From: Aplectana chamaeleonis
Lineage: Eukaryota; Nematoda; Chromadorea; Rhabditida; Cosmocercidae
Assembly: GCA_029168955.1 (NCBI GenBank)
Contig: JAPDOI010001061.1
Coordinates: 124,001 to 188,000, forward strand
DNA: 64,000 nt
Direction of reading: 5' to 3'
The position numbers and the translations under genes are program-made. Below are positions 1-64,000 of the stretch, in pieces (the stretch's first letter is position 1; each line of letters begins with the position of its first letter). The notes under the pieces were generated by a model. That model did not search any database and was not told where the DNA came from. It was given only the letters and a program-made list of their open reading frames with translations.

Positions 1-52
1 GCCCACGTGGAGATCGATGCACTTTCCCGTGTGGTGAAACGAAGTTGTGGCC

Positions 53-165
53 GGTTCAATTACCCAAGTTCGAGGTACATTCCTTATTTGCCTTGGGCGC
101 AAAAGCAACGGTAACCTCTGTCGCTATCAGACAGATGACGTAACGAGCGCAGGTGCGTATTTTTG
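53..165 (+). ncRNA. SL1-like spliced-leader RNA gene or pseudogene
   Basis: Bases 53-74 form a 22-nt block that matches the nematode SL1 leader except for T-to-C changes at leader positions 5 and 19. It ends in GAG and is followed at once by GTACAT, the splice-donor arrangement of SL RNA genes. The TACC/GGTA pairing of the first SL stem is preserved. Downstream lie a small TCTGTC/GACAGA stem (about 117-135) and an ATTTTTG tract near 156 that could serve as an Sm site. In nematodes SL RNA donates the 22-nt leader to mRNAs by trans-splicing. The usual second and third stems are not clearly matched, so it may be a variant gene or a decayed copy. The upstream promoter is mostly outside the window and no 5S rRNA gene is seen nearby. 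Confidence 0.45.
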
Positions 166-231
166 TTTTTGCCCCCCCCCCCTCCCCTAGTTGTACTATC
201 ATTCTTAAGTAACTTCATATCAGACACTCCC

Positions 232-392
232 CCGGAGCCACTGCGGCACTATCGCGGAGCCGAAGCGGCACTTCGGCATCGCCGCTACGGCTCCACGGTA
301 GTTCCGCCACGATTCCGCGGTAGTGCCGGCGCGGCCCGCGATAGTGCCCCTTCGGTGCCTGTAGGCTCCAGAGCGGCACTATCGCGGAGCCG
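232..392. repeat. GC-rich word array (GCGGCACTATCGCGGAGCCG)
   Basis: A GC-rich segment repeats the phrase GCGGCACTATCGCGGAGCCG and fragments of it in both orientations. Complete phrases start near 243 and 373, with inverted pieces around 290-350. The same vocabulary (GCGGCTCCG, GCGGTACTACCGCGG) returns at 49,010-49,110 and 49,390-49,600. Open frames here are by-products of the composition. Confidence 0.6.
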
Positions 393-474
393 CAACGTTC
401 TCCCGAAATATACCATCATACATTCCATCCTCCGTGGGGGCAACATTGTGAGATCAGACAGGAAGAACAAAGTT

Positions 475-1735
475 CAACACTCACGCTAAGTTCTCTAAGA
501 ACGGGGAGGATTTGCCAAACTTGGCAAAAAATGCATGTAACTTTTTTGAACGAAGGCGTCTTTGGATTCTGAAAACGCTATCATATTCACAGCTTAAATT
601 CCTACATAATATTTTGCTGTGTGGAGCTTCTTAAAATTGCTTAGTTTTCGCATAAAATTGTTCTTGCGGCAGTTTCTAAAAACCGTCGCGCGCGGCAAAG
701 TGCGGCGAAACTTCGAGTAGTACTTGTACAAGTAATAGAAAAGCAATCTCTATGTTTTCTTCGTGAACTAGCTGAAAATGGAGCTATCTCACGATTTGTG
801 CAGATTAAGTTTTCGTAATCCTCCATTTATCGGTCTGAGGCTTTCGCAACAAAAGTCCGATTCTTCATTAAAGGCAGCAGACACGCTCGCAGAAGTTGTT
901 GAGATAACTTCATTAGCGGGGTCGTGCAGGCCCTAGAAGAGCCCTCACGAAGTTACAAGCGTCAAAAACGAGTTAAAATGACCGTATTCGAGCCGTATTG
1001 AGTCACCAAATCATCCTTTCTCCACCCATCGATACGGGCTCCGCCCCTCAATACAGATATTCAATGCTCGATTACGGTCATTTTGGATTATTTTTTACGC
1101 TTCTAACGGCGTGTGCGCTCCAGAAAGGGCCGTACGAGTGCAATGGCGTCGTTATCCCAACAAATTGGCTGCTAGCTCCGCTATTTCAGCCAATGCGGTA
1201 CAACTCGTCGACTTTCGAAGCAATATAGAACCAACCGTTATATCTTCATTTCAGTCGAATTTTTTCGGGTTTTTCGTTATTTATGAATACTGACAGCTTC
1301 AGAACTTCGATTCATTTCATAAAATTGATATCATTTTCGAGCGTGTGTGCTGCCTTTAAGCTCCCGAGAGTGTTTAATGAAGGATCTCGAACATTCATTT
1401 TGCACAGATCTCGAGATGGCCCTATTTTCATCTAACTCACGAAGAAAATATAGATATTGCTCTTCTAATAATTCTACAATTACTACTCAAAGTTTCAACG
1501 CGCCTCGCCGAGCGAGACGTTTTTGTGAAACGAACGCAAAATCCAGAAAGCGATTTTAGGGAACTTCGGTCCACAATTTCCAATATTATGCAGGAATTTG
1601 AGCTGTGATAATGATAGCATTTTCAGAATCTAAAAGCGTCTTCATTATGAAAGTTCCAAGCATCGGACGTTTTTTTGCCGAGTTTGGCGAATACTCTCCA
1701 TTTTTACAAGACTTAGCGCGGGTATTGTAGGTGAG
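475..1735. repeat. Long fold-back (imperfect palindrome)
   Basis: The left arm (about 475-867) and right arm (about 1,370-1,735) are reverse complements. Matching landmarks are CGCTAAG at 489 and 1,714 (inverted), the GCCAAACTTGGCAAAAAA segment near 512-530, the ACGCTATCAT segment near 576, and the TTTTCTTCGTGA segment near 752. By eye identity is roughly two thirds to three quarters. The centre holds a separate TTAA-type MITE (872-1,355). The structure resembles a fold-back transposon or long-TIR MITE with no coding capacity. Confidence 0.65.
872..1355. mobile_element. TTAA-type MITE, family AGGCAGCA, copy 1
   Basis: Flanked by TTAA at 868-871 and 1,356-1,359. The terminal inverted repeat is AGGCAGCA(G/T)ACACGCTC at the left and its complement GAGCGTGTGTGCTGCCT at the right. 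The interior is non-coding. A sister copy lies at 4,643-5,127 and a shorter relative at 29,022-29,312. A TTAA target duplication is typical of piggyBac and Kolobok families; which one applies is not decided here. Confidence 0.75.
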
Positions 1736-1845
1736 AGCATCTTTACAACATTGTCCGTCTTCAGTTCACACGGTCTCACGGGAACACAAAATGGGAAATA
1801 GTCGTTCAATCAGGATATTCCGCTTTTGAAGGCTCTGATTACAAA

Positions 1846-2445
1846 TTAGCATTCTGGGCTATGTTTCCCAACGAGAAAAAGTCAATTTAGGATGGTCCTG
1901 ATGGCTCGAGACGTTACTGGAGAAATCTTATTGTCAGCAAGGAGCAGGCCTATGCCAGCCTACAAAGTCCCGTAGAAGGCAGCGTGATGGCGTAGACCGT
2001 CTTCAGCAGCGGTGGTGAGGTCGGCACTGTATTCGCTTCAAACAGAGTACATTCAAAAATGTACCAAGAAGCTTTATCCTCTCAACTACTGCCGTTTCTT
2101 GGTTATCGAAGACGTCGGCAACTAAAGTGTGCCCAGGAAAATGAGTCAATCCATGTCAGGCGGTCGGAACAGGAGTGGCTTCGAAACACTCATATCGACC
2201 GTTTGCGTTGATCAGCTACATATTAACCCTGACTCAAGCCTAAGAAAAAACCTATTGGGAACCTGTTTTTGACAAGTTTTCAACATCGAGACGCAATACG
2301 ACAAATTCAGTGCTCTGAAGCAGGCCATTCTCGACGCTTGGTGTAAGACCGACGAAAATGTTCTCAAGCGGTTAAGCGAGAGCTTTTCAGACCCATTTCT
2401 CGAACTGGTTTCACGCCGTGGTGCTTTAACTTCACAGTTATAACT
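1846..2445 (+). pseudogene. Tc1-family transposase relic
   Basis: Across frames the segment matches the catalytic core and C-terminus of Tc1/mariner transposases. At 1,861 a FSDEK-like block reads FPNEKKSI-stop, followed by DGPDGSRRYW. Around 2,055-2,200 comes QEALSSQLLPFLG, then QENESIHVRR in place of the usual QDNAxxH, then EWLRNTHIDRL. Around 2,300-2,440 lies LKQAILDAW and the ELVSRRG ending. Both visible catalytic aspartates are replaced (D to N and D to E), and stops and frameshifts are present, so it cannot be active. The N-terminal DNA-binding half was not found and clear element ends were not located. Confidence 0.6.
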
Positions 2446-3300
2446 TTTGCTGATGATTTTATGACAAACATTTGGTAATTTGTAATGTGTTTGAAGTACT
2501 CGTATAGTCATGCAACAAGCAAAAAATGGAAAATGCTGCATAATCGGAAGCCAAATCGAGGAAAATCTGCTTGGATTCACCGAAAAAATGGATTTGAAGC
2601 ACATAGTCTTTCATAATTGCAATGATTTCCAGACTAATCCTCTCCGTTTTTTGAGATTCTGGAAACGGAAGAAATTAATGACACACGGCCAAGGTCTAGT
2701 GCATCCATACTTGTTCGAACTGCATCACGGTTCGATATGGGTTTTGGTGGTTCTTGCTTCTACTTACAACACATTGTATTTTATATTTATTAAGAACAAA
2801 GATACTACTATTTACTACTACGTTATTTAAAGTCTTGTTTCTTTATTATTTCACAAATCCATTCCTTTTCATTTCATTATTTCCTTTCCACGTTCTTTCC
2901 ACTTTACGCTGGTGAGTCCGCAGCTCTATAATAGAGCTAGATGGGACCGTTATTACCAGGGCTCGATAGGACTGTCAGGAATGCGGCTGCAGGCAGAGGA
3001 AGGGCATAGTGCCGATCCTGGCTGCCAATAGAGAGCACAGTAGAGCCCCCTTGGAGCGTCTCGCCCGCCTTTTATGGAGGACAGGGGCGTGACTGCAGTG
3101 TAAGGTAGTGTAACTGCGGGGTAGCCGATTCTAAAAATATCGTGAAACTGAAGACAGTTCACGACAATACTTGCTGCGACATTCGACAGTGACTGTGCAT
3201 ATCGGCGAAATTCAACCAGCGCCTCGCTCTCGTGCGGTCGTGGAATCATCCTCTCTCGTCCTCCTGTTCGACTTCCAGACTACTTCTATTCTACAGCTTC
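2446..3300. other. No gene recognised
   Basis: This stretch lies between the Tc1 relic and the CR1-like element. Its open frames (for example 2,510-2,830) show no recognisable domain. The part from about 2,880 may include the 5' untranslated region of the CR1-like element, but no boundary is visible. Confidence 0.4.
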
Positions 3301-3466
3301 CACATTTACTATACAAGCGAGTGACCTTATGACGGGTCCAATTATCTCCTTAATCTAAGACAAGCCACCGTTAAAGATAAATTCGGGAGACTTCGTTTCG
3401 TGGAAGGGTTTTGGTGTCGACAGTGTTTGTATTTCTTGACCATACTGAGATCTCGTCGAAATATGT

Positions 3467-4228
3467 ATGGCCACAGCGGATGGTGCATCTCAACGACTCA
3501 CTAGAAGCATGAGTTCCAAGCCAAATAATGATGAAAGCACCAACGATGGAATCGCCATGGCTCTCGAAAAACTACAGCAAGATAAGAAGTTACCGGTATT
3601 TTTGAAGAAGCTTGTCACGCATATGTTTGATGTGCGAGACCAATTGTCGGTAGCTCTTTCAAAAATTCAACAGCTCCAGGAGCAGGTTTCTACTTCGCAA
3701 GAAGAGAATTCCACTTTGAAAGGCGCTTTAGCTCAAGCTGAGGCGAAACTTGATGTCTCTTCTAATGTAGTTGCTCATAGTCAGAATAATCATACTGCCA
3801 GCTTCTTTTGAAGAAAAAGAGCGCTTAAGATCGATCGTTATAGCTGGTACCAGCGAGTCTCTTGCTACTTCCTCTACTTCTAGGGCTTCTGATGATTACG
3901 ACAATGTTAGACAGATTCTTGATCACCTAGAAATAGAATGTGTTCCTCGAATGTGTATCGTCTGGGCAATGTTGTTGAGAGTCGTACACGTCTTCTCAAG
4001 GTTGTACTTCCTAACACTTACTATCAGAATCTTATCATCAAGAGAGCTGTTCGGCTTCGGTCCTACTCCGTGGAGGGGGTGTTCATACGACTCTCACTCA
4101 CAAACGCTGAATTGGATCGTAGAAAAGCATCTTGCCTAGCTCGTAATACCAGGGCTCAGCAAGCGAACGATGAATCTGTTATTGCATCTTCTCAGCCCAA
4201 TGATTCGCAAATAGTGTTAAACCAGTGA
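3467..4228 (+). pseudogene. CR1-like LINE ORF1, frameshifted
   Basis: The ORF starts with ATG at 3,467 (MATADGASQRLTRSMSSK). It encodes a helical segment, LSVALSKIQQLQEQVSTSQE and following residues, that reads as a coiled coil. The frame ends at 3,811 and the reading continues in other frames (3,771-4,139 and 3,938-4,228) through LPNTYYQNLIIKRAVRLRSY and ELDRRKASCLARNTR. This resembles the nucleic-acid-binding ORF1 proteins of nematode CR1-like LINEs. At least two frameshifts are needed. The last frame ends in TGA at 4,226-4,228, overlapping the start of the endonuclease frame, as expected for a two-ORF LINE. Confidence 0.6.
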
Positions 4229-4642
4229 GCGTTCCTCGGGGATCTGGCCACGATTTAAAGTGTTTCTATTGTAATGCGCGTTCCATTCAAAAAAAAAACA
4301 TCGCTTCTATTAGATTTTGCAATGAGAACTTGTCCTTTGATATAGCTGTGGTAACAGAAACTTGGCTGAATGACCTCATTGATTTAGAACATGTTTTGGG
4401 TAGGCTATGTAATACATTTCACTATCTAAGGTGCGACAGAAGTTTTAGGAGAGGTGGTGGAGTCCTAATTTTGGTGAAAAAGTCCATAAACTTTCAAACC
4501 GTCTGGCATGAATCTGTTCCTAAGGCATTCGAAATTCTTTGTTGCGACCTAAAGTTGCTTTGTTCTACAATTCGGTTAATTGCTGTGTATGGAATGCCAA
4601 GCTGTAGCTTGAGCAACAAGATTCAGCTAAGTGAGGTTTTAG

Positions 4643-5127
4643 AGGCAGCAGACACGCTCAAAAAAGTTGTTGAGATACTTACATTAGTGGGATCTTGAGG
4701 GCTCTAGGAGAGCCCTCACGAAGTTGGAAGAGTTGAAAACGAGTTAAGATGACCGTATTTGAGCCGTATTGAGTCACAAAATCATCCTTTCTCCGCCCAC
4801 CGATACGGGCTCCGCCCTTCAATACAAATGTTCAAGGCTCGATTACGGTCATTTCGGCTCATTTTTTACGCTTCTAAGGTCGTAAGAGTTCCAGAAAGGG
4901 CCGTAAGAGTACATTAGCGTCGTTATCCCAACAAATTTGTCGCTAGCTCCGCTATTTCAGCCAATGCGGTAAAACTCGTCCACATCTGGGCCAATATAGA
5001 ACGAGCCGTTATATCTTCATTTCAGTCGATTTTCTTCCGGTTTTTTCGTTATCCCTGAATATTAACAGCTTCAGACTTTCGATTCATTCCATAAAATTGA
5101 TATCATTTTTGAGCGTGTATGCTGCCT
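4643..5127. mobile_element. TTAA-type MITE, family AGGCAGCA, copy 2, inside LINE ORF2
   Basis: Left end AGGCAGCAGACACGCTC, right end GAGCGTGTATGCTGCCT. Flanks are TTAG (mutated TTAA) at 4,639-4,642 and TTAA at 5,128-5,131. Omitting the element and one TTAA gives a continuous endonuclease reading (SEVL then SDLSACES), which fixes the insertion boundaries. Interior blocks are shared with 872-1,355, including the GATACGGGCTCCGCCC segment. Confidence 0.8.
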
Positions 5128-5824
5128 TTAAGTGATTTGTCTGCATGCGAGTCGCAATGTGTGGTCGCTAGTGATTTTAACTTACCAGACAATGCGTGGA
5201 CTGAAAATCCTGTCTCAGCTAGTACTACCGGTTCAAAGTGCTTCCTCGATATGTGCAATTCAAACAAACTCATTCAAGCAGTTCCTACGCCCACCCGTGG
5301 CACACATACACTAAACCTTATCCTCTCTAGCCACGGAAAGTTGGTAAGAAACGTTTGTGTGATATCTCCAGCTGGTTCAAGTGATCATTTCTGCTTATCT
5401 TTCGGAAAAGCTACTTCTCCCAATCCACCGAAATACTGTTTTCGCCAGTCTTACCAGAAAGCCGGCTACAATCTAATATGCCAATATTTGTTCTCTATTC
5501 AGTGGAGATTTCTTCTTGAACGATTCTTAAGAGCGGATGAGACGTACGAGTTCTTTTTATCCGTTCTTCATGAATGTATCGAAAAATTTGTCCCTATAGA
5601 TAAAGTCGTAGTTAAAAGCAAGAACCTGCCGCCAAATCTATGTAGGCTTTTTGAGGAGAAGGAGAGGCCTTGGGCTCTTCTCCAGTCCCACTGGAGAAAA
5701 CGAGCAACAATTCAGTATTTTGAAAGAGAGGTTCAAGAAATTACTACAAAAATACAACAGTTCTATGGAACAAAAGCCCTTACAAAACCCTCAGAAAAAT
5801 TCTTTGTATAAACTTATCAACTCT

Positions 5825-5953
5825 ACTTTTATGTTACTTATTACTTTTATGTTTCTGTTCTCAACACTGCATTTGTTTGATTTGTTTGTTATACATACTG
5901 TTTTTTTTTCGACGCACCTTAGCGTGCATTCTAATAAATAAATAATAATAAAT
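5825..5953 (+). mobile_element. 5'-truncated LINE 3' end inserted in the CR1-like ORF2
   Basis: A 129-bp AT-rich segment ends in an AATAAATAAATAATAATAAAT tail and is flanked by AACTCT on both sides (5,819-5,824 and 5,954-5,959). Without it the host reading frame continues from LYKLINS into RLKRSTFISVLADEHG. A short truncated insert with an A-rich repeated tail and a target duplication is the usual product of target-primed reverse transcription. Confidence 0.7.
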
Positions 5954-7805
5954 AACTCTAGGCTAAAACGGTCCACATTCATTTCAGTGTTAGCAGACGA
6001 GCATGGTAATACAGCTTCATCACACATCCCTAAAGCGTCAATGTTGACCAGTCATTTTAAAAAGTCATTTTCTGAACAGCTCAACTTTTCTGAATGTCTT
6101 GATCACAAGATGACAGCTTCGTTTGGTTCTGTAAAGAGGAAATCTACAATTCGCTTTGTAAATTGTCCTGGTCGTATTCGGTTCCTCCTGATCTCGTGCC
6201 ACCGTTCTTCATTCAAAAGGTTGCTATTGCCATTGCAGCCTCCTTAGAGCTGATTTTCATTTTCAGTTTCATGCACAGTCAAATACACAATAAGTGGAAG
6301 CACGCGTTCGTCACTTCTATTCCCAAAAAAGCGCCGTATTCGCTAGTTAGCAATAATCGGCCTATAAGCATCACACCTGTTCTTGCTAGAACCTTCGAAA
6401 AAATATTGAAATAACTGTAGTAAGACACATTGAGAGTAATGAATCGGTGCCTGAAAACCAGCACGGTTTTAGGGCTGAATGGTTTACTGAAACCTTGATG
6501 CTAACGACTCTGGATGATTGGACTAAAGCTCTAGATAATAAGATTGACATCGATGATGTATATTTTGATTTTGCCAAGGTTTTTGACAGAGTGCGTTTCA
6601 ATTAACTCATTTTCAAGCTTCAGAGCACATGTTTACATCCTAGGATAGTGAGCTGGATTAAAAACTTTATCACTGGCAGAACCTTTCATGTCAAAGTTAA
6701 CGAGTCTTTTTCTGACATCTATCCATTGACAAGCGGAGTACCGCAAGGTGGAGTTTTGTCTCCCATACTTTTCACGGTGTATACTTCGGAAATACCTGGT
6801 CTTCTAACCAACACTATTTCTTGCAAAATGTTTGCTGACGATATCAAGATGAACAGCGAAATTACAAATTCCAGTGATATCGTCGCTCTTCAAACTGCGA
6901 TTAATACTATTCTGAACTGGTCTATTTACTTAAAACTTCCTCTATCAGAAAGTAAGACGAAAGTCTTGCATTTCGGCATTACTAACTGTAAACACACTTA
7001 ATACATTGGTGATGCTATGCTGAGCAGTGTTGAGCGACTGCGCGATCTCGGGTTCACAATAGACTCTTCATTAAATTTCCGAGAGCATTGTGATATTGTG
7101 GCGAAGAAGGCAGAGGAGACTGTTCACAGTATTTTCAAATCGTTGACTACAAATTCGGTCGGGCACTTTTTTTTGGCATATAAGGCCTATGCTCGTCCCA
7201 TCCTTGAGTATCGAACTACGGCTTTTAATCCATCATCAGTGCGTAGCCAGAACAGACTTGAGGCTTTGCAAAACAGCTTCACAAGAAAGTTGTGGATGCG
7301 CACTTATGGATATGGCTACTCCACCACCCCTTCAGCTTCTACTCGCAACAATATTTTCAAACTTCCGCCACTCAAGTTTCGCAGGAAAAAATACGACTTG
7401 GTGATGATTTATAAAATGATGGTAGGTGAAATTAATCTTCCGATCAGCCAACTTTACTCTATTTACGCATCTAATACCAGGGTGCCGCAAGCGAAATTGG
7501 GTTACCTAGGCGAAAACCCGTTTGCGTTCCTCGTTTTTACGCATATGGTTGGTTCTGAATTTCTTAAAATTCTCCAAAAAGCACGCTTCACCGAACTGTC
7601 TAGGTATATTCAAAAACACATCACTGGGTACCTTAGGAACTAACTCATGGGATTACCACGCGCTACTCTGTTGCTATTTTATGCCGTAACTGTTTTACTT
7701 TTACTGTTTAGTCTGTTGCTCTGTTGCGATTTCATGCTTTACCGTTTTACTCGTGCTACCTACGTTACTACTATACTTCTGCATTTTGTGTTCTTTCCCG
7801 TGATT

Positions 7806-7842
7806 TCTTGCCAAGTATAACTAAATAAATAAATAAATAAAA
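7806..7842 (+). other. 3' tail of the CR1-like LINE
   Basis: A (TAAA)n tract, AACTAAATAAATAAATAAAT and following bases, ends the element about 165 bp after the ORF2 stop. CR1-like LINEs usually end in short tandem repeats rather than poly(A). Sequence after about 7,843 is unrelated. Confidence 0.6.
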
Positions 7843-8293
7843 ATGAGTTTTCGATCGTTATATGTGAGGAACTGTGTGGCGTTTCTCGTCCGGGAAGTGT
7901 GCACTAGGCTCAATCGGACGAGATCGTAGGGTTGTGGTCGTCGTGCACGAAAATGGAGGAGTTGTCCCTTCTTTTGCAGTTCGAAAAATCAGGATAGTTT
8001 CACCTCCGAAAGCAGAAGCTTTTGTTGAACCTTTTTTCTACGTTCCTCATCTTCGTGGGCCTACTTTCGCGAAAGCAATGAAACTAAGATGAGCGTATCT
8101 TGCATAAAAGACGACTGCAGTCAGGGAACTGCTTTTTCAAACCTTTGACCTTGTGAAATGCCGCGATAAAAATGTCATTTTTGATAACTTTGAATTTGTT
8201 GTCGAATGTAGACTTCTTAGCGGTATTCAACATATTACGGCCTCCGCTGAATTTCCAGGTTGAGCAAACGAAACGATTTCATCTCCTGCCTAA

Positions 8294-8740
8294 AGGCAGT
8301 GCTCACGATAAATTCCAAATTTTTTGTTTGACTCAAAAATGGCGTTGTTTGGTCGCGAGCTGTCGAGTAGTGAAAAAACAGCGAAGAAAATCGATCGGAA
8401 TAAGCTAAAGTAGCGGCTTCCAATGTTCAGGATGTGAACGCGCCTTGCTAGTTTCCGCAAGACGCGCTAATGGCGGAACGTGCTCGAATCGATCACGCCG
8501 CACGTGGTGGTGCTGCTTAGCTATTTACCATCGGAAACGTACACGGCGTAACAAGCTCATCAGAACGGGGGGCGTGGCTAGCCAAGCAGGCGCACTGGGC
8601 TAACGAAAATTCCACTTAGCTACCGTTTTTATCGAATTCTGGCCCATTTTCGCTGCTTTCTTCGACCTTGTGCCCCCAGCAAATGCCAGCGTAGTGTTTC
8701 ACACTGAAAACTCAGAGACGATTTATCGTGAGCACTGCCT
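8294..8740. mobile_element. TTAA-like MITE, TIR AGGCAGTGCTCACGATAAA
   Basis: AGGCAGTGCTCACGATAAA at 8,294 is matched by its reverse complement ending at 8,740. The flanks CTAA and TCAG look like decayed TTAA copies. The subterminal inner arms are also complementary, with GCGAAGAAAATCGATCGG near 8,380 facing CGAATTCTGGCCCATTTTCGCTGC near 8,634. Non-coding. Confidence 0.6.
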
Positions 8741-8970
8741 TCAGAATATTTGTGTTCTTTGCATGATAACCCTCCCCCGTTTATTTTTCGCTTTCCTTGC
8801 CGGTCCCGACTGTGCGATGATAGCCCCACGACGCAGAGCAAAGGGGTCTGTTGAGTCGAAGTCGCGGCGTTGCTCACAGCGACGAGCAGCGCTGGGTGAC
8901 ACAATATCGATTACATTCGATGCGGCGTGAACGGCGATGAGTGAGTACCGCAGTGTTCTGAGGGGGTTTT

Positions 8971-9088
8971 TAGAGTTCCACCGCCGCGCGGAGCAATTTC
9001 AAGATTCATATGTGAATCGACGAGCGGCGCGTTACCGATCGGTTCCCACAGAAATTATTTCATCGCGCCGCGCTGCGATGGAACTCTA
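8971..9088. mobile_element. Short MITE with TA flanks, TIR GAGTTCCA
   Basis: TAGAGTTCCACCGCCGCGCGG at 8,971 faces CGCGCCGCGCTGCGATGGAACTCTA ending at 9,088. The outer TA on both sides suggests a Tc1/mariner-type target duplication. The interior is too short to code. Confidence 0.55.
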
Positions 9089-9514
9089 AGATAGGTCTAA
9101 CGCTGCAACGGCTCTGAGTCACTGCCAGCGAGCGGTAATCTACGCGGCTACGATGTTTAGAACCATTTTTGTCGCCGCGTCAAGGCTCACGCTTGGCGAC
9201 CACCCACTGCACTAACTCCTTCTGAGAACACGAGTTTGTTGAACCTGTGGTCATCAAGAGCGCACAAATCGCATGCCCCTCACGCGGGCTGCGGGAAGGG
9301 AGCAACATGCACCGAGCTGAGTGCTCTAATCCGTAAACATTAGTCCTTAACCCAACTGTAGGGCCAATGCCCTAGTATTCCTTATTCCCACCACGGCCTT
9401 TACGAGGCTGTCCAGTTTGTTTTACCGTGTGCGCCTGATATGACTGCATGAGAGCATACGATCATAGCGAGTATGTACATTTCAATGCTATCTCGAGACT
9501 GCAACAAAAACAAC

Positions 9515-9767
9515 TTTATTTACAGATTAAAAATGATTCAGAATTGTGAATGAAATGCTGTAGACTTCATTCAGAATGTTTCGGTGTGAGCTTCTCCTTG
9601 AGTTGTCGAACGCCGGGTATTTTACTCAACGGACTTTGATCAGACAGAACACAGCAGTTCTGCGGCATCAAACAGCATTTATCCTTCTTCCTGGAACAAT
9701 CAGGTTCAGAAACCAGATTGAATTGTTGTCTTAGTGTGGCCCTCAAACCACTATTCGTAACGCTCAT
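9515..9767 (-). CDS. Candidate terminal exon of an unknown gene
   Basis: On the minus strand an open frame of up to 66 codons ends KLTPKHSE-stop at 9,567. An AATAAA signal follows near 9,515-9,520, a normal distance after the stop. It contains CSRKKDKCCLMPQNCCVLS, a cysteine-rich stretch, and a possible acceptor TGTTCCAG inside it. No family is recognised. It may belong with the candidate exon at 11,187-11,396 on the same strand, but connecting exons were not established. A chance ORF is possible. Confidence 0.3.
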
Positions 9768-10239
9768 AGACCAGACTATCGCACAACAGGTTTATAATCC
9801 GGTTAAGGGAATGAGACCTCACGATGATTAAGGGAATTGGGACAGTGTAGCGATCCAAGTACAAGTACATGGATAGAGGAACTGGTCCAGGTTCTTGTCA
9901 CGTACGAATAAATTTTGTATCAGACTAATGAAATAATGTACTCCAATATTCATACATATAAGAGGAAGAATCTCGCACCTTAGGGAAAAATCCAAAAAAA
10001 CTTTAACTCGAAGAGCCTGTTTGAAACGAAATATAGTTTCTCTCCTGCTGGGATGCCAGAACTTGCCAAGGGTGACATGAATGAACGCGGCGGGAAGGTT
10101 AGGAGAGCGCAAGGCCGCACGCACGCGCCACAATTTGAATTAAAATCGTGACGCGAGCGTGCTGAGTTGCGCTCCCTGACCTCTGCGGCCACGTTCATGC
10201 ATGCCATCTTAGGAGACATCAGAAACTACGTTACCAATC

Positions 10240-10660
10240 ATAATTTTTGTTTCAAAACGCGTTGGCAACACGAAATCGCGACGAATACGCCGTTTTTCTT
10301 TGGAGTAGGCACTTTTGGAGTATGGGAGAACCTTTCGATCGTCTCATTGTGTTGGCTTCAAGTGTGCCCAGAGTAGGAGAGAGGGCAAGTCTCTGCCTAG
10401 TTATGACCAGTTCTCTGACTGAAAAATGAGGCCTATGAGAGCTTGACTTTCGGGAAAAGCGTGATCCTTTGGAGAGAAAATCGGTCATAACTAGGAGAAG
10501 ACGCTTGTTCTTTTCAGACCTAATTACATTTTTGAGATGACCACAATAAGGATCGTCGAATTTCTTTTCAAATTTTGAAAATGTTAACTCTAAACAAAAA
10601 CGGCGTTCACGGCGTCGACGTGTTTTGTGACAAAATGTTTGGCTCGTTTTGTATCTTTTT
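10240..10660. repeat. Fold-back repeat centred near 10,450
   Basis: The left arm (ACGCCGTTTTTCTTTGGAGT near 10,287; CGATCGTCTCATTGTGTTGG near 10,337) is complementary to the right arm (ACTCTAAACAAAAACGGCGT near 10,588; CACAATAAGGATCGTCG near 10,541). Near the centre, TAGTTATGACC (10,399) faces GGTCATAACTA (10,483). The arms are imperfect. The long minus-strand frame across it (10,252-10,689) is treated as a by-product. Confidence 0.55.
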
Positions 10661-11186
10661 TGTTTGAACAATCTCGGCGTAAGCGGCACTAAAGTCGGTC
10701 CGAATGAAACTCTCCGCCAACGCGGTCGGCGTACGTGTCCAACAGCCCTCGCGAAGGCATTTTTAGGACTTGTAAATCGAGCAGTAGGAATATTAGATGA
10801 CTAGTGAATGATTTCCCAGTCAGCTATCTGCAGCCGTGAGAGAGTTCTACGGAAAAGTGTATATACGACGGCATCTCGGCACGCACGCTGACCGCGTGGG
10901 CGGACAGTCTCACTCAGACAGACTTTATGTATGCGTAATGTTCAAAATCCTGTCAGTTTCACCTAGAGGGTTGCTTTCGCTTTGCCTAATTATTTGATCT
11001 AATCCCCATTCTTTCTATCTTTCCTTCAGATATTTTCCTCCCATTTTAAACTCAAGAAAAACCCGGGAACAGAATTTTTGGAGTACGCTGCGGTCAACTT
11101 TCCTAATTTAGCTGCAAAGGCTACATGTATGATTTGTGACTTGACACAAAAACTCAACGAAACATTCTCTTCGAAAGAGAATAAAC

Positions 11187-11396
11187 TTACAGTTCCCAAA
11201 CAGTATGTGCTGTGTTCTTGGCCGCATCAACAAGCTTCGCACTCAGTGTTGGCTTCTGATCAGAAAATAAGTTAGAGATAGAGGTTTCCTCAGAAATCGA
11301 CTCTTCCGCTTTCTCCATTATTGCGGCCTTGTCGTCCTTCTCCTTGATCCATTCTGGCTTAGGTGACATGTCGGCTTGAAGTTTCATTGTACACAA
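11187..11396 (-). CDS. Candidate first or early exon, acidic protein
   Basis: The minus-strand frame opens MCTMKLQADMSPKPEWIKEK and continues with acidic, helix-prone sequence (EKAEESISEETSISNLF). It runs into GAACT followed by GTAAGTTT, a strong nematode donor, near 11,190. The ORF stops two codons into the presumed intron, as expected for a real exon boundary. No conserved family is recognised and the next exon was not identified with confidence. Confidence 0.3.
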   Translation of the reverse strand: MCTMKLQADMSPKPEWIKEKDDKAAIMEKAEESISEETSISNLFSDQKPTLSAKLVDAAKNTAHTVWEL

Positions 11397-11954
11397 GAAT
11401 TCGGGTGAGTTTTAGCAGGGAATAGGCAGAGACGATCTAGCTGTGGAAATGGCGTTCTTCAACGGGTTGGGATATCTGCGGCGGCGCTTAAATGGGCGAC
11501 CACAGCAAAACCAGATCTGCGCGATGACTCAGATTCGTTGCTGTTCATACTTTTTACACCTGTGCCTTCTAAACCAGATATGAAACACTATCAGCGAAAT
11601 GGCTCCACATCAAATAGGAACAGATGATGTCATTAGCTTGTATCGAAACCGATTTCGGTTGCATAGCACTTGTTACAACCCATTTCCAATGAAGGAGTGT
11701 CAAGAACTGATTATCAATAGCTACTATAAGAGGGGAGGCTCGAAATTCCAGGTCTTTCTCAGCTCCGAAAAATTACATCCATACAACCCTACATATACAA
11801 GTGCAAGAACAGTTGGGATGTGGTGGTCATGATGTGTCTAAGTAGGGAAGGGATTACAAAACCCGCAGCGTTTCGGAAAACATACTTCTGAATGTTGTGG
11901 AGAATGTTTAAAAAAATTAGAAAAATATCCTGCGTTTGTTTGATGATGTTGAAC

Positions 11955-12020
11955 TCGACGCGAGGTTGATACAGTTCATTTTGGCTAACGTTTCGGAGTA
12001 ACCTCCTTCTTCAGAGCCTG
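11955..12020 (-). ncRNA. Hammerhead-ribozyme-like motif (Penelope-type)
   Basis: On the minus strand CTGAAGA (12,008-12,014) fits the CUGANGA core. A short stem follows (GGAG/CTCC with loop GTTA), then GAAA (11,991-11,994), then a GTT/AAC-based stem and AUC as a possible cleavage triplet. The downstream AACCT can pair partly with AGGCT upstream. Hammerhead motifs are known in Penelope-like retroelements. No Penelope reverse transcriptase or GIY-YIG block is visible nearby, so this would be a terminal remnant. Confidence 0.4.
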
Positions 12021-12612
12021 AAAATATCAAATAAGAAATGCGTTTACACGGCCAAACGTCTCCTGATACCCACTTGAAATCGAAAACCTATTTTTGTCAC
12101 GTAGATAAGAGAGAAAACCAGAGAAAGTACCGCACCTAGCCAAAAACTCGCTAGTAATTGGAGCAGCATAAAGCGTCGACGACGGAAACGCTGTAGACCA
12201 CCACTTTAGATGTTAGAAGGCGAGTCTTACGTATGGCCTGAGCTCCTGGGTTATGTACAGACCTTCTCCCTTCCGGTTATTTTGCGGATCATGAGCGTGA
12301 ATGGAAAATGCCTGTAGGGCATCCTGTGTTTATCTAACGGACCATTCGGTATTTCGAACAGGAAGAAAAAACTACGAAAAATTGGGTGCAGCTTCTCTTC
12401 AAGTGGCCACTATGGCCGCATTCCTGATTTTCTACGAGAGTAATACGGCTATCTTGATCAAGTAGCGGCCCGCCTTCGGAATATACTTTACCTAAAACGA
12501 TCTGGGGACAGTTTGTTAGCATATTTTCACCATGTGCATCCTTCCTCCCGTGATACATGCTTTTCATCGATTGAACATTGAACAGCAGTTTTCGATGAAG
12601 TTTCCACAGGTA

Positions 12613-13606
12613 TGTTAATCAATCGATTGTCGCCCCCTGAAAAAGGTAGTGAGAGTGTAAAAGGGTATACTTAGTATTCAACACTAAGCTGAAGTGCTAG
12701 CAGCCGTGGCTGCGTCCTATAAAGCAACATTTCCCCCGGTTCGGGGTTAAATTTAGTGCGTGTCATTGCGGACTTGCGCAGAGGGCATGCAACGCATCGG
12801 TTTCGCACGGGCTGCTCAGACAATAGGTGCGAGCGGATCGCTGGCTTTTGGCGGGCGAATCGACATCCCTCCGCCATCCGCCCGCCAGTAGCCAGCGATT
12901 CGCCCGCCACATGCCAGCAATCCGCCCGCCGGCAGCCAGCGATCCTCCCGCCAATAGCCTGCGATCCGCCCGACATTAGCCAGCGATCCGTCCTCGATGC
13001 CACATGCGGGTTATTCCGATGGGTCCCACCACGGTCTCCGTGTGCGGGATCACCCCCACCCCTAGCCGTGGGGACCATACCCTCAGCTGCCAAAATTATT
13101 CGTCGGCTTATACGTGATCCTTCAAAGGTGACTTGAAGTCACCTTCCATAATCGGCCTCGAAATGCCGAGTGATCATTCAGTGCGATGGAGCGCCTTTTA
13201 TACCCTTCGGTTTGTTTACTCTGAGCATGATACTTGTTGTGATGAAAGATCACATTTTGGTCGCTGTAGCAGCCGATCACAAAATGGGCGGAGTTTCCTG
13301 ATCTAGGCGCGAAAATCCGCCAATCATAGACCACCCAACGCGCCAAATAAACCCCTGTCGCTGCACTTTTGTAGATTCCATCCCGTTTCCTGCACCTGCT
13401 CCAGACACCCTCACGCTGCTCCTGTTGCTGCCATCTCCAGTTGCTACCACGCCTAACGAGCTGTCGTCAACCAGCACCCGTCATCACCCACCTACCGCCA
13501 TCATATTCTACTAAGTTTTTGACACTATATTCTACTGCACTTTTGACTGTTTCGTATTCTCGCCAATTAAACATTTTGCTTTCTCTCTGCTAGCCGCAGA
13601 CGTAAC
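12613..13606 (+). other. Possible LTR region upstream of the Gypsy relic
   Basis: The segment begins TGTTAATC and ends GACGTAACA, the TG...CA arrangement of LTRs, and lies just 5' of Gypsy reverse transcriptase sequence on the same strand. It contains a TTTTATACCC element near 13,197 and an AATTAAA near 13,565. No primer-binding site or second LTR was found, so the assignment is tentative. It also contains the tandem word array at 12,826-12,998. Confidence 0.25.
12826..12998 (+). repeat. Degenerate tandem array of a ~24-bp unit (CCAGCGATCCGCCCGCC)
   Basis: About six variants of CCAGCGATCCGCCCGCCA follow one another at roughly 23-26 bp spacing between 12,880 and 12,998. An inverted variant, GCGGATCGCTGGCTTTTGGC, precedes them at 12,833. 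The overlapping ORFs on both strands encode low-complexity peptide and are not considered genes. Confidence 0.6.
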
Positions 13607-13755
13607 AAATTGTCGATCAGGATGAGATCCGAATAAAAAAATGCCCATTTGAGGGGTTGAAAATGGTATTAGGTGCGATGAGAGGGGCGAATTTAAGGTT
13701 TAAACCACAACAATGTGAATTCTTGAAGAGAAATGTGGCATTTCTGGGCCACGTA

Positions 13756-14454
13756 CTCAGGCAGTAACGCCGGCTGAGGGGGCAGGCAATACCGGCTGAT
13801 TAAACTTTGTACCCGGGCAAGCCCAGGTATTCACTGCCCACTTAGCAGATAAATGGTGGAGCGCTCAGCCGACAAGTAGTGGCCCCCTCACCCCGCATTT
13901 ACTGTCCCCTCAGCCGGTGCATGGAGATTTGCTCACCCGATACCAATTGCTTACCATGTGAATGATATCGATCTGCAGGAGCAGATAAAGCCCCTAGTAG
14001 CCCCTCCCCCCTATTCTCCAGCACGTTCCAGACTCGCGCTTCATCCATAAAGCCGTAAGCTTTACCTCGCTTCAAAACTCATGAACCGATCCTCTCTCAC
14101 ACCCCACGGTCACAACGAACCGTAAGGGGTGAGGGATCAATGATCCTTATCGTGTGGATGACCACCCGTTTGAACGCCATCACCCGAATCAGCTCGAAGG
14201 CCATTCTGCCCGCGCCGTACATAAGCCTGGTTTGTTTAAGGTCTTCAGTATTGGGCCAATGATATGCATATGCCTTCCCGCTGACCCCGTAAAGCCATGC
14301 CCCTCAGCCGGTAATGCTATGTCTGCCCGATCAGCCGGTGACATGCTCCGCCGTGGATTTATGTCCGCCCGCTGAACACGTAAAGCCATGCCGCTCAGCC
14401 GGTAAGACGCTCCGCCCCAAAAATAAGCGTGCCCGCTCAGCCGGTGTTATTATC
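13756..14454. mobile_element. CAGCCGGT-word element inserted in the Gypsy relic
   Basis: It interrupts the Gypsy frame between GHVL and the following connection domain. The ends are inverted: GTAACGCCGGCTGAGGGGGC at the left faces GCCCGCTCAGCCGGTGTTAT at the right. The interior repeats CTCAGCCGGT and its complement about ten times among unrelated sequence. A clean target duplication was not found. A short conserved-looking GATATCGATCTGCAGGAGC segment lies near 13,966. Confidence 0.55.
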
Positions 14455-14648
14455 TGAGTAATCGACGAAAGTGCGGTACACACTGGTCCAGGAAAGTTCG
14501 AGAAAATCCTGGAATATCCGGAACCGCAAACAGTTGCGGCGCTGCGTACATTTCTTGGCATATTATCGGATGTTTATCCTTGGAATTTTTCAGATAGCCA
14601 AGCCGCTTTACAACTTGTCAAGCCCAAAACGAAAGTGGGCGTGGTCAG

Positions 14649-14883
14649 TATACTTCGGCGACTCGAAAATTTTTTCGAATAATCGAGTTTTCGACCAATT
14701 CGATTTTTGGAAATTTCGAATAATCGAGTTTTCGACCAATTCGATTTTTGGAAATTTCGAATAATCGAGTTTTCGACTAATTCGGTTTTTTTTTAAATTT
14801 CGAATAATCGAGTAGTCGAATGACTCGATGTCGACTGTTTCAGTCGATACCAAGACTCGATGACTCGACTCGACATAAGTATA
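14649..14883. mobile_element. ACTCGA-word MITE, TIR TATACTT, 8-bp TSD
   Basis: Flanked by GTGGTCAG at 14,641-14,648 and 14,884-14,891. The ends are TATACTTCGGCGACTCGA and TCGACTCGACATAAGTATA. The interior is three copies of a ~60-bp unit, CGAATAATCGAGTTTTCGAC plus AATTCGATTTTTGGAAATTT, followed by dense ACTCGA/TCGAGT words. The Gypsy coding frame is continuous across the site without the element, so the boundaries are secure. Confidence 0.8.
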
Positions 14884-15399
14884 GTGGTCAGTCCGAGAAG
14901 AGGAAGCGTTCGTAAAGCTGAAGCAGGCAATATCTAGTGCACCTGCAGTAGGACAACCTGATATCGAGGGAGCGCGAAATGGTTCTAACCCATTTTTGAT
15001 ATATGCTGACGCGTCGAGAGAAGGGTTGGGAGCGGTTGTGGCTCAGAAATCGCAAGATACCATGGTGCATCCCATCTATTTCGCCTCAAAATCATTCACA
15101 AATGCCGAGAGAAACTATCACATAAAGGATTTAGAGACACTCGCGGTGGTGTTCGCTGTCAAAAAGTTTAATTTTTTTATGGCCTCTAAACCGTGGTCCG
15201 AACGGATCATCAGCCCCTCACGAGTTTATTCAAGAAGACGGCGGTATCGGATCGAGTTTCGCGATGGGCGTTAGAGTTGCAGAAGTATAAGCTCCAGAAA
15301 GAGTACGTCCATGGGAAGGCCAACGCGGTCGCCGATGCACTTTTGAGAGGACTCGTGGAATGGATTGATGTCTATCCTATAGGGAGAGGCGTGGTGGAA

Positions 15400-15886
15400 A
15401 AAAAAACTCGAAAAAAAATTTCAGATCCTTTCAAGCCAGTATGCTATTTTTTGAAGGAGGGCTGTTAGCTGCACATAACAGCCAATTTTTGCTTGTACGA
15501 AATAAGAAATGCAGCCATGGTGATCAATTTGAAAAAAAAACCTCCTTGTCCGGAAGGTCCGTTGGGAAAACGCGGCATACTTGTTTGTTACTCTATCCAT
15601 CCTTCACAACTTCCAGTAGGACGTTTCCCGAATCGCCGCGGGTCTCTCAAGACTTTCCCTAGTAAGTGATGAAAAAAGTACAAATTCAACAGCCCATCTG
15701 AAGTATGTGCTCTGTTTACCTAAATCCTACTCGACGAGTTCACCTTCAATGCGTGAATGTGTTAAACTGCCTGAGGCACTACTACAGTTTTGACCATTTC
15801 ATAGAAACATCGGAGCATAGTTGAGTTGAGAACAATTTATTAGCCAAAAACTACTCGCTCGCAGCCAGTGTCAAGCGGGGTTGTGA
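15400..15886. other. No gene recognised
   Basis: Sequence after the RNase H relic. The 3' remainder of the Gypsy element may extend to about 15,470, but no integrase motif or LTR was recognised. Confidence 0.35.
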
Positions 15887-16329
15887 GGCTACGTCCATAC
15901 GAGGCGAGAGCGTGCGATTGCGCAAAATCGATGGTCATCGTGGGCACACGATTCGCTAGCCGCTCGCAGGCGCTCCTTCTCGCGCGCCTTCGCCCGCTCG
16001 CTCTCGCGCGCTTGCGCAGCATTACGAAGCAAGCAGCAAGTTCCAAGCTAACTGCTTCATCACAAAAGCAGGTGGCATTAAACCTGTAGCAGAACTACTG
16101 CCTTAGTTTTCGGTAATTCCACCACGAAAGTCGAAAACGGTGGGAAATCATCAGCCGTTGCGCCGACTCGAGCGATTGATCACCCGATCAAACGTTTCCA
16201 ATCGAATCAACACGAGGTAAGGGGTGTTTGTCTGTGTTCATTTGCGGGCACGGGATGCTCCAGCGTTGAGGAGCGTCGAGAGGCGAACAACAGCGGGAAC
16301 GCCCGCTCTCGCCACGTATGGACGCTGCC
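15887..16329. mobile_element. MITE, TIR GGCTACGTCCATACG, 3-bp flanks
   Basis: The left end GGCTACGTCCATACGAGGCG is matched by CGCCACGTATGGACGCTGCC at the right. TGA occurs on each side (15,884-15,886 and 16,330-16,332). A 3-bp duplication and a GG... terminus fit PIF/Harbinger-type MITEs. The arms are rich in CTCGCGCGC words. Open frames inside are compositional. Confidence 0.55.
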
Positions 16330-16630
16330 TGAGGGGGCACAACGGAGGTCGGCGATCGTAAAAATTTTGGTCGAGATAAGAAAATCAGTTAATTTGGAAA
16401 TGAGGTCGTGAGAGTTTTAAGCTAAAATTTCTTTTATGAAGGTGAGTTCGTAACAGATTCAGACATTTTTCGAAAAATTTTGACCACCGAGGCAGGTGGG
16501 TCGTAGCTCTATCGGAGTCGGTCACATGCCTCGCTGGACCCTGCTCGCTGCCATTGTAGATCATAATGCTCAAAGAGCCAGAACTAAGTTCCTTTTAATG
16601 TAGTTTGCTAGAACACCTCATTGACCAGGG

Positions 16631-16761
16631 AACGAATTCTTCAATCGTTGCCCCGGGTATGAAGGCGAATCAGAGAATAACTTTTCGCATTTTTTGAAAA
16701 ACGAGAAAGTTATACCCTGATGAGCCCTAATACCCGGGGTAAACTCGTTAAAGAATCCGGC
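16631..16761. repeat. Hairpin repeat around CCCCGGGTAT
   Basis: GAATTCTTCAATCGTTGCCC and GGGTAT at 16,634-16,660 pair with ATACCCGGGGTAAACTCGTT and AAAGAATC at 16,731-16,758. The inner GAATAACTTTTCGC also pairs with the CGAGAAAGTTATACCC stretch. This makes a ~130-bp hairpin, probably a small MITE. Confidence 0.5.
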
Positions 16762-16769
16762 CTCAGATG

Positions 16770-17600
16770 TAAAGGCTCACCTCATCTCCAGTCCCCTCAC
16801 CAGTGCGGTCTCCTTAAAAGGATTATAAACCTGTTCTTAGACATTCAACTCTCTCACGTTACAACTGGATAATTGCCCACGCGCCACTAGAGAGTCATCC
16901 CTTAGAAAAAACTCTTCCATGCACCGAAATTCTTCCATTGCAACTCAGAAACTCGTAGTTGTGCTTCGGCACTCCGCTGCCGTATGAAGGCCGAACTCGT
17001 TGACCCAAAAAGTCGGTCAAAAAATCACTTTTGGGTGCTCTTTCACGCGCGGTTCTGCTTCACCAGAAAGACCTGACTTTTACCCCGAGACAAGCACAAA
17101 CAACAGCGGTCCGGCGGACCACAACTACACGGGTATGAAAATAAATTGAGCGCTGGAAATGCTTCACACCATGCATTTCGCAGGATTGTTCTAATGAATG
17201 ACTAAAGAACTTTCGGATGGCCTGGTTGGTACATTTTGCAGATAAGATTATCGAATAACTCCACGTTTTCAATTTCTAAGAGGTACAAAAAGCTGGGGAA
17301 TAGGATTCTTGAGAACCCACCAGCAGAATCGATTTTTCCGATTATGCAGAATTTTCAGCCTCGCGTGAGATGGAATTCGCAAACTTCGATTCCGTCTCTT
17401 GGCTCATATTTTCCTGCTGCTATCGTCTGCACTAGGTTACCGAGGTTCGGCAGATCTCTGGGAGAAGTTGTCACGACAGTAAAGGGCTAAAGTCGCGACC
17501 CTGGACTGAGCGTCTATAGTTCTAAAATACCCCCCAAACTCCGAGGCCATCTGTAGTGTGCTAAGACTGATCCCTTACTGAGTCGTCGCGCTCGAAGTTA
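16770..17600. other. No gene recognised
   Basis: No domain, splice structure or clear repeat end could be supported. The open frames at 17,060-17,272 and 17,236-17,490 overlap on opposite strands and look incidental. Confidence 0.35.
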
Positions 17601-17610
17601 CCACCTTAGG

Positions 17611-17837
17611 CCCCTTTCACAGTTAATGTTTACGACATTTTTTCGACGTCGCGCGCGGCGCCCAACAGGCCTTTGACAGCGCAACCAATAAGATTGATCA
17701 CACCACCATCAACGGAGCGGTTTCGCATCGACGTTGAACGACGCGTTGAGACGTCGGCCATCCGGTGGCGCACAGCGACACTCAACGATGTCGCTATCAC
17801 GTGTCAGACGGCGTCGTCTGGCAAACTGTGAAAGGGG
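17611..17837. mobile_element. MITE, TIR CCCCTTTCACAGTT
   Basis: CCCCTTTCACAGTT at 17,611 and AACTGTGAAAGGGG ending at 17,837 are perfect inverted repeats. The interior is rich in CGACG/CGTCG words in both orientations. No convincing target duplication was identified. Confidence 0.65.
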
Positions 17838-17914
17838 ATTGAGGTCCGTGCCAACCCCGCGAAGATGGTCTATCTGAACTTTGACACCGCCGGGTTGACG
17901 TCGCATATGCCCCT

Positions 17915-18055
17915 ACGAGACGTACTGGTACCTTTCGTTCCTTATTGTGCGTTGAAGAAAACCCGGCGCACGTATGTCCTAACACGTGCGCACCGAGTTT
18001 GCGCCAACGTACAACAAGGAACGCGAAGTATATATCAGTACCATCCGTACCGACT
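17915..18055. repeat. Hairpin repeat, degenerate member of the GCGCAAACTCGGTGC family
   Basis: TCGTTCCTTATTGTGCGTTG at 17,936 pairs with CAACGTACAACAAGGAACGC ending at about 18,025, around a CACGT loop. The right arm contains GCACCGAGTTTGCGCCAAC, the core of the hairpins at 46,422-46,562 and 60,702-60,851, making this a third, diverged copy. Confidence 0.5.
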
Positions 18056-18179
18056 GATCTTGCCACGATGCGCAATAGCGACCGTGAATTCCGAACATAT
18101 CAATTTTTCGTCGATATCCATCCCAAACACAAACGTCGCGTCGCGGGAAACATTTATGCACTAGCCCATGGATACTGAG

Positions 18180-18350
18180 TCAGCTACGCTGCGACCCCAC
18201 TCTACGCCGGGTCCATACTTGACGCGACGAGCGACCACGACAGTGCTTGTAGGTTTTATCGATCTTAGATCGTGGATGACAAGTCTTTCGTCCCTTTTAG
18301 ATCGCGTGAAGTATGAACATGACCCCACCCTCGCGCCACAAAAAGCATGG
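18180..18350. repeat. Fold-back repeat
   Basis: GACCCCACTCTACGCCGGGT and CCATACTTGACGCGA near 18,191-18,226 are complementary to TCGCGTGAAGTATG, AACATGACCCCACCCTCGCG near 18,301-18,337. This is a small palindromic element without coding capacity. Confidence 0.45.
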
Positions 18351-18929
18351 ACGACGACTGCAAACTTGCCAATCGAATCATTTAATGAACGCACCTAACC
18401 TTTACTGAAAGCCATCGTCAGTACAAAAGATTTCGCTGCCGCACCGCTAGCCCTTCCCACGATGATCCTGGGCGAGACTCTTTTCCAAAACCAACACATG
18501 TTAGAAAAAGAATCCGAACACAAGAATTTATTGAGAATCTCATTGTAAGAGCGATCTAGAAAAAAAAAAATGTACGCACGAGATGCTTCAAATGAAAGAC
18601 AAGATTTAAAAAAATCACTCAACACAGAAGAACGAGGCACTAAGCTCAAATCGGCGTTCATCGCCAAGACTCCAAAATCCAAGTTATAATATACTGTACA
18701 GAGTTTCTCATAATCGCAAAACCGGAGACACATCTTCGGCAAGTGGGGGCCAGCAGCTAACAAACGTCCTTCCACACACCAGTTGGCCGAGTCTGAAAGA
18801 AAAAAAAACCTGCAGATTTTTAAATCCGTATGATAAAATGTTGAAAACTTCTATCCATGAAGGCTTTCTTGGATCACCGAGTCGTTTCCAATGAAATATT
18901 TTCTAAATAGGTGTACTTCTGAGATTATT

Positions 18930-19480
18930 TCCAAATTCAAGTTTGTTGATGTTACGGAGATCTCCAAATCAAGTTACGGCGGGTTTTCCCAATTGGGCGA
19001 AAAGCTAAGGGTACCCCGACACACAATTTTCATATTCCCAGAAAAAAATGGTCCACGTACTGCCATTTACTTAGCGTAACCCACCTTAGTATTTCGAAAG
19101 TCGATAAATAGACCTTAGATTCGTGTTCGGCACCCAAACAACCCCACAGAGAAGTTTTCAGCTGGATCTGAGACTTCGATCCAACTACCGTATATCCACT
19201 GTAACCTACCGTAATCCGTCGAAACTCAATGGACGGACCTCAGATTCGTGTTCAACACCCCCAAATAACCACTACAGAAAATTTCGAGGCAAATTTGTCG
19301 TCGCGTTCGCGTCTAGGAAATCATCAAAAGTCGCACTTCGGTTGCGAAATTGGCCGGGTGGGAGGCTTAGAATCAAACCTGTTTAAACTTTTCGAAGATC
19401 GAGAAAAATACCCCAGATTCGTATTAAGACCCTGAGTAACCCCCAGAAAGGAGCTTTGAGCGAAATCCAGAACGTTGTTT
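18930..19480. repeat. Diverged periodic repeat (TTCGTGTTC...CCAAATAACC type)
   Basis: A block containing CAGATTCGTGTTC(A/G)(A/G)CACCC, then AACC and AGAAA-rich sequence, recurs at about 19,110, 19,240 and 19,410. CCACTGTAACCTACCGTAA lies between units. The same vocabulary covers 63,270-64,000. The period is roughly 130-170 bp. ORFs across it are not conserved between units. Confidence 0.5.
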
Positions 19481-19548
19481 CACACCCGCTTCCAGACCAC
19501 TTTTCTTCGCCTTCTTTCTTCTTCTTTGCAGCCACATCGAGGGTTTTG

Positions 19549-19959
19549 TCATAGGTGAAGAAACTGGGCGACCAGTAGTGGATTCGTCCATAGATCCATT
19601 ATGGTCAGCGTGGTAGGTCTCACCGGACAGCGAAATAAATGTGCTGTATCATGGCCGATAGTACCGCAGTCCGGACAGACATCAGATTTGCTGCTGTCGA
19701 TTTTGCTGACGTAGGACATGAGCATTGACGAGTGACCGCAGCGCAACGATGCCAGTGTGCATCTAGCCCTTCTTCCGAGTTGAGTCTCGGATTCGCAGAC
19801 TGGGGGCGGTACTTCTCCTAGTATAGGATTCACCGCCGCCTTCTCAAGATGACACCGTACGAACTTGGTGTGCTCCTCGCGCAAAAGACGGAGTCGTTCT
19901 TGCTGTGAGTCGTGCCATCTCTGCAAGTTGACTTTGCATGGAGCATCGGCAAATGGCAT
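19549..19959 (-). pseudogene. A1 C-terminal domain with CPDC...H...C motif, frameshifted from RT
   Basis: The 136-residue frame continues the reverse transcriptase after a frameshift near 19,960. Residues about 97-112 read CPDCGTIGHDTAHLFRCP, a CCHC-like motif. The frame ends DLWTNPLLVAQFLHL-stop. The same ending occurs in A2 (CPDCGGQGHTTAHLFNCP) and B (CPDCGLEEHTVPHMFSC), so it is a conserved C-terminus of these LINEs. Its function is presumably nucleic-acid binding. Confidence 0.7.
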
Positions 19960-21335
19960 TCTTTGGCTCTCTCTCTAACGGGGTTAAGCACTCTCCAGGA
20001 CGGGTGGTTTGGTTGCTTAATAATATTGATTCGTAATTGTTGGGCTTGCAGCTGACAGTGCTCCTTCACAGGCAATAGACGGGCTTCAGCATGCAGATGC
20101 TCGACTGGGGAACTCTTTGCACATCCGGTGGCAATGCGAAGAGCGGCATTTTGTACGCGTTGCATCTTAAACCAGGAAGATTCTGAAACTAGATGCTGCC
20201 AAACCGGTGCGGCGTATTCCATGGCTGGCTGAAGAATCGCCTTATACGTCATGAGTATCGTTTCCTTGCTGCTACCCCATGAGGTACCGCCTAGGGCCCT
20301 GAGAACATTGAGTTTGGCTTTAACAACAGCCTGCTTCTGCTCGGTATTTTTATGAAACTTGAGCGACGGATCGAGCACAAGACCGAGCAGTTTTGGAAAT
20401 CGAGCAGCAGGCAGACGGTCTCCATCCCACTCTACCTCCGGATGAGCTCTGTGCTCGGATGGGTCCGTTGTGAGGACGGATACTGATGATTTCGATGCGG
20501 AGATCTTTAGCATCTTGTCGTCGAAGAACCTCTTCAGCGTCTTCAGGTACTCGTTGATCTTGGTGGCGGCTACCTTTATATCCCGGTCTCGACACATGAT
20601 TGTTATATCATCGGCGTAGGCGACAGTCTTGATATCCTGTGGTGGTTCAGGCATATCTTCTAGATACAGACTGAAGAGAGCTGGTGATAAAACACCGCCC
20701 TGGGGGACTCCAGCTGCCATAGGAATACTGTTGGAGACATGGTTCTGGAACATGACTCTTGCCCGTCGACCTTTGATAAAGGCCGATATCCAGCGCTTTT
20801 GCCACGGTGGTATCGACGACTCCAAAACGTTTCTTGACAAGATTCCTAGGTTAACCGTATCGAAAGCCTTGGTGAGATCCAACGCGACAGCAACAGTTCT
20901 CAATGGCTTCAAAGCGTTGAACCCGTCGATTGCATAGCTAGTAATTTCTAGCAACGCAGTAGTTGTAGAATGCAGCCTTTTGAACCCGTGTTGAAACAAT
21001 TGTTTCTCGTTATGCTCTGCTAAATTCTCCACAATGAGCTTTTCGGCTACCTTAGCGAAAGGTGACATCAAGCTAATGGGTCGATAACCCTTTACTGACG
21101 ACTGAGGTTTGTCTGGCTTCGGCAACGGGATGACGTTGGCTGTCTTCCAGTTTTGGGGAATAATGCACGAGCTGAATGAAGTGTTAATCACATCAACGAC
21201 GAGTGGGAGGATCTCAGTCGGGAGCTTCTTCAGTACAGCAGGACAAATGCCGTCGGGACCGACAGCTTTGGAGTTCCGCATGTCCTTTATGATCTTCTCT
21301 ACGTGCGCCACAGTGTACGCATCGGCCGCGCTCAT
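19830..21335 (-). CDS. A1 reverse transcriptase
   Basis: A 501-codon open frame with the full reverse transcriptase order: GPDGICPAVLKKLP (residue 26), YRPISLMSPFAKVAEKL (84), ALDLTKAFDTVNLG (151), GVPQGGVLSPALFSLYLEDM (209) and the catalytic YADDITIMC (240-248). Thumb-like sequence follows, including ALGGTSWGSSKETILMTYKA and MEYAAPVWQHL. It copies element RNA into DNA at a nicked target site. The first ATG here is internal to the original polyprotein and the endonuclease lies upstream on the same strand. The last ~45 residues are out of frame after a frameshift. Confidence 0.85.
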   Translation of the reverse strand: MSAADAYTVAHVEKIIKDMRNSKAVGPDGICPAVLKKLPTEILPLVVDVINTSFSSCIIPQNWKTANVIPLPKPDKPQSSVKGYRPISLMSPFAKVAEKLIVENLAEHNEKQLFQHGFKRLHSTTTALLEITSYAIDGFNALKPLRTVAVALDLTKAFDTVNLGILSRNVLESSIPPWQKRWISAFIKGRRARVMFQNHVSNSIPMAAGVPQGGVLSPALFSLYLEDMPEPPQDIKTVAYADDITIMCRDRDIKVAATKINEYLKTLKRFFDDKMLKISASKSSVSVLTTDPSEHRAHPEVEWDGDRLPAARFPKLLGLVLDPSLKFHKNTEQKQAVVKAKLNVLRALGGTSWGSSKETILMTYKAILQPAMEYAAPVWQHLVSESSWFKMQRVQNAALRIATGCAKSSPVEHLHAEARLLPVKEHCQLQAQQLRINIIKQPNHPSWRVLNPVRERAKECHLPMLHAKSTCRDGTTHSKNDSVFCARSTPSSYGVILRRRR

Positions 21336-22641
21336 GAGCGGGACGCGGCACAGCTCTCAACTGTCACTCTATTTTGCGGACCACGCCGTGTACTTGTGAC
21401 AAAGAAGCTTTTTCCAAGAGAGTAGGCGGCTTCCTTACCCGTCTTGAAAACGTTATTATCAAATTCAATGGTGGATACGGTAGCTGGCGAGCTCTTTCCA
21501 GATAGCTTCCGTAGTACCTTCCACGTAGTTGCACTGTCCGCCTTGAAATCCAACTGTCCCGTGAACTTTTCCCATTCTTCTTTCTTGTGCCTGTCCAGAT
21601 CTTTTCTGATCTCGTCATCGAGTTGAGCAACGACCGGGTCTAGATGGTCGGCTGCTCTCCTGGCATCTCTAGTCCTAATCTTTTGGAGAATTTCTCTGGT
21701 GACGTTTGGATAGAACGTCTTAACGCGGCCAACAGGAATAGCCGCCTTCATGGCCCGGCGGATTAAATCAGACAGGTGGTGCTCTTTTTGATGCACATTG
21801 CCGTTCCACGGATAGTCAGCCGCTAGGCGGAGCGCAACCTCGCTGAACAGGCACCAGTCTGCTTGGCCTAAATTGAGATAAGAACGTTGTCGAACACCAG
21901 AATAAGGAGCAAGAGAATTTGAGAGATCGATGTGCACAAAGACAGGAATATGATCACTAGACAATGTAGTCGAGGTAGACCATGAGCAGGTGTTTGAAAG
22001 GTTGGAAGAGACAAGAGTTATGTCTGGGCTAGAAGATCGGCCGTTGGCAGGAGGCGAGTGGGCTGATCATCGTTTAGTATGACCAGGTCGCACTCCTCCG
22101 CCCATTCCTCGACGTCACTTCTCTAGCATCAGAGCCAAGAGACGAGCAAACATGTATGAGCATTAAAATCGCCCGCAAATATAGACGAAGATGAGAGGGA
22201 GCAGTCGTAAAGCTGCCTGAGGAGAAGAATAGGATCATAGGATGGAGGGCATGATGTGGTAGGGGAATATAGATGTTGAAGAGAGAAAGGGGAGTTTTGA
22301 GGGGAGATGGACCGGGAGGTACTGAGAGTACCGTCCGTGGGAGTGTTAGGTATGAGGTGTGAGGGAAGAGTAGATAATACAAAAGTGGAAACTCCTCCGC
22401 CAAGATTTGACCTTGGAGCATGGTACGAAGTATAGCCCGGGATATTGGGATGAGGATTTGTAGGGGATGGAGAGAGCTTGGTTTCCTGAACCATGATCAC
22501 GTCTGGATGGTAAGTACGTGCAAAGAGAGATAGCTCAGAAAGCTTGCCACGAAGGCCGTTGAGATTTATATGTACAATGGAAAGGGGGCGATTGGAGTTT
22601 GAGGAATCAGAGTTGGTAGGTGAGGCAGCACAAAAACACAT
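21332..22641 (-). pseudogene. A1 apurinic-type endonuclease and linker, frameshifted
   Basis: The endonuclease N-terminal half is at 22,129-22,641: IVHINLNGLRGKLSELSLFA, DVIMVQETKLSPSP, RSNLGGGVSTFVLS, QHLYSPTTSCPPSYD and IFAGDFNAHT. The second half is at 21,332-21,964, starting SSDHIPVFVHIDLSNSLAPY. It continues into a basic helical linker (TREILQKIRTRDARRAADHL, RKDLDRHKKEEWEKFTGQLD). At least two frameshifts separate the parts between 21,964 and 22,130. The catalytic N, E, D and SDH blocks are all recognisable. Confidence 0.75.
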
Positions 22642-22653
22642 CGAAAAGAAGAG

Positions 22654-22938
22654 TTATGATGCCTCACAGAACAGAGACCCAGAACAGGAGAGATGCACTC
22701 CACCTTTGGCAATCCCTGAAGCACCTGGACGCTGGTATGTCTCCTGGTAACATCCTTGCCGCACGCGGCGCCATAGGTACTTCTGGGCGGGTCCAGGATT
22801 CCTCTCCACGCCGGCCCTTTGCAGGAGAATCTCGAAGGAGAGCTGCGGCCGGCCAGCACCTCTCTCCCCATGACAAAAAACCCTCTTCGTGGAGGAGGAT
22901 GACGTCGGTTTGCACGGAGATGATCTTCTTTCCTCCAC
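22654..22938 (-). CDS. A1 N-terminal leader with 2A-like motif
   Basis: The minus-strand frame begins MEERRSSPCKPTSSSSTKRV and reaches LLQRAGVERNPGP at about residues 42-54. NPGP preceded by GVER is the core of 2A-like ribosome-skipping peptides, except that glycine replaces the usual aspartate. The downstream PHD finger is damaged in this copy. The leader is basic and serine-rich. A second, overlapping frame starts MSYVVLPSAVAVW at 22,973. The same arrangement appears in A2, A3 and, with a different leader, in B. Confidence 0.6.
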   Translation of the reverse strand: MEERRSSPCKPTSSSSTKRVFCHGERGAGRPQLSFEILLQRAGVERNPGPAQKYLWRRVRQGCYQETYQRPGASGIAKGGVHLSCSGSLFCEAS

Positions 22939-23079
22939 ACTGCCACGGCACTGGGTAGAACAACGTACGACATCTCGGCAGCAGCTTTTTCTTTTTCGCC
23001 TGGTCCCTGCTTTCTAAATCCAAAGTTTGTAGCCCAGCGGCTGCGGAAATCTGCAAAAATGTTACGGGAGGGTTTTCTC

Positions 23080-24300
23080 AGTTATTCGAAGTGATAGGGG
23101 TACCTGTCACAGGGCGCACAAAGGGCCGCGTCCATCGACAAGTTCGAGCTCAGCCAAAAAGTGGTCATGCGTCATGGCCACGACCGAGCCTCCGCATCGG
23201 CGGTGTTCACGTCCCCCGGTGACGTCTAATCCTCAGGGATCCAGCCGTACTCTGCAGGAAGCACGACCTCTCCCCGTCATGGGTAATCGCGTCCAGCCGC
23301 CCTTAGTGGGCTGACCAGAGCAGTGCAGACCTAGCCCAAGCAGGGGTCGCCTCAGGAACACACTCCTTGGCAATCTTACGCATCCTAACTCCTGACCTAC
23401 CATGCCAGCGGTATGGCATGAATAATGCGTAAAAAGGGGTCAAACTGGCAAGGCCTGGCGGTAAGCGGGAACCGCTGAGCACAAACACAAATAAAAAGAA
23501 AAAATAAAACACTAGAAAAATAAGGTTATGCTGTTTTATCCTAATAACATTGAAATCACCACGATACCTGGGATCCTTCCAATCCTTAGGGGGCGCGTTC
23601 CGGATCCCCAAGTAGAAAGCGAATATATGGCGGTTAAATACTAGCGAAGAGAATATGCGCGCCTCGTGCGGTAGTTCTGCCTTCCCTTGGCGCTCCTTCC
23701 GAAGTTAGCGCCCCAGAGTGTGGTCTCATGATCTGACAACCCAGCTGCGTGTGCTGCGGGCCGGATTCCTCAACAGCAGCTGGCTGGTGTTGTGCCGGGA
23801 GGCGACCAGTTTTCTCTCTGCCAGGACTATCGCGTGGATAGTATTAAACCCGTGGAAGCCTGGCCCTGGCGCTCGCCACCGCGGTGTGGCATTAGGAGCA
23901 CCAGGTGCGGAAAGCGAACCGTCCACACCAGAGTAGACAGGAGCCCCAAGGGCTGGCGGTGCTGCATAAGCTCCAGCGCTCAAGCCAACGCTGGATAGAG
24001 CGTGGACTCATGCCAGCGGAGACGAGCGCGGTCGCTTTGCATGCGCCGCGCCGGTGGAGACTGCCATGAGGCAGGGCAAGGGGGCGGGGCTTACACCGAG
24101 CGCAGTTGGCAACGAGCCAACGCAGGGCTGCCGATAAGCAGCCGGGCCACAACCCATGCCGCTCTGGACTGAGCCGCGAGGCCCGGCACCAACGGTGCCC
24201 CTCACGAGGAACTAGTCGCAATCCGCGACAATACCCCTAGAGCACATTTAAGTGGCCTGGACCCAAAAGAGAAACTCCCCGTAACCCGGTTCTGGAGATC
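23080..24300. other. GC-rich unclassified segment
   Basis: Markedly more GC-rich than its surroundings, with no recognised domain. The minus-strand frames at 23,303-23,611 and 23,726-23,983 are proline/arginine-rich. The second has APGAPNATPRWRAPGPGFHG. It sits immediately 5' of A1 on the element's strand, so it could be a retroelement 5' region, but it has no counterpart upstream of A2 or A3. Confidence 0.3.
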
Positions 24301-24916
24301 TTCGTAGCATTAACAAAGACAGATTCACAAAAACCTCAGAAGTAACAACTAGATTGAAACATATATTTCGCTGAAAACGGCTGGGTAGCCCACTGCTGCT
24401 TCCAGGGACTAGCAGCGTACTCAGCTTGCTTTAGAACGAATAACAAGGAATCACGTAAGCAATGGCAGTAAGGTGGCTAAGGGGGCAATTTTGCTTAAGA
24501 TTCTCCCCCCACGCCTCCGGGCTCGGTGCAGAGACATGCGGGTCGTTGCATACAACCTTATCAAAAATAGGTGGTGCTTCATTTCCGCGCTAAAATTTCA
24601 ACGATCACCTTCAACGAACGTTGACATAACTACAGCTTTGCATAATACCGCGCACGGCCCCCTGGAGAACAGTGACTTATTCACAGCTACTCAGAGTAAA
24701 AATTGTAGGCTCCTGCAAGACAAACTACTTGTATCTTCATCTTCTTTCGCAAGCCACGGAGCAGCTTTTGTCATGGGTTAAGGAAGTGATCAAGGGAAGG
24801 ATCATTACGATCGCCGTGGCAATACATTCCAGATGTGAAGCATGTTTCTTTCCAGAATCGAATTTTCGATTTAGAGTTTCAATTTTCGGTAATTGCGGCT
24901 GCGAAACGTTTCTCTA

Positions 24917-25106
24917 AACGGAGTTATAAGCGCTTTTAGTGCTTCACTCGTAGACGCATCATAACGTGTAATCCAGTGAGTCCTCGTCGCGTAGAAATCA
25001 CACTGCGTTGTATCTCAGGAAGCGATACGAATATACTTCAAGTGGATTACACGCTATAATGCGCGTCTAGCGAGTGAAGCGCTAAGCAACGGCATATAAC
25101 TCCGTT
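24917..25106. mobile_element. MITE, TIR AACGGAGTTATA
   Basis: AACGGAGTTATAAGCGCTTT with TAGTGCTTCACTCG at the left pairs with CGAGTGAAGCGCTAAGCAAC then TATAACTCCGTT at the right. Inner GTGTAATCCAGTGAG and AAGTGGATTACAC also pair. It is almost wholly palindromic. No target duplication is obvious. Confidence 0.6.
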
Positions 25107-25109
25107 CAG

Positions 25110-25674
25110 TGAAGCTCTTAACAGCTGCTATTCAAAAATTCGAATTCTACGGCGAAAATTGATGCTAGGAAGGCTTTATTTCATTTGGAATGACCACGAC
25201 GTGGTAATAAATCCTTTTCACTTGTGCAATAACTCAGCACCTGGATTCGTCCATAGGCAAATTGCAGCTAAAGTTGCGAATACTCAACTGGTTGTTTCTT
25301 ACAGGGATTTGCCTTTTTAAAGGTTGGCGGATGAGATTACTCCTGAAAAGCTGCAAAAAATGTGCTGTGAAGACATCAATGGCTACGTCAATGAGCGACA
25401 CACGGCACAGCTCCGAGGGCGAAAGCGGCTCTTGTTTTGCGAATTCTGTTTCGCATCATGCTTGGCGAAAAAGGAAAAACTGCCAGGAACGGACTCTTAT
25501 CCCATAACAGATCAATCAGGAAAACCTGCTCTCTGATTCTTCTAACAAAGGGTTAGCCTACCTACAAAATGAACCGACTCACAGCAGAATGGAAGAAATG
25601 AGATCGTCAATCCTATTTCGGAGTATGATTGCACTCGATGTTGTTAGTGACACAGAGTCTGGAACTCTGGCAAG
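25110..25674. other. Low-confidence exon-like frame, otherwise unrecognised
   Basis: At 25,324-25,536 the plus strand has MADEITPEKLQKMCCEDING and LLFCEFCFASCLAKKEKL, ending at a stop. A TTTCTTACAG acceptor-like site lies at about 25,292-25,301, but the frame after it is not open to the ATG. No domain is recognised. Confidence 0.2.
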
Positions 25675-25682
25675 CGGGCCAC

Positions 25683-27302
25683 TATACTTGTTATCCGAAG
25701 GTAATTCCTCCGGATAATGGATCGATTCGGATAGATGCCATTTTAAATTTACCGGATATTGGTTCTGATCTCAGATAAAGCGTTTCATCTAATTTTTGGA
25801 TATTGGATCAGATTCAGATAATGCCATTTGCTTCCAATGATCTTCTGATACGGATAATCCAGTCGGATAATTCTGGATATTATCGGAACAAAACCTCAGG
25901 GACCCAACACTGAAACACACACACAACATACACACGTACACACACACATACACACATACACACATGTACACACACACAACGTACACACACACGTGCCACA
26001 CATACACACGTACACATACACACATACACAATCATACACAAACACACATACACACGTACACCAATGCTACTACGTACACACATACACACATAAACACCTC
26101 CATACCTGGGCCACACACATACACACGTGCCTGTCTACACGTGCACACATACACACACATGAACACACATACACACATCTGCCACATATAACACACACAT
26201 ACACACTGTACACATACACACTGTACACACCCTGCAGTATGCCACACATACACACATACACACGTACACATACACACGTACACACGTACAATAGCGATAC
26301 CACAATGTACACACACATATGCCACACACATATGTGCACCACCTGTCTGCCTACACACATGTACACCAATACATCTACGTACACACATACACACATAACT
26401 CTACGATACCACATATACCTGTCTACACATGACACATGTACACATTGCATATTTTACATACACATGTACACACACATACACACATACACAATGTATTATT
26501 AATGTACACGTAATGGATTACTGTCTACCACACATACAGCACTACATACACACAGTGTGCCACACATATACACACACATACACACGTACACATACACATA
26601 TACACACATACGGCTATGTACAATTTCATACACACATATTGTACACACATATCACACGTATTACATTTTACACCCATTGGCCATACACACTGTACACACA
26701 TACACACATGGCACACATATATGTACATATATATACCACATGTATGATATACATGTATTACACAGATATATTATATATATTATATTATTTTATACATATA
26801 TATATTATTGTATGACTTAACACACATGTACACACATACATATGTCTATACACACATTATATCTATATATATTATCTATATTCAAGGTTATTAGCATACA
26901 CATATACATTCATACATACGTTCATACATGCATGCAGTTCACACATACACACACACACACTCTTTCCTTACATTTAACCTAAAATGAACCGTATTTTTAT
27001 CCGTTTTATCCGTTTTTATCCGGATTTTATCCGATTTTACGCAAATTTTTATCTCGTTTTATCCGTGGTTTTTATCCGATTTTTATTCTGTTTTATCCGT
27101 TTCTTTATCCGATTTTATCTCGAAGATTTTGACCCTTCGGATAATGGTTCGATTCAGATAAATGCCGATTTTAAATTTCCCCGGATATTAGTCTATCGAT
27201 TCCAGATAATGCGTGTTTTCAAATTTTCGGATATCGGATTATCCGAATCTCGGATATCCTGGTCGGATATCCAAAATGGAGTGATTCGGATACTAAGTAT
27301 TA
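25683..27302. mobile_element. TTATCCG-word element with 8-bp TSD, carrying a microsatellite
   Basis: Flanked by CGGGCCAC at 25,675-25,682 and 27,303-27,310. The left end is TATACTTGTTATCCGAAGG and the right end CGGATACTAAGTATTA. The outer 200-300 bp at each side are TTATCCG/CGGATA words, for example GATTCGGATA and TTTTATCCG runs. A ~1.05-kb ACAC/ACAT microsatellite occupies the middle. Sister elements without the microsatellite are at 40,667-41,252 (586 bp) and 54,709-55,320 (612 bp). Confidence 0.85.
25914..26970. repeat. Interrupted ACAC/ACAT/ACGT microsatellite
   Basis: About 1 kb of ACACATACACAC, ACACGTACAC and related steps, shifting to TATATA between about 26,740 and 26,880. Long ORFs on both strands (Thr-His-Thr-Tyr or Val-Cys-Val repeats) are artefacts of the repeat. 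The tract lies entirely inside the element at 25,683-27,302. Confidence 0.9.
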
Positions 27303-27334
27303 CGGGCCACACGAGCCTCTCCTCGCCTGACCAC

Positions 27335-27450
27335 TGTGCCTCTTCTTCTTTGCAACCGCAAAAGAAGGAGTCAACACAGGCGGTCAGTGAAGTGGGGCGA
27401 CCAGCGTTGAATTCCTGTCCATAGATCCATTGTAGTTAACCTCATTCATG
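27335..27450 (-). mobile_element. A-family 3'-end fragment
   Basis: TCTTCTTCTTTGCAACCGCA at 27,341 followed by GGGGCGACCAGCGTTGAATTC and CCATAGATCCATTGTAGTTA matches the A1 3' end at 19,525-19,605. It is a short degenerate LINE end next to the microsatellite element. Confidence 0.6.
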
Positions 27451-28350
27451 ACCACACGTTTCCTACCGGTGGGATACGCGTTGACTACCACTTCGGATCC
27501 GCGTGTCCTGCAACCGGTGGGACACGTTTTTGAGAAATTAAGTTCTCTGGTCACACGGGCAGAGAAATTCCAAGCTTTCTCAGGTCCAATGTATAAATCC
27601 TTACCCTAGACTCGACTAGCGGAAGTCAAGGTCCGCGTCAGCCAGCTCCCAGCAACTCATAGCAGCAAGTCTTCAGGTTTTGTGTGGAAATGGGGCAATA
27701 CCAGTACGAAAAAATTGCTTTGCAAAAACAAATTTTCAAGCGCATTATGAGCTTTTTTTCTTCCATTTAGCTTAAGCTACCAGCAAGGAACCTGGAGTTG
27801 GAATCTCGTTATGTTCACTCTGGAAACGTGCCTCTACATTATTGGCTACAAATACCAAAATCGGCCCTGACCTTCGATTTTCTTCCATTCCAAACTTTTT
27901 ACCAACCATAACCAAACGTAAACCATACAAAATTTGAAAACAGATAAGGCAGGTTCCTAAATCTGCAACTCAAAGCAGAAAATATCACAGGAGCAGTGGT
28001 GGCAAAATTATATTCCCGCTTGACCCTGTCATGATAGAAAGAGTTCCATGAGCAGAAAATTCTGATAAAATGCTTTAATTCATTGATAGCTACACAATAA
28101 AGATGAAAAAACGCATAAATCGATTTTCGCTGGCGTACCATCTGTCAAGCTCGCGTGTCCCATAGGTGAGACACGGTCTACGGTGACGCAATATTGCAAC
28201 ACGATCCAAACGTACAGCCACCGCAAAATCAGGCGTGGGTTGAGCATTGTGGGTTTCGCAGGAAAAATTCGATAAGTGGCGCCGAATTGTGGCAGGGACT
28301 ACCTCCAGTCTGCGCATGCGTCGGGTAAGCTGCCGCCGATTTTGCTTTAC
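27451..28350. other. No gene recognised
   Basis: This segment separates two A-family fragments (27,335-27,450 and 28,355-28,700) that would be nearly adjacent in the element. It may therefore be an insertion of about 0.9 kb. CGTGTCCCATAGGTGAGACAC near 28,153 and the ACCGGTGGGA(T/C)ACG repeats near 27,464 and 27,512 are the only patterns seen. Confidence 0.3.
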
Positions 28351-28354
28351 GTAG

Positions 28355-28700
28355 AGCATTAGCTACGTTGAGGGTCCACAGCGCAGCGAGGCGGGGGTGC
28401 ATCTAGCCCACCTATCAAGTTGAGACCCTGACTGGCAATCTTGAGGCGGCAAGATGCCCTTGAACAAACTTGGTGGGCTCCTCGCACAATAGAATCAGAA
28501 CGAGCGTTTTCGCTTTGAGTCGTGCCGTCTTATGAAGTCGACCTCGTTGGAAGACTCGACAAAGTGCGTTCTGCTAACTCCCTCTTTAGGAGGATCGAGT
28601 ACTCGGTGGGTGGTTGGGCTGTTTGAGGATATTTCGCTGCTTGCCAGCAGAAGTCACTACCACGGGCATTAAAGCTTCATATTCTGGGCTCCACGGCCAC
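28355..28700 (-). pseudogene. Degenerate A-family RT C-terminus
   Basis: Aligns with A1 19,735-20,060: CAGCGCAGCGAGG...GTGCATCTAGCCC, TTGAGACCCTGACTGGCAAT, TTGGTGGGCTCCTCGCACAA, GAGTCGTGCCGTCTTATGAA and the TCGGTGGGTGGTTGGGCTG block. It is too decayed to translate. Confidence 0.6.
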
Positions 28701-29020
28701 TACCCCGCTGATGACGCCGCCAATCTAGCAGGGTGTTGGGCGGCTTCTTGACAGAATTGATGTCAACTAGCCAGACGAGCAGGTTGCCTAGCTACACGAA
28801 TCTAATGTGGTGACGCCAAAATACGTGATATACCCGGTGACTAGCGCCCTCCTACGACGCGCCAAAGTACGCTGCGCAACGCGACGAACGACGCGACGGC
28901 TGGCAGTTAAGTGATGTTATCACACTCACTACCCAGATCGGTTGCATTTACACTAAAAGAAAATCGAACACGTTTTCAGAGCATAAATAGGACCCACCCC
29001 TCTTCTATGTCTCAGGATTG
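28700..29020. other. No gene recognised
   Basis: The first part may extend the A-family relic. The rest, rich in CGACG and GCGAC, shows no open frame or clear repeat ends. Confidence 0.3.
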
Positions 29021-29021
29021 A

Positions 29022-29312
29022 AGGCAGCATACACGCTCGTAAAAGTGAATGAGATAACTACGGAAATAGAATGGTATGGCTCATAACACAACGCCTACGC
29101 GATTTGAAGCGTCCAAAACGGCCCAGCACTCCTGTTTTAGAGGATGGCACATACAGGGCGGAGAAATACAGAGCCAGGACCAACTTCTTACTCGTGTAGC
29201 GTCACTGTGGGGTCGCTTTTGACGCTTCAAAATGCGTAGGCGTTGTGCTCCAAGCCATACTATTCTATTGCCGTCGTAATCTCAACCGCGTTTACGTGCG
29301 TGTATGTTGCCT
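29022..29312. mobile_element. TTAA-type MITE, family AGGCAGCA, copy 3 (short)
   Basis: The left end AGGCAGCATACACGCTC follows TTGA (decayed TTAA). The right end GCGTGTATGTTGCCT precedes TTAA at 29,313. Inner arms are complementary over TGAGATAACTACGG...AATAGAATGGTATGG. At 291 bp it is a shortened relative of 872-1,355. Confidence 0.65.
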
Positions 29313-29558
29313 TTAAGGCAAATTTGAAGCCAAGATGAGGCATGCCTTCAAGGACGAGATCGTACTTCCCGCGACGTGAGACCGCGATAGCGCATATTAA
29401 GCATGTCGATATTCAGTCGTTTTAGATAATAAACACTGAGTCACGGGAAGTACAGTCCCGGCCAACACAACAGAACCAAACCCACGAACAGAGCATGGTT
29501 CAAATCATCTTTTTCAAGACTTGAGACAAAATTGTGGAACGAGTACTCGAAGGATGGC

Positions 29559-29747
29559 TTACTTTTCCATTGGGGAGGCTTGCATCACCCATTTCACGCT
29601 TTCGGACATGCTCTCCAAATCATCGGTAGCTTCACTGTAGGCCTCAATTTGTTCCGACAATAACTCCATCATCTGCGACAGAGTAGTTTCATCGTTATCC
29701 TCCTTTACGTCCTCATCCTCATTATTAACACTGCCGCCCGACTCAGT
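29559..29747 (-). CDS. Candidate terminal exon, acidic protein
   Basis: On the minus strand ATATTTCAG, a textbook nematode acceptor, ends at 29,748. It opens a 62-codon frame reading TESGGSVNNEDEDVKEDNDE, then TTLSQMMELLSEQIEAYSEA, and stopping after MQASPMEK. The composition is protein-like: acidic, then amphipathic helix. The frame extends upstream of the acceptor to 29,888 but that part is less convincing. No polyadenylation AATAAA was found nearby and no family is recognised. Confidence 0.4.
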   Translation of the reverse strand, partial: TESGGSVNNEDEDVKEDNDETTLSQMMELLSEQIEAYSEATDDLESMSESVKWVMQASPMEK

Positions 29748-29968
29748 CTGAAATATTATTGAGCCGAATTTTATCAGAACCAAAATCCACTCGATTTCGA
29801 AGGAGACTTCTGCGATTGCGACAAATATTGGCGTCCCAAAATAGATTTCGGCCAGAACGCTGTAAAACTTTTGGTGGATAAAACTCATTAGAACTAAACC
29901 ATGGCTTCACAGACCAGGAACGGGAGTGACTTTGGAGTCGGGTAGTAACGTTTAACCTTACATTGGAC

Positions 29969-30235
29969 CAGGGTCGAGCGGATCGCGAAAATTCCGCACC
30001 AAAAATGAAAATTTGGTGAAGATATCCCAGACACTCTCGATATTCTTAGTCAACAAAACGAAGGATCGTAGCGCTGCTCAAGTTTTAGACGCTTGAGCTC
30101 CACTACTGAACCAATTTTCAGCGTCTGACAGACCCGGGGGGGGGGAGTGGCAAAAAATTGGATGTTAGGAAAAAATTTTGATTGTGGGGGGTCGCTCCGA
30201 TTTCGAGAAATCGCGCAACGCCCTGCTTGACCCTG
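29969..30235. mobile_element. CAGGG-type hAT-like MITE, GGGGTCG words
   Basis: Begins CAGGGTCGAGCGGATCGCG and ends CGCAACGCCCTGCTTGACCCTG. Flanks CATTGGAC (29,961-29,968) and CATCGGAC (30,236-30,243) are an 8-bp duplication with one change. The interior has GAAAATTTGG/GGGGGGTCGCTCC words like those of 42,864-43,251. An 8-bp duplication and CAGGG terminus fit hAT. Confidence 0.7.
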
Positions 30236-30641
30236 CATCGGACTATGAAACTTTTCGCCTCGCGGGAAACAACTATGAAATCACCGGCGGCGCAGCCAGG
30301 GCAGTGCGGATTAAAGTTGGACCTCAACAGTGACATGCACAGAAGTTAATGACTTGCATTTGCGTACACGGTAGCAAAGGATAGCCACAGAATTATTTAT
30401 GTTTGAGTGAGCCTAAACGGAGAGGCGAACATTGATTAAATTGGTGCAACCGCTGTTGTGTTCTGTGGACACAATGTGGCGTACAACCTTTTATTGGAAA
30501 ACAGAGGCCACAATAAGTGGCATTGTACAGCAACGGAAGGCGGCGAGTCTTGTCCTGCTTGGTGTCGACGCCGTCGATTCGATTAGTAGTGCAGGAACAG
30601 TGGCGGTCTTCTTCTTCTTTGCAGCCACGGAGAGGGTTCTA

Positions 30642-30849
30642 TCATAGGTTCAGAAACTCGGCCACTAGCGTAGGGGTCGTCCACAGATCCATTGTCGTTA
30701 CTGTAGTCGATCTCTTCGGGCAATTGAACAGGTGCGCAGTAGTATGCCCTTGACCACCGCAATCGGGGCACTCGTCAGGTTTGCTGCTATCAATCCTATG
30801 CAAATATGACATAAGCAGGGGGGAGTGTCCACAGTGTAACGATGCAAGG
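30642..30849 (-). pseudogene. A2 C-terminal CCHC-like domain
   Basis: The frame encodes SLHCGHSPLLMSYLHRIDSS, then CPDCGGQGHTTAHLFNCPKR and ends TTPTLVAEFLNL-stop. It is cut off from the reverse transcriptase by the MITE at 30,850-31,151, which inserted within LAS...SLHCG. Confidence 0.65.
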
Positions 30850-31151
30850 CAGGGATGAGCGGAGTTCTGCGTTTCGCGTTCCGACACCCGCAGTTTCGCG
30901 CATTTTTGGCATTCCGCGTTCCGCATTCCGAAAACCGCAAAAAACGCTGAGGAATACGAAAATTTCGGATCATCTGGGAGGGGGAAAACATTAGATAATT
31001 TCTCAAACTTTCCGCGCTTCGCGTTCCGAAAGCCGCATTTCCGCGCATTTTCAGGCGTTTCGCGCCCGATTTCAGAAACCCGAAAAAAATTTTGTTCCGA
31101 AACCCGAAAACCGATTTCCGAAATTTCATATTTTTGTTCCGCTCATCCCTG
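30850..31151. mobile_element. CAGGG-type hAT-like MITE, TTCCG words, 8-bp TSD
   Basis: Ends CAGGGATGAGCGGA and TCCGCTCATCCCTG. The flank ATGCAAGG is exact on both sides (30,842-30,849 and 31,152-31,159). The interior is a degenerate array of TTCCGC, TTTCCGAAA and CGCATTTCCGCG in both orientations. The same element sits at the identical position in A3 (58,742 onward). Confidence 0.85.
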
Positions 31152-31159
31152 ATGCAAGG

Positions 31160-32326
31160 GTGCACCTGGCACGCCTGCCAAGTTCCATCTCTGTCTTGCT
31201 GACCTTCGGAGGTGCGACTCCCAGGATGGAGATTATAGCGACTCTGCTCAAGTGTTCTTTCACGAATCGGGTATGCTCCGCGCGCAAGAGACGGAGGCGT
31301 TCTTGTTGTGCTTCGGTCCATCTCTGCACATCTACTTTCGACGGAGCATCGGCGAAAGGCTTTCTGATACATCTCTCTCTCTCTCTCACCGGGTTTAGTA
31401 CTCTTCGCGATGGATGATTCGGCTGCTTCATGATGTTAGTGTACATTTGTTGCGCCTGGAGTTGGCAGTGGCCCCTAACAGGCAATGTGCGAGCTTCGGC
31501 GTGTAGGTGCTCAGTTGGAGAGCTTTTAGAACAGCCTGTTGCAATTCGCAGAGCACAATTTTGGACGCGCTGCAGCTTGGACCAAGATGAGTTCGACACG
31601 ATGTGCTGCCAGACTGGCGCAGCATACTCCAAGGCGGGTTGCACAATAGCCTTATACGTGGTCTGGATAGTTTCTTTATTGCATCCCCAGGACGTTCCAC
31701 CGAGAGCACGCAGGACGTTGAGTATTGTTTTCACTGTGGCATGCTTCTGCTCAGTGTTCTTATGAAACTTCAACGGAGGATCCAACACGAGTCCAAGTAG
31801 TTTGGGGAATCGGGTGGCCTGCAATTGAGTTTCGTCCCATTTCACAATAGGATGGGCACTGTGCTCTGCATTATCAGTGGAAAAGACAGTGAGATCGAAT
31901 AAGCATTTCAACTCGATCAAGTGGTCATTGATCTTACTGGCGGCTACCTTACTATCGCGATCTCGGCACAGAATAGTAATACCATCCACGTATGCAACGA
32001 CATTGATGCCTTGAGGGGGAACGGGCACATCTTCTAGATATAAACTAAAAAGTGCAGGCGATAAAACTCCTCCTTGAGGACACCAGCGGCGATGGGGATG
32101 CTATTGAAAACATGTCCCTGGAATAGCACATTTGCCCGACGTCCTTTAGTGAAGGCAGTATCCACCGCTTCTGCCATGGCTTAATGGTAGACTTCAACAG
32201 ACTCTCTGATAGTAGGCCAAGATTGACAGTGTCAAATGCCTTTGTTAAGTCGAGAGCCACACCAACAGTACGTTGGGGTTTGATGGCATTGAAACCGTCC
32301 AGAACATAGCTCACAATCTCCAACAA
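31160..32326 (-). pseudogene. A2 reverse transcriptase, catalytic-motif mutant
   Basis: The 32,045-32,326 frame gives LDGFNAIKPQRTVGVALDLT and KAFDTVNLG. The 31,126-32,028 frame gives INVVAYVDGITILCRDRD, the position of YADD in A1, so the second catalytic aspartate is glycine here. The segment FFDDKMLKISASKSS of A1 is missing. The frame continues through ALGGTSWGCNKETIQTTYKA, LEYAAPVWQHIVSNSSW and the PSRRVLNPVRER block. Confidence 0.75.
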
Positions 32327-34553
32327 AGCCGTAGCTCGATCAAGTAGTCATTGATCTTACTGGCGGCTACCTTAATATCGCGATCTCGGCACAGAATAGT
32401 AATACCATCCACGTATGCAACGACATTGATGCCTTGAGGGGAACGGGCACATCTTCTAGATATAAACTAAAAGTGCAGGCGATAAAACTCCTCCTTGAGG
32501 ACACCGAAGCGAGCGATGGGGATGCTTCATTGGAAAACATGTCCCTGGAATAGCACATATTGCCTTTCGACGTCCTTTTAGTGAAGGCAGTTTCCACCTG
32601 CTTCTGCCATGTGGCTTAATGGTGAGACTTCAAGCAGACTCTCTGATAGTAGGCCAAGATTGACAGTGTCAAAATGCGCTTTGTTAAGTCGAGAGCCACA
32701 CACCAAACAGTACGTTGGGGTTTGATGGGCATTGTCAAACCGTCCAGAACATAGCTCACAATCTCCAACAAAGCCGTAGCTCGATCAAGTAGTCATTGAT
32801 CTTACTGGCGGCGCTATCACGCTTAATATCGCGATCTCTCGGCACCAGAATAGTAATACCATCCCACGTATGCAACGACATTGATGCCTTGAGGGGAACG
32901 GGCACATCTTCTAGATATAAACTAAAAAGTGCAAGGAGATAAAACTCCTCCTTGAGGGACACCATGGCGGCGATGGGGATGCTATTGAAAAACGATGTCC
33001 CTGGAATAAGCACATTTGCCCGACGTCCTTTAGTGAAGGCAGTTTCCACCGCTTCATGCCATGGCTTAATTTGGTAGACTTCAACAGAACTCTCTCTGAT
33101 AGTAGGCTCAAGATTGACAGTGTCAAATGCCTTTGTTAATTGCGAGAGCCACCAACAGTACGTTGGGGGTTTGATGGCATTGAAACCGTCAGAACATAGC
33201 TCACAATCTCCAACAAAGCCGTAGCTCGATCAAGTAGTCATTGATCTTTGGCAGCTACCCCGCTAATATCGCGATCTCGGCACAGAATAGTAATATCACG
33301 TATGCAGCGACATTGATGCCTTGAGGGAACAGGCACATCTTCTGAATATAAACTAAAAGTGCAGGCGATAAAACTCCTCCTTGAGGACACCAGCGGCGAT
33401 GGGGATGCTATTGAAACTTATGTCCCTGGAATAGCATTGCCCGACGTCCTTTAGTGAAGCGGTATCCGCTTCTGCCATGGCAATGGTAGACTTGTGAACT
33501 CTCTGATAGTGACTAAGATTGACAGTGTCAAATGCCTTTGTTAAGTCGAGAGCCACACCAACAGTACGTTGGGGTTTGATGGCATTGAAACCGTCCAGAA
33601 ACATAGCGCTCACAATCTCCAACAAAGCCGTAGCTCGATCAAGTAGTCATTGATCTTGCATGGCGGCTACCTTAATATCGCGATCTCGGCACACAGAATA
33701 GTAATACCATCCGACGTATGCAACGACATTGGATGCCTTGAGGGGGAACGTGGGCACATCTTCTAGATATAAACTAAAAAAGTGCAGGCGATAAAACTCC
33801 TCCTTGAGGGGACACCCAGCGGCGATGGGGATGCTATTGAAAACATGTCCCTGGAATAGCACATTTGCCCGACGATCCTTTAGTGAAGGCAGTTTCACCG
33901 GCTTCTGCCATGAAGCTTAATAGGGTAGAACTTCAAACAGATTCTCTCTTTCTCGATAGTGGAAGGCCAAGATTGACAGTGTCAAATGCGCTTTGTTCAG
34001 TTCTAGAAAGCCACACCAACAGTACAAGTTTGGGGTTTGATGGCATTGAAACCGTCCAGAACATAGCTCATTGCAATCTCCCAGCAAAGCCGCTAGCTCT
34101 GATCAAGTAGCTCATTATTGATCTTACTGGCGGCTTTACCCTTAATATCGCGATTCTCGGCACAGAATAGTAATACCATCCACGTATCGCAGCGACATTG
34201 ATTGCCTTGAGGGGGAACGGGCAATATCTTCTGAAGATATAAACTAAAAAGTGCAGGCGATAAAACTCACTCCTTGAAGAGGGACACCAGCGGCGATGGG
34301 GATGCTATTGAAAACATGTCTCCTGGGAATAGCACATTTGCTCCTGAGCGTCGCTAGTGAAAGGCAGTTTCCACCGCTTCTGCCATGAGCTTAATAGCGT
34401 AGACTTCAGCAGACTCTCTGATAGTGAGGCCAAGATTGACAGTGTCAAATGCCTTTGTTAAGTCGAGAAGCCACACCAACAGTACGTTGGGGTTTGATGG
34501 CATTGAAACCGTCCAGAACATAAGCTCACAATCTCTCAAAAAGCAAAGCCGTA
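31914..34553 (-). repeat. Six-unit tandem array of an RT segment, ~409-463 bp units
   Basis: Units start at 31,914, 32,335, 32,780, 33,225, 33,634 and 34,097 (CTCGATCAAGTAGTCATTGA or a variant). Each runs from the KINDYLIE region back through YVDG, GVPQGG-equivalent and DLTKAFD to the LLEIVSYVLDG region. Junctions are identical: AACAAAGCCGTAG joined to CTCGATCAAG. Units 2-6 differ from unit 1 mainly by many 1-4-base insertions that destroy the frame. Confidence 0.9.
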
Positions 34554-36244
34554 GTGTGGTGGAAATGTAATTTACGGAAACCATGTTGGTGCTGCTGTTC
34601 CAGCTTTGTTATGCTCGGCCAGCTCCTCCACAACCAAGATTTTCGCTTCACAACTTTGGCAATGGGTGAGAGTAGAGTGATCGGCCGGTATCCTTTAGAA
34701 GTGGATGATGATTTTCCCGGTTTTTGCAGTGGTATAACGCGAGCGGCTTTCCAATTTTGGGGTAGAGTACATGTACGAAAACGATGTGTTTTATGACGTC
34801 AGCAATAAGGGGCTAGTAGTTCACTGGGCAGTCTCTTCAGGACTGCTGAGCTCAGTAACCGTCTGGCCCTATTGCCTTCGAAAGTTACTCATCTGCTTTA
34901 TCACCTTCTCGACCTGTGCAGACGGCTGACTGCGTCATCTACACATCCACGAGAAGGCAATTTATAGAGTTCTCGCTTATTTATTCTATTCTGCTTCTCT
35001 CTTTTGGTTCTAGTGATGAAAAAATGCTTCCCAAGAGCATCTGCGGCCTCTTCCCCTGACTTGAAGACTCCACCTTCAAATTCAATCCTGGAATTGTTGG
35101 CGGAGGTGAACTTTCCGGAGATCCTTTTCAAGGCCTTCCACGTTGCTGCTGCATCATTTCTGAAGTTCATCTTCTCAGTGAACTTTTCCCAAGTTTCCTT
35201 CTTATGCCTGTCAAGGTCCTTCCTGATCTCATTCTCCAGCTCAGCGATGTCTGGGTCACGGTGATCTGCAGCTCTCTTTGCGTCCCTTGTCCTTCTCTTC
35301 TGCAGTGTTTCCCTGGTGACATTGGGAAAGAAAGTCTTGACGCGACCTTCGGGAATCGCAGCTTTCATAGCCTTCAGGATAGCATCAGATAGGTGGCGCT
35401 CCTTCTGGTGTAAATCGCCATTTCACGGATAACCAGCCGCTTGGCGAAGCGCGACCTCCCTGAACAGGCTCCAGTCTGCAAGGCACGATGACGAACACCT
35501 GTATAGGGAGCAAGAGAGTTAGAGATATCAATATCGACAAAGCCAGGGATGTGATCGCTGAAAAGGGTAGTGGATGTTGACCAAGAGCAGGCATTAGAGA
35601 GACTGGAAGAGACGAGGGAGATGTCTGGGCTGGAAGATCGGCCGTTGGCAGGAGACGAGTAGGCTGATCATCGTTTAGAATAACCAGGTCGCACTCATCC
35701 GCCCATTCTTCGACGTCACTTCCTCTAGCATCAGAATTGAGCGACGAGCAGAACGATGTGAGCATTGAAGCCACCCCAAAGACAATTGAGGGAGATAGAG
35801 AGCAGTCATACAGCTGCTTGAGAAGGGTATAGGGTTGTAGGTGGATGGACAGAAGGTAGTTGGGGGAATGTATATATTGAAAAGAGATAGGGGTGTTTTT
35901 AGAGGTAGATGGATGGGGACGCACTCGAGAGTGCCATCCACTGGATATTTGTAATTATGTGAGAGGGAAGGGAGGATAGAACAAAAGTAGAGACTCCGCC
36001 TCCTTGAGATTATCTAGGAGTGTGATGCAGTATAGCCCAGGATGATTGGATGTCGAGAGGTAGCAGCAGGAGAGAGTTTGATTTCCTGAACCATGATATG
36101 ATGAGTACGGGCAAAGAGAGATAATTCAGAGAGCTTGGTCCGAAGGCCGTTTAGATTGATGTGTACAATAGATAGGGGGCGGTTGGTAGATGAGGAATTT
36201 GAGTTACTGGAGGCGGAGCACACAATACAACGAAAGGAAAGAAT
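34554..36244 (-). pseudogene. A2 endonuclease to RT N-terminus, heavily frameshifted
   Basis: The segment 34,901-35,368 encodes the linker KAAIPEGRVKTFFPNVTRET, RKDLDRHKKETWEKFTEKMN and KRISGKFTSANNSRIEFEGG. The segment 35,385-36,271 holds endonuclease pieces (IVHINLNGLRTKLSELSLFA, FNIYIPPTTFCPSTYNPIPF). A1 and A3 are collinear. Many single-base indels break all frames. At 36,230-36,244 it meets the 3' tail of the inserted family B element. Confidence 0.65.
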
Positions 36245-36483
36245 GTTGTTGTTGTTGTTGTTGCCCATCATCCACCATACACACTGATCCTGGATCCAAT
36301 TTCCGGCATATTGACGACGTCATCGAAGCAATATTGCTGGGATCCTCTTCTTTGGAGGATCCCTGAGTGGGCGTTTTTCCACCCTCTTTTTGATTTTTTT
36401 ATTTAATCTTTTTTAGAATTTTTATATATTTTTTATTTTTATTCGTTTTTCTTTTTTTACATTTCAAATACAGTACTGCATGA

Positions 36484-37914
36484 TTAAAGTGACAGGAAAT
36501 GGGCTACTTCCACTGGTTTGAGCCATAGATCTTCTATTGTGAGGTGCGTTGGCCTTCCAGAGCAAGAGAACATGTGAGGTACTGTGTGTTCCTCAAGCCC
36601 GCAGTCTGGACAAAGTGGATTATCTGCTGCTCCTATCTTATGTAGATACCATTGCGACTTCGAATAGAAACCGCTCCGGAGCTGAGATAGCGCTGCCCGA
36701 CTTGGTCTTGGCAAAGTCTCCTCCTCCTCTTCGGCGGCGGTCCACTTAGCAAGGGGGAGTTCATAGTAACCAGGAACTCCTTAACAAACTCTTTGTGCAC
36801 TTCTTTGCGAATGCTTTCCGCGTTTCCTGGCCTGACCAATATTGGCTTGATCGTTCTGACATGCTTTCTGATCTGTCTTGGTGGTTCCGATTTCTTCATC
36901 ATGTCGTGTGAGGGATGTTCTGGATCAAGTGCCGCAACCGTTCGATATTGAAGCGTCAACATCTCGTTATGAGCTTTGACTGGCATGATTCCCGTCTCAT
37001 TGCTGAGGTGGGTAGTGCCAGCCATCGCCAGGCTTCCCGTCGCGGTCCTCAAGGCTGCATTTTGACACGCTTGTAACCGATCCCAGTGAGTCGACGCAAT
37101 GAGCGGGCTCCAGGCTGGAGCAGCGTAGGACATCACGGATTGTCCGGTGGCGCGGTGGGTCAGTGTGAGCAGCTCTTTGCTTTGTCCCCAGTTTCTTCCT
37201 GCCAACGCTTTCAGAGATTCGCTCTTTTAGCCGTCTTCTTGCGAACATCTTCCGCATGTAGTCGACCCGTCATCATAGTGTCGAAATGGTAGCCGAGAAT
37301 TGTCGGATTTCTTTCGTGTGTGATCTGCATCCCATTTATGAACACTTTCGGTACATATCTCGCTTGAGCAGAATGTGTTGTTAGAGAAGAGAGACAGTGG
37401 TTTTCTGCAACGACAGTTGAAGATGTAGATCTTCCAGAGCCTTTGTTAGCTTCGGGAGATACTCGTTCAGACGCTTTTCGCAAGTTTCAATATCTGGATG
37501 TGACGCCACCAGTGTTACGTCATCCACATATCCGACTAGACGTGTTTCTGGAGGGGGTGCCGGGAGATCTGCTATGTAGAATGAGAACAGGAGCGGAGAT
37601 AGAACTGCACCTTGCGGTACCCCGGAGCGCACCAATCTTACTTTCGACATCTGGCCTCTAAACTCTGTCCGTATTGTTCTGCCTTTCAGGTAGCTAGAAA
37701 TCCATCGGGCTAAACCTCTCGGTAGGGATGACTCGGCAAGCTTTTGACAAAGGATGGAGATAACCACATTGTCATATGCTTTCTTCAAGTCGAGTGCACC
37801 CATAATTGAGCGCCTAGGCGGTCTCTTCTCATTTAACCCATCCGTGATGAATCCGGTCAATTCGACCAACGCTGAGGTTGTGGGAGAAACCTTTCCGAAA
37901 AACCATTCTGCCAT
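36484..37914 (-). pseudogene. B reverse transcriptase, frameshifted
   Basis: Frame 37,381-37,914 has ALDLKKAYDNVVISILCQKL, SGVPQGAVLSPLLFSFYIAD and catalytic YVDDVTLV (residues 129-136). Frames 37,211-37,483 and 36,633-37,205 continue with MQITHERNPTILGYHFDTMM and SVMSYAAPAWSPLIASTHWD. Frame 36,484-36,714 ends with CPDCGLEEHTVPHMFSCSGR. All catalytic blocks are intact, with at least three frameshifts. Confidence 0.8.
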
Positions 37915-38112
37915 CCAGGGATTTGCAGGTGCGTCTCCAGTGTAGGAAGAATGGTTCTTTCAAAAGTGCGTGCCATAGATGAAATGATCGAAATGGGCCT
38001 GTAGCTGTTCAGATCTTCTGCAGGTTTACCAGGCCTCAGGAGTGGGAAAATTCTCGCCTCCTTCCACGACGCCGGGATCAGTCCAGTTGACAGGGTTCTG
38101 TTGAAAAGGGCT

Positions 38113-39546
38113 CTAAGGCACTCCCGAAAAAATTGGTCCTGAATGCTTGAGCATTACAGGGGCCACACCACTTGTATCCAACGCTTTAGACGGCTTGCAT
38201 TTCTTCAAGGCAGCGTCGATGAGGGCTGTCGAAATGATGGGAACGTCTTCTCTCGGAAAGTTTTTGATCCATCGGAAGGTCCTTCGTGACGACTTCATGC
38301 TTTTATGAGGGCATGGCGAACTGAACTGTTTGCATAAAAGGTTGGCCGCATTCTTGTTTTTCAACGGTTTGCCACTATGCAAAATTTGGATGGGATTGGG
38401 TTTCACTGAACGGCCATCCAGAGCCTTCATGGTTGCCCATAGCTTCGAAGAGTTTGTACGATGATCAATGCCTTCCACGAAAGTTCTCCATGTCTGCTGT
38501 CGGTCCTTCCTCACTTCATCAGCGATTTCTCTGTTCAGCTCAGGGATTCTGGTGCTGGTCGGGTCCGTTCTTCTGATCGAGTCTCTCTCACATATGAGGT
38601 CCTTAGCGGTATCCGACAGTCCCGGCATAAAAGCCTTACGTCTGCCCTTAGGGAAAGCTTGTGACGTTGCTATCCTTACGGCCAATGCGAGAAATCGATC
38701 CATTTCCAGTGGAGTGGCCCGGAAGTCGAAATCCGCCGATTGTTGTTCCAGCACTGACAGAAATTTGGGCCAATCCGCCTTTTTGAAGTTCACGAAAGTG
38801 TTCCTCGGTGACGAAGATATAAGGGCCTCGCTTCTGAACTCCATCAGGATAGGAAGATGGTCACTTGCGCCTGTGTTAACAGTGTCCCAAACTGCTGACG
38901 ATGCTAGGTCCTGTGAGCACAGCGAGAGGTCCGGTGACGAGGGTCTTCCATACGTCGGCTTCCTAGTACGGTGATGGGCATCATTGAGAATCACAAAATT
39001 CGACTGCGCTATCTCCTCCTCGAAGTCCTGTCCACGTTGGTCCTCTTCACCCTCTGACCATAGAAGGACTGTGCGCATTGAGATCTCCCATGACGACTGT
39101 GGGTTTCCGCATGTCAGGAATTGGGCGATAGACAGCTCGTATGCGGGTGGGCATGAGGACCTAGGCGGAGAGTAGAGATTGTGAATGTGCACAGATCCAG
39201 CCTTCGTTTCCACAGCTAAGGAGATGCATTCCGTCGTACCATCTCTGGTTCCTGAAGTGATCACACTGCACTGTAAGTTGTTTCTGACCAGAAAGGCCAC
39301 ACCTCCCCCGGAAATCGTTCGGTCATTTCTCAGGCATGTGTAGCCTCGAACCACCGGTGGTCCTTGATTGGGATCCAGTTTAGTCTCTTGAAGTCCCACA
39401 ATGTCAGCTCCCATGCGGTGTGCGAGAGCTTCTAGTTCCGCTGATTTGTTGCGAAAACCATTTATATTCCACTGGATCATCTTTAGAGAGTCGGAATTTG
39501 AGCGCCGAGGTTGATATGTCGGTACGGAGACGCAGTTAGGGCACAC
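38113..39546 (-). CDS. B endonuclease
   Basis: A 477-codon frame beginning with the last cysteines of the PHD finger (CPNC). Then come IQWNINGFRNKSAELEALAH, IVGLQETKLDPNQGP, SGGGVAFLVRNNLQ, HIHNLYSPPRSSCPPAYE and TGASDHLPILMEF, the blocks of an apurinic-type endonuclease that nicks target DNA. The GDxN block is lost to a local frame error (around QSSWEISMRT). The linker (LNREIADEVRKDRQQTWRTF) leads toward the reverse transcriptase but the frame breaks near 38,113. Confidence 0.75.
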   Translation of the reverse strand: MCPNCVSVPTYQPRRSNSDSLKMIQWNINGFRNKSAELEALAHRMGADIVGLQETKLDPNQGPPVVRGYTCLRNDRTISGGGVAFLVRNNLQCSVITSGTRDGTTECISLAVETKAGSVHIHNLYSPPRSSCPPAYELSIAQFLTCGNPQSSWEISMRTVLLWSEGEEDQRGQDFEEEIAQSNFVILNDAHHRTRKPTYGRPSSPDLSLCSQDLASSAVWDTVNTGASDHLPILMEFRSEALISSSPRNTFVNFKKADWPKFLSVLEQQSADFDFRATPLEMDRFLALAVRIATSQAFPKGRRKAFMPGLSDTAKDLICERDSIRRTDPTSTRIPELNREIADEVRKDRQQTWRTFVEGIDHRTNSSKLWATMKALDGRSVKPNPIQILHSGKPLKNKNAANLLCKQFSSPCPHKSMKSSRRTFRWIKNFPREDVPIISTALIDAALKKCKPSKALDTSGVAPVMLKHSGPIFSGVP

Positions 39547-39903
39547 GTATGAGCTTGAAGGACTTGAGACCGGAGCATTTCTTCACATGAGTCCATTTTC
39601 TGCATTTGCTACATTGAACGCTCCCTGCAGCGGCTGAGGTCCCACACTGGGTGCAGGGCCATCGAAACCGGCGAGGGGGTCCAGGGTTTGCTTCGATTCC
39701 GGCACGGATGAGTAGACAACGGATCAGCAGCGCCGGTTTATGCTGACCCGCAACCGAAAAAAATTGGCTCCAGAATTCGGGAGAAGTGAATTCTGGGAGG
39801 AATAGGTGAGGATATTTGACTTCGGAAGGATGGCGGCCATTGTAGACAACTTCTTCTTCCGCGTACGCTCTTGCCAAACGAGTAGGCGATCCTCCATAAA
39901 AGC
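39536..39903 (-). CDS. B 2A-like motif and PHD finger
   Basis: The minus-strand frame reads HKPALLIRCLLIRAGIEANP then GPPRRFRW, a 2A-like core (GIEANPGP) after a hydrophobic leucine-rich leader. It continues CTQCGTSAAAGSVQCSKC, WTHVKKCSGL and, one frameshift later, CPNC, giving a C4HC3 PHD pattern. 2A-like peptides can make the ribosome release the leader. PHD fingers commonly bind histone tails. The annotated ATG at 39,897 is in another frame, so at least one indel separates leader and start. Confidence 0.65.
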
Positions 39904-40354
39904 ACGAAAGGAAGAATCGTGGTGCCTCACAGAACTGAGACCCGAACAAGAGAAGTGCACCCACCTTTGGCATCCAAAACATTGGACGCTGGTTCCATAC
40001 CAATTGACATCTCTGTCGCATGTGACACATGGGTACTTCTTCTTCTTTGCAGGTCCTGGATTCCTCTCGACGCCGGCTCCTTGCAATAGGATCTTTAGGA
40101 GAGCTGCGGCCAGCCAGCACCTCTCCCATGAACAAAACCCTCTCCGCAGAGGATTGACGTTGGTTTGCACGGAGGAGGTGGCCTTCTTTCATCCACACGG
40201 CCACGGCACGAACGTACGACATCTCGGCAGCCGTCTGGCGGTCTTCAGTCGAGTCCAGGAGGCAGTCGAGTTGCTGGCGAGGCTGGTGAAGTCGAAGACT
40301 GAACTGAGCACTGAGCATCACTAGAACATAGTAGCGGTATTTATAGGGCTTCAA
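39904..40354 (-). CDS. A2 5' end: leader, 2A-like motif, PHD finger start
   Basis: The frame at 39,724-40,170 gives SWERCWLAAALLKILLQGAG, VERNPGPAKKKKYPCVTCDR and CFGCQRWVHFSCSGLSSVRH, that is hydrophobic leader, GVERNPGP core and most of a C4HC3 PHD finger. The finger is cut by the B insertion at 39,904; its last CxxC (CIVC) is at 36,220. Another overlapping frame begins MSYVRAVAVWMKEGHLL. Upstream to 40,666 is A-family 5' flank shared with A3, including GCCATGGCGG motifs near 40,472 and 40,571. Confidence 0.65.
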
Positions 40355-40666
40355 TGCAATGATACCAAGTTATGAATAACATCACAACAACTGATACCGA
40401 TACGATGTGATACGTGCATCTACTTGGGTTACACGTCTAAACTTGTGATACACATCTATATCACAACAACCGCCATGGAGGTTTAGGTATCTTTCAGAGA
40501 CCTCACCACAAGCGCAGTGGACTAAACAGTTCTCACCGCGCGGCACGCCCAGTTTGGCACCGCTCGAACCGCCATGGCGGTTTCAACATTTGAATAAATG
40601 CTCGCTTCTCAGTTCAAGTCCACTCCAACATAATCTGGGACTATCCTAGGAACAGAAGCTCTCTAC

Positions 40667-41252
40667 TACACTTAGTATCCGGTTCAATTCTTTTCGGATA
40701 TCCGACCGGATATCCGAGATTCGAAAAATCCTATATCAGAAAAATCGAAAAAACGCATTATATGAATCGAACCAATATCCGCAAAATTTAAAATCGGCCT
40801 TATCTGAATCGAACCATTATCCGAAGGGTCAAAAACTCGGGTAAATCGGACAAAATTTGGATAAACTTAGGATAAAATCGGATAAAGTTCGGTTAAAATC
40901 GGATAATTTTTGGATGAAACCAAATAAAATTGTTATGCATACTTGAAGTTTGTATGTGAACATGCGCCAAATGCAATGATGTATTACTGTTTGCTCAATT
41001 ATGGATGTTTTCAAAGGCTTGCCTTTAGTACCTGGCTTATTTTTCACCGTTTTGCCCAAACTTTGTTCCGAAAATATCCGACCGGATATTCGTATCCGAA
41101 TCATTGGAAATATGGCATTATCTGAATCGACCCGTTATCCGAAAACTTGAAAAAGCACATTATCTGACTCGAACCAATGTCCGGAAAATTTAAAATCGGC
41201 ATTATCCGAATCGATCCATTATTCGAAAAATTTTCATCGGATAACAAGTATA
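40667..41252. mobile_element. TTATCCG-word MITE, 8-bp TSD, upstream of A2
   Basis: Exact CTCTCTAC at 40,659-40,666 and 41,253-41,260. Ends TACACTTAGTATCCGGTT and CATCGGATAACAAGTATA. The interior repeats TTATCCGA, TCGGATA and GGATATCCGA around a unique central block (near 40,940-41,060). The A3 side carries the same element, inverted, at 54,709-55,320. Confidence 0.85.
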
Positions 41253-41296
41253 CTCTCTACATACCGAGGAAGGAGTTGACTCCCTCCCTCGGTGTA

Positions 41297-42800
41297 TAGG
41301 ATAAGAACTTAGGCCATTGGTATACTTCAGCGACAGCCGGTCGCCGGCGACGGACACGGCGACGGAGTCTTCGTCGCCGCATTGAATTCCACGCGCTTTT
41401 GCGGACTAACATTTCCGCACACGCGCATCTGCACAGCAAACAAAAAAATCGATTGTGGTCATGTTATCACAGTTTATGTGAGATTCCGTGACATTTCCAG
41501 TTGTTTTCACATTCTGTCACAATATGATCATCATTATAATGCGTCGGCTTGGAATATAATCCATACATTCGACAGCCTAGACAAATGTATAAATGAAAAG
41601 AACGATTCATAAGTAATTGAATGGAATAATGACAGCACATAAATACCCAATTGAAAAAAACTGCAGGTAAACAACTAAACCGAAACGTACAAAACTATAA
41701 TGTCTTTTGATGTCAATTTGCTGTCCATGATATTCCAAAATTACATAAAACAGCATGAAATAGATGAATCCGTGGAGTCCAGAAGAGCCAGCGACAGCCC
41801 GTCGCTGTGCGCAGCACAGCGACGGGCCGTCGCTGCGGCGACGGGGTGTACCAGGGTTACGTCAGTGAAAACTATAACACCCCTCAGCGACCTGTTCCAG
41901 CGACGGGCGCACGCAAACTGATCCCGCGGCCGACCCTGCCTTAGCATCGGTGCTGGTCCCGACGTTTCATAGTTGTCAGAAACAACTCGCTGCAGCGACG
42001 AGGGAGGTATACCAATGGCCTTAATGGCCAACGGCTGTAACAGCCAGCTCCGAACGCGGTCGCGTCGCGGTCCCGCGAATTCGTAGTGGAGCGCGCTATC
42101 CCCACCGGAGAATTTCTGAAGAATAGTGGGCACGGAAGGATTGCTGCGTCTATACTTGGAACTATCATTTGTTTGTGGGTATCAGTGATGCAGAAATCTG
42201 GTGTTATCACTATTTTCGTTGAAAAACAACGCGTGTGTTCATTTTGAATACATTTCATTGGGGCTGAGCGAATTGAACTCTTGACTGATTATACTTCTTG
42301 AAAAACAATTCTTATCAGAATAAATAGTTATGACAAGGTTCTAATTGTTCTCTAAATCATTTGTGCCACCATCGGGGCAGTTCTAATTGTTTCTTGGAAT
42401 TATATGAAAAAAAAGGTTTCTTTATTCCTATGGCACAACTCAGTGTGGCTTGTTTTTCAACATTTACCCTCTCTTTGTTACATATCCTTATTCTTCTTCT
42501 CGTTATAGTGATTGACCATTGCGTTGATTGAAAAGTTAATCATATTACGGATCGAAGGACATCAAATTTGCATTTTCGGTTACCTTCTGCCCGATTTAGG
42601 CTTAGGATTGGCGGAACCCTAAAGAGATGTGATGTGATCTGCTTGTAAAAAGTGTCAAAATCTAATCCTCACACATGCTTAATCAGCTCTTTCGCAACCG
42701 CCAATAGCGCGCTTCAGTACGAATTTGCGCGACCGCAACGCGGCCGCGTTCGGAGCTGGCTGTTACAGCCGTTGGCCATTAAGTTCTTATGTGTATAGGC
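41297..42800. mobile_element. GCGACGG-word element with nested MITE
   Basis: The left end TATAGGATAAGAACTTAGGC then CATTGGTATAC is inverted at the right as GTATACCAATGGCC (42,009), interrupted by a TTAA MITE, then TTAAGTTCTTATGTGTATA (42,779-42,797). Inner words are CAGCGAC, CGTCGCTG, GCGACGGGC in both orientations around 41,325-41,380, 41,785-41,850 and 41,985-42,000. No target duplication could be fixed. Confidence 0.5.
42025..42778. mobile_element. TTAA-flanked MITE, TIR TGGCCAACGGCTGTAACAGC
   Basis: TTAA at 42,021-42,024 and 42,779-42,782. The terminal repeats extend about 60 bp: TGGCCAACGGCTGTAACAGC then CAGCTCCGAACGCGG at the left, mirrored at 42,735-42,778. It lies inside the right terminal repeat of the GCGACGG-word element, so it is the younger insertion. 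Confidence 0.75.
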
Positions 42801-42863
42801 AGCCCCTGTCCCCTATCCTACGCTAACGTATACGCAAATGCAAGCCAGGAATTTCTGTGCAAG

Positions 42864-43251
42864 CAGGGTTGAGCAGCGTTGTGGCTGGTCACAACGGGGG
42901 GTCGTAAAATTTTTAAATTTTTGGGACAAAATGAAAATTTGGGAGGGGTCGTAAAACTTTGGAAAAAAAATTAGGATTTTTTCAAACCTGTATGATAAGG
43001 TAAAATGAGGTAGGTGTAGTCAGTCGCAAGCGAGGTGTATGCATTTTTAACAATATAAAAGCAGATTATATACAAAGAAGCTGTTTAGAAAATTGACACT
43101 TTTTTGACAAAACTGACAATTAGACACTAAATAAAGCTTTAAAAATTTTTGTTCCCAGGGGTCGTAAAAATCTGGATTTTTTTTTTGAAAAAGGAAAATG
43201 TGGGGGGTCGTAGCCGCGACAGAAATCGCCACAACGGCCTGCTCAACCGTG
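42864..43251. mobile_element. CAGGG-type hAT-like MITE, GGGGTCGTAAA words
   Basis: Begins CAGGGTTGAGCAGCGTTGTG and ends ACAACGGCCTGCTCAACCGTG. Flanks TGTGCAAG (42,856-42,863) and TGTGCACG (43,252-43,259). GGGGTCGTAAAA recurs at 42,898, 42,951, 43,158 and 43,203 (variant). Both this element and 29,969-30,235 lie beside a shared flank, GAGG(C/T)CCAACTTTAATCCGCA (43,269 and, inverted, 30,308-30,330). Confidence 0.7.
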
Positions 43252-43462
43252 TGTGCACGTCACTGTTGAGGCCCAACTTTAATCCGCACCGCCCTGGCGG
43301 CGCCGCTGGAGATTTCCTAGCTGTTTCCTTCCCGTCCCGCGCTTGCGGTGAGGACTATGAAAGATGCCCTAGGCGGTGAGCATGGACGGCTCGCTCGTAC
43401 CGAATGGTGGTGGAGTTGGAGTATGAATGGCCTGACGCCCTCTCCGCCATCGCGGCGACGGC

Positions 43463-45286
43463 CATCACAACCTTTTGTTCATTATTAATCCATCTTCAAT
43501 TTCATTCCGTCCCATAACATTTAACTTCAGTATTATATTCTGCTATCATGATAGTGAATACACATATAGAGTTAGGTCCGTGGCCGGTGACCTCAAGAAA
43601 AAACGTTCAAATTCAAACCTCGGCTAGCGCGGCGGTTTGATTCTCAGAGATTGAGATTTAAGCCGCCACGCCAGCAGCAGTTTGAATTTACACGAATAGC
43701 GCCTTAGATGACGATGGCCTTTCCCGAAGCCTTATTCAAATGTGGTCGCGGCGCCGGACAAGTTCTGTGAGGGTTTACTAATTCGCGAATCTGCCACGAA
43801 TCTTCTGCTAATCGGTCTATGAAATAATCAAATGGGAGAGTTGCTCTGACAATGAGGCAGAGTGTGATATTTAAGTAACTCACCCTCGAATTTTCAAAAC
43901 TAGTCGTTTCTGACGACGCATCCCCATCCTCCTTCATTTCGATCCTTGCCATCTTCGGTGGAGATGCACCCAATGTGACCGGATCATCACGACCACCCTC
44001 CATCGCCGGCCTAAAGAGACGATATTCAAAGATGACAAAAAATGACGGTGCAATGTCAAATAAATCGCCCTCAGAACTTGGGACCGCGCTTTCTGCTTGC
44101 CCAATACCGCGTGACCAATCGCTGCCCGTCTGGGTCGCCCGAAATGGTGAATCGGGTCGCGCGAAAAATTTAACATTATACACTAATCGTCCGTTATTGT
44201 ACATTCGCGTGCAAATTCGCTGCACCGGGAAAGGAATATTTCGTCATCCGGGTGGCTGGTAACAATCGAGGGGTTAGCGGGTCCAGGGTACGACACTAGA
44301 TATGGCCAAGGTCAATTTTACTCACAATCAGACCCCCTTCTGCAGGAGCGAAAATTGGCGATTTTCTCAGACCCCCCCAGGAGCGTCATTTGGTCAGTTT
44401 TTTTGTTGTTGTAAGATTTTAAGAAGAGTAATATGATCGAATTCTTCGTAGAAACTGAATGTAAACAGTGTATACTCCCATTTAGTATCGTCTACTCGGT
44501 GTCCGGACGGAGCTCAGACCCCCCTCCCTGTGGATATCCACACCGTGCCGTACCCTGTGCGGGTCGCGCGGAGCGGAATCTGGCCCCAATTTTTGAGTGG
44601 CCAGCTAACCCCTTGATTGTTATCAGCCACCCGAATTGCGAAAATTGCCTTTACGGAGCAGGGAATTTGCGCGTGAATGTGCAATAACGGACTAATAGAA
44701 TACAATGTACAACTTTTCGCGCCACCCGATTCCCAATTCCGGGCGACCTAGACGAGCAGCGATTGGTCGCCCGGTATTGGGTAACCGGAAAGTGCGGTCC
44801 CAGTTCTGAGATCAACCAGAATAAACAGAACAATATATTCGAAGCAAATGTGAGGTAAAGTGAACTCGCACCAGGGTCAAGCGGTGTTGCCAAATTTAGT
44901 CGTGCTGCGTGAAAGGTGAATGGCGCCGGGACCAAGTGGTCCCAGCACGATTATCACGGGTTGCATGATGTAGTAGCCGTAGTCCGCAAATGTGGACCGG
45001 AATTTAATTCCGAGAACGACAGTATATTGTTACACAACCAGCCGCTTGGCCCCGACTCGCACAAAAACAAGAGCCTCTAGTAACCAAACTGAACTACACA
45101 AATCCCATCCAATAAAAAAGTTTCTGAGGGAATTTAAAACATTAAACACATCGCAGAGATCTCTAAACAGCGAAAAATCTCGCCACGCCTTTCTGGTATT
45201 TCATTTTTTTTAAGGTTCAGTAGGGTTGAAATCCTATGGAAACGGATAGATGGACACTCACATGACAAAATGTCAAACAATATTGG
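43463..45286. repeat. Inverted-duplication unit, left copy
   Basis: Matches 52,675-54,326 in reverse orientation. Shared landmarks are CATTATTAATCCATCTTCAA, the small exon below, GTCATTTGGTCAGTTTTTTT (44,385), CTCGGTGTCCGGACGGAGCT (44,496), and AAACTGAACTACACAAATCC (45,087), ending CAAACAATATTGG at 45,286. Compared with the right copy it holds an extra ~400 bp (about 44,590-44,990), which includes an inverted relative of 44,086-44,285. Confidence 0.75.
43816..44010 (-). pseudogene. Small spliced-exon-like unit in the duplicated segment
   Basis: Minus strand: acceptor CTCTTTAG before 44,010, ATG at 44,003, frame MEGGRDDPVTLGASPPKMAR then IEMKEDGDASSETTSFENSR, donor AGG|GTGAGT at 43,884/43,883, a 67-nt intron, acceptor TTTCATAG at 43,817. 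After splicing the frame reads TD-stop. The right copy (about 53,566-53,770, plus strand) keeps both splice sites but has an early stop after the ATG. Function unknown. Confidence 0.35.
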
Positions 45287-45376
45287 ACTATTCAAGTAAT
45301 CCAATATTCGAATCATTTGAGAATCCCACCTGTTCTTTTATTTTTGGAATAACCTACTCAGAAAGTTGGGGCGAAA
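45287..45376. other. Left edge of the palindrome spacer
   Basis: Homology between the two arms stops at about 45,286 and 52,675. Nothing is recognised in this short stretch. Confidence 0.4.
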
Positions 45377-45560
45377 GTCCGGTGGCGAGCAACCCTTTTC
45401 GCGGGCAGCGAGCGAGATGGCAGCGGGTGGCGAGCGCTGGCCGGCCTGGGCTCGCCGCCCGCCACCACTAATTCGGCGGGCGCTCGCCAAATCACACCCA
45501 CCCGTTCGCCTCCCTCCGGTCTCCGGTGAAATGGTAGCGGTTGGCGAGCATTCCTTCGTG
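45377..45560. repeat. GGCGAGC/GCTCGCC word array
   Basis: GGTGGCGAGC, GGGTGGCGAGCGC, GGCGGGCGCTCGCC and CCACCCGTTCGCC alternate in both orientations. The phrase GCAGCGGGTGGCGAGC is repeated at 47,813-47,905. ORFs on both strands are compositional. Confidence 0.6.
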
Positions 45561-46155
45561 ATTGCTTACCACTAGCTCCCGCCCCGATGATTAAATTCTC
45601 ATGCTCCATCGAATCCAATCTTCCTGTTTCGGATTTATGATTCACAGTTAGTTAAAATGCCTTTATTATTGCGACAATCAATATATTCACATCAACATTT
45701 GACGTCACGTGGATGTTCAATCATTATTATATTCACAATCATGGTTTAACGTCCCACATCCATATCAATAATTGATCAGCAATAAATCCTCGCATGAAAT
45801 AAAATTGCAGACATTCCTAAATTATTAGTTTTCCTTCAAAGATAAATATACATTCTAACTCTATATATCATATTAACCGACAAGTTAAAAAAATTTCACA
45901 TAAATATCGCATCATCTTAATTAATGAATTAATTCATATTTTTGATGCAAAGATTTCAGGACAAGCGAATAAAATAATTTAGCATATGAACAAGCAGTTA
46001 CGTCACCCACATAACACCTTTGCTTCATGCTTCTTCCCGTTCACGGCTCTTCGGTTCCTGCAACTTAGCTGCTTTTCGGGGTTTCATGCCGCTGAAAAAA
46101 AAAGATTTTTGTAGGTTTAAGTGGTACATAAATGTAGTGGCAGTTCACTTACTGT
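45561..46155. other. AT-rich segment, no gene recognised
   Basis: AT-rich DNA with two partial TTCACA...ATC blocks near 45,690 and 45,730 (ATATTCACATCAACATTTGA; ATATTCACAATCATGGTTTA). No exon-like frame. Confidence 0.4.
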
Positions 46156-46157
46156 GC

Positions 46158-46422
46158 TTATCTGGGTCAAATTCCGGTCCGCAATTGCGTCTCGACTCGC
46201 TTTGCGGCCGCGCGCTTTTGAGTCGGGAGAGTTTCAAGCGTCGCAGCCGCCGATCTGTTGACTCTTGGTGGGTTTTTGAAACTAAACTAAATTGGAGAAA
46301 ACTGTATAAAAAAGCCACAACGAGTCGGCTTTGGAGCTGGAAACTCGATTGACTCGAGCGTGTGCGGCCGCAAAGCGTGTCGAGAGGCAATTGCGGACCG
46401 GAGTTTGACCCAGATAACATCG
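46158..46422. mobile_element. MITE, TIR TTATCTGGGTCAAA
   Basis: TTATCTGGGTCAAATTCCGG at the left is matched by CCGGAGTTTGACCCAGATAA at the right. The complementarity extends through CAATTGC and GCGGCCGC. A TA is present at each outer edge. Confidence 0.65.
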
Positions 46423-46562
46423 GCGTGGATCGGGAAGAGACTTTGCGTTCACTGTCGAAGGTTAGCGCAAACTCGGCGCACCTATGCTATAGCGTATGGC
46501 ACCGACTCTGTGCGCCAACCATCGACAGTGAACGCGAAGTCTCCTCACGATTCATGCCGACT
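46422..46562. repeat. Near-perfect ~140-bp hairpin, GCGCAAACTCGGTGC family
   Basis: CATCGGCGTGGATCGGGAAG, GACTTTGCGTTCACTGTCGA and GGTTAGCGCAAACTCGGCGC face GCGCCAACCATCGACAGTGA, ACGCGAAGTCTCCTCACGAT and ATGCCGAC around the loop ATGCTATAGCGTA. A sister hairpin is at 60,702-60,851 and a diverged one at 17,915-18,055. A transcript through it would form a long double-stranded stem. Confidence 0.7.
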
Positions 46563-47812
46563 ATAAGCATATTACCATATCAGGATTCCACTGAAACTTG
46601 CCGCTGTCCTTTCGAAATTAGTAGCTCCGAGTATCCCTCCTGAAATGAAACTGTATTACTGCTTTCGCGAAAAAGTTATCCAATAAATTTTCATTTTCAT
46701 AGATGAATCTTTCTATGGGTGAATCTTGAGTGCCCCCCCCCAACCAGTCTTGCATCAGCGGAATGAATGCATTTGAGGCCCTTTAACTCTGCCTTTTCAA
46801 AGCACATGAAAGCCCTCTTCCACACCTGCAGAATTTGTGCAAAGAAAAACCACCAGAACATGGACTGCAAACAACTAAAAAGAGCATTTTACCTCCATAG
46901 GCGCTAACTACCACCTCGTGCACTGTGCGGGCAGGTTCGAGAATGATACATTGTGTCGCAATAGAAGAATTTTTCATCTGAAAAAAGTATTAGAATGCAC
47001 TGGACGAGGGTATAAAAAGTGAAGAATTATGTGCAGGAGGAAAACTTCAAATATTGGACCAATATCAGGTCAAAATTTATCGGAAAGGGATAAATGAATG
47101 ACATTTTTATTTTATTTTACTATATAGTTAACTTATATTCACTCATTACTTATAACTATTTATATTTTCCGATTAAATACTTTCATCGAACATTTTGTCC
47201 ATTTTCGCATTCATAGGTCATTCAGAATTCGCGAATAAAGGAAGGAAGATTTCCTCAATGGATTTCTAAATTAAATACAGGGACGTACTCGATTTAATCA
47301 ATCGTTCAGAAATATGCTTCGATTGCCCATGTTTAGATGGAAAATATCTCAGGGAATAGTGCTCAAAGTAGATTAGTTGGGTTTGGAAGAATTTTCCAAG
47401 ACGTAGAGTAATGGTTCACTCGTCACCATACACGAATTGTATGCGGATAATGGAGGCGAATCGAATGACTCTACGACGTGGTGATATTAAAATGCTGATA
47501 ATGGAGGCGCTATGGCGCAAGAATCCCAGTACGAGTAATTAGCACCTATCTGGGATACTCGTGGGTATACCTAAGGCAATTTCTTATGTGCTGCCCCGTA
47601 AAATGACAATACGGGGTCGCACAATGAATTGTGGCTAACGGGTCAGAGTAACCACGGAGAACAATAGGTAATCTATATAGCATGATGAGTAGAAAACGTC
47701 ACCATAGTTCTAAATCACAACACATCAAAAGAGTTAAGGAAAGAGAAATTGAAACAAAAGCATAGAAAAGAGAAAACGACGTAGAGGCAAAAGACGCCAA
47801 CTGTGAGGGGGC
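46563..47812. other. No gene recognised
   Basis: Mostly AT-rich. A poly-C tract is at 46,733-46,741 and GATAATGGAGGCG occurs at 47,445 and 47,498. Minus-strand frame 46,783-46,977 shows no domain. Confidence 0.35.
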
Positions 47813-47905
47813 AGCGGGTGGCGAGCACTTTGAAATTAGGGGTGAGCGGGTGGCGAGCATGTCCCGAAATGCGCGCGGGTCGCGAGCACCGAGTTCCTGA
47901 GTATT
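47813..47905. repeat. GCGGGTGGCGAGCA word array
   Basis: Three direct copies of G(A)GCGGGTGGCGAGCA-like sequence (47,812, 47,842, 47,872 variant) separated by about 30 bp. Same vocabulary as 45,377-45,560. Confidence 0.6.
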
Positions 47906-48766
47906 CATACAGGCTGTTAAACCGCGGAATTCTCATGGCTTCTACGCAAGCTGGTGCGGAGCGGAGGTTAGAGAAAGCGAGAGAGCGCAAGACAAACGGA
48001 GGGAGCAGCTTGCGCCATGAATGATAAGAATTACGATTTCTGCAGAACATACGAGAAAACTGACGTAATCGATTTTTCAAACAAACTTATTCGGGCATTC
48101 GAAAAAAAAATGCGAAGCCTTAAAAATATTCAAGTACCATATCGGAAACTGATTTCCTCGAAAAAATAAAGTTATACAAAATATTCGTTCAGAAATCTGT
48201 TAGAAAGGTGATATTCGGAAGGTGCTATGTGGGAAGGTGTAAAAAGGACGATATTCAATTAATTCCAGTCTTTTCGAAAGCTGAAGGATGCCCACTTATA
48301 TGGCTCAGCGCTCCATGAGAACTCTGGGCATACCACACGAACTTTACATTTACATTTTAAACAAAAAAATTCGATAAAAAGCTCTCCCGGTGAGGGCGTG
48401 AAAATTCAAAAATCGCGGGCGAGACTGTTTCCGACGCACGCGAGCGGAGATTCTCATTGGGGCGCATTAACTACAACGTACGGTAGCACGAGTGTGCAAA
48501 GTCCAAAGAAGCATCCATGACGAAGAATATCCGACACGAGAGGTTAGGAATGAGGAAGTGAACCCTCAAACGCAAGGTTCAAAATTTCTTCCAGTGATAT
48601 GCATGCTGCGAGTTTTAGTGCGAGCTTCTGGACCAAGGATGTGACGAAGAAAAGAATTGACAAGAGAGAACGGTAAACTAATCTCACTCCGGGAATATAG
48701 AACGGATAAAGCCATACTGGTTTGAAAGGCACAAACGGAAGCGCACACAACACGGAACATTGGAAA

Positions 48767-50407
48767 CAGGAATGTGCGGCAAACGATTTTGAGATTTCGG
48801 CAAACGGCAATCGGCAAGAAAATCCCAAAAACGGCCGGCAAACGGCAAAAAACCTCCTTCCTTAGATTGACCCAAAAGTTATTCACATATGCCGCTCTTC
48901 TTTAATTCCTTTTTCTCCAGTAGTTATATCAACATTGTAATAATTCCAATTCTAGGGAGTAGTTCCATTTCAATGCATCAAATGGACAAAAATAAGACAT
49001 CTGGGACCTCATAGAGCTGCGGCTCCGCAGAAGTGCAGCTGCGGCTCCAAGGTGGTGCCGCTGCGGCTCCGCGGTGGTGCCGCTGCGGCTCCCCGATCGG
49101 TGGCTGCGCTCTGACAAAAATAGGACCGACTGCAAGTAACTCATATGATTTGAGTCATAATACAACTGGGTGAACCTACGAACAAAAAACACACCTGCGG
49201 TGCTTGCGTCCTTTGCCTGATAGGAACATAATGTATCCCCGTTATTGTGACCCAGGAGATACGGAATGTACGTCAAATTTGGGTTGTTGAACCAGCAACA
49301 ACCTCGTTCTAAAAACCCACAACAGTGAATCGTAGTCAACGGGGTCCGCTGATGCATCCTCGCGGAGTTCGTGCGGTTTTAACACAAAACTGCAACGGTA
49401 CTACCGCGGCAATGTCGCGGCGTTGACGATCCTCAAGACATTGCAACGGAATCTCTATGGCACAGTAATCATCTCGGAGCTGCTGCGGTACTACCGTGGA
49501 ACTATCGCGGCAAGTAGAGGGTTGCGGTACTTTCCTGACACTGCCGCGGTACTTTCCTGACACTGCCGCGGTGCTTTACTGACACTGACGCGACATACTT
49601 TCTCAGAGTCCCTGCCCACGTGTGTTTCACAAATGCTTCTGCGTCGTACTAATGCTTCCTGCTTCTTTTAGCTACACCAGAATCTGTCGAAACTCTGGTA
49701 CAGAAACTAAAGCACCACATGGGAGTTAGACTATTTACTGTCAACTTAACGCGAGCTGACAGTCAAAACGCAAATAGTATAACAATAGAGAAAAAGATGG
49801 TAAGCTTTTTGAAACGTTCTCCGTTGGACTTCTTCAATAGCTATCCATCTTTTTCCCCATTCACACACTATTTCCAAGTTCTCTGTCAGATCGCGTTACG
49901 TTGCAGTTCTGCGCAAACTTACCGCGAGCTGAAAAAAGAGCGAAAAATCTTCTAAATTTTTTTCTATATCAATATTTTTCCCAAGAAAGACAGAATGAAC
50001 CATTTTCAGGAATTTTTTTCACACTGTGAGAATCTAGTGGCCCATAACGTGGCGTGCGAGTGCGTGGTTTCAGCAATGTCTGGTCCCCCTCCCGAAAAAC
50101 GTCAAATATAAAGCTTGCGTTTAGCTGCAGTTTACACCAAAATTACCGCGAGTTTCCACGCGTTTTCAAACCCATTTACTACCACCCCAGATGAGTCGAA
50201 ACCTCGGATAACGGTTAAGCGAACAATGGATAGTCGGGTTACTCCTAGTGCCTACATGGCCGCTAGCATAGACGGCGTTTCCTTCCAGTGTTTTGCCGAG
50301 TTTTGCCGGAAAAATAACAAAAATTTCGGCAAACGACAAACGGCGAAAAAGTCCCAAAAATGGCCGGCAAACGACAAACGGCAAACGGCAATTGCCGCAC
50401 ATCCCTG
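48767..50407. mobile_element. CAGGG-type hAT-like element, GGCAAACG words, 8-bp TSD
   Basis: Exact ATTGGAAA at 48,759-48,766 and 50,408-50,415. The left end is CAGGAATGTGCGGCAAACG and the right end GCAATTGCCGCACATCCCTG. Terminal ~100-bp blocks contain TTTCGGCAAACGGCAA and GGCCGGCAAACGGCAAA in the same orientation at both ends, so the ends share a partial duplication. The 1.4-kb interior has no transposase. It includes GCGGCTCCG arrays (49,010-49,110) and GCGGTACT(A/T)(C/T)C arrays (49,390-49,600). Confidence 0.7.
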
Positions 50408-50494
50408 ATTGGAAACCCGCGCGCTGCTTCAATGCAACTCGCTTTTTTTCCCGATTTCTCCATGTTTCCCTCCAGAGCTGGGGAACGAAAATGC

Positions 50495-50533
50495 AGAAAT
50501 GGCCGGAAGACGGAAAGCGAATATTTCCGTATA
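50495..50533. mobile_element. Right end of another CAGGG-type element
   Basis: GGCCGGAAGACGGAAAGCGA followed by ATATTTCCGTATATCCCTG ends like the hAT-like MITEs (CAGGGATATACGGAAA in reverse) but with a third word, GGAAA/TTTCC. The left end was not located. Confidence 0.4.
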
Positions 50534-50539
50534 TCCCTG

Positions 50540-52210
50540 TTGTGGACCTAGCAAACGAAAATACAGAGCCAAATATGGGTTCGTCTGTGTTTACGTCGTC
50601 ACTAGAGGGCGTTTACCCCGAGCCCCACGAAAAAACCAACAAGGTGGACGCAGAGGCTCTCCATCGCCTGCGTCGCGTCTTAACAGCCAGATTCGTCCTC
50701 AGCTTGTCTTTTTTTGTGTATTGAGTCCACGAGCCTTTTCCGAGCAGTCCCAACTTAACAATGGGGAAGCTTCATGCAAAACAAAGCGTCAACAACGCTT
50801 GGATCAAATAGCCTAAGTTGTTTGAAGTCATTCTCGGATATTTCCGCGCGGGAGGAGTAAGCAACAGAGCTGTCAGTCATGGCAAAATATAACTTCTGAT
50901 ATGGAGATCCCCAGCTGCCCACAGCGACAAGTCCATTACAGGTCCGCACTTGGTCCAATTCATCTGCAGGGGACATGAGTCTTTCTACTACCTGATTTTG
51001 TTCTGATTCCGAAGTTGGAGTTTTCGATGCAGTCTCTAATTTTCAAAAGCCTAAAAAAAAGAAAATTTGCTCCAACGGCTCAATATGGGTGCGGCGGACC
51101 TTGGGGTGTGTAGAATTTTCACTTCCTGCCTATTTTCGACACTTCTTCCGTTTTCTGTAAAAATGGGCAGAAATTGACAGAAAACAGAAGAAAATCGTAA
51201 ATGGCTGATTCTACCGTATGAGAGTGGTTTGAGTGACGAGGAGCCATCGGCTTAGGTGAATTTTAACTATATTCTGAGAAGCAATTTCCGCATATGCTAA
51301 ACAATTAAATCTCACTAAACCAAATACCCTCACCCAAAAAATTCAAGAATTATCTCAGAGAAGGTCTCGCGATGCAGTAAAATGATACCCCGAAAAAAAA
51401 AAAAAAAAAAAAAAAAGAGATTGGAATATGATAGTTCTCTGAGGGCATGGCAATACTACTCAACGCCGGCACGTGAAAAGTGTGCCGCACAATAGCGCCG
51501 TTCGAGTATAAACACTTCCCACGCGCGTGAGGAGTGTACATCAAACTGACAGTGGAGCTAGATGCGGATGACAAAAGTGTCATAGCGGTACGCGCTGCTC
51601 CGTCATTTTGCAGCGAGCGAAGCGTCAGATCATTTATATTCGAATGACACACCCCGCGAGAATTTTACGCTTGGGTTTTGAGCAGCACGAATAAAAATGA
51701 CGGTCCTGGAGCAGACAATGAATATTCCTTACAGACCTGATGAGCACATCAAGCTTAAAGCGAAAAGGAACACAACTTCAAAATAGCTAACAATTTGCCG
51801 ATTCCCCAACCGTGGGCATCTGGGCAACAGAAATCAAAAAAGACTTGATGTATTTCTAAAAACAAATGAAACAACATGATAATCTATGGTTACGCGCTTA
51901 CCAAAGTTTCGAGAATTGAAGAAGATACACACTTAAGAGATTGCAGGGTGGACCTAAAATTAACTTTGCTACATATGTATTGAAAATCAGATAGAACCAG
52001 ACTACAATTACAAAGACGAAGGACAACATTCCGATTAATCGAGTTAGCGCAGGCTAAGATCAGTCGAGAAGAAATAAGCGCCTCTGCGCGACATAGAATA
52101 CAAGGAGATTCAAGCAGAAGGAGAACTTGGGTACGCTTCGTTTCTTATGTCGAGCAGTTATTCTGTAACAGAAGTAAACCACACTGATTTCCACTTGAGA
52201 TCCCTTCAGT
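50540..52210. other. No gene recognised
   Basis: Contains a 24-bp poly-A tract at about 51,392-51,415 and an ACTACTCAACGCCGGCACGTG segment (51,455) related to the Harbinger-type MITE at 61,479. ORFs overlap on opposite strands and have no recognised domain. Confidence 0.35.
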
Positions 52211-52219
52211 CACAAGCCT

Positions 52220-52560
52220 GGAGACCAGGTGCTTAATCGTTACTCCCCGTCAGAGAGGTGCCCTGTTTCTGGAAAAACCTGAAAACCAACCCAACGGGAT
52301 ATTGAGAGCACCCGGAAAATAATGTGTATAGGAAGGCGATGCTGTTGATTCTAGGAACGAAACTGTGCTTGTAGCTGGATGATCCTGTGAAAACCTTTGC
52401 CATGCCTTCCATTAAGTGTGTATAAAAGCTGCTGACAGGCGACTTTGAAGAGAGAGAGGACTGTGAAGCGGGAGAGGAAACACGGAGTAGGGCATCAAGC
52501 GGTCGAAATACCATGGAGTTTGAATAAAGAAGGTAGATAGATAGGTTTACAGTTGGTCAC
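52220..52560 (+). promoter_or_regulatory. LTR-like or promoter-like segment
   Basis: GTGTATAAAAGC (52,420) is a good TATA box and AATAAA (52,523) follows about 100 bp later, with a GA-rich stretch between. TATA box and polyadenylation signal this close together is the layout of a short LTR, but TG/CA ends and a target duplication were not established. Confidence 0.25.
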
Positions 52561-52674
52561 CGGAAGACTACAAAATTACTCCATAGAAAATGTCAGGATC
52601 ATACACTGAAATCGATGTGAAGGCAGAGCTACTATGTAACACCTGGGATATCTACACACCGGACGCAAAGAAAT

Positions 52675-54326
52675 CCAATATTGTTTGACAATTTGTCAAT
52701 GTGAGGGTCCACCTATCTCTCGTTTCCATAGGATTTCTAACCCCTACTGAACCTTAAAAAATGAAATACCAGAAAGGCGTGGCGAGAGTTTCTTCACTGT
52801 TTGGAGACTTCTCTTGCAGATATGTTTAATGTTTTTCAGATTCCCTCAGAAGCTTTTTTTATTGGATGGGATTTGTGTAGTTCAGTTTGGTTACTACGAG
52901 GCTCTTTGTTTTTGTGCGGAGTCGGGGCCAAGCGGCGGGTTGTGTAACAATATACTGGGCCAGATTCCGCTCCGCGCGACTTCCCGCTCCAGGGTACAGG
53001 CACAGGGTGTGGATAAGTATCCACAGGGGGTCTGAGCTCCGTCCGGACACCGAGTAAGACGATACTAAATGGGGTCATACAGTGTTTACATTCAGTTTCT
53101 ACGAAGAATTCGATCATATTACTCTTCTTAAAATCTTACACAGCAACAAAAAAACTGACCAAATGACGCTCCTGGGGGGTCTGAGGAAATCGCCAATTTT
53201 TCGCTCCTGCAGAAGGGGTTCTGATTGTGAGTAAAATTGGACCTTGGCCATATCTGGTGTCTGTAAACCTGGACCTCGCTAACCCCTCGGATTGTTACCA
53301 GCCCACCCGGATGACGAAATATTCCTTTCCCGGTGCAGCGAATTTGCACGCGAATGTACAATAACGGACGATTTAAGTGCTATAATGTTAAATTTTTTCG
53401 CGCGACCCGATTCAACCATTTCTTCGGGCGAAACCCCACGACGGGCAGCGATTGGTCTACACGCGGTATTGGGCAAGCAGAAAGCGCGGTCCCAGAGTTC
53501 TGAGGGCGATTTTATTTGACATTGCACCGTCATTTTTGTCATCTTTGGAATATCGTCTCTTTAGGCCGGCGATGGAGGAGTAGTCGTTAGATGATCCCGG
53601 TCACATTGGGTGCATCTCCAACGAATTGATGGCAAGGATCGAAATGAACGAGGATGGGGATGCGTCGTCAAAAACGACTAGTGGTGAAAATTCGAGGGTG
53701 AGTTACTTAAATATCACACTCTGCACTTCCATTGTCAGAGCAACTCTCTCCCATTTGATTATTTCATAGACCGATTAGCAGAAGATTCTGTGGCAGATTC
53801 GCGAATTAGTAAACCCTCCCAGAAGTTGTCCGGCGCCGCGACCACATTTGAATTCGGATTCCTCAACGTCAACGTGACACGCGCCGATGGCGTTGGAGTA
53901 TGGATATTAACGCGCTCGCAGAGACTATGAATACTCTGGCAGCGACGCTATGGCGGAGCTGATTACCAGCCAGCCGCTGGTGAGATATAAATCGCCCGCG
54001 CCTGCCGCGGTTTAGATTGATTTTTTTTTTTGAGGAAACAAGCCACGGACCTAATTATGGTTAGATCCGCGGCCTGTGTCCTTAAGAAAAAACGTGTAAA
54101 TTCAACCGCGGCTGGCGTGGCGGCTTAAATCTTAATCTCTGAGGAATCAAACCGCCGCGCCAGCCGAGGAGTTTTTGGGAATTTAAACGTTTTCTCTGAG
54201 GTCCCCGGCCACGGACCTAACTCTATATGTGTATTCACTATCAAGATAGCAGAAGATAATACTGAAGTTAAATATTATGGGACGGAATGAAATTGAAGAT
54301 GGATTAATAATGAACAAAAGGTTGGG
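52675..54326. repeat. Inverted-duplication unit, right copy
   Basis: Reverse-complement partner of 43,463-45,286. Distinct insertions are a Harbinger-type MITE fragment (ACTATGAATACTCTGGCAGC, 53,923) and a palindromic element at 54,045-54,225. It ends with AATGAACAAAAGGTTG near 54,326. Confidence 0.75.
54045..54225. mobile_element. Palindromic MITE, TIR GGACCTAA...TTAGGTCC type
   Basis: GGTTAGATCCGCGGCC...TTAAGAAAAAACGT at the left faces ACGTTTTCTCTGAGGTCCCC then GGCCACGGACCTAAC at the right. The core CGCGGCTGGCGTGGCGGCTT pairs with CCGCCGCGCCAGCCG. Half of the same element is at 43,575-43,695 in the left arm. Confidence 0.6.
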
Positions 54327-54445
54327 AGGAGTTGTCCCGTTCTTGAAATTTGAAACAGTCACGCCACTCAACGCTTCTTGGAGGTGAGTATCCAGAGTGG
54401 AATTGGAGCCGCCGAAGGCAAGTCAAGCTCCTTCCTCGGTATGTA

Positions 54446-54700
54446 CAGGGCCTAAAACGGCCAATGTCTCCACCGTCGACTGCAGTACCTTGCGCTGCTT
54501 GCGCACAGAGCCGCGTGCAGTCCCGGAAGCAGATGAGTTTTAGCCGCCGCGCGTTGTTAGCACGCGCGGCCGCCGCGGAGCATCACTCGTCGATCGCGAC
54601 GGATAGCCAAAACTCATCTGCTCTCCGACGCACGCATGCGGTCGCGCAGCGCGTGGTACGCAGTCGACGGTGAGACATTGGCCGTTTTATGGCCCCCTTG
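54446..54700. mobile_element. MITE with TA flanks, TIR CAGGGCC/CAAGGGGGCC
   Basis: Left CAGGGCCTAAAACGGCCAAT and GTCTCCACCGTCGACTGC; right GCAGTCGACGGTGAGACATT and GGCCGTTTTATGGCCCCCTTG. TA flanks lie at 54,444 and 54,701. The left arm of the big palindrome lacks it: CTTCCTCGGTATGTA continues straight into GAGAG there, which confirms a TA-type insertion. Confidence 0.75.
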
Positions 54701-54708
54701 TAGAAGAG

Positions 54709-55320
54709 TATACTTGTTATCCGGGATGAAAATTTTTAGACATAATGGATCGATTCCGGATAATGCGCGATTTTAAATTTTCCGGGATATTGGTTCGAAA
54801 GATCAGATAATGTGCTTTTTCAAGTTTTCAGATAACGGGTCGATTCAAAGATAATGCCATATTTCCAATGATTCGGATACGAATATCCGGTCAGTTATTT
54901 TCAGGAACAAAGTTTGGGCAAAACGGTGAAAAAATAAGCCAGAGTACTAAAGGCAAGCTCTTTGAGAAACATCCATAATTGAGCAAACAGTAATACATCT
55001 AATTGCATTTTGGCGCATGTTCACATACAAACTTCAAAGTATGCATAACAATTTTATTTGGTTTCATCCAAAGAATTATCCGATTTTAACCGAACTTTAT
55101 CCGATTTTATCCTAAGTTTATCCAAATTTTATCCGAAGTTTACCCGAGTTTTTGACCCCTTCCGGATAATGGTTCGATTCAGATCAAGGTCGATTTTAAA
55201 TTTTCCGGATATTGGTTCGATTCATATAATGCGTTTTTCGATTTTTTCTGATATAGGATTTTTCGAATCTCGGATATCCGGTCGGATATCCGAAAAGAAG
55301 TGAATCGGATACTAAGTGTA
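54709..55320. mobile_element. TTATCCG-word MITE upstream of A3
   Basis: Ends TATACTTGTTATCCGGG and CGGATACTAAGTGTA. Flanks TAGAAGAG and GTAGAGAG are a duplication blurred by one indel. Collinear with 40,667-41,252 in reverse, including the unique central block with GCGCATGTTCACATACAAAC. Confidence 0.8.
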
Positions 55321-55794
55321 GTAGAGAGCCCCTGTCCCTAGGATAGTCCCAGAATTATTTATGTTGGAGTGGACTTGAACTGAGAAGCGAGTATTTATTC
55401 AAATGTTGAAACCGCCATGGCGGTTCGAGCGGTGCCGGCTGGGCGTGCCGCGCGGTGAGAACTGTTTAGTCCACCGCGCTTGTGGTGAGGTCTCTGAAAG
55501 ATACCTAAACCTCCATGGCGGTTGTTGTGATATAGATGTGTATCACAAGTATAGACGTGTAACACAAGTAGATGCACGTATCACATCGTATCGGTATCAG
55601 TTGTTGTGATGTTATTCATAACTTGGTATCATTGCATTGAAGCCCTATAAATACCGCTACTATGTTCTAGTGATGCTCAGTGCTCAGTTCAGTCTTCGAC
55701 TTCACCAGCCTCGCCAGCAACTCGACTGCCTCCTGGACTCGACTGAAGACCGCCAGACGGCTGCCGAGATGTCGTACGTTCGTGCCGTGGCCGT

Positions 55795-56502
55795 GTGGAT
55801 GAAAGAAGGCCACCTCCGTGCAAACCAACGTCAATCCCTCTGCGGAGAGGGTTTTGTTCATGGGAGAGGTGCTGGCTGGCCGCAGCTCTCCTAAAGATCC
55901 TATTGCAAGGAGCCGGCGTCGAGAGGAATCCAGGACCTGCAAAGAAGAAGAAGTACCCATGGGCCACATGCGGCAGAGATGTCACTTGGAATGGAACCAG
56001 CGTCCAATGTTTTGGATGCCAAAGGTGGGTGCACTTGTCTTGTTCGGGTCTCAGTTCTGTGAAGCACCACGATTCCTCCTTTCGTTGTATTGTGTGCTCC
56101 GCCTCCAGTAACTCCAATTCCTCATCTACCAACCGCCCCCTCTCTATTGTACATATCAATCTCAACGGCCTTTGCGCCAAGCTTTCTGAATTATCTCTCT
56201 TTGCCCGTACTCATCACCCGGATGTTATCATGGTCCAGGAGACCAAACTCTCTCCCTCTGCTACCTCTAGACATCCAAACATCCCGGGCTATACTGCATA
56301 TCATACTCCTAGGTCATCTCAAGGAGGCGGAGTCTCTACTTTTGTTCTGTCCTCTCTTCCCTCTCACATTATTCCAAACTTTCTCCCTCAATTGTCTTTG
56401 CGGGTGACTTCAATGCTCACACGTTCTGCTCGTCGCTCGATTCTGATGCTAGAGGAAATGACGTCGAAGAATGGGCGGATCAGTGCGACCTGGTTATTCT
56501 AA
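55795..56502 (+). CDS. A3 leader, 2A-like motif, PHD finger and endonuclease start
   Basis: A 235-codon frame. MDERRPPPCKPTSIPLRRGF is followed by a hydrophobic WLAAALLKILLQ segment and GAGVERNPGP (about residues 39-48). The C4HC3 PHD finger spans about 55-98 (CGRDV, CFGCQRWVHLSCSGL, CIVC). The endonuclease starts with IVHINLNGLCAKLSELSLFA and DVIMVQETKLSPSA, then drifts out of frame after SSLPSHIIPN. The N-terminal layout matches LINEs in which 2A separates a signal-like leader from the enzyme. Confidence 0.75.
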   Translation: MDERRPPPCKPTSIPLRRGFCSWERCWLAAALLKILLQGAGVERNPGPAKKKKYPWATCGRDVTWNGTSVQCFGCQRWVHLSCSGLSSVKHHDSSFRCIVCSASSNSNSSSTNRPLSIVHINLNGLCAKLSELSLFARTHHPDVIMVQETKLSPSATSRHPNIPGYTAYHTPRSSQGGGVSTFVLSSLPSHIIPNFLPQLSLRVTSMLTRSARRSILMLEEMTSKNGRISATWLF

Positions 56503-57577
56503 ACGATGATCAGCCCACTCGTCTCCCTGCCAACGGCCGATCTTCCAGCCCAAACATCTCCCTCGTCTTTTCCAATCTCTCTGCTTGCTCTTGGTCAACA
56601 TCCACAACTCTTTTCAGCGATCACATCCCTGTCTCTGTCGATATTGATCTCTCTAACTCTCTTGCTCCCTATACAGGTGTTCGTCATCGTTCTTATTTTA
56701 ATTTAGGCCTTGCAGACTGGAGCCTGTTCAGGGAGCTTGCGCTCCGCCAAGCGGCTTATTATCCGTGGAGTGGCGACGTACACCATAAGGAGCGCCACCT
56801 ATCTGATGCTATCCTGAAGGCTATGAAAGCTGCAATCACCGAAGGTCGCGTCAAGAAAGGGACGCAAAGAGAGCTGCAGATCACCGTGATCCAGACATCG
56901 CTGAGCTGGAGAATGAGATCAGGAAGGACCTTGACAGGCATAGGAAGGAAACTTGGAAAAAGATCACTGAGGAGATGAACTTCAGAAATTATGCAGCAGC
57001 CACGTGCAAGGCCTTGAAAAGGATCTCCGGAAAGTTCACCTCCGCCAACAATTCCACGATTGAATTTGAAGGTGGAGTCTTCAAGTCAGGGAAGGAGGCC
57101 GCAGATGCTCTTGGGAAGCATTTTTTCATCACTAGAACCAAAAGAGAGAAGCAGAACAGAATAACTGTACGGGAACTCTGTAAGTTGCCTCTCATGGATG
57201 TAGATGATGCAGTCACGCCTGCACAGGTCGAGAAGGCAATAAAGGAGATGAGCAACTCGAAGGCAATAGGGCCGGACGGTTTGAGCCCAGCAGTCCTGAA
57301 GAGACTGCCCAGTGAACTACTGCCCCTTATTGCTGACGTCACAAACACATCGTTTCGTTCATGTACTCTACCCCAAAATTGGAAAGCCGCTCGCGTTATA
57401 CCACTGCCGAAGCCGGGAAAATCATCATCCACGACTAAAGGGTACCGGCCGATCAAGTCTACTCTCACCCACTGCCAACGTTGCCGAAAAACTGGTTGTG
57501 GAGGAGCTGGCCGAACTCAGCAACAAGCAACAGCATCAACATGGTTTCCGTAAATTAAGGTTTCCACCACTACGGCC
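56503..57577 (+). pseudogene. A3 endonuclease end, linker and RT N-terminus
   Basis: Pieces in several frames: endonuclease remnants near 56,510-56,720, the linker (HLSDAILKAMKAAI region; frame 56,975-57,553 with LKRISGKFTSANNSTIEFEG), then KAIGPDGLSPAVLKRLP and NWKAARVIPLPKPGK of the reverse transcriptase. At least four frameshifts. Confidence 0.65.
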
Positions 57578-58741
57578 TTGTTGGAAATTGTGAGCTATGT
57601 TCTGGACGGCTTCAATGCCATTAAACCCCAACGTACTGTTGGTGTGGCCCTCGACTTAACAAAGGCATTTGACACTGTCAATCTTGGCCTACTATCAGAG
57701 AGTCTGTTGAAGTCTACCATTAAGCCATGGCAGAAGCGGTGGAAACTGCCTTCACTAAAGGACATCGGGCAAATGTGCTATTCCAGGGACATGTTTTCAC
57801 TAGCATCCCCATAGCCGCTGATGTCCCTCGAGGAGAAGTTTTATCGCCTGCACTTTTCAGTTTATATCTAGAAGATGTGCCCGTTCCCCCTCAAGACATC
57901 AATGTCGTTGCATACGCGGATGGTATTACTATTCTGTGCCGAGATCGCGATATTAAGGTAGCCACCAGTAAGATCAATGACTACTTGATCGAGTTGAAAT
58001 TTTTATTCGATGTCACCGTCTTTTCCACTGATAATGCAGAACACAGTGCCCATCCTATGGTGAAATGGGACGAAACTTAATTGCAGGCCACCCGATCCCC
58101 AAACTACTTGGACTCGTGTTGGATCCTCCGTTGAAGTTTCATAAAAACTCTGAGCAGAAGCAAGCCACAGTGAAAACAATACTCAACGTCCTGCGTGCTC
58201 TCGGTGGAACGTTCTGGGGATGCAATAAAGAAACGATCCACGTATAAGGCTATTGTGCAACCCGCCTTGGAGTATGCTGCGCCAGTCTGGCAGCACATCG
58301 TGTCGGACTCATCTTGGTCCAAGCTGCAGCGCGTCCAAAATTGTGCTCTGCGAATCGCAACTGGCTGTTCTACAAGCTCTCCAATTGAGCACTTACACGC
58401 CGAAGCTCGCACATTGCCTGTTAGGGGCCACTGCCAACTCCAGGCGCAACAAATGTACACTAACATCATGAAGCAGCCGAATCATCCATCGCGAAGAGTA
58501 CTAAACCCGGTGAGAGAGAGATGTATCAGAAAGCCTTTCGCCGATGCTCCGTCGAAAGTAGATGTGCAGAGATGGACCGAAGCACAACAAGAACGCCTCC
58601 GTCTCTTGCGCGCGGAGCATACCCGATTCGTGAAAGAACACTTGAGCAGAGTCGCCATAAACTCCATCCTGGGAGTCGCACCTCCGAAGGTCAGCGAGAC
58701 AGAGATGGAACTTGGCAGGCGTGCCAGGTGCACCCTTGCAT
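57578..58741 (+). pseudogene. A3 reverse transcriptase, YADG mutant
   Basis: Frame 57,578-57,814 has GVALDLTKAFDTVNLG. Frame 57,727-58,080 has INVVAYADGITILCRDRD, with glycine in place of the second catalytic aspartate, and the same deletion after FLFD as A2. Frame 58,195-58,767 has LEYAAPVWQHIVSDSSWSKL and LNPVRERCIRKPFADAPSKV, ending in the MITE. It could not catalyse reverse transcription. Confidence 0.75.
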
Positions 58742-58842
58742 CAGGGATGAGCGGAACAAAAATATGAAATTTCGGAAATCGGTTTTCGGGTTTGGGAACA
58801 AAAATTTTTTCTCGGGTTTCGGAAATCGGGCGCGGAACCCCT
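58742..58842. mobile_element. Truncated CAGGG-type hAT-like MITE in A3
   Basis: CAGGGATGAGCGGAACAAAA and following TTTCGGAAATCGGTTTTCGG match the reverse complement of 31,060-31,151. It follows CCTTGCAT, the same target as in A2. Homology stops near GGGCGCG at 58,840, the distal end of the right palindrome arm. Confidence 0.75.
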
Positions 58843-59060
58843 CTTTTTTGTTTTTATACAAAACAACAAAGGAATTTCAACCCTATGGGAGCACACGCCG
58901 TGGATGGAATACAGTTGAGCGTGGCTCCCTAAGGTTCTGGGGTGCACGGTGTGCACACCATCTGCCACCAGTGTGTGCAGCCCATTCTGACGAGCCTTCT
59001 GAAAATAGACGATTTTTATCAAGGTAAGATGTGATAACGCCTTTCAAATCTAGTACCTGT
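58843..59060. other. Sequence beyond the right arm
   Basis: No gene recognised. A TGCACGGTGTGCACACC palindrome lies at 58,942-58,960. Confidence 0.35.
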
Positions 59061-59067
59061 ATAGTGT

Positions 59068-59580
59068 TCATGCTATAATACATATGAGAAGAGGAGAGTT
59101 TGATAGAGGTAGAGGCTGATCTGAGAAAGAAGTAGTCACATAAAGAGAGCTTGAAGGTGGAGACGACGGTAAAGGAGACGTATGGACGAGAGGTTGATCT
59201 GGGTTCATAGCGGCAAATTGAGACGAAAGAGGAGAAGTTTCATTGGATAGAAATAGAGAGGAAGGCGGAAAATAGGAGACGGAGAATAAGTCGTGAAGAG
59301 GACTGTTTGGATAACTGATCAATGACATGACAACGACAGCAAATAATAGCCAATGAATGGATTTATTAAGCGACGATCCGCGAATCTCCTTAAATACCGT
59401 TTCTTTAACCTTTTTTCGCACTTTGTGACTAGGATACAGAGGTGTTACAGCGCGGAACACTTTGCCGGTAGCTGTAATGAGATCCTCAGGATATCCTAGC
59501 ACATTCATTACACGTTGATAAAACGGTCTACGATTAGCGCATACCCACCTGCTTGTGCTCGCACCCACGATGGTAAACAA
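59068..59580 (-). CDS. Unknown ORF with one membrane-like segment
   Basis: A 170-codon minus-strand frame begins MFTIVGASTSRWVCANRRPF. It has a soluble basic part (YPSHKVRKKVKETVFKEIRG), a hydrophobic segment (HWLLFAVVVMSLISY, about residues 76-90) and then a Ser/Pro-rich tail. No family is recognised. An AGCAGGTGGGTATG donor-like site falls inside it. It may be one exon of a gene, or chance. Confidence 0.3.
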   Translation of the reverse strand: MFTIVGASTSRWVCANRRPFYQRVMNVLGYPEDLITATGKVFRAVTPLYPSHKVRKKVKETVFKEIRGSSLNKSIHWLLFAVVVMSLISYPNSPLHDLFSVSYFPPSSLFLSNETSPLSSQFAAMNPDQPLVHTSPLPSSPPSSSLYVTTSFSDQPLPLSNSPLLICIIA

Positions 59581-59599
59581 ATTATTTTCGCTAATGATT

Positions 59600-60370
59600 T
59601 ATCAAACAATTGTTTTAATGACTTTCATTGTGTTCCATCATTTTGTAGAGAGCTATAGAGTATTTTTTGTCTTAATAATCTCTGTTGTTGCGTTATCCGT
59701 ATTTGACCATTGTTATCTAACGATTGCCCTAAGCGAACGTAATAAACATAACATAGATCTGCCGACTTTGTCCGAGAGTGTACCAAGCTCAGCGTGACGG
59801 CTGTTTGCCTTCTAAATAGTTTTTGAGTGCAAGGAGGGCGAATCGGCGATGCTTCTCGAAGTGTGTCCTTCACTATGCATGCGATGACGACACTGCGCAT
59901 CGAACGAGCTCAAATTATGCTGTTCTCGAGAACAAGATTAGCAAATTAGCGTTGGAAACACGGAGCTAACATACGAAAACACATAATTCGAAAAAAGTGG
60001 AAATAGGTTGCCGAACTCGCCGTTGGAGATGAAATGAGGCGGCGCGCCCATAATTTTGAAGAACACTACATATCGCAGTGCTGCCTCGTTTGGTCAGTGC
60101 TAAACCACATTAGTTCCCGATCTTCTTCCACACGCTCCTGATAGGTGTGATGACAGTCGGTTTCTCGGGAGCTCTGGATTACTCACTGGGCAGTTGCTTT
60201 TCTGCAAAGGCTTGTACTCGTGTCCAGCTCGCTGGCACCACGAAGGCAGTCGTTGTACTCGTGTTTCGGACTTCCGGCAAGCCCCGGTGACATCGCATAG
60301 GACCAAAGGCTTCATGTCCGCCAGATGCGGCCACTTGTGTATTTGCACACTCGAGTCTCAGCTTTGGTAT
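59600..60370. other. No gene recognised
   Basis: Overlapping frames at 59,555-59,797 (plus) and 59,625-59,900 (minus) are mutually exclusive and neither has a known motif. Confidence 0.3.
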
Positions 60371-60378
60371 GAGTGAAC

Positions 60379-60597
60379 ATGGCTCCCAAGGCGGACACGG
60401 TTATCGACAATTTTTTTAACCTCCAATCATGGGCCAACTGCACTAATCTTATAACAGCTAACAGTACAATGAGCTATCAGTTTTGGAATTCAATCACTGT
60501 GAGACAGCGGGTCTTGTTTCTCTACAACGATTCATCAGTTCCGCTTCATCGCCCAAGTGTTGTGTATGATGCGCGTCAACTGGACGTGATAAATTGA
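60379..60597 (+). CDS. Unknown small ORF
   Basis: 73 codons from the second ATG: MAPKADTVIDNFFNLQSWAN, then FWNSITVRQRVLFLYNDSSV, ending QLDVIN-stop. Composition is protein-like but no family is recognised. AT-rich sequence follows. Confidence 0.2.
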   Translation: MAPKADTVIDNFFNLQSWANCTNLITANSTMSYQFWNSITVRQRVLFLYNDSSVPLHRPSVVYDARQLDVIN

Positions 60598-60701
60598 ATT
60601 ATTTTTACATAAAAATTCTTTGGAGCCTTCCTGAACATCCGTTGGTAAGTTATACATGACTGCTCGACCTTGTCCTACGGAATCTATGCATGGCACGGCA
60701 C

Positions 60702-60851
60702 ATAACATCGGCATGGATCCTGAAGAGACTGCGTTCCCCACTGGAGGTTGGCGCAAACTCGGTGCACCTATGTTATAGCATATGGCACCGAGTTTGCGCC
60801 AACCTTCAACAGTGAACGCGAAGTCTCTTCCCGATCCATGCCGACGTTATT
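60702..60851. repeat. ~150-bp hairpin, GCGCAAACTCGGTGC family
   Basis: ATAACATCGGCATGGATCC at the left faces GGATCCATGCCGAC...GTTAT-like sequence at the right (GATCCATGCCGACGTTAT). The central GGCGCAAACTCGGTGCACCT pairs with GGCACCGAGTTTGCGCCAAC around ATGTTATAGCATA. Same family as 46,422-46,562. Confidence 0.7.
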
Positions 60852-61050
60852 TAGGCTGCAGCGATTTCTTTTAGATCTACGGCATACTATTGCCATCGCT
60901 TTTGAAAGGCAGTATTCACGATAACCTTCAGTTTTGATATTATTCGCTATATTGATTAAGTGGCCCCCCGGGGTAGAACTAAAACTACGTAGAACGGATT
61001 AAAACGCACCACAAGTTCACGAAATCTTTAGGTATCACCCCTCCTCTTAA

Positions 61051-61474
61051 AGGCACAGTCCAACCTAAGGGGTAAAATTTGATATTATGGTCCGCCCACC
61101 GTGCTTAGCAACCCTGCCAAGCGCGAGATCTCAATTCGATCAAATAAGTGTGAAACTACAGGAAAATGTCGGCCCCGCCCCAGTGCCCTAAAAAGCACAA
61201 TCAAGCGTTTCGCCTCGGATAGGAAACCAAATTCTTTGCTAACGGAAATATTGGTTTGTGTAGCAATGCTCAAAGGCAAAAGTACAATAGCAGAGCTCTT
61301 GGTTCCCTTTCCGGGCGGTATGCCCGGCAATAGGCTCTTGGGGTAAAGTGGGCGGGGGCCGGACTTTTCCCTGAAGTTTCTCACTTATTTTATCGAATTG
61401 AGATCTCGCGCTTGGCAGGGTTGCTACACGGTGGCGACCATAATATCACCCCACCCTTAGGTTGGACTGTGCCT
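61051..61474. mobile_element. TTAA-type MITE, TIR AGGCACAGTCCAACCTAAGG
   Basis: Exact TTAA at 61,047-61,050 and 61,475-61,478. Terminal repeats AGGCACAGTCCAACCTAAGG and CCTTAGGTTGGACTGTGCCT. The complementarity continues inward through GCCAAGCGCGAGATCTCAAT for more than 100 bp. Interior non-coding. Confidence 0.85.
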
Positions 61475-61478
61475 TTAA

Positions 61479-61842
61479 GGCGCTATTCATACTACTCAAC
61501 GCCAGCGCGGCACGCGCGTGCCGCGCTGGCGTGGCGCTTGTGTATAAATACTTTCTACGCGCGTGCCGCGCTTGCGTAGACTATGAATACTCCAGCGGCG
61601 ACGGCCATGGCGGAGCGGTGAAGCTGGAATGAATGAGACGATCGATAATAATATCTGGTGGATGAAAACGCCAAGGCGTTCCGGGTGGCAGCATGAATAC
61701 TGCAGCGGCGACGCTATGGCGGAGCATGACGCGCGTGCCGCGGGTGCAGGGGGCGTCAAGCCATTCGTACAAAAACGCCACGCCAGCGCGGCACCGCTGC
61801 ACGCGCGTGCCGCGCTGGCGTTGAGAATGTATGAATAGCGCC
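61479..61842. mobile_element. PIF/Harbinger-like MITE, TIR GGCGCTATTCATAC
   Basis: TAA at 61,476-61,478 and 61,843-61,845. Ends GGCGCTATTCATAC and GTATGAATAGCGCC, followed by CAACGCCAGCGCGGCACGCG arms. A TWA 3-bp target and a GG terminus fit PIF/Harbinger. Internal tandem pieces (AGACTATGAATACTCCAGCG; GCATGAATACTGCAGCGGCG) show nested relatives; fragments occur near 43,690, 51,455 and 53,920. Confidence 0.75.
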
Positions 61843-61849
61843 TAAGTAT

Positions 61850-63260
61850 CACAGGAAGTGTTTGTTGTGACGATAAAATCTTCTGTGGACCCGTCCTTTG
61901 CGATTCTCTACTCTCTATTGCTCCGTTCTTTTCTTAGAGCCCTAACTAACCCTGCTTTGCATAAAATATTCTTCTATTTTCGATTGACCCGATTTTTCAA
62001 CGATGACAACCACCATGAACGCGTTCATCCAAACGGACAACAAGTCCATGTTATAGAATAATGTCGCTGAAATACCACGTTTTAATGCGTAACTCGCCGT
62101 TTCTTCGTAATTTTGGTCACACTTGGAGGTCAACGCATTTTGTGTCAAAAAACTCGAGGACGAAAATCATGGTGAACACTGTCTTCAATGCTTGACCAGA
62201 TGGCATGCTTCAAGTCTTCACACATTTTCAAATTCTGAACTTCCTTAATAATATATATTCTCTGCCTATCAGGTGAAACAAACAACTGTAACAAATTCTC
62301 ATGTAGAAACAACTAAGTTCTTTTTTGCTTTCCGCTTCTTTTTTATAGATTTCAGTAGTTCACGGCCATGAGCGTTATCCAAATATGGCATTCGTCCCCA
62401 ATCGATTTTCTAGAAGAGAGGCAAATGCATTACTCTCATCTAAAAAAGGGAACACAAATCATGATCCCCCTTCTCACCTCAACAGAACAATCAACCTGGC
62501 TTCGATCCAAGTCCTCGTCCTCAACCTTTAATCGAGATAAGACTTCTCGGCCATAACTCCGACTCTGCTGTGCTTTACGACCAGTGAACGCGGATATCCG
62601 GCGTACGCCCTTTGCTGATGACCGGTCGCTCAGGATTGTGAAATCCTCTATTGAAGACGTATTCAGCACATGTCTGGAAAATAGAAGAACTAAAATCTTA
62701 TCCGTAAGGTATTTAGCGACAGCGTGTGTGTGTGCAGGTTTCCGAAGTTTTTGAAATTATTCATTCCTTCAAAATTTTTCGAATACCTTACGAGTTGGTC
62801 ATTCCTTCTGGGTATTCTGAAAATAATAGAACATTCATCCCCTCCCAATCAATACGGAGTCATCTCAACATTGACTCGACCACTAGCAGAAGTTAACAGG
62901 CCCAGTGGCGCCTGCTCTGACTAGGGAACCTCGCATGGTGTTACCCAGGATCAGAAAGTCTATGGTGTTTTCCAGTCAACTCTGACACGCTCACTACGAA
63001 TCTGAACTCGGATTTTGCTGCTGATATCTGCGAAAAAAGCTGCTGCCGTCCAAATTTCGTATTTCCTGCAGCTGAGCTGAACATGACGTTTGTAGTTCTT
63101 GGATGAAATTAGCTAAAAAAGTTGAATGAAGGGTTGTTTGACGTGCTAAGCTTAAATTGTAAGACGGTTCCCTAATTTCCAGAAGAATTGGCTGATGATA
63201 CATGGATTACAGACTCGAAAAGGTTTGTTGTTTGTTTGTTAAGCGCCTTTCTTCAATCAA
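61850..63260. other. No gene recognised
   Basis: Mostly AT-rich with short incidental frames (for example 62,368-62,556). No splice-supported exon or repeat end could be fixed. Confidence 0.3.
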
Positions 63261-63269
63261 AAACGCGAA

Positions 63270-64000
63270 TTAGTGTTTGGAAAATCCGGAAACAGATCTC
63301 ACAATTGTGTTCAACACCCAAAACTACCTCACTGAGCAAATTTCGGGTGGAGCCACAGTTTCCAAACTTTGCACGGAATGATAGCGTTTTGGACTTGTGC
63401 GGATTTTCAGTTAGGCGTTTATTTACACCAATTAAAGGGCTCTCAAAGCGTTTCAAAAAAGATGTTCCAGATTTCACTCAAAATCAATCCAGTTGGGTTA
63501 TTTGGGACGCTGATCACGAATCTGAGGTTTATTTATCAATTTTCAAAGTTTTCGATTTGATTCGTTCAAAGCTTCCCATCGGGGGAGGGGGGGGGGTGAC
63601 AAATTTGATGGCAAATCGCGACTTTTGACAAGTTCCGTAGTCCTACGATAGATATGGCTCAAACTGTTGCTCTGGAGGTTATTTGCAGAGCTAAACACCA
63701 ATCTCTAATCCGCTTATCGATTTTTATTTTTGATAGATTACTGTAGGTTACGGTGTGTATAAGGTAGCTTGGTCAAAGTCTCTAATTTGGCTCAAAATTT
63801 CTCTGCGGGTGTTATTTGGGACATCGAACACGAATTTGAGGTCCATTTTTCGATTTTCGGAATATTTAGGTAAGTAACGCCAGTTAAAGGCATTATGCCA
63901 CTGTAACCTACAGTAACCCTAAGTCTAGCGATAAACACCCCAGATTCGCGTTCAGCGCCCTGAGTAACCCCCAGTTGTAAGTTTTGGGTCGAATCCGATC
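63270..64000. repeat. Diverged periodic repeat, window end
   Basis: Units contain TTATTTGGGAC(A/G)CNGA(A/T)CACGAATNTGAGG, TTTTCGATTTTCGG-like sequence and ACTGTAACCTACAGTAACCC. Copies near 63,498, 63,811 and, inverted, 63,905-63,985. Same repeat type as 18,930-19,480. It runs off the end of the window. Confidence 0.5.

What the first reader, a model, noticed from the sequence alone, without database searches (positions are those of the whole stretch)
25683..58842. A class of elements whose interior is a degenerate array of one short word
At least eight vocabularies occur: TTATCCG, ACTCGA, TTCCG, GGCAAACG, GGGGTCGTAAA, CAGCCGGT, GGCGAGC and GCGGCACTA. Each is arrayed in both orientations inside a bounded element. 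Elements with the same terminus carry different words. One reading is that the word is the subterminal binding motif of a transposase and switches as transposase specificity changes. That would be a modular terminus/word design I do not recognise from described families.
Basis: partly seen in the sequence, partly recalled or inferred. Interest (0 to 1): 0.8.

Follow-up and report, generated by a model that had tools for sequence, protein, structure and literature searches.

The report
hAT transposons with family-specific end words
This genome holds thousands of cut-and-paste transposon ends of the hAT superfamily that share one short tip but carry repeated copies of a word that differs from family to family and goes with the transposase, probably the address that the transposase reads.

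Summary
Five of the eight words (TTATCCG, ACTCGA, TTCCG, GGCAAACG, GGGGTCGTAAA) lie in window elements with inverted tips and an 8-bp target duplication, the last with 7 of 8 bases. GGCGAGC, CAGCCGGT and GCGGCACTA could not be bounded that way. The CAGGG-tipped elements are hAT transposons. In 28 of 41 hAT transposase loci a tip CAGGGNTGNGC was found 3' of the gene, and the word beside it follows the transposase clade: CGGAAA, CGGCAA, CAGAAA, CGTAAA, CGGTAA, CGTTAA. On a tree of 49 dimerisation domains eight words need seven changes, the minimum; 0 of 200 shuffles did as well. Some copies of three families place different words at the same positions (32, 39, 46). Five BED fingers differ at residues that match base contacts in Hermes, but are diverged overall. 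One TATACTT tip lies 3' of a hAT gene; that group is less settled. Binding is inferred. The architecture is known from Ac/Ds and Hermes; the graded series of words within one genome is the new part.

The parts
14649..14883 (.). TATACTT-tipped non-autonomous element, word ACTCGA/TTCGAAT
   Evidence: exact TSD GTGGTCAG; blastn 78% over 164 bp to the 3' end of hAT transposase locus L098, E 3e-30
25683..27302 (.). TATACTT-tipped element, word TTATCCG (10 forward, 4 reverse), interior CA-rich repeat
   Evidence: exact TSD CGGGCCAC; same tips and CA-rich interior in L072 and L073
29969..30235 (.). CAGGGTCRAGC-tipped element; word not established
   Evidence: TSD CATYGGAC, 7 of 8
30850..31151 (.). 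CAGGGATGAGCGGA-tipped short element, word TTCCG/CGGAA
   Evidence: exact TSD ATGCAAGG; 88% to L013 over its length and 88% over 146 bp to the end downstream of transposase L046, in L091
40667..41252 (-). TTATCCG element, TIR TATACTTGTTATCCG / TACACTTAGTATCCG
   Evidence: exact TSD CTCTCTAC
42864..43251 (.). CAGGGTTGAGCAGC-tipped element, word GGGGTCGTAAA
   Evidence: TSD TGTGCAMG, 7 of 8; word enrichment not significant (p 0.075)
44872..45054 (.). CAGGGTCAAGCGG / CGGGGCCAAGCGG-tipped short element; word not established
   Evidence: exact TSD ACTCGCAC
48767..50407 (.). family B non-autonomous hAT element, word CGGCAAA (GGCAAACG); 12 forward and 3 reverse CGGCAA
   Evidence: exact TSD ATTGGAAA; word at 11, 32, 39, 46, 70, 77 from one end; same tip and word as transposase locus L048
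49000..49620 (.). GCGGYACTA / GCTGCGGCTCCGCGG array inside the family B element
   Evidence: p 0.005; overlaps a roughly 360-bp interior stretch shared with family C elements at about 71% identity
54709..55320 (+). TTATCCG element, inverted duplicate of the 40667 insertion
   Evidence: TSD GTAGAGAG = reverse complement of CTCTCTAC, with one indel
58742..58842 (+). one end of a TTCCG element, other tip not seen
   Evidence: CAGGGATGAGCGGAACAAAAATATG, as at the 31151 end
41319..42012 (.). CAGCGAC/CAGCCGGT element with long tip AGGCCATTGGTATAC; superfamily open
   Evidence: relatives L069, L070 at 85-86%; no clear 8-bp TSD
230..410 (.). GCGGCACTATCGCGG array, not bounded by TSD
   Evidence: p 0.01; 84-88% over 84-85 bp to the interior of family C elements L014/L015, L029/L030
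45378..47900 (.). GGCGAGC arrays, boundaries not found
   Evidence: p 0.025; no TSD/TIR pair in the stretches scanned

Best explanation
The CAGGG-tipped elements are hAT-superfamily DNA transposons, mostly non-autonomous, and the TATACTT-tipped ones probably are too. The tip (CAGGGNTGNGC or TATACTT) is the cleavage end. The word beside it, repeated 3 to 11 times in about the last 220 bp of an end, is the family's address, read by the transposase's N-terminal BED zinc finger so that several transposase molecules dock together and only cognate ends are paired and cut. Each family has its own word because its BED finger has its own specificity; when a finger drifted, the copies in both ends changed with it. 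Shown: tips, TSDs, arrays, the word-clade link, same word at both ends, BED fingers in five clades. Inferred: that the BED finger binds the word, and that non-cognate transposases do not.
For: 8-bp TSDs (in one search seven of seven facing tip pairs had 7 or 8 of 8 without selection). CAGGGATGNGCGG 12,350 sites against 9 for the reversed pattern; CAGGGNTGTGCGTAA 6,399 against 3; TATACTTGTTATCCG 1,517 against 0. hAT dimerisation domain PF05699: 150 matches among the 150 scored of 851 candidates. Two elements with a dimerisation domain between facing matching tips and 7-of-8 TSDs: L054, L059. Word-clade table from 28 of 41 loci, out of eight scored words: A CGGAAA 92 of 93, B CGGCAA 21 of 22, C CAGAAA 34 of 36, D CGTAAA/CGTAAT 7 of 8, E CGGTAA 26 of 36 (8 are CGGAAA), F CGTTAA 7 of 7. 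Tree: 7 changes for 8 words, minimum 7, 0 of 200 shuffles. Same word at both ends in 11 of 11 complete elements examined. Word starts 32, 39, 46 in B, C and D ends. zf-BED by Pfam in B and C and at the T and G genes, D by tblastn; BED model (pLDDT 80) best matches the BED domain of ZBED1, 2ct5, probability 1.00 though E 0.047. Precedent: AAACGG in Ac, contained in family B arrays.
Against: No binding data. Word and transposase are inherited together, so near-copies make clustering easy; the independent unit is the clade, about eight, some with one tip-bearing locus (D, F, T). 13 of 41 loci showed no tip in the stretch held. The full 32/39/46 triplet is present in 5 of 14 inward-reading ends of B, C and D (B 3 of 7, C 1 of 5, D 1 of 2), and for two of three pairs of representative ends another shift gives more coincidences than none; E and F have other layouts. 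In C and E the word copy at the tip (CGGAA..) is not the array word. The BED fingers are only 30-42% identical to the first, so differences at contact sites are not remarkable in themselves. In Hermes, BED sites beyond 50 bp were not needed in cells. TATACTT is linked to a hAT gene by one 3' end (L098) plus a similar array upstream of a relative (L101); the 5' tip was not found. The TTATCCG transposase was not found.
Confidence: 0.8

Rival explanations
1. The arrays are slippage products or minisatellites that grew inside transposon ends and have no part in transposition; they track the transposase only because each family descends from one element.
For: Word copies are often 7-bp tandems; families descend from few founders; the genome has other short-period arrays, such as GCGGCACTA inside B and C elements; copies of one family vary in which sites are kept.
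Against: The same word occurs at both ends in 11 of 11 elements; some B, C and D ends place different words at the same coordinates; word copies lie mostly within about 110 bp of the ends; transposase-bearing and non-autonomous copies have the same word.
Confidence: 0.1
2. The word binds a host factor (for example a domesticated BED or CGG-binding protein) rather than the element's own transposase, serving expression or silencing.
For: Hermes needs about 200 bp of end in cells for an unknown reason, with a host factor proposed; hAT-derived host CGG-binding proteins exist.
Against: The word changes together with the transposase clade, which a fixed host factor does not predict.
Confidence: 0.07
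3. The TATACTT group is a different superfamily with 8-bp TSDs that has converged on the same architecture.
For: TATACTT is not a usual hAT tip (recalled); no complete autonomous TATACTT element was seen; the L098 3' tip could be part of a separate insertion.
Against: L098 carries a hAT dimerisation domain about 1 kb before the TATACTT tip; the window element 14649-14883 matches that end at 78%; a 56% relative has the same kind of array upstream (L101).
Confidence: 0.2

Closest known systems
Ac/Ds of maize (hAT)
   Same: Short tip, 8-bp TSD, multiple AAACGG hexamers in the terminal 200 bp that bind the transposase and impart specificity; many non-autonomous copies (PMC3260210, passages). Family B arrays contain AAACGG.
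   Different: One family with one hexamer is described there; here at least seven words coexist in one genome on near-identical tips, with mainly 7-bp spacing in families B, C and D.
Hermes / hobo (hAT) subterminal repeats
   Same: BED finger binds short subterminal repeats from about 11 bp inward, cooperatively, within an octameric complex (PMC10368747, passages).
   Different: Hermes sites (AAGT) are spread and asymmetric between ends; here many are tandem heptads. One specificity was described there.
CGGBP / hAT-19 BED proteins
   Same: hAT BED domains with diverse motifs, often with CGG, that match subterminal regions of their transposons (PMC8097297, parts 1-2 of 3 read).
   Different: Motifs there came from binding arrays across species; here a natural series of related words is tied to transposase clades inside one genome, without binding data.

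Membership tests
hAT superfamily | 8-bp target site duplication | tested here: met
   CAGGG elements: 6 of 7 facing tip pairs exact and one 7 of 8; 4 further (which listed only pairs with at most one mismatch); window elements
hAT superfamily | transposase with C-terminal hAT dimerisation domain | tested here: met
   150 PF05699 matches; a CAGGG tip 3' of the domain in 28 of 41 loci
hAT superfamily | N-terminal BED zinc finger | tested here: met
   clades B, C, D, G, T; not found for A, E, F, I with the DNA held
hAT superfamily | catalytic DDE triad | not tested
   exons were read but the triad was not mapped
hAT superfamily (TATACTT group) | autonomous copy with TATACTT at both ends and a hAT gene | tested here: inconclusive
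   3' tip only (L098); no 5' tip upstream in the 3.99 kb of L100 apart from one inside the gene; long TTATCCG copies L071-L073 show no transposase
Ac/Ds-type subterminal recognition | transposase binds the subterminal repeat | not testable with these tools
   needs a binding assay
Ac/Ds-type subterminal recognition | several copies of one short motif within about 200 bp of each end | tested here: met
   3 to 11 copies in 220 bp of 28 3' ends; both ends of 11 elements, the A ends having as few as 2 in 125 bp
hAT-19 / CGGBP subclass | CGGBP1 domain model match | not tested
   only Pfam was used

The most novel reading that the evidence does not exclude
One genome holds a natural address code for a transposase fold. 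At least six hAT families keep the same cleavage tip, and three of them include copies with the same site layout (32/39/46), but each has replaced the copies of a heptamer by its own variant of about C-R-K-N-A-A-N, differing mainly at positions 2 to 4 (GGA, GGC, AGA, GTA, GGT, GTT). The change goes with two residues of the BED finger, so the set can be read as a recognition code that keeps families from moving one another.
Probability: 0.4. Interest if true: 0.78.

Novelty: new variant of a known kind. Interest (0 to 1): 0.62.

Why it matters
How BED fingers choose DNA is, as far as I know, poorly understood; the structure read here covers one specificity (Hermes). A genome with several fingers and their natural, near-identical words makes the rule directly testable. 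It also bears on how transposon families stay separate: the tip is shared, so the array is a likely barrier to cross-mobilisation, and changing it requires many copies in both ends to change.

Tried and rejected
A TSD scan alone is weak: 14 exact 8-bp hits in the window (after dropping simple repeats) against 4 in one shuffled copy, so tips and words were required too. 'Eight separate classes' was dropped: GCGGCACTA arrays occur in the interior of B and C elements. TATACTTCRGCGAC as one class was dropped: the CAGCGAC copies read carry a longer tip (AGGCCATTGG before TATAC) and no clear TSD. Three long TTATCCG copies were fetched in search of an autonomous one; they hold nested insertions (a reverse transcriptase frame, CA repeats), no transposase seen. 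The nulls printed for stretches without a hit mean nothing and were not used. A protein search in the public collection gave one weak hit; Rfam gave none in the window at gathering scores. Seven literature searches in the CC-licensed library showed no report of this series among the titles listed; the lists were capped (for example 20 of 1,988, 15 of 43, 8 of 3,808), so this is not proof that none exists. The species was not identified.
Full report
What is there. The window lies in a 1.04-Gb assembly (contig C168); the species was not identified. Element edges were set by inverted tips and 8-bp direct repeats. Exact duplications flank 14649-14883 (word ACTCGA/TTCGAAT), 25683-27302 and 40667-41252 (TTATCCG), 30850-31151 (TTCCG), 48767-50407 (GGCAAACG) and 44872-45054; 7 of 8 positions agree at 42864-43251 (GGGGTCGTAAA) and 29969-30235. 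54709-55320 is the 40667 insertion again, in an inverted copy of its surroundings, so it is not independent. The top 7-mer is enriched over dinucleotide shuffles in 13 of 15 stretches and in 0 of 4 controls; the 25683 element scored through its CA repeat.

Copy number. CAGGGATGNGCGG occurs 12,350 times against 9 for the reversed pattern, CAGGGNTGTGCGTAA 6,399 against 3, TATACTTGTTATCCG 1,517 against 0, its other end ACTTAGTATCCGANTC 1,455 against 1, TATACTTCRGCGAC 984 against 5. Eight neighbouring locus pairs were joined: seven hold a facing tip pair, six of these (L009/10, L011/12, L014/15, L021/22, L029/30, L037/38) with exact 8-bp duplications and L033/34 with 7 of 8; L019/20 has outward-facing tips and is not an element. 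Four single loci (L013, L025, L054, L059) have pairs with at most one mismatch, which was the listing rule. Three long TTATCCG copies have TSDs, two exact and one 7 of 8.

Transposase. PF05699 (hAT dimerisation) gave 150 matches among the 150 scored of 851 candidates. I held 41 of these with flanks; a tip (CAGGGNTGNGC, at most one mismatch) lies 3' of the domain in 28: clade A 13 of 22, B 3 of 3, C 5 of 7, D 1 of 2, E 5 of 5, F 1 of 1, G 0 of 1. The word in the last 220 bp follows the clade. Totals over eight scored words: A CGGAAA 92 of 93; B CGGCAA 21 of 22; C CAGAAA 34 of 36; D CGTAAA 4 and CGTAAT 3 of 8; E CGGTAA 26 of 36, with 8 CGGAAA; F CGTTAA 7 of 7. Eight further transposase loci were read (L092-L099): L096 (A), L097 and L099 (E) show the expected tips; L092 and L093 (clade I) end in CAGGCATGTGCG with CCGAAAA, read by eye; L098 (clade T) ends in TATACTT after an array of TATTCGA/TCGAAAA; L094 and L095 show no tip, L095 having the A array. 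L091 extends L046 (clade G) and shows a CAGGGATGAGCGGAAA end 2.8 kb downstream, which could be a separate insertion; the window TTCCG element matches it at 88% over 146 bp.

Tree. On 49 dimerisation domains, with 37 labelled (three of them, L044, L067, L095, by array without a tip), eight words need 7 changes, the least possible; 0 of 200 shuffles were as low. The alignment has only 82 columns, the bootstrap had not settled, long branches meet, and near-copies inflate clustering, so the weight is in the number of clades, not of rows.

Layout. In 11 complete elements (B 6, C 2, A 2, D 1) both ends carry the same word. Start positions at the end where the word reads inward: B (L011) 11, 32, 39, 46, 70, 77, 84, 91; D (L051) 11, 32, 39, 46, 66, 73, 80, 87; C (L014) 32, 39, 46, 63, 70, 94, 101, 108. 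These are the fullest ends; the whole triplet 32/39/46 is present in 5 of 14 inward-reading ends of these families (B 3 of 7, C 1 of 5, D 1 of 2), others keeping part of it. Between the three representatives 3 (B-D), 4 (B-C) and 3 (D-C) starts coincide; 3, 3 and 4 of 60 other shifts reach as many, and another shift does better for B-D (shift 4, 4 starts) and B-C (shift -24, 5 starts). A is close (31, 38, 64, 90), F and E differ. Spacing 7 is the commonest (72 pairs: B 31, C 28, D 10, A 2, F 1). The other end reads outward: B (L021) 17, 24, 31, 38, 45, 83; C (L014) 17, 24, 31, 55, 62, 69; D 23, 30, 37, 44, 68, 75. So letters changed at several places at once while many positions stayed, in these three families. 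In C and E the copy beside the tip is CGGAA.., not the array word.

Readers of the word. BED fingers were read for B (L086), C (L087), D (L090), T (L100) and G (L105). Aligned on the invariant T, the residues at the places of Hermes 63-67 are SSTFG, NSTSG, ATTAS, KSTTN and RSTTC (Hermes contacts from passages of PMC10368747). All five differ from one another at the pair that matches Hermes S66 and N67; the place of R70 holds Y, Y, F, E, Y. The alignment to Hermes is by eye, not by structure, and the fingers are diverged overall (30-42% identity to the first). A four-sequence AlphaFold2 model of the B finger (pLDDT 80) best matches the BED domain of ZBED1, 2ct5 (probability 1.00, E 0.047).

TATACTT group. 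L098 links this tip to a hAT gene; the ACTCGA element of the window matches that end at 78% (E 3e-30). A 56% relative on contig C46 has an array with AGTCGAA, TATTCGA and ATATCCGACT upstream (L101), and a 43% relative on C16 has an array of CCGCGAT-like words (L104). Of the two other relatives fetched, L102 showed no array and L103 an unrelated GC-rich one. No complete TATACTT autonomous element was seen, so this group's place in hAT is likely but not settled.

Interior modules. GCGGCACTA copies lie inside B and C elements. A stretch of roughly 360 bp (C_L014 about 460-814) is shared by B and C elements at 69-72% identity, as an old nested insertion or an exchange of interiors would give.

Working model. 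A short shared tip is cut; the heptads beside it are the address; BED fingers of a multimeric transposase hold several heptads at once. Ac (AAACGG; PMC3260210, passages) and Hermes give the precedent. New here is the coexistence, in one genome, of a graded series of words (CGGAAAT, CGGCAAA, CAGAAAA, CGTAAAT, CGGTAAA, CGTTAAY, CCGAAAA) on nearly the same tip, each tied to its own transposase clade.

Noticed in passing
window 31912-34544: Six noisy copies of a 423-bp tandem repeat inside what reads as a retroelement; copies differ by many small indels, which may reflect unpolished long reads.
   Followed up: no
window 40667-41252 and 54709-55320: The same TTATCCG insertion, with the same target duplication, in two inverted copies of a larger element.
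   Followed up: partly
G000 contigs such as C1125, C1256, C1262, C1284, C1290: hAT-like open frames of up to 1,141 aa without stops, with BED fingers, on small contigs, unlike the exon-split genes elsewhere: another organism or a young family.
   Followed up: no
L088 (C1739:42800-46010): A complete family D element of 1,807 bp (TSD GTCCCCAA, exact) sits just upstream of the dimerisation exon of a family E transposase.
   Followed up: partly
window 42011-42793: An element with 80-bp inverted arms (93%) starting near TTAATGGCCAACGGCTGTAACAGCC abuts the CAGCGAC element.
   Followed up: no
window 12829-12990: Array of GCGATCCGCC/CCAGCGA words; 84% match over 163 bp in L001, a TTATCCG locus.
   Followed up: no
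L089 (C671:73900-77230): Repetitive open frames (a long minisatellite) fill most of the 3.3 kb before the family F dimerisation domain.
   Followed up: no
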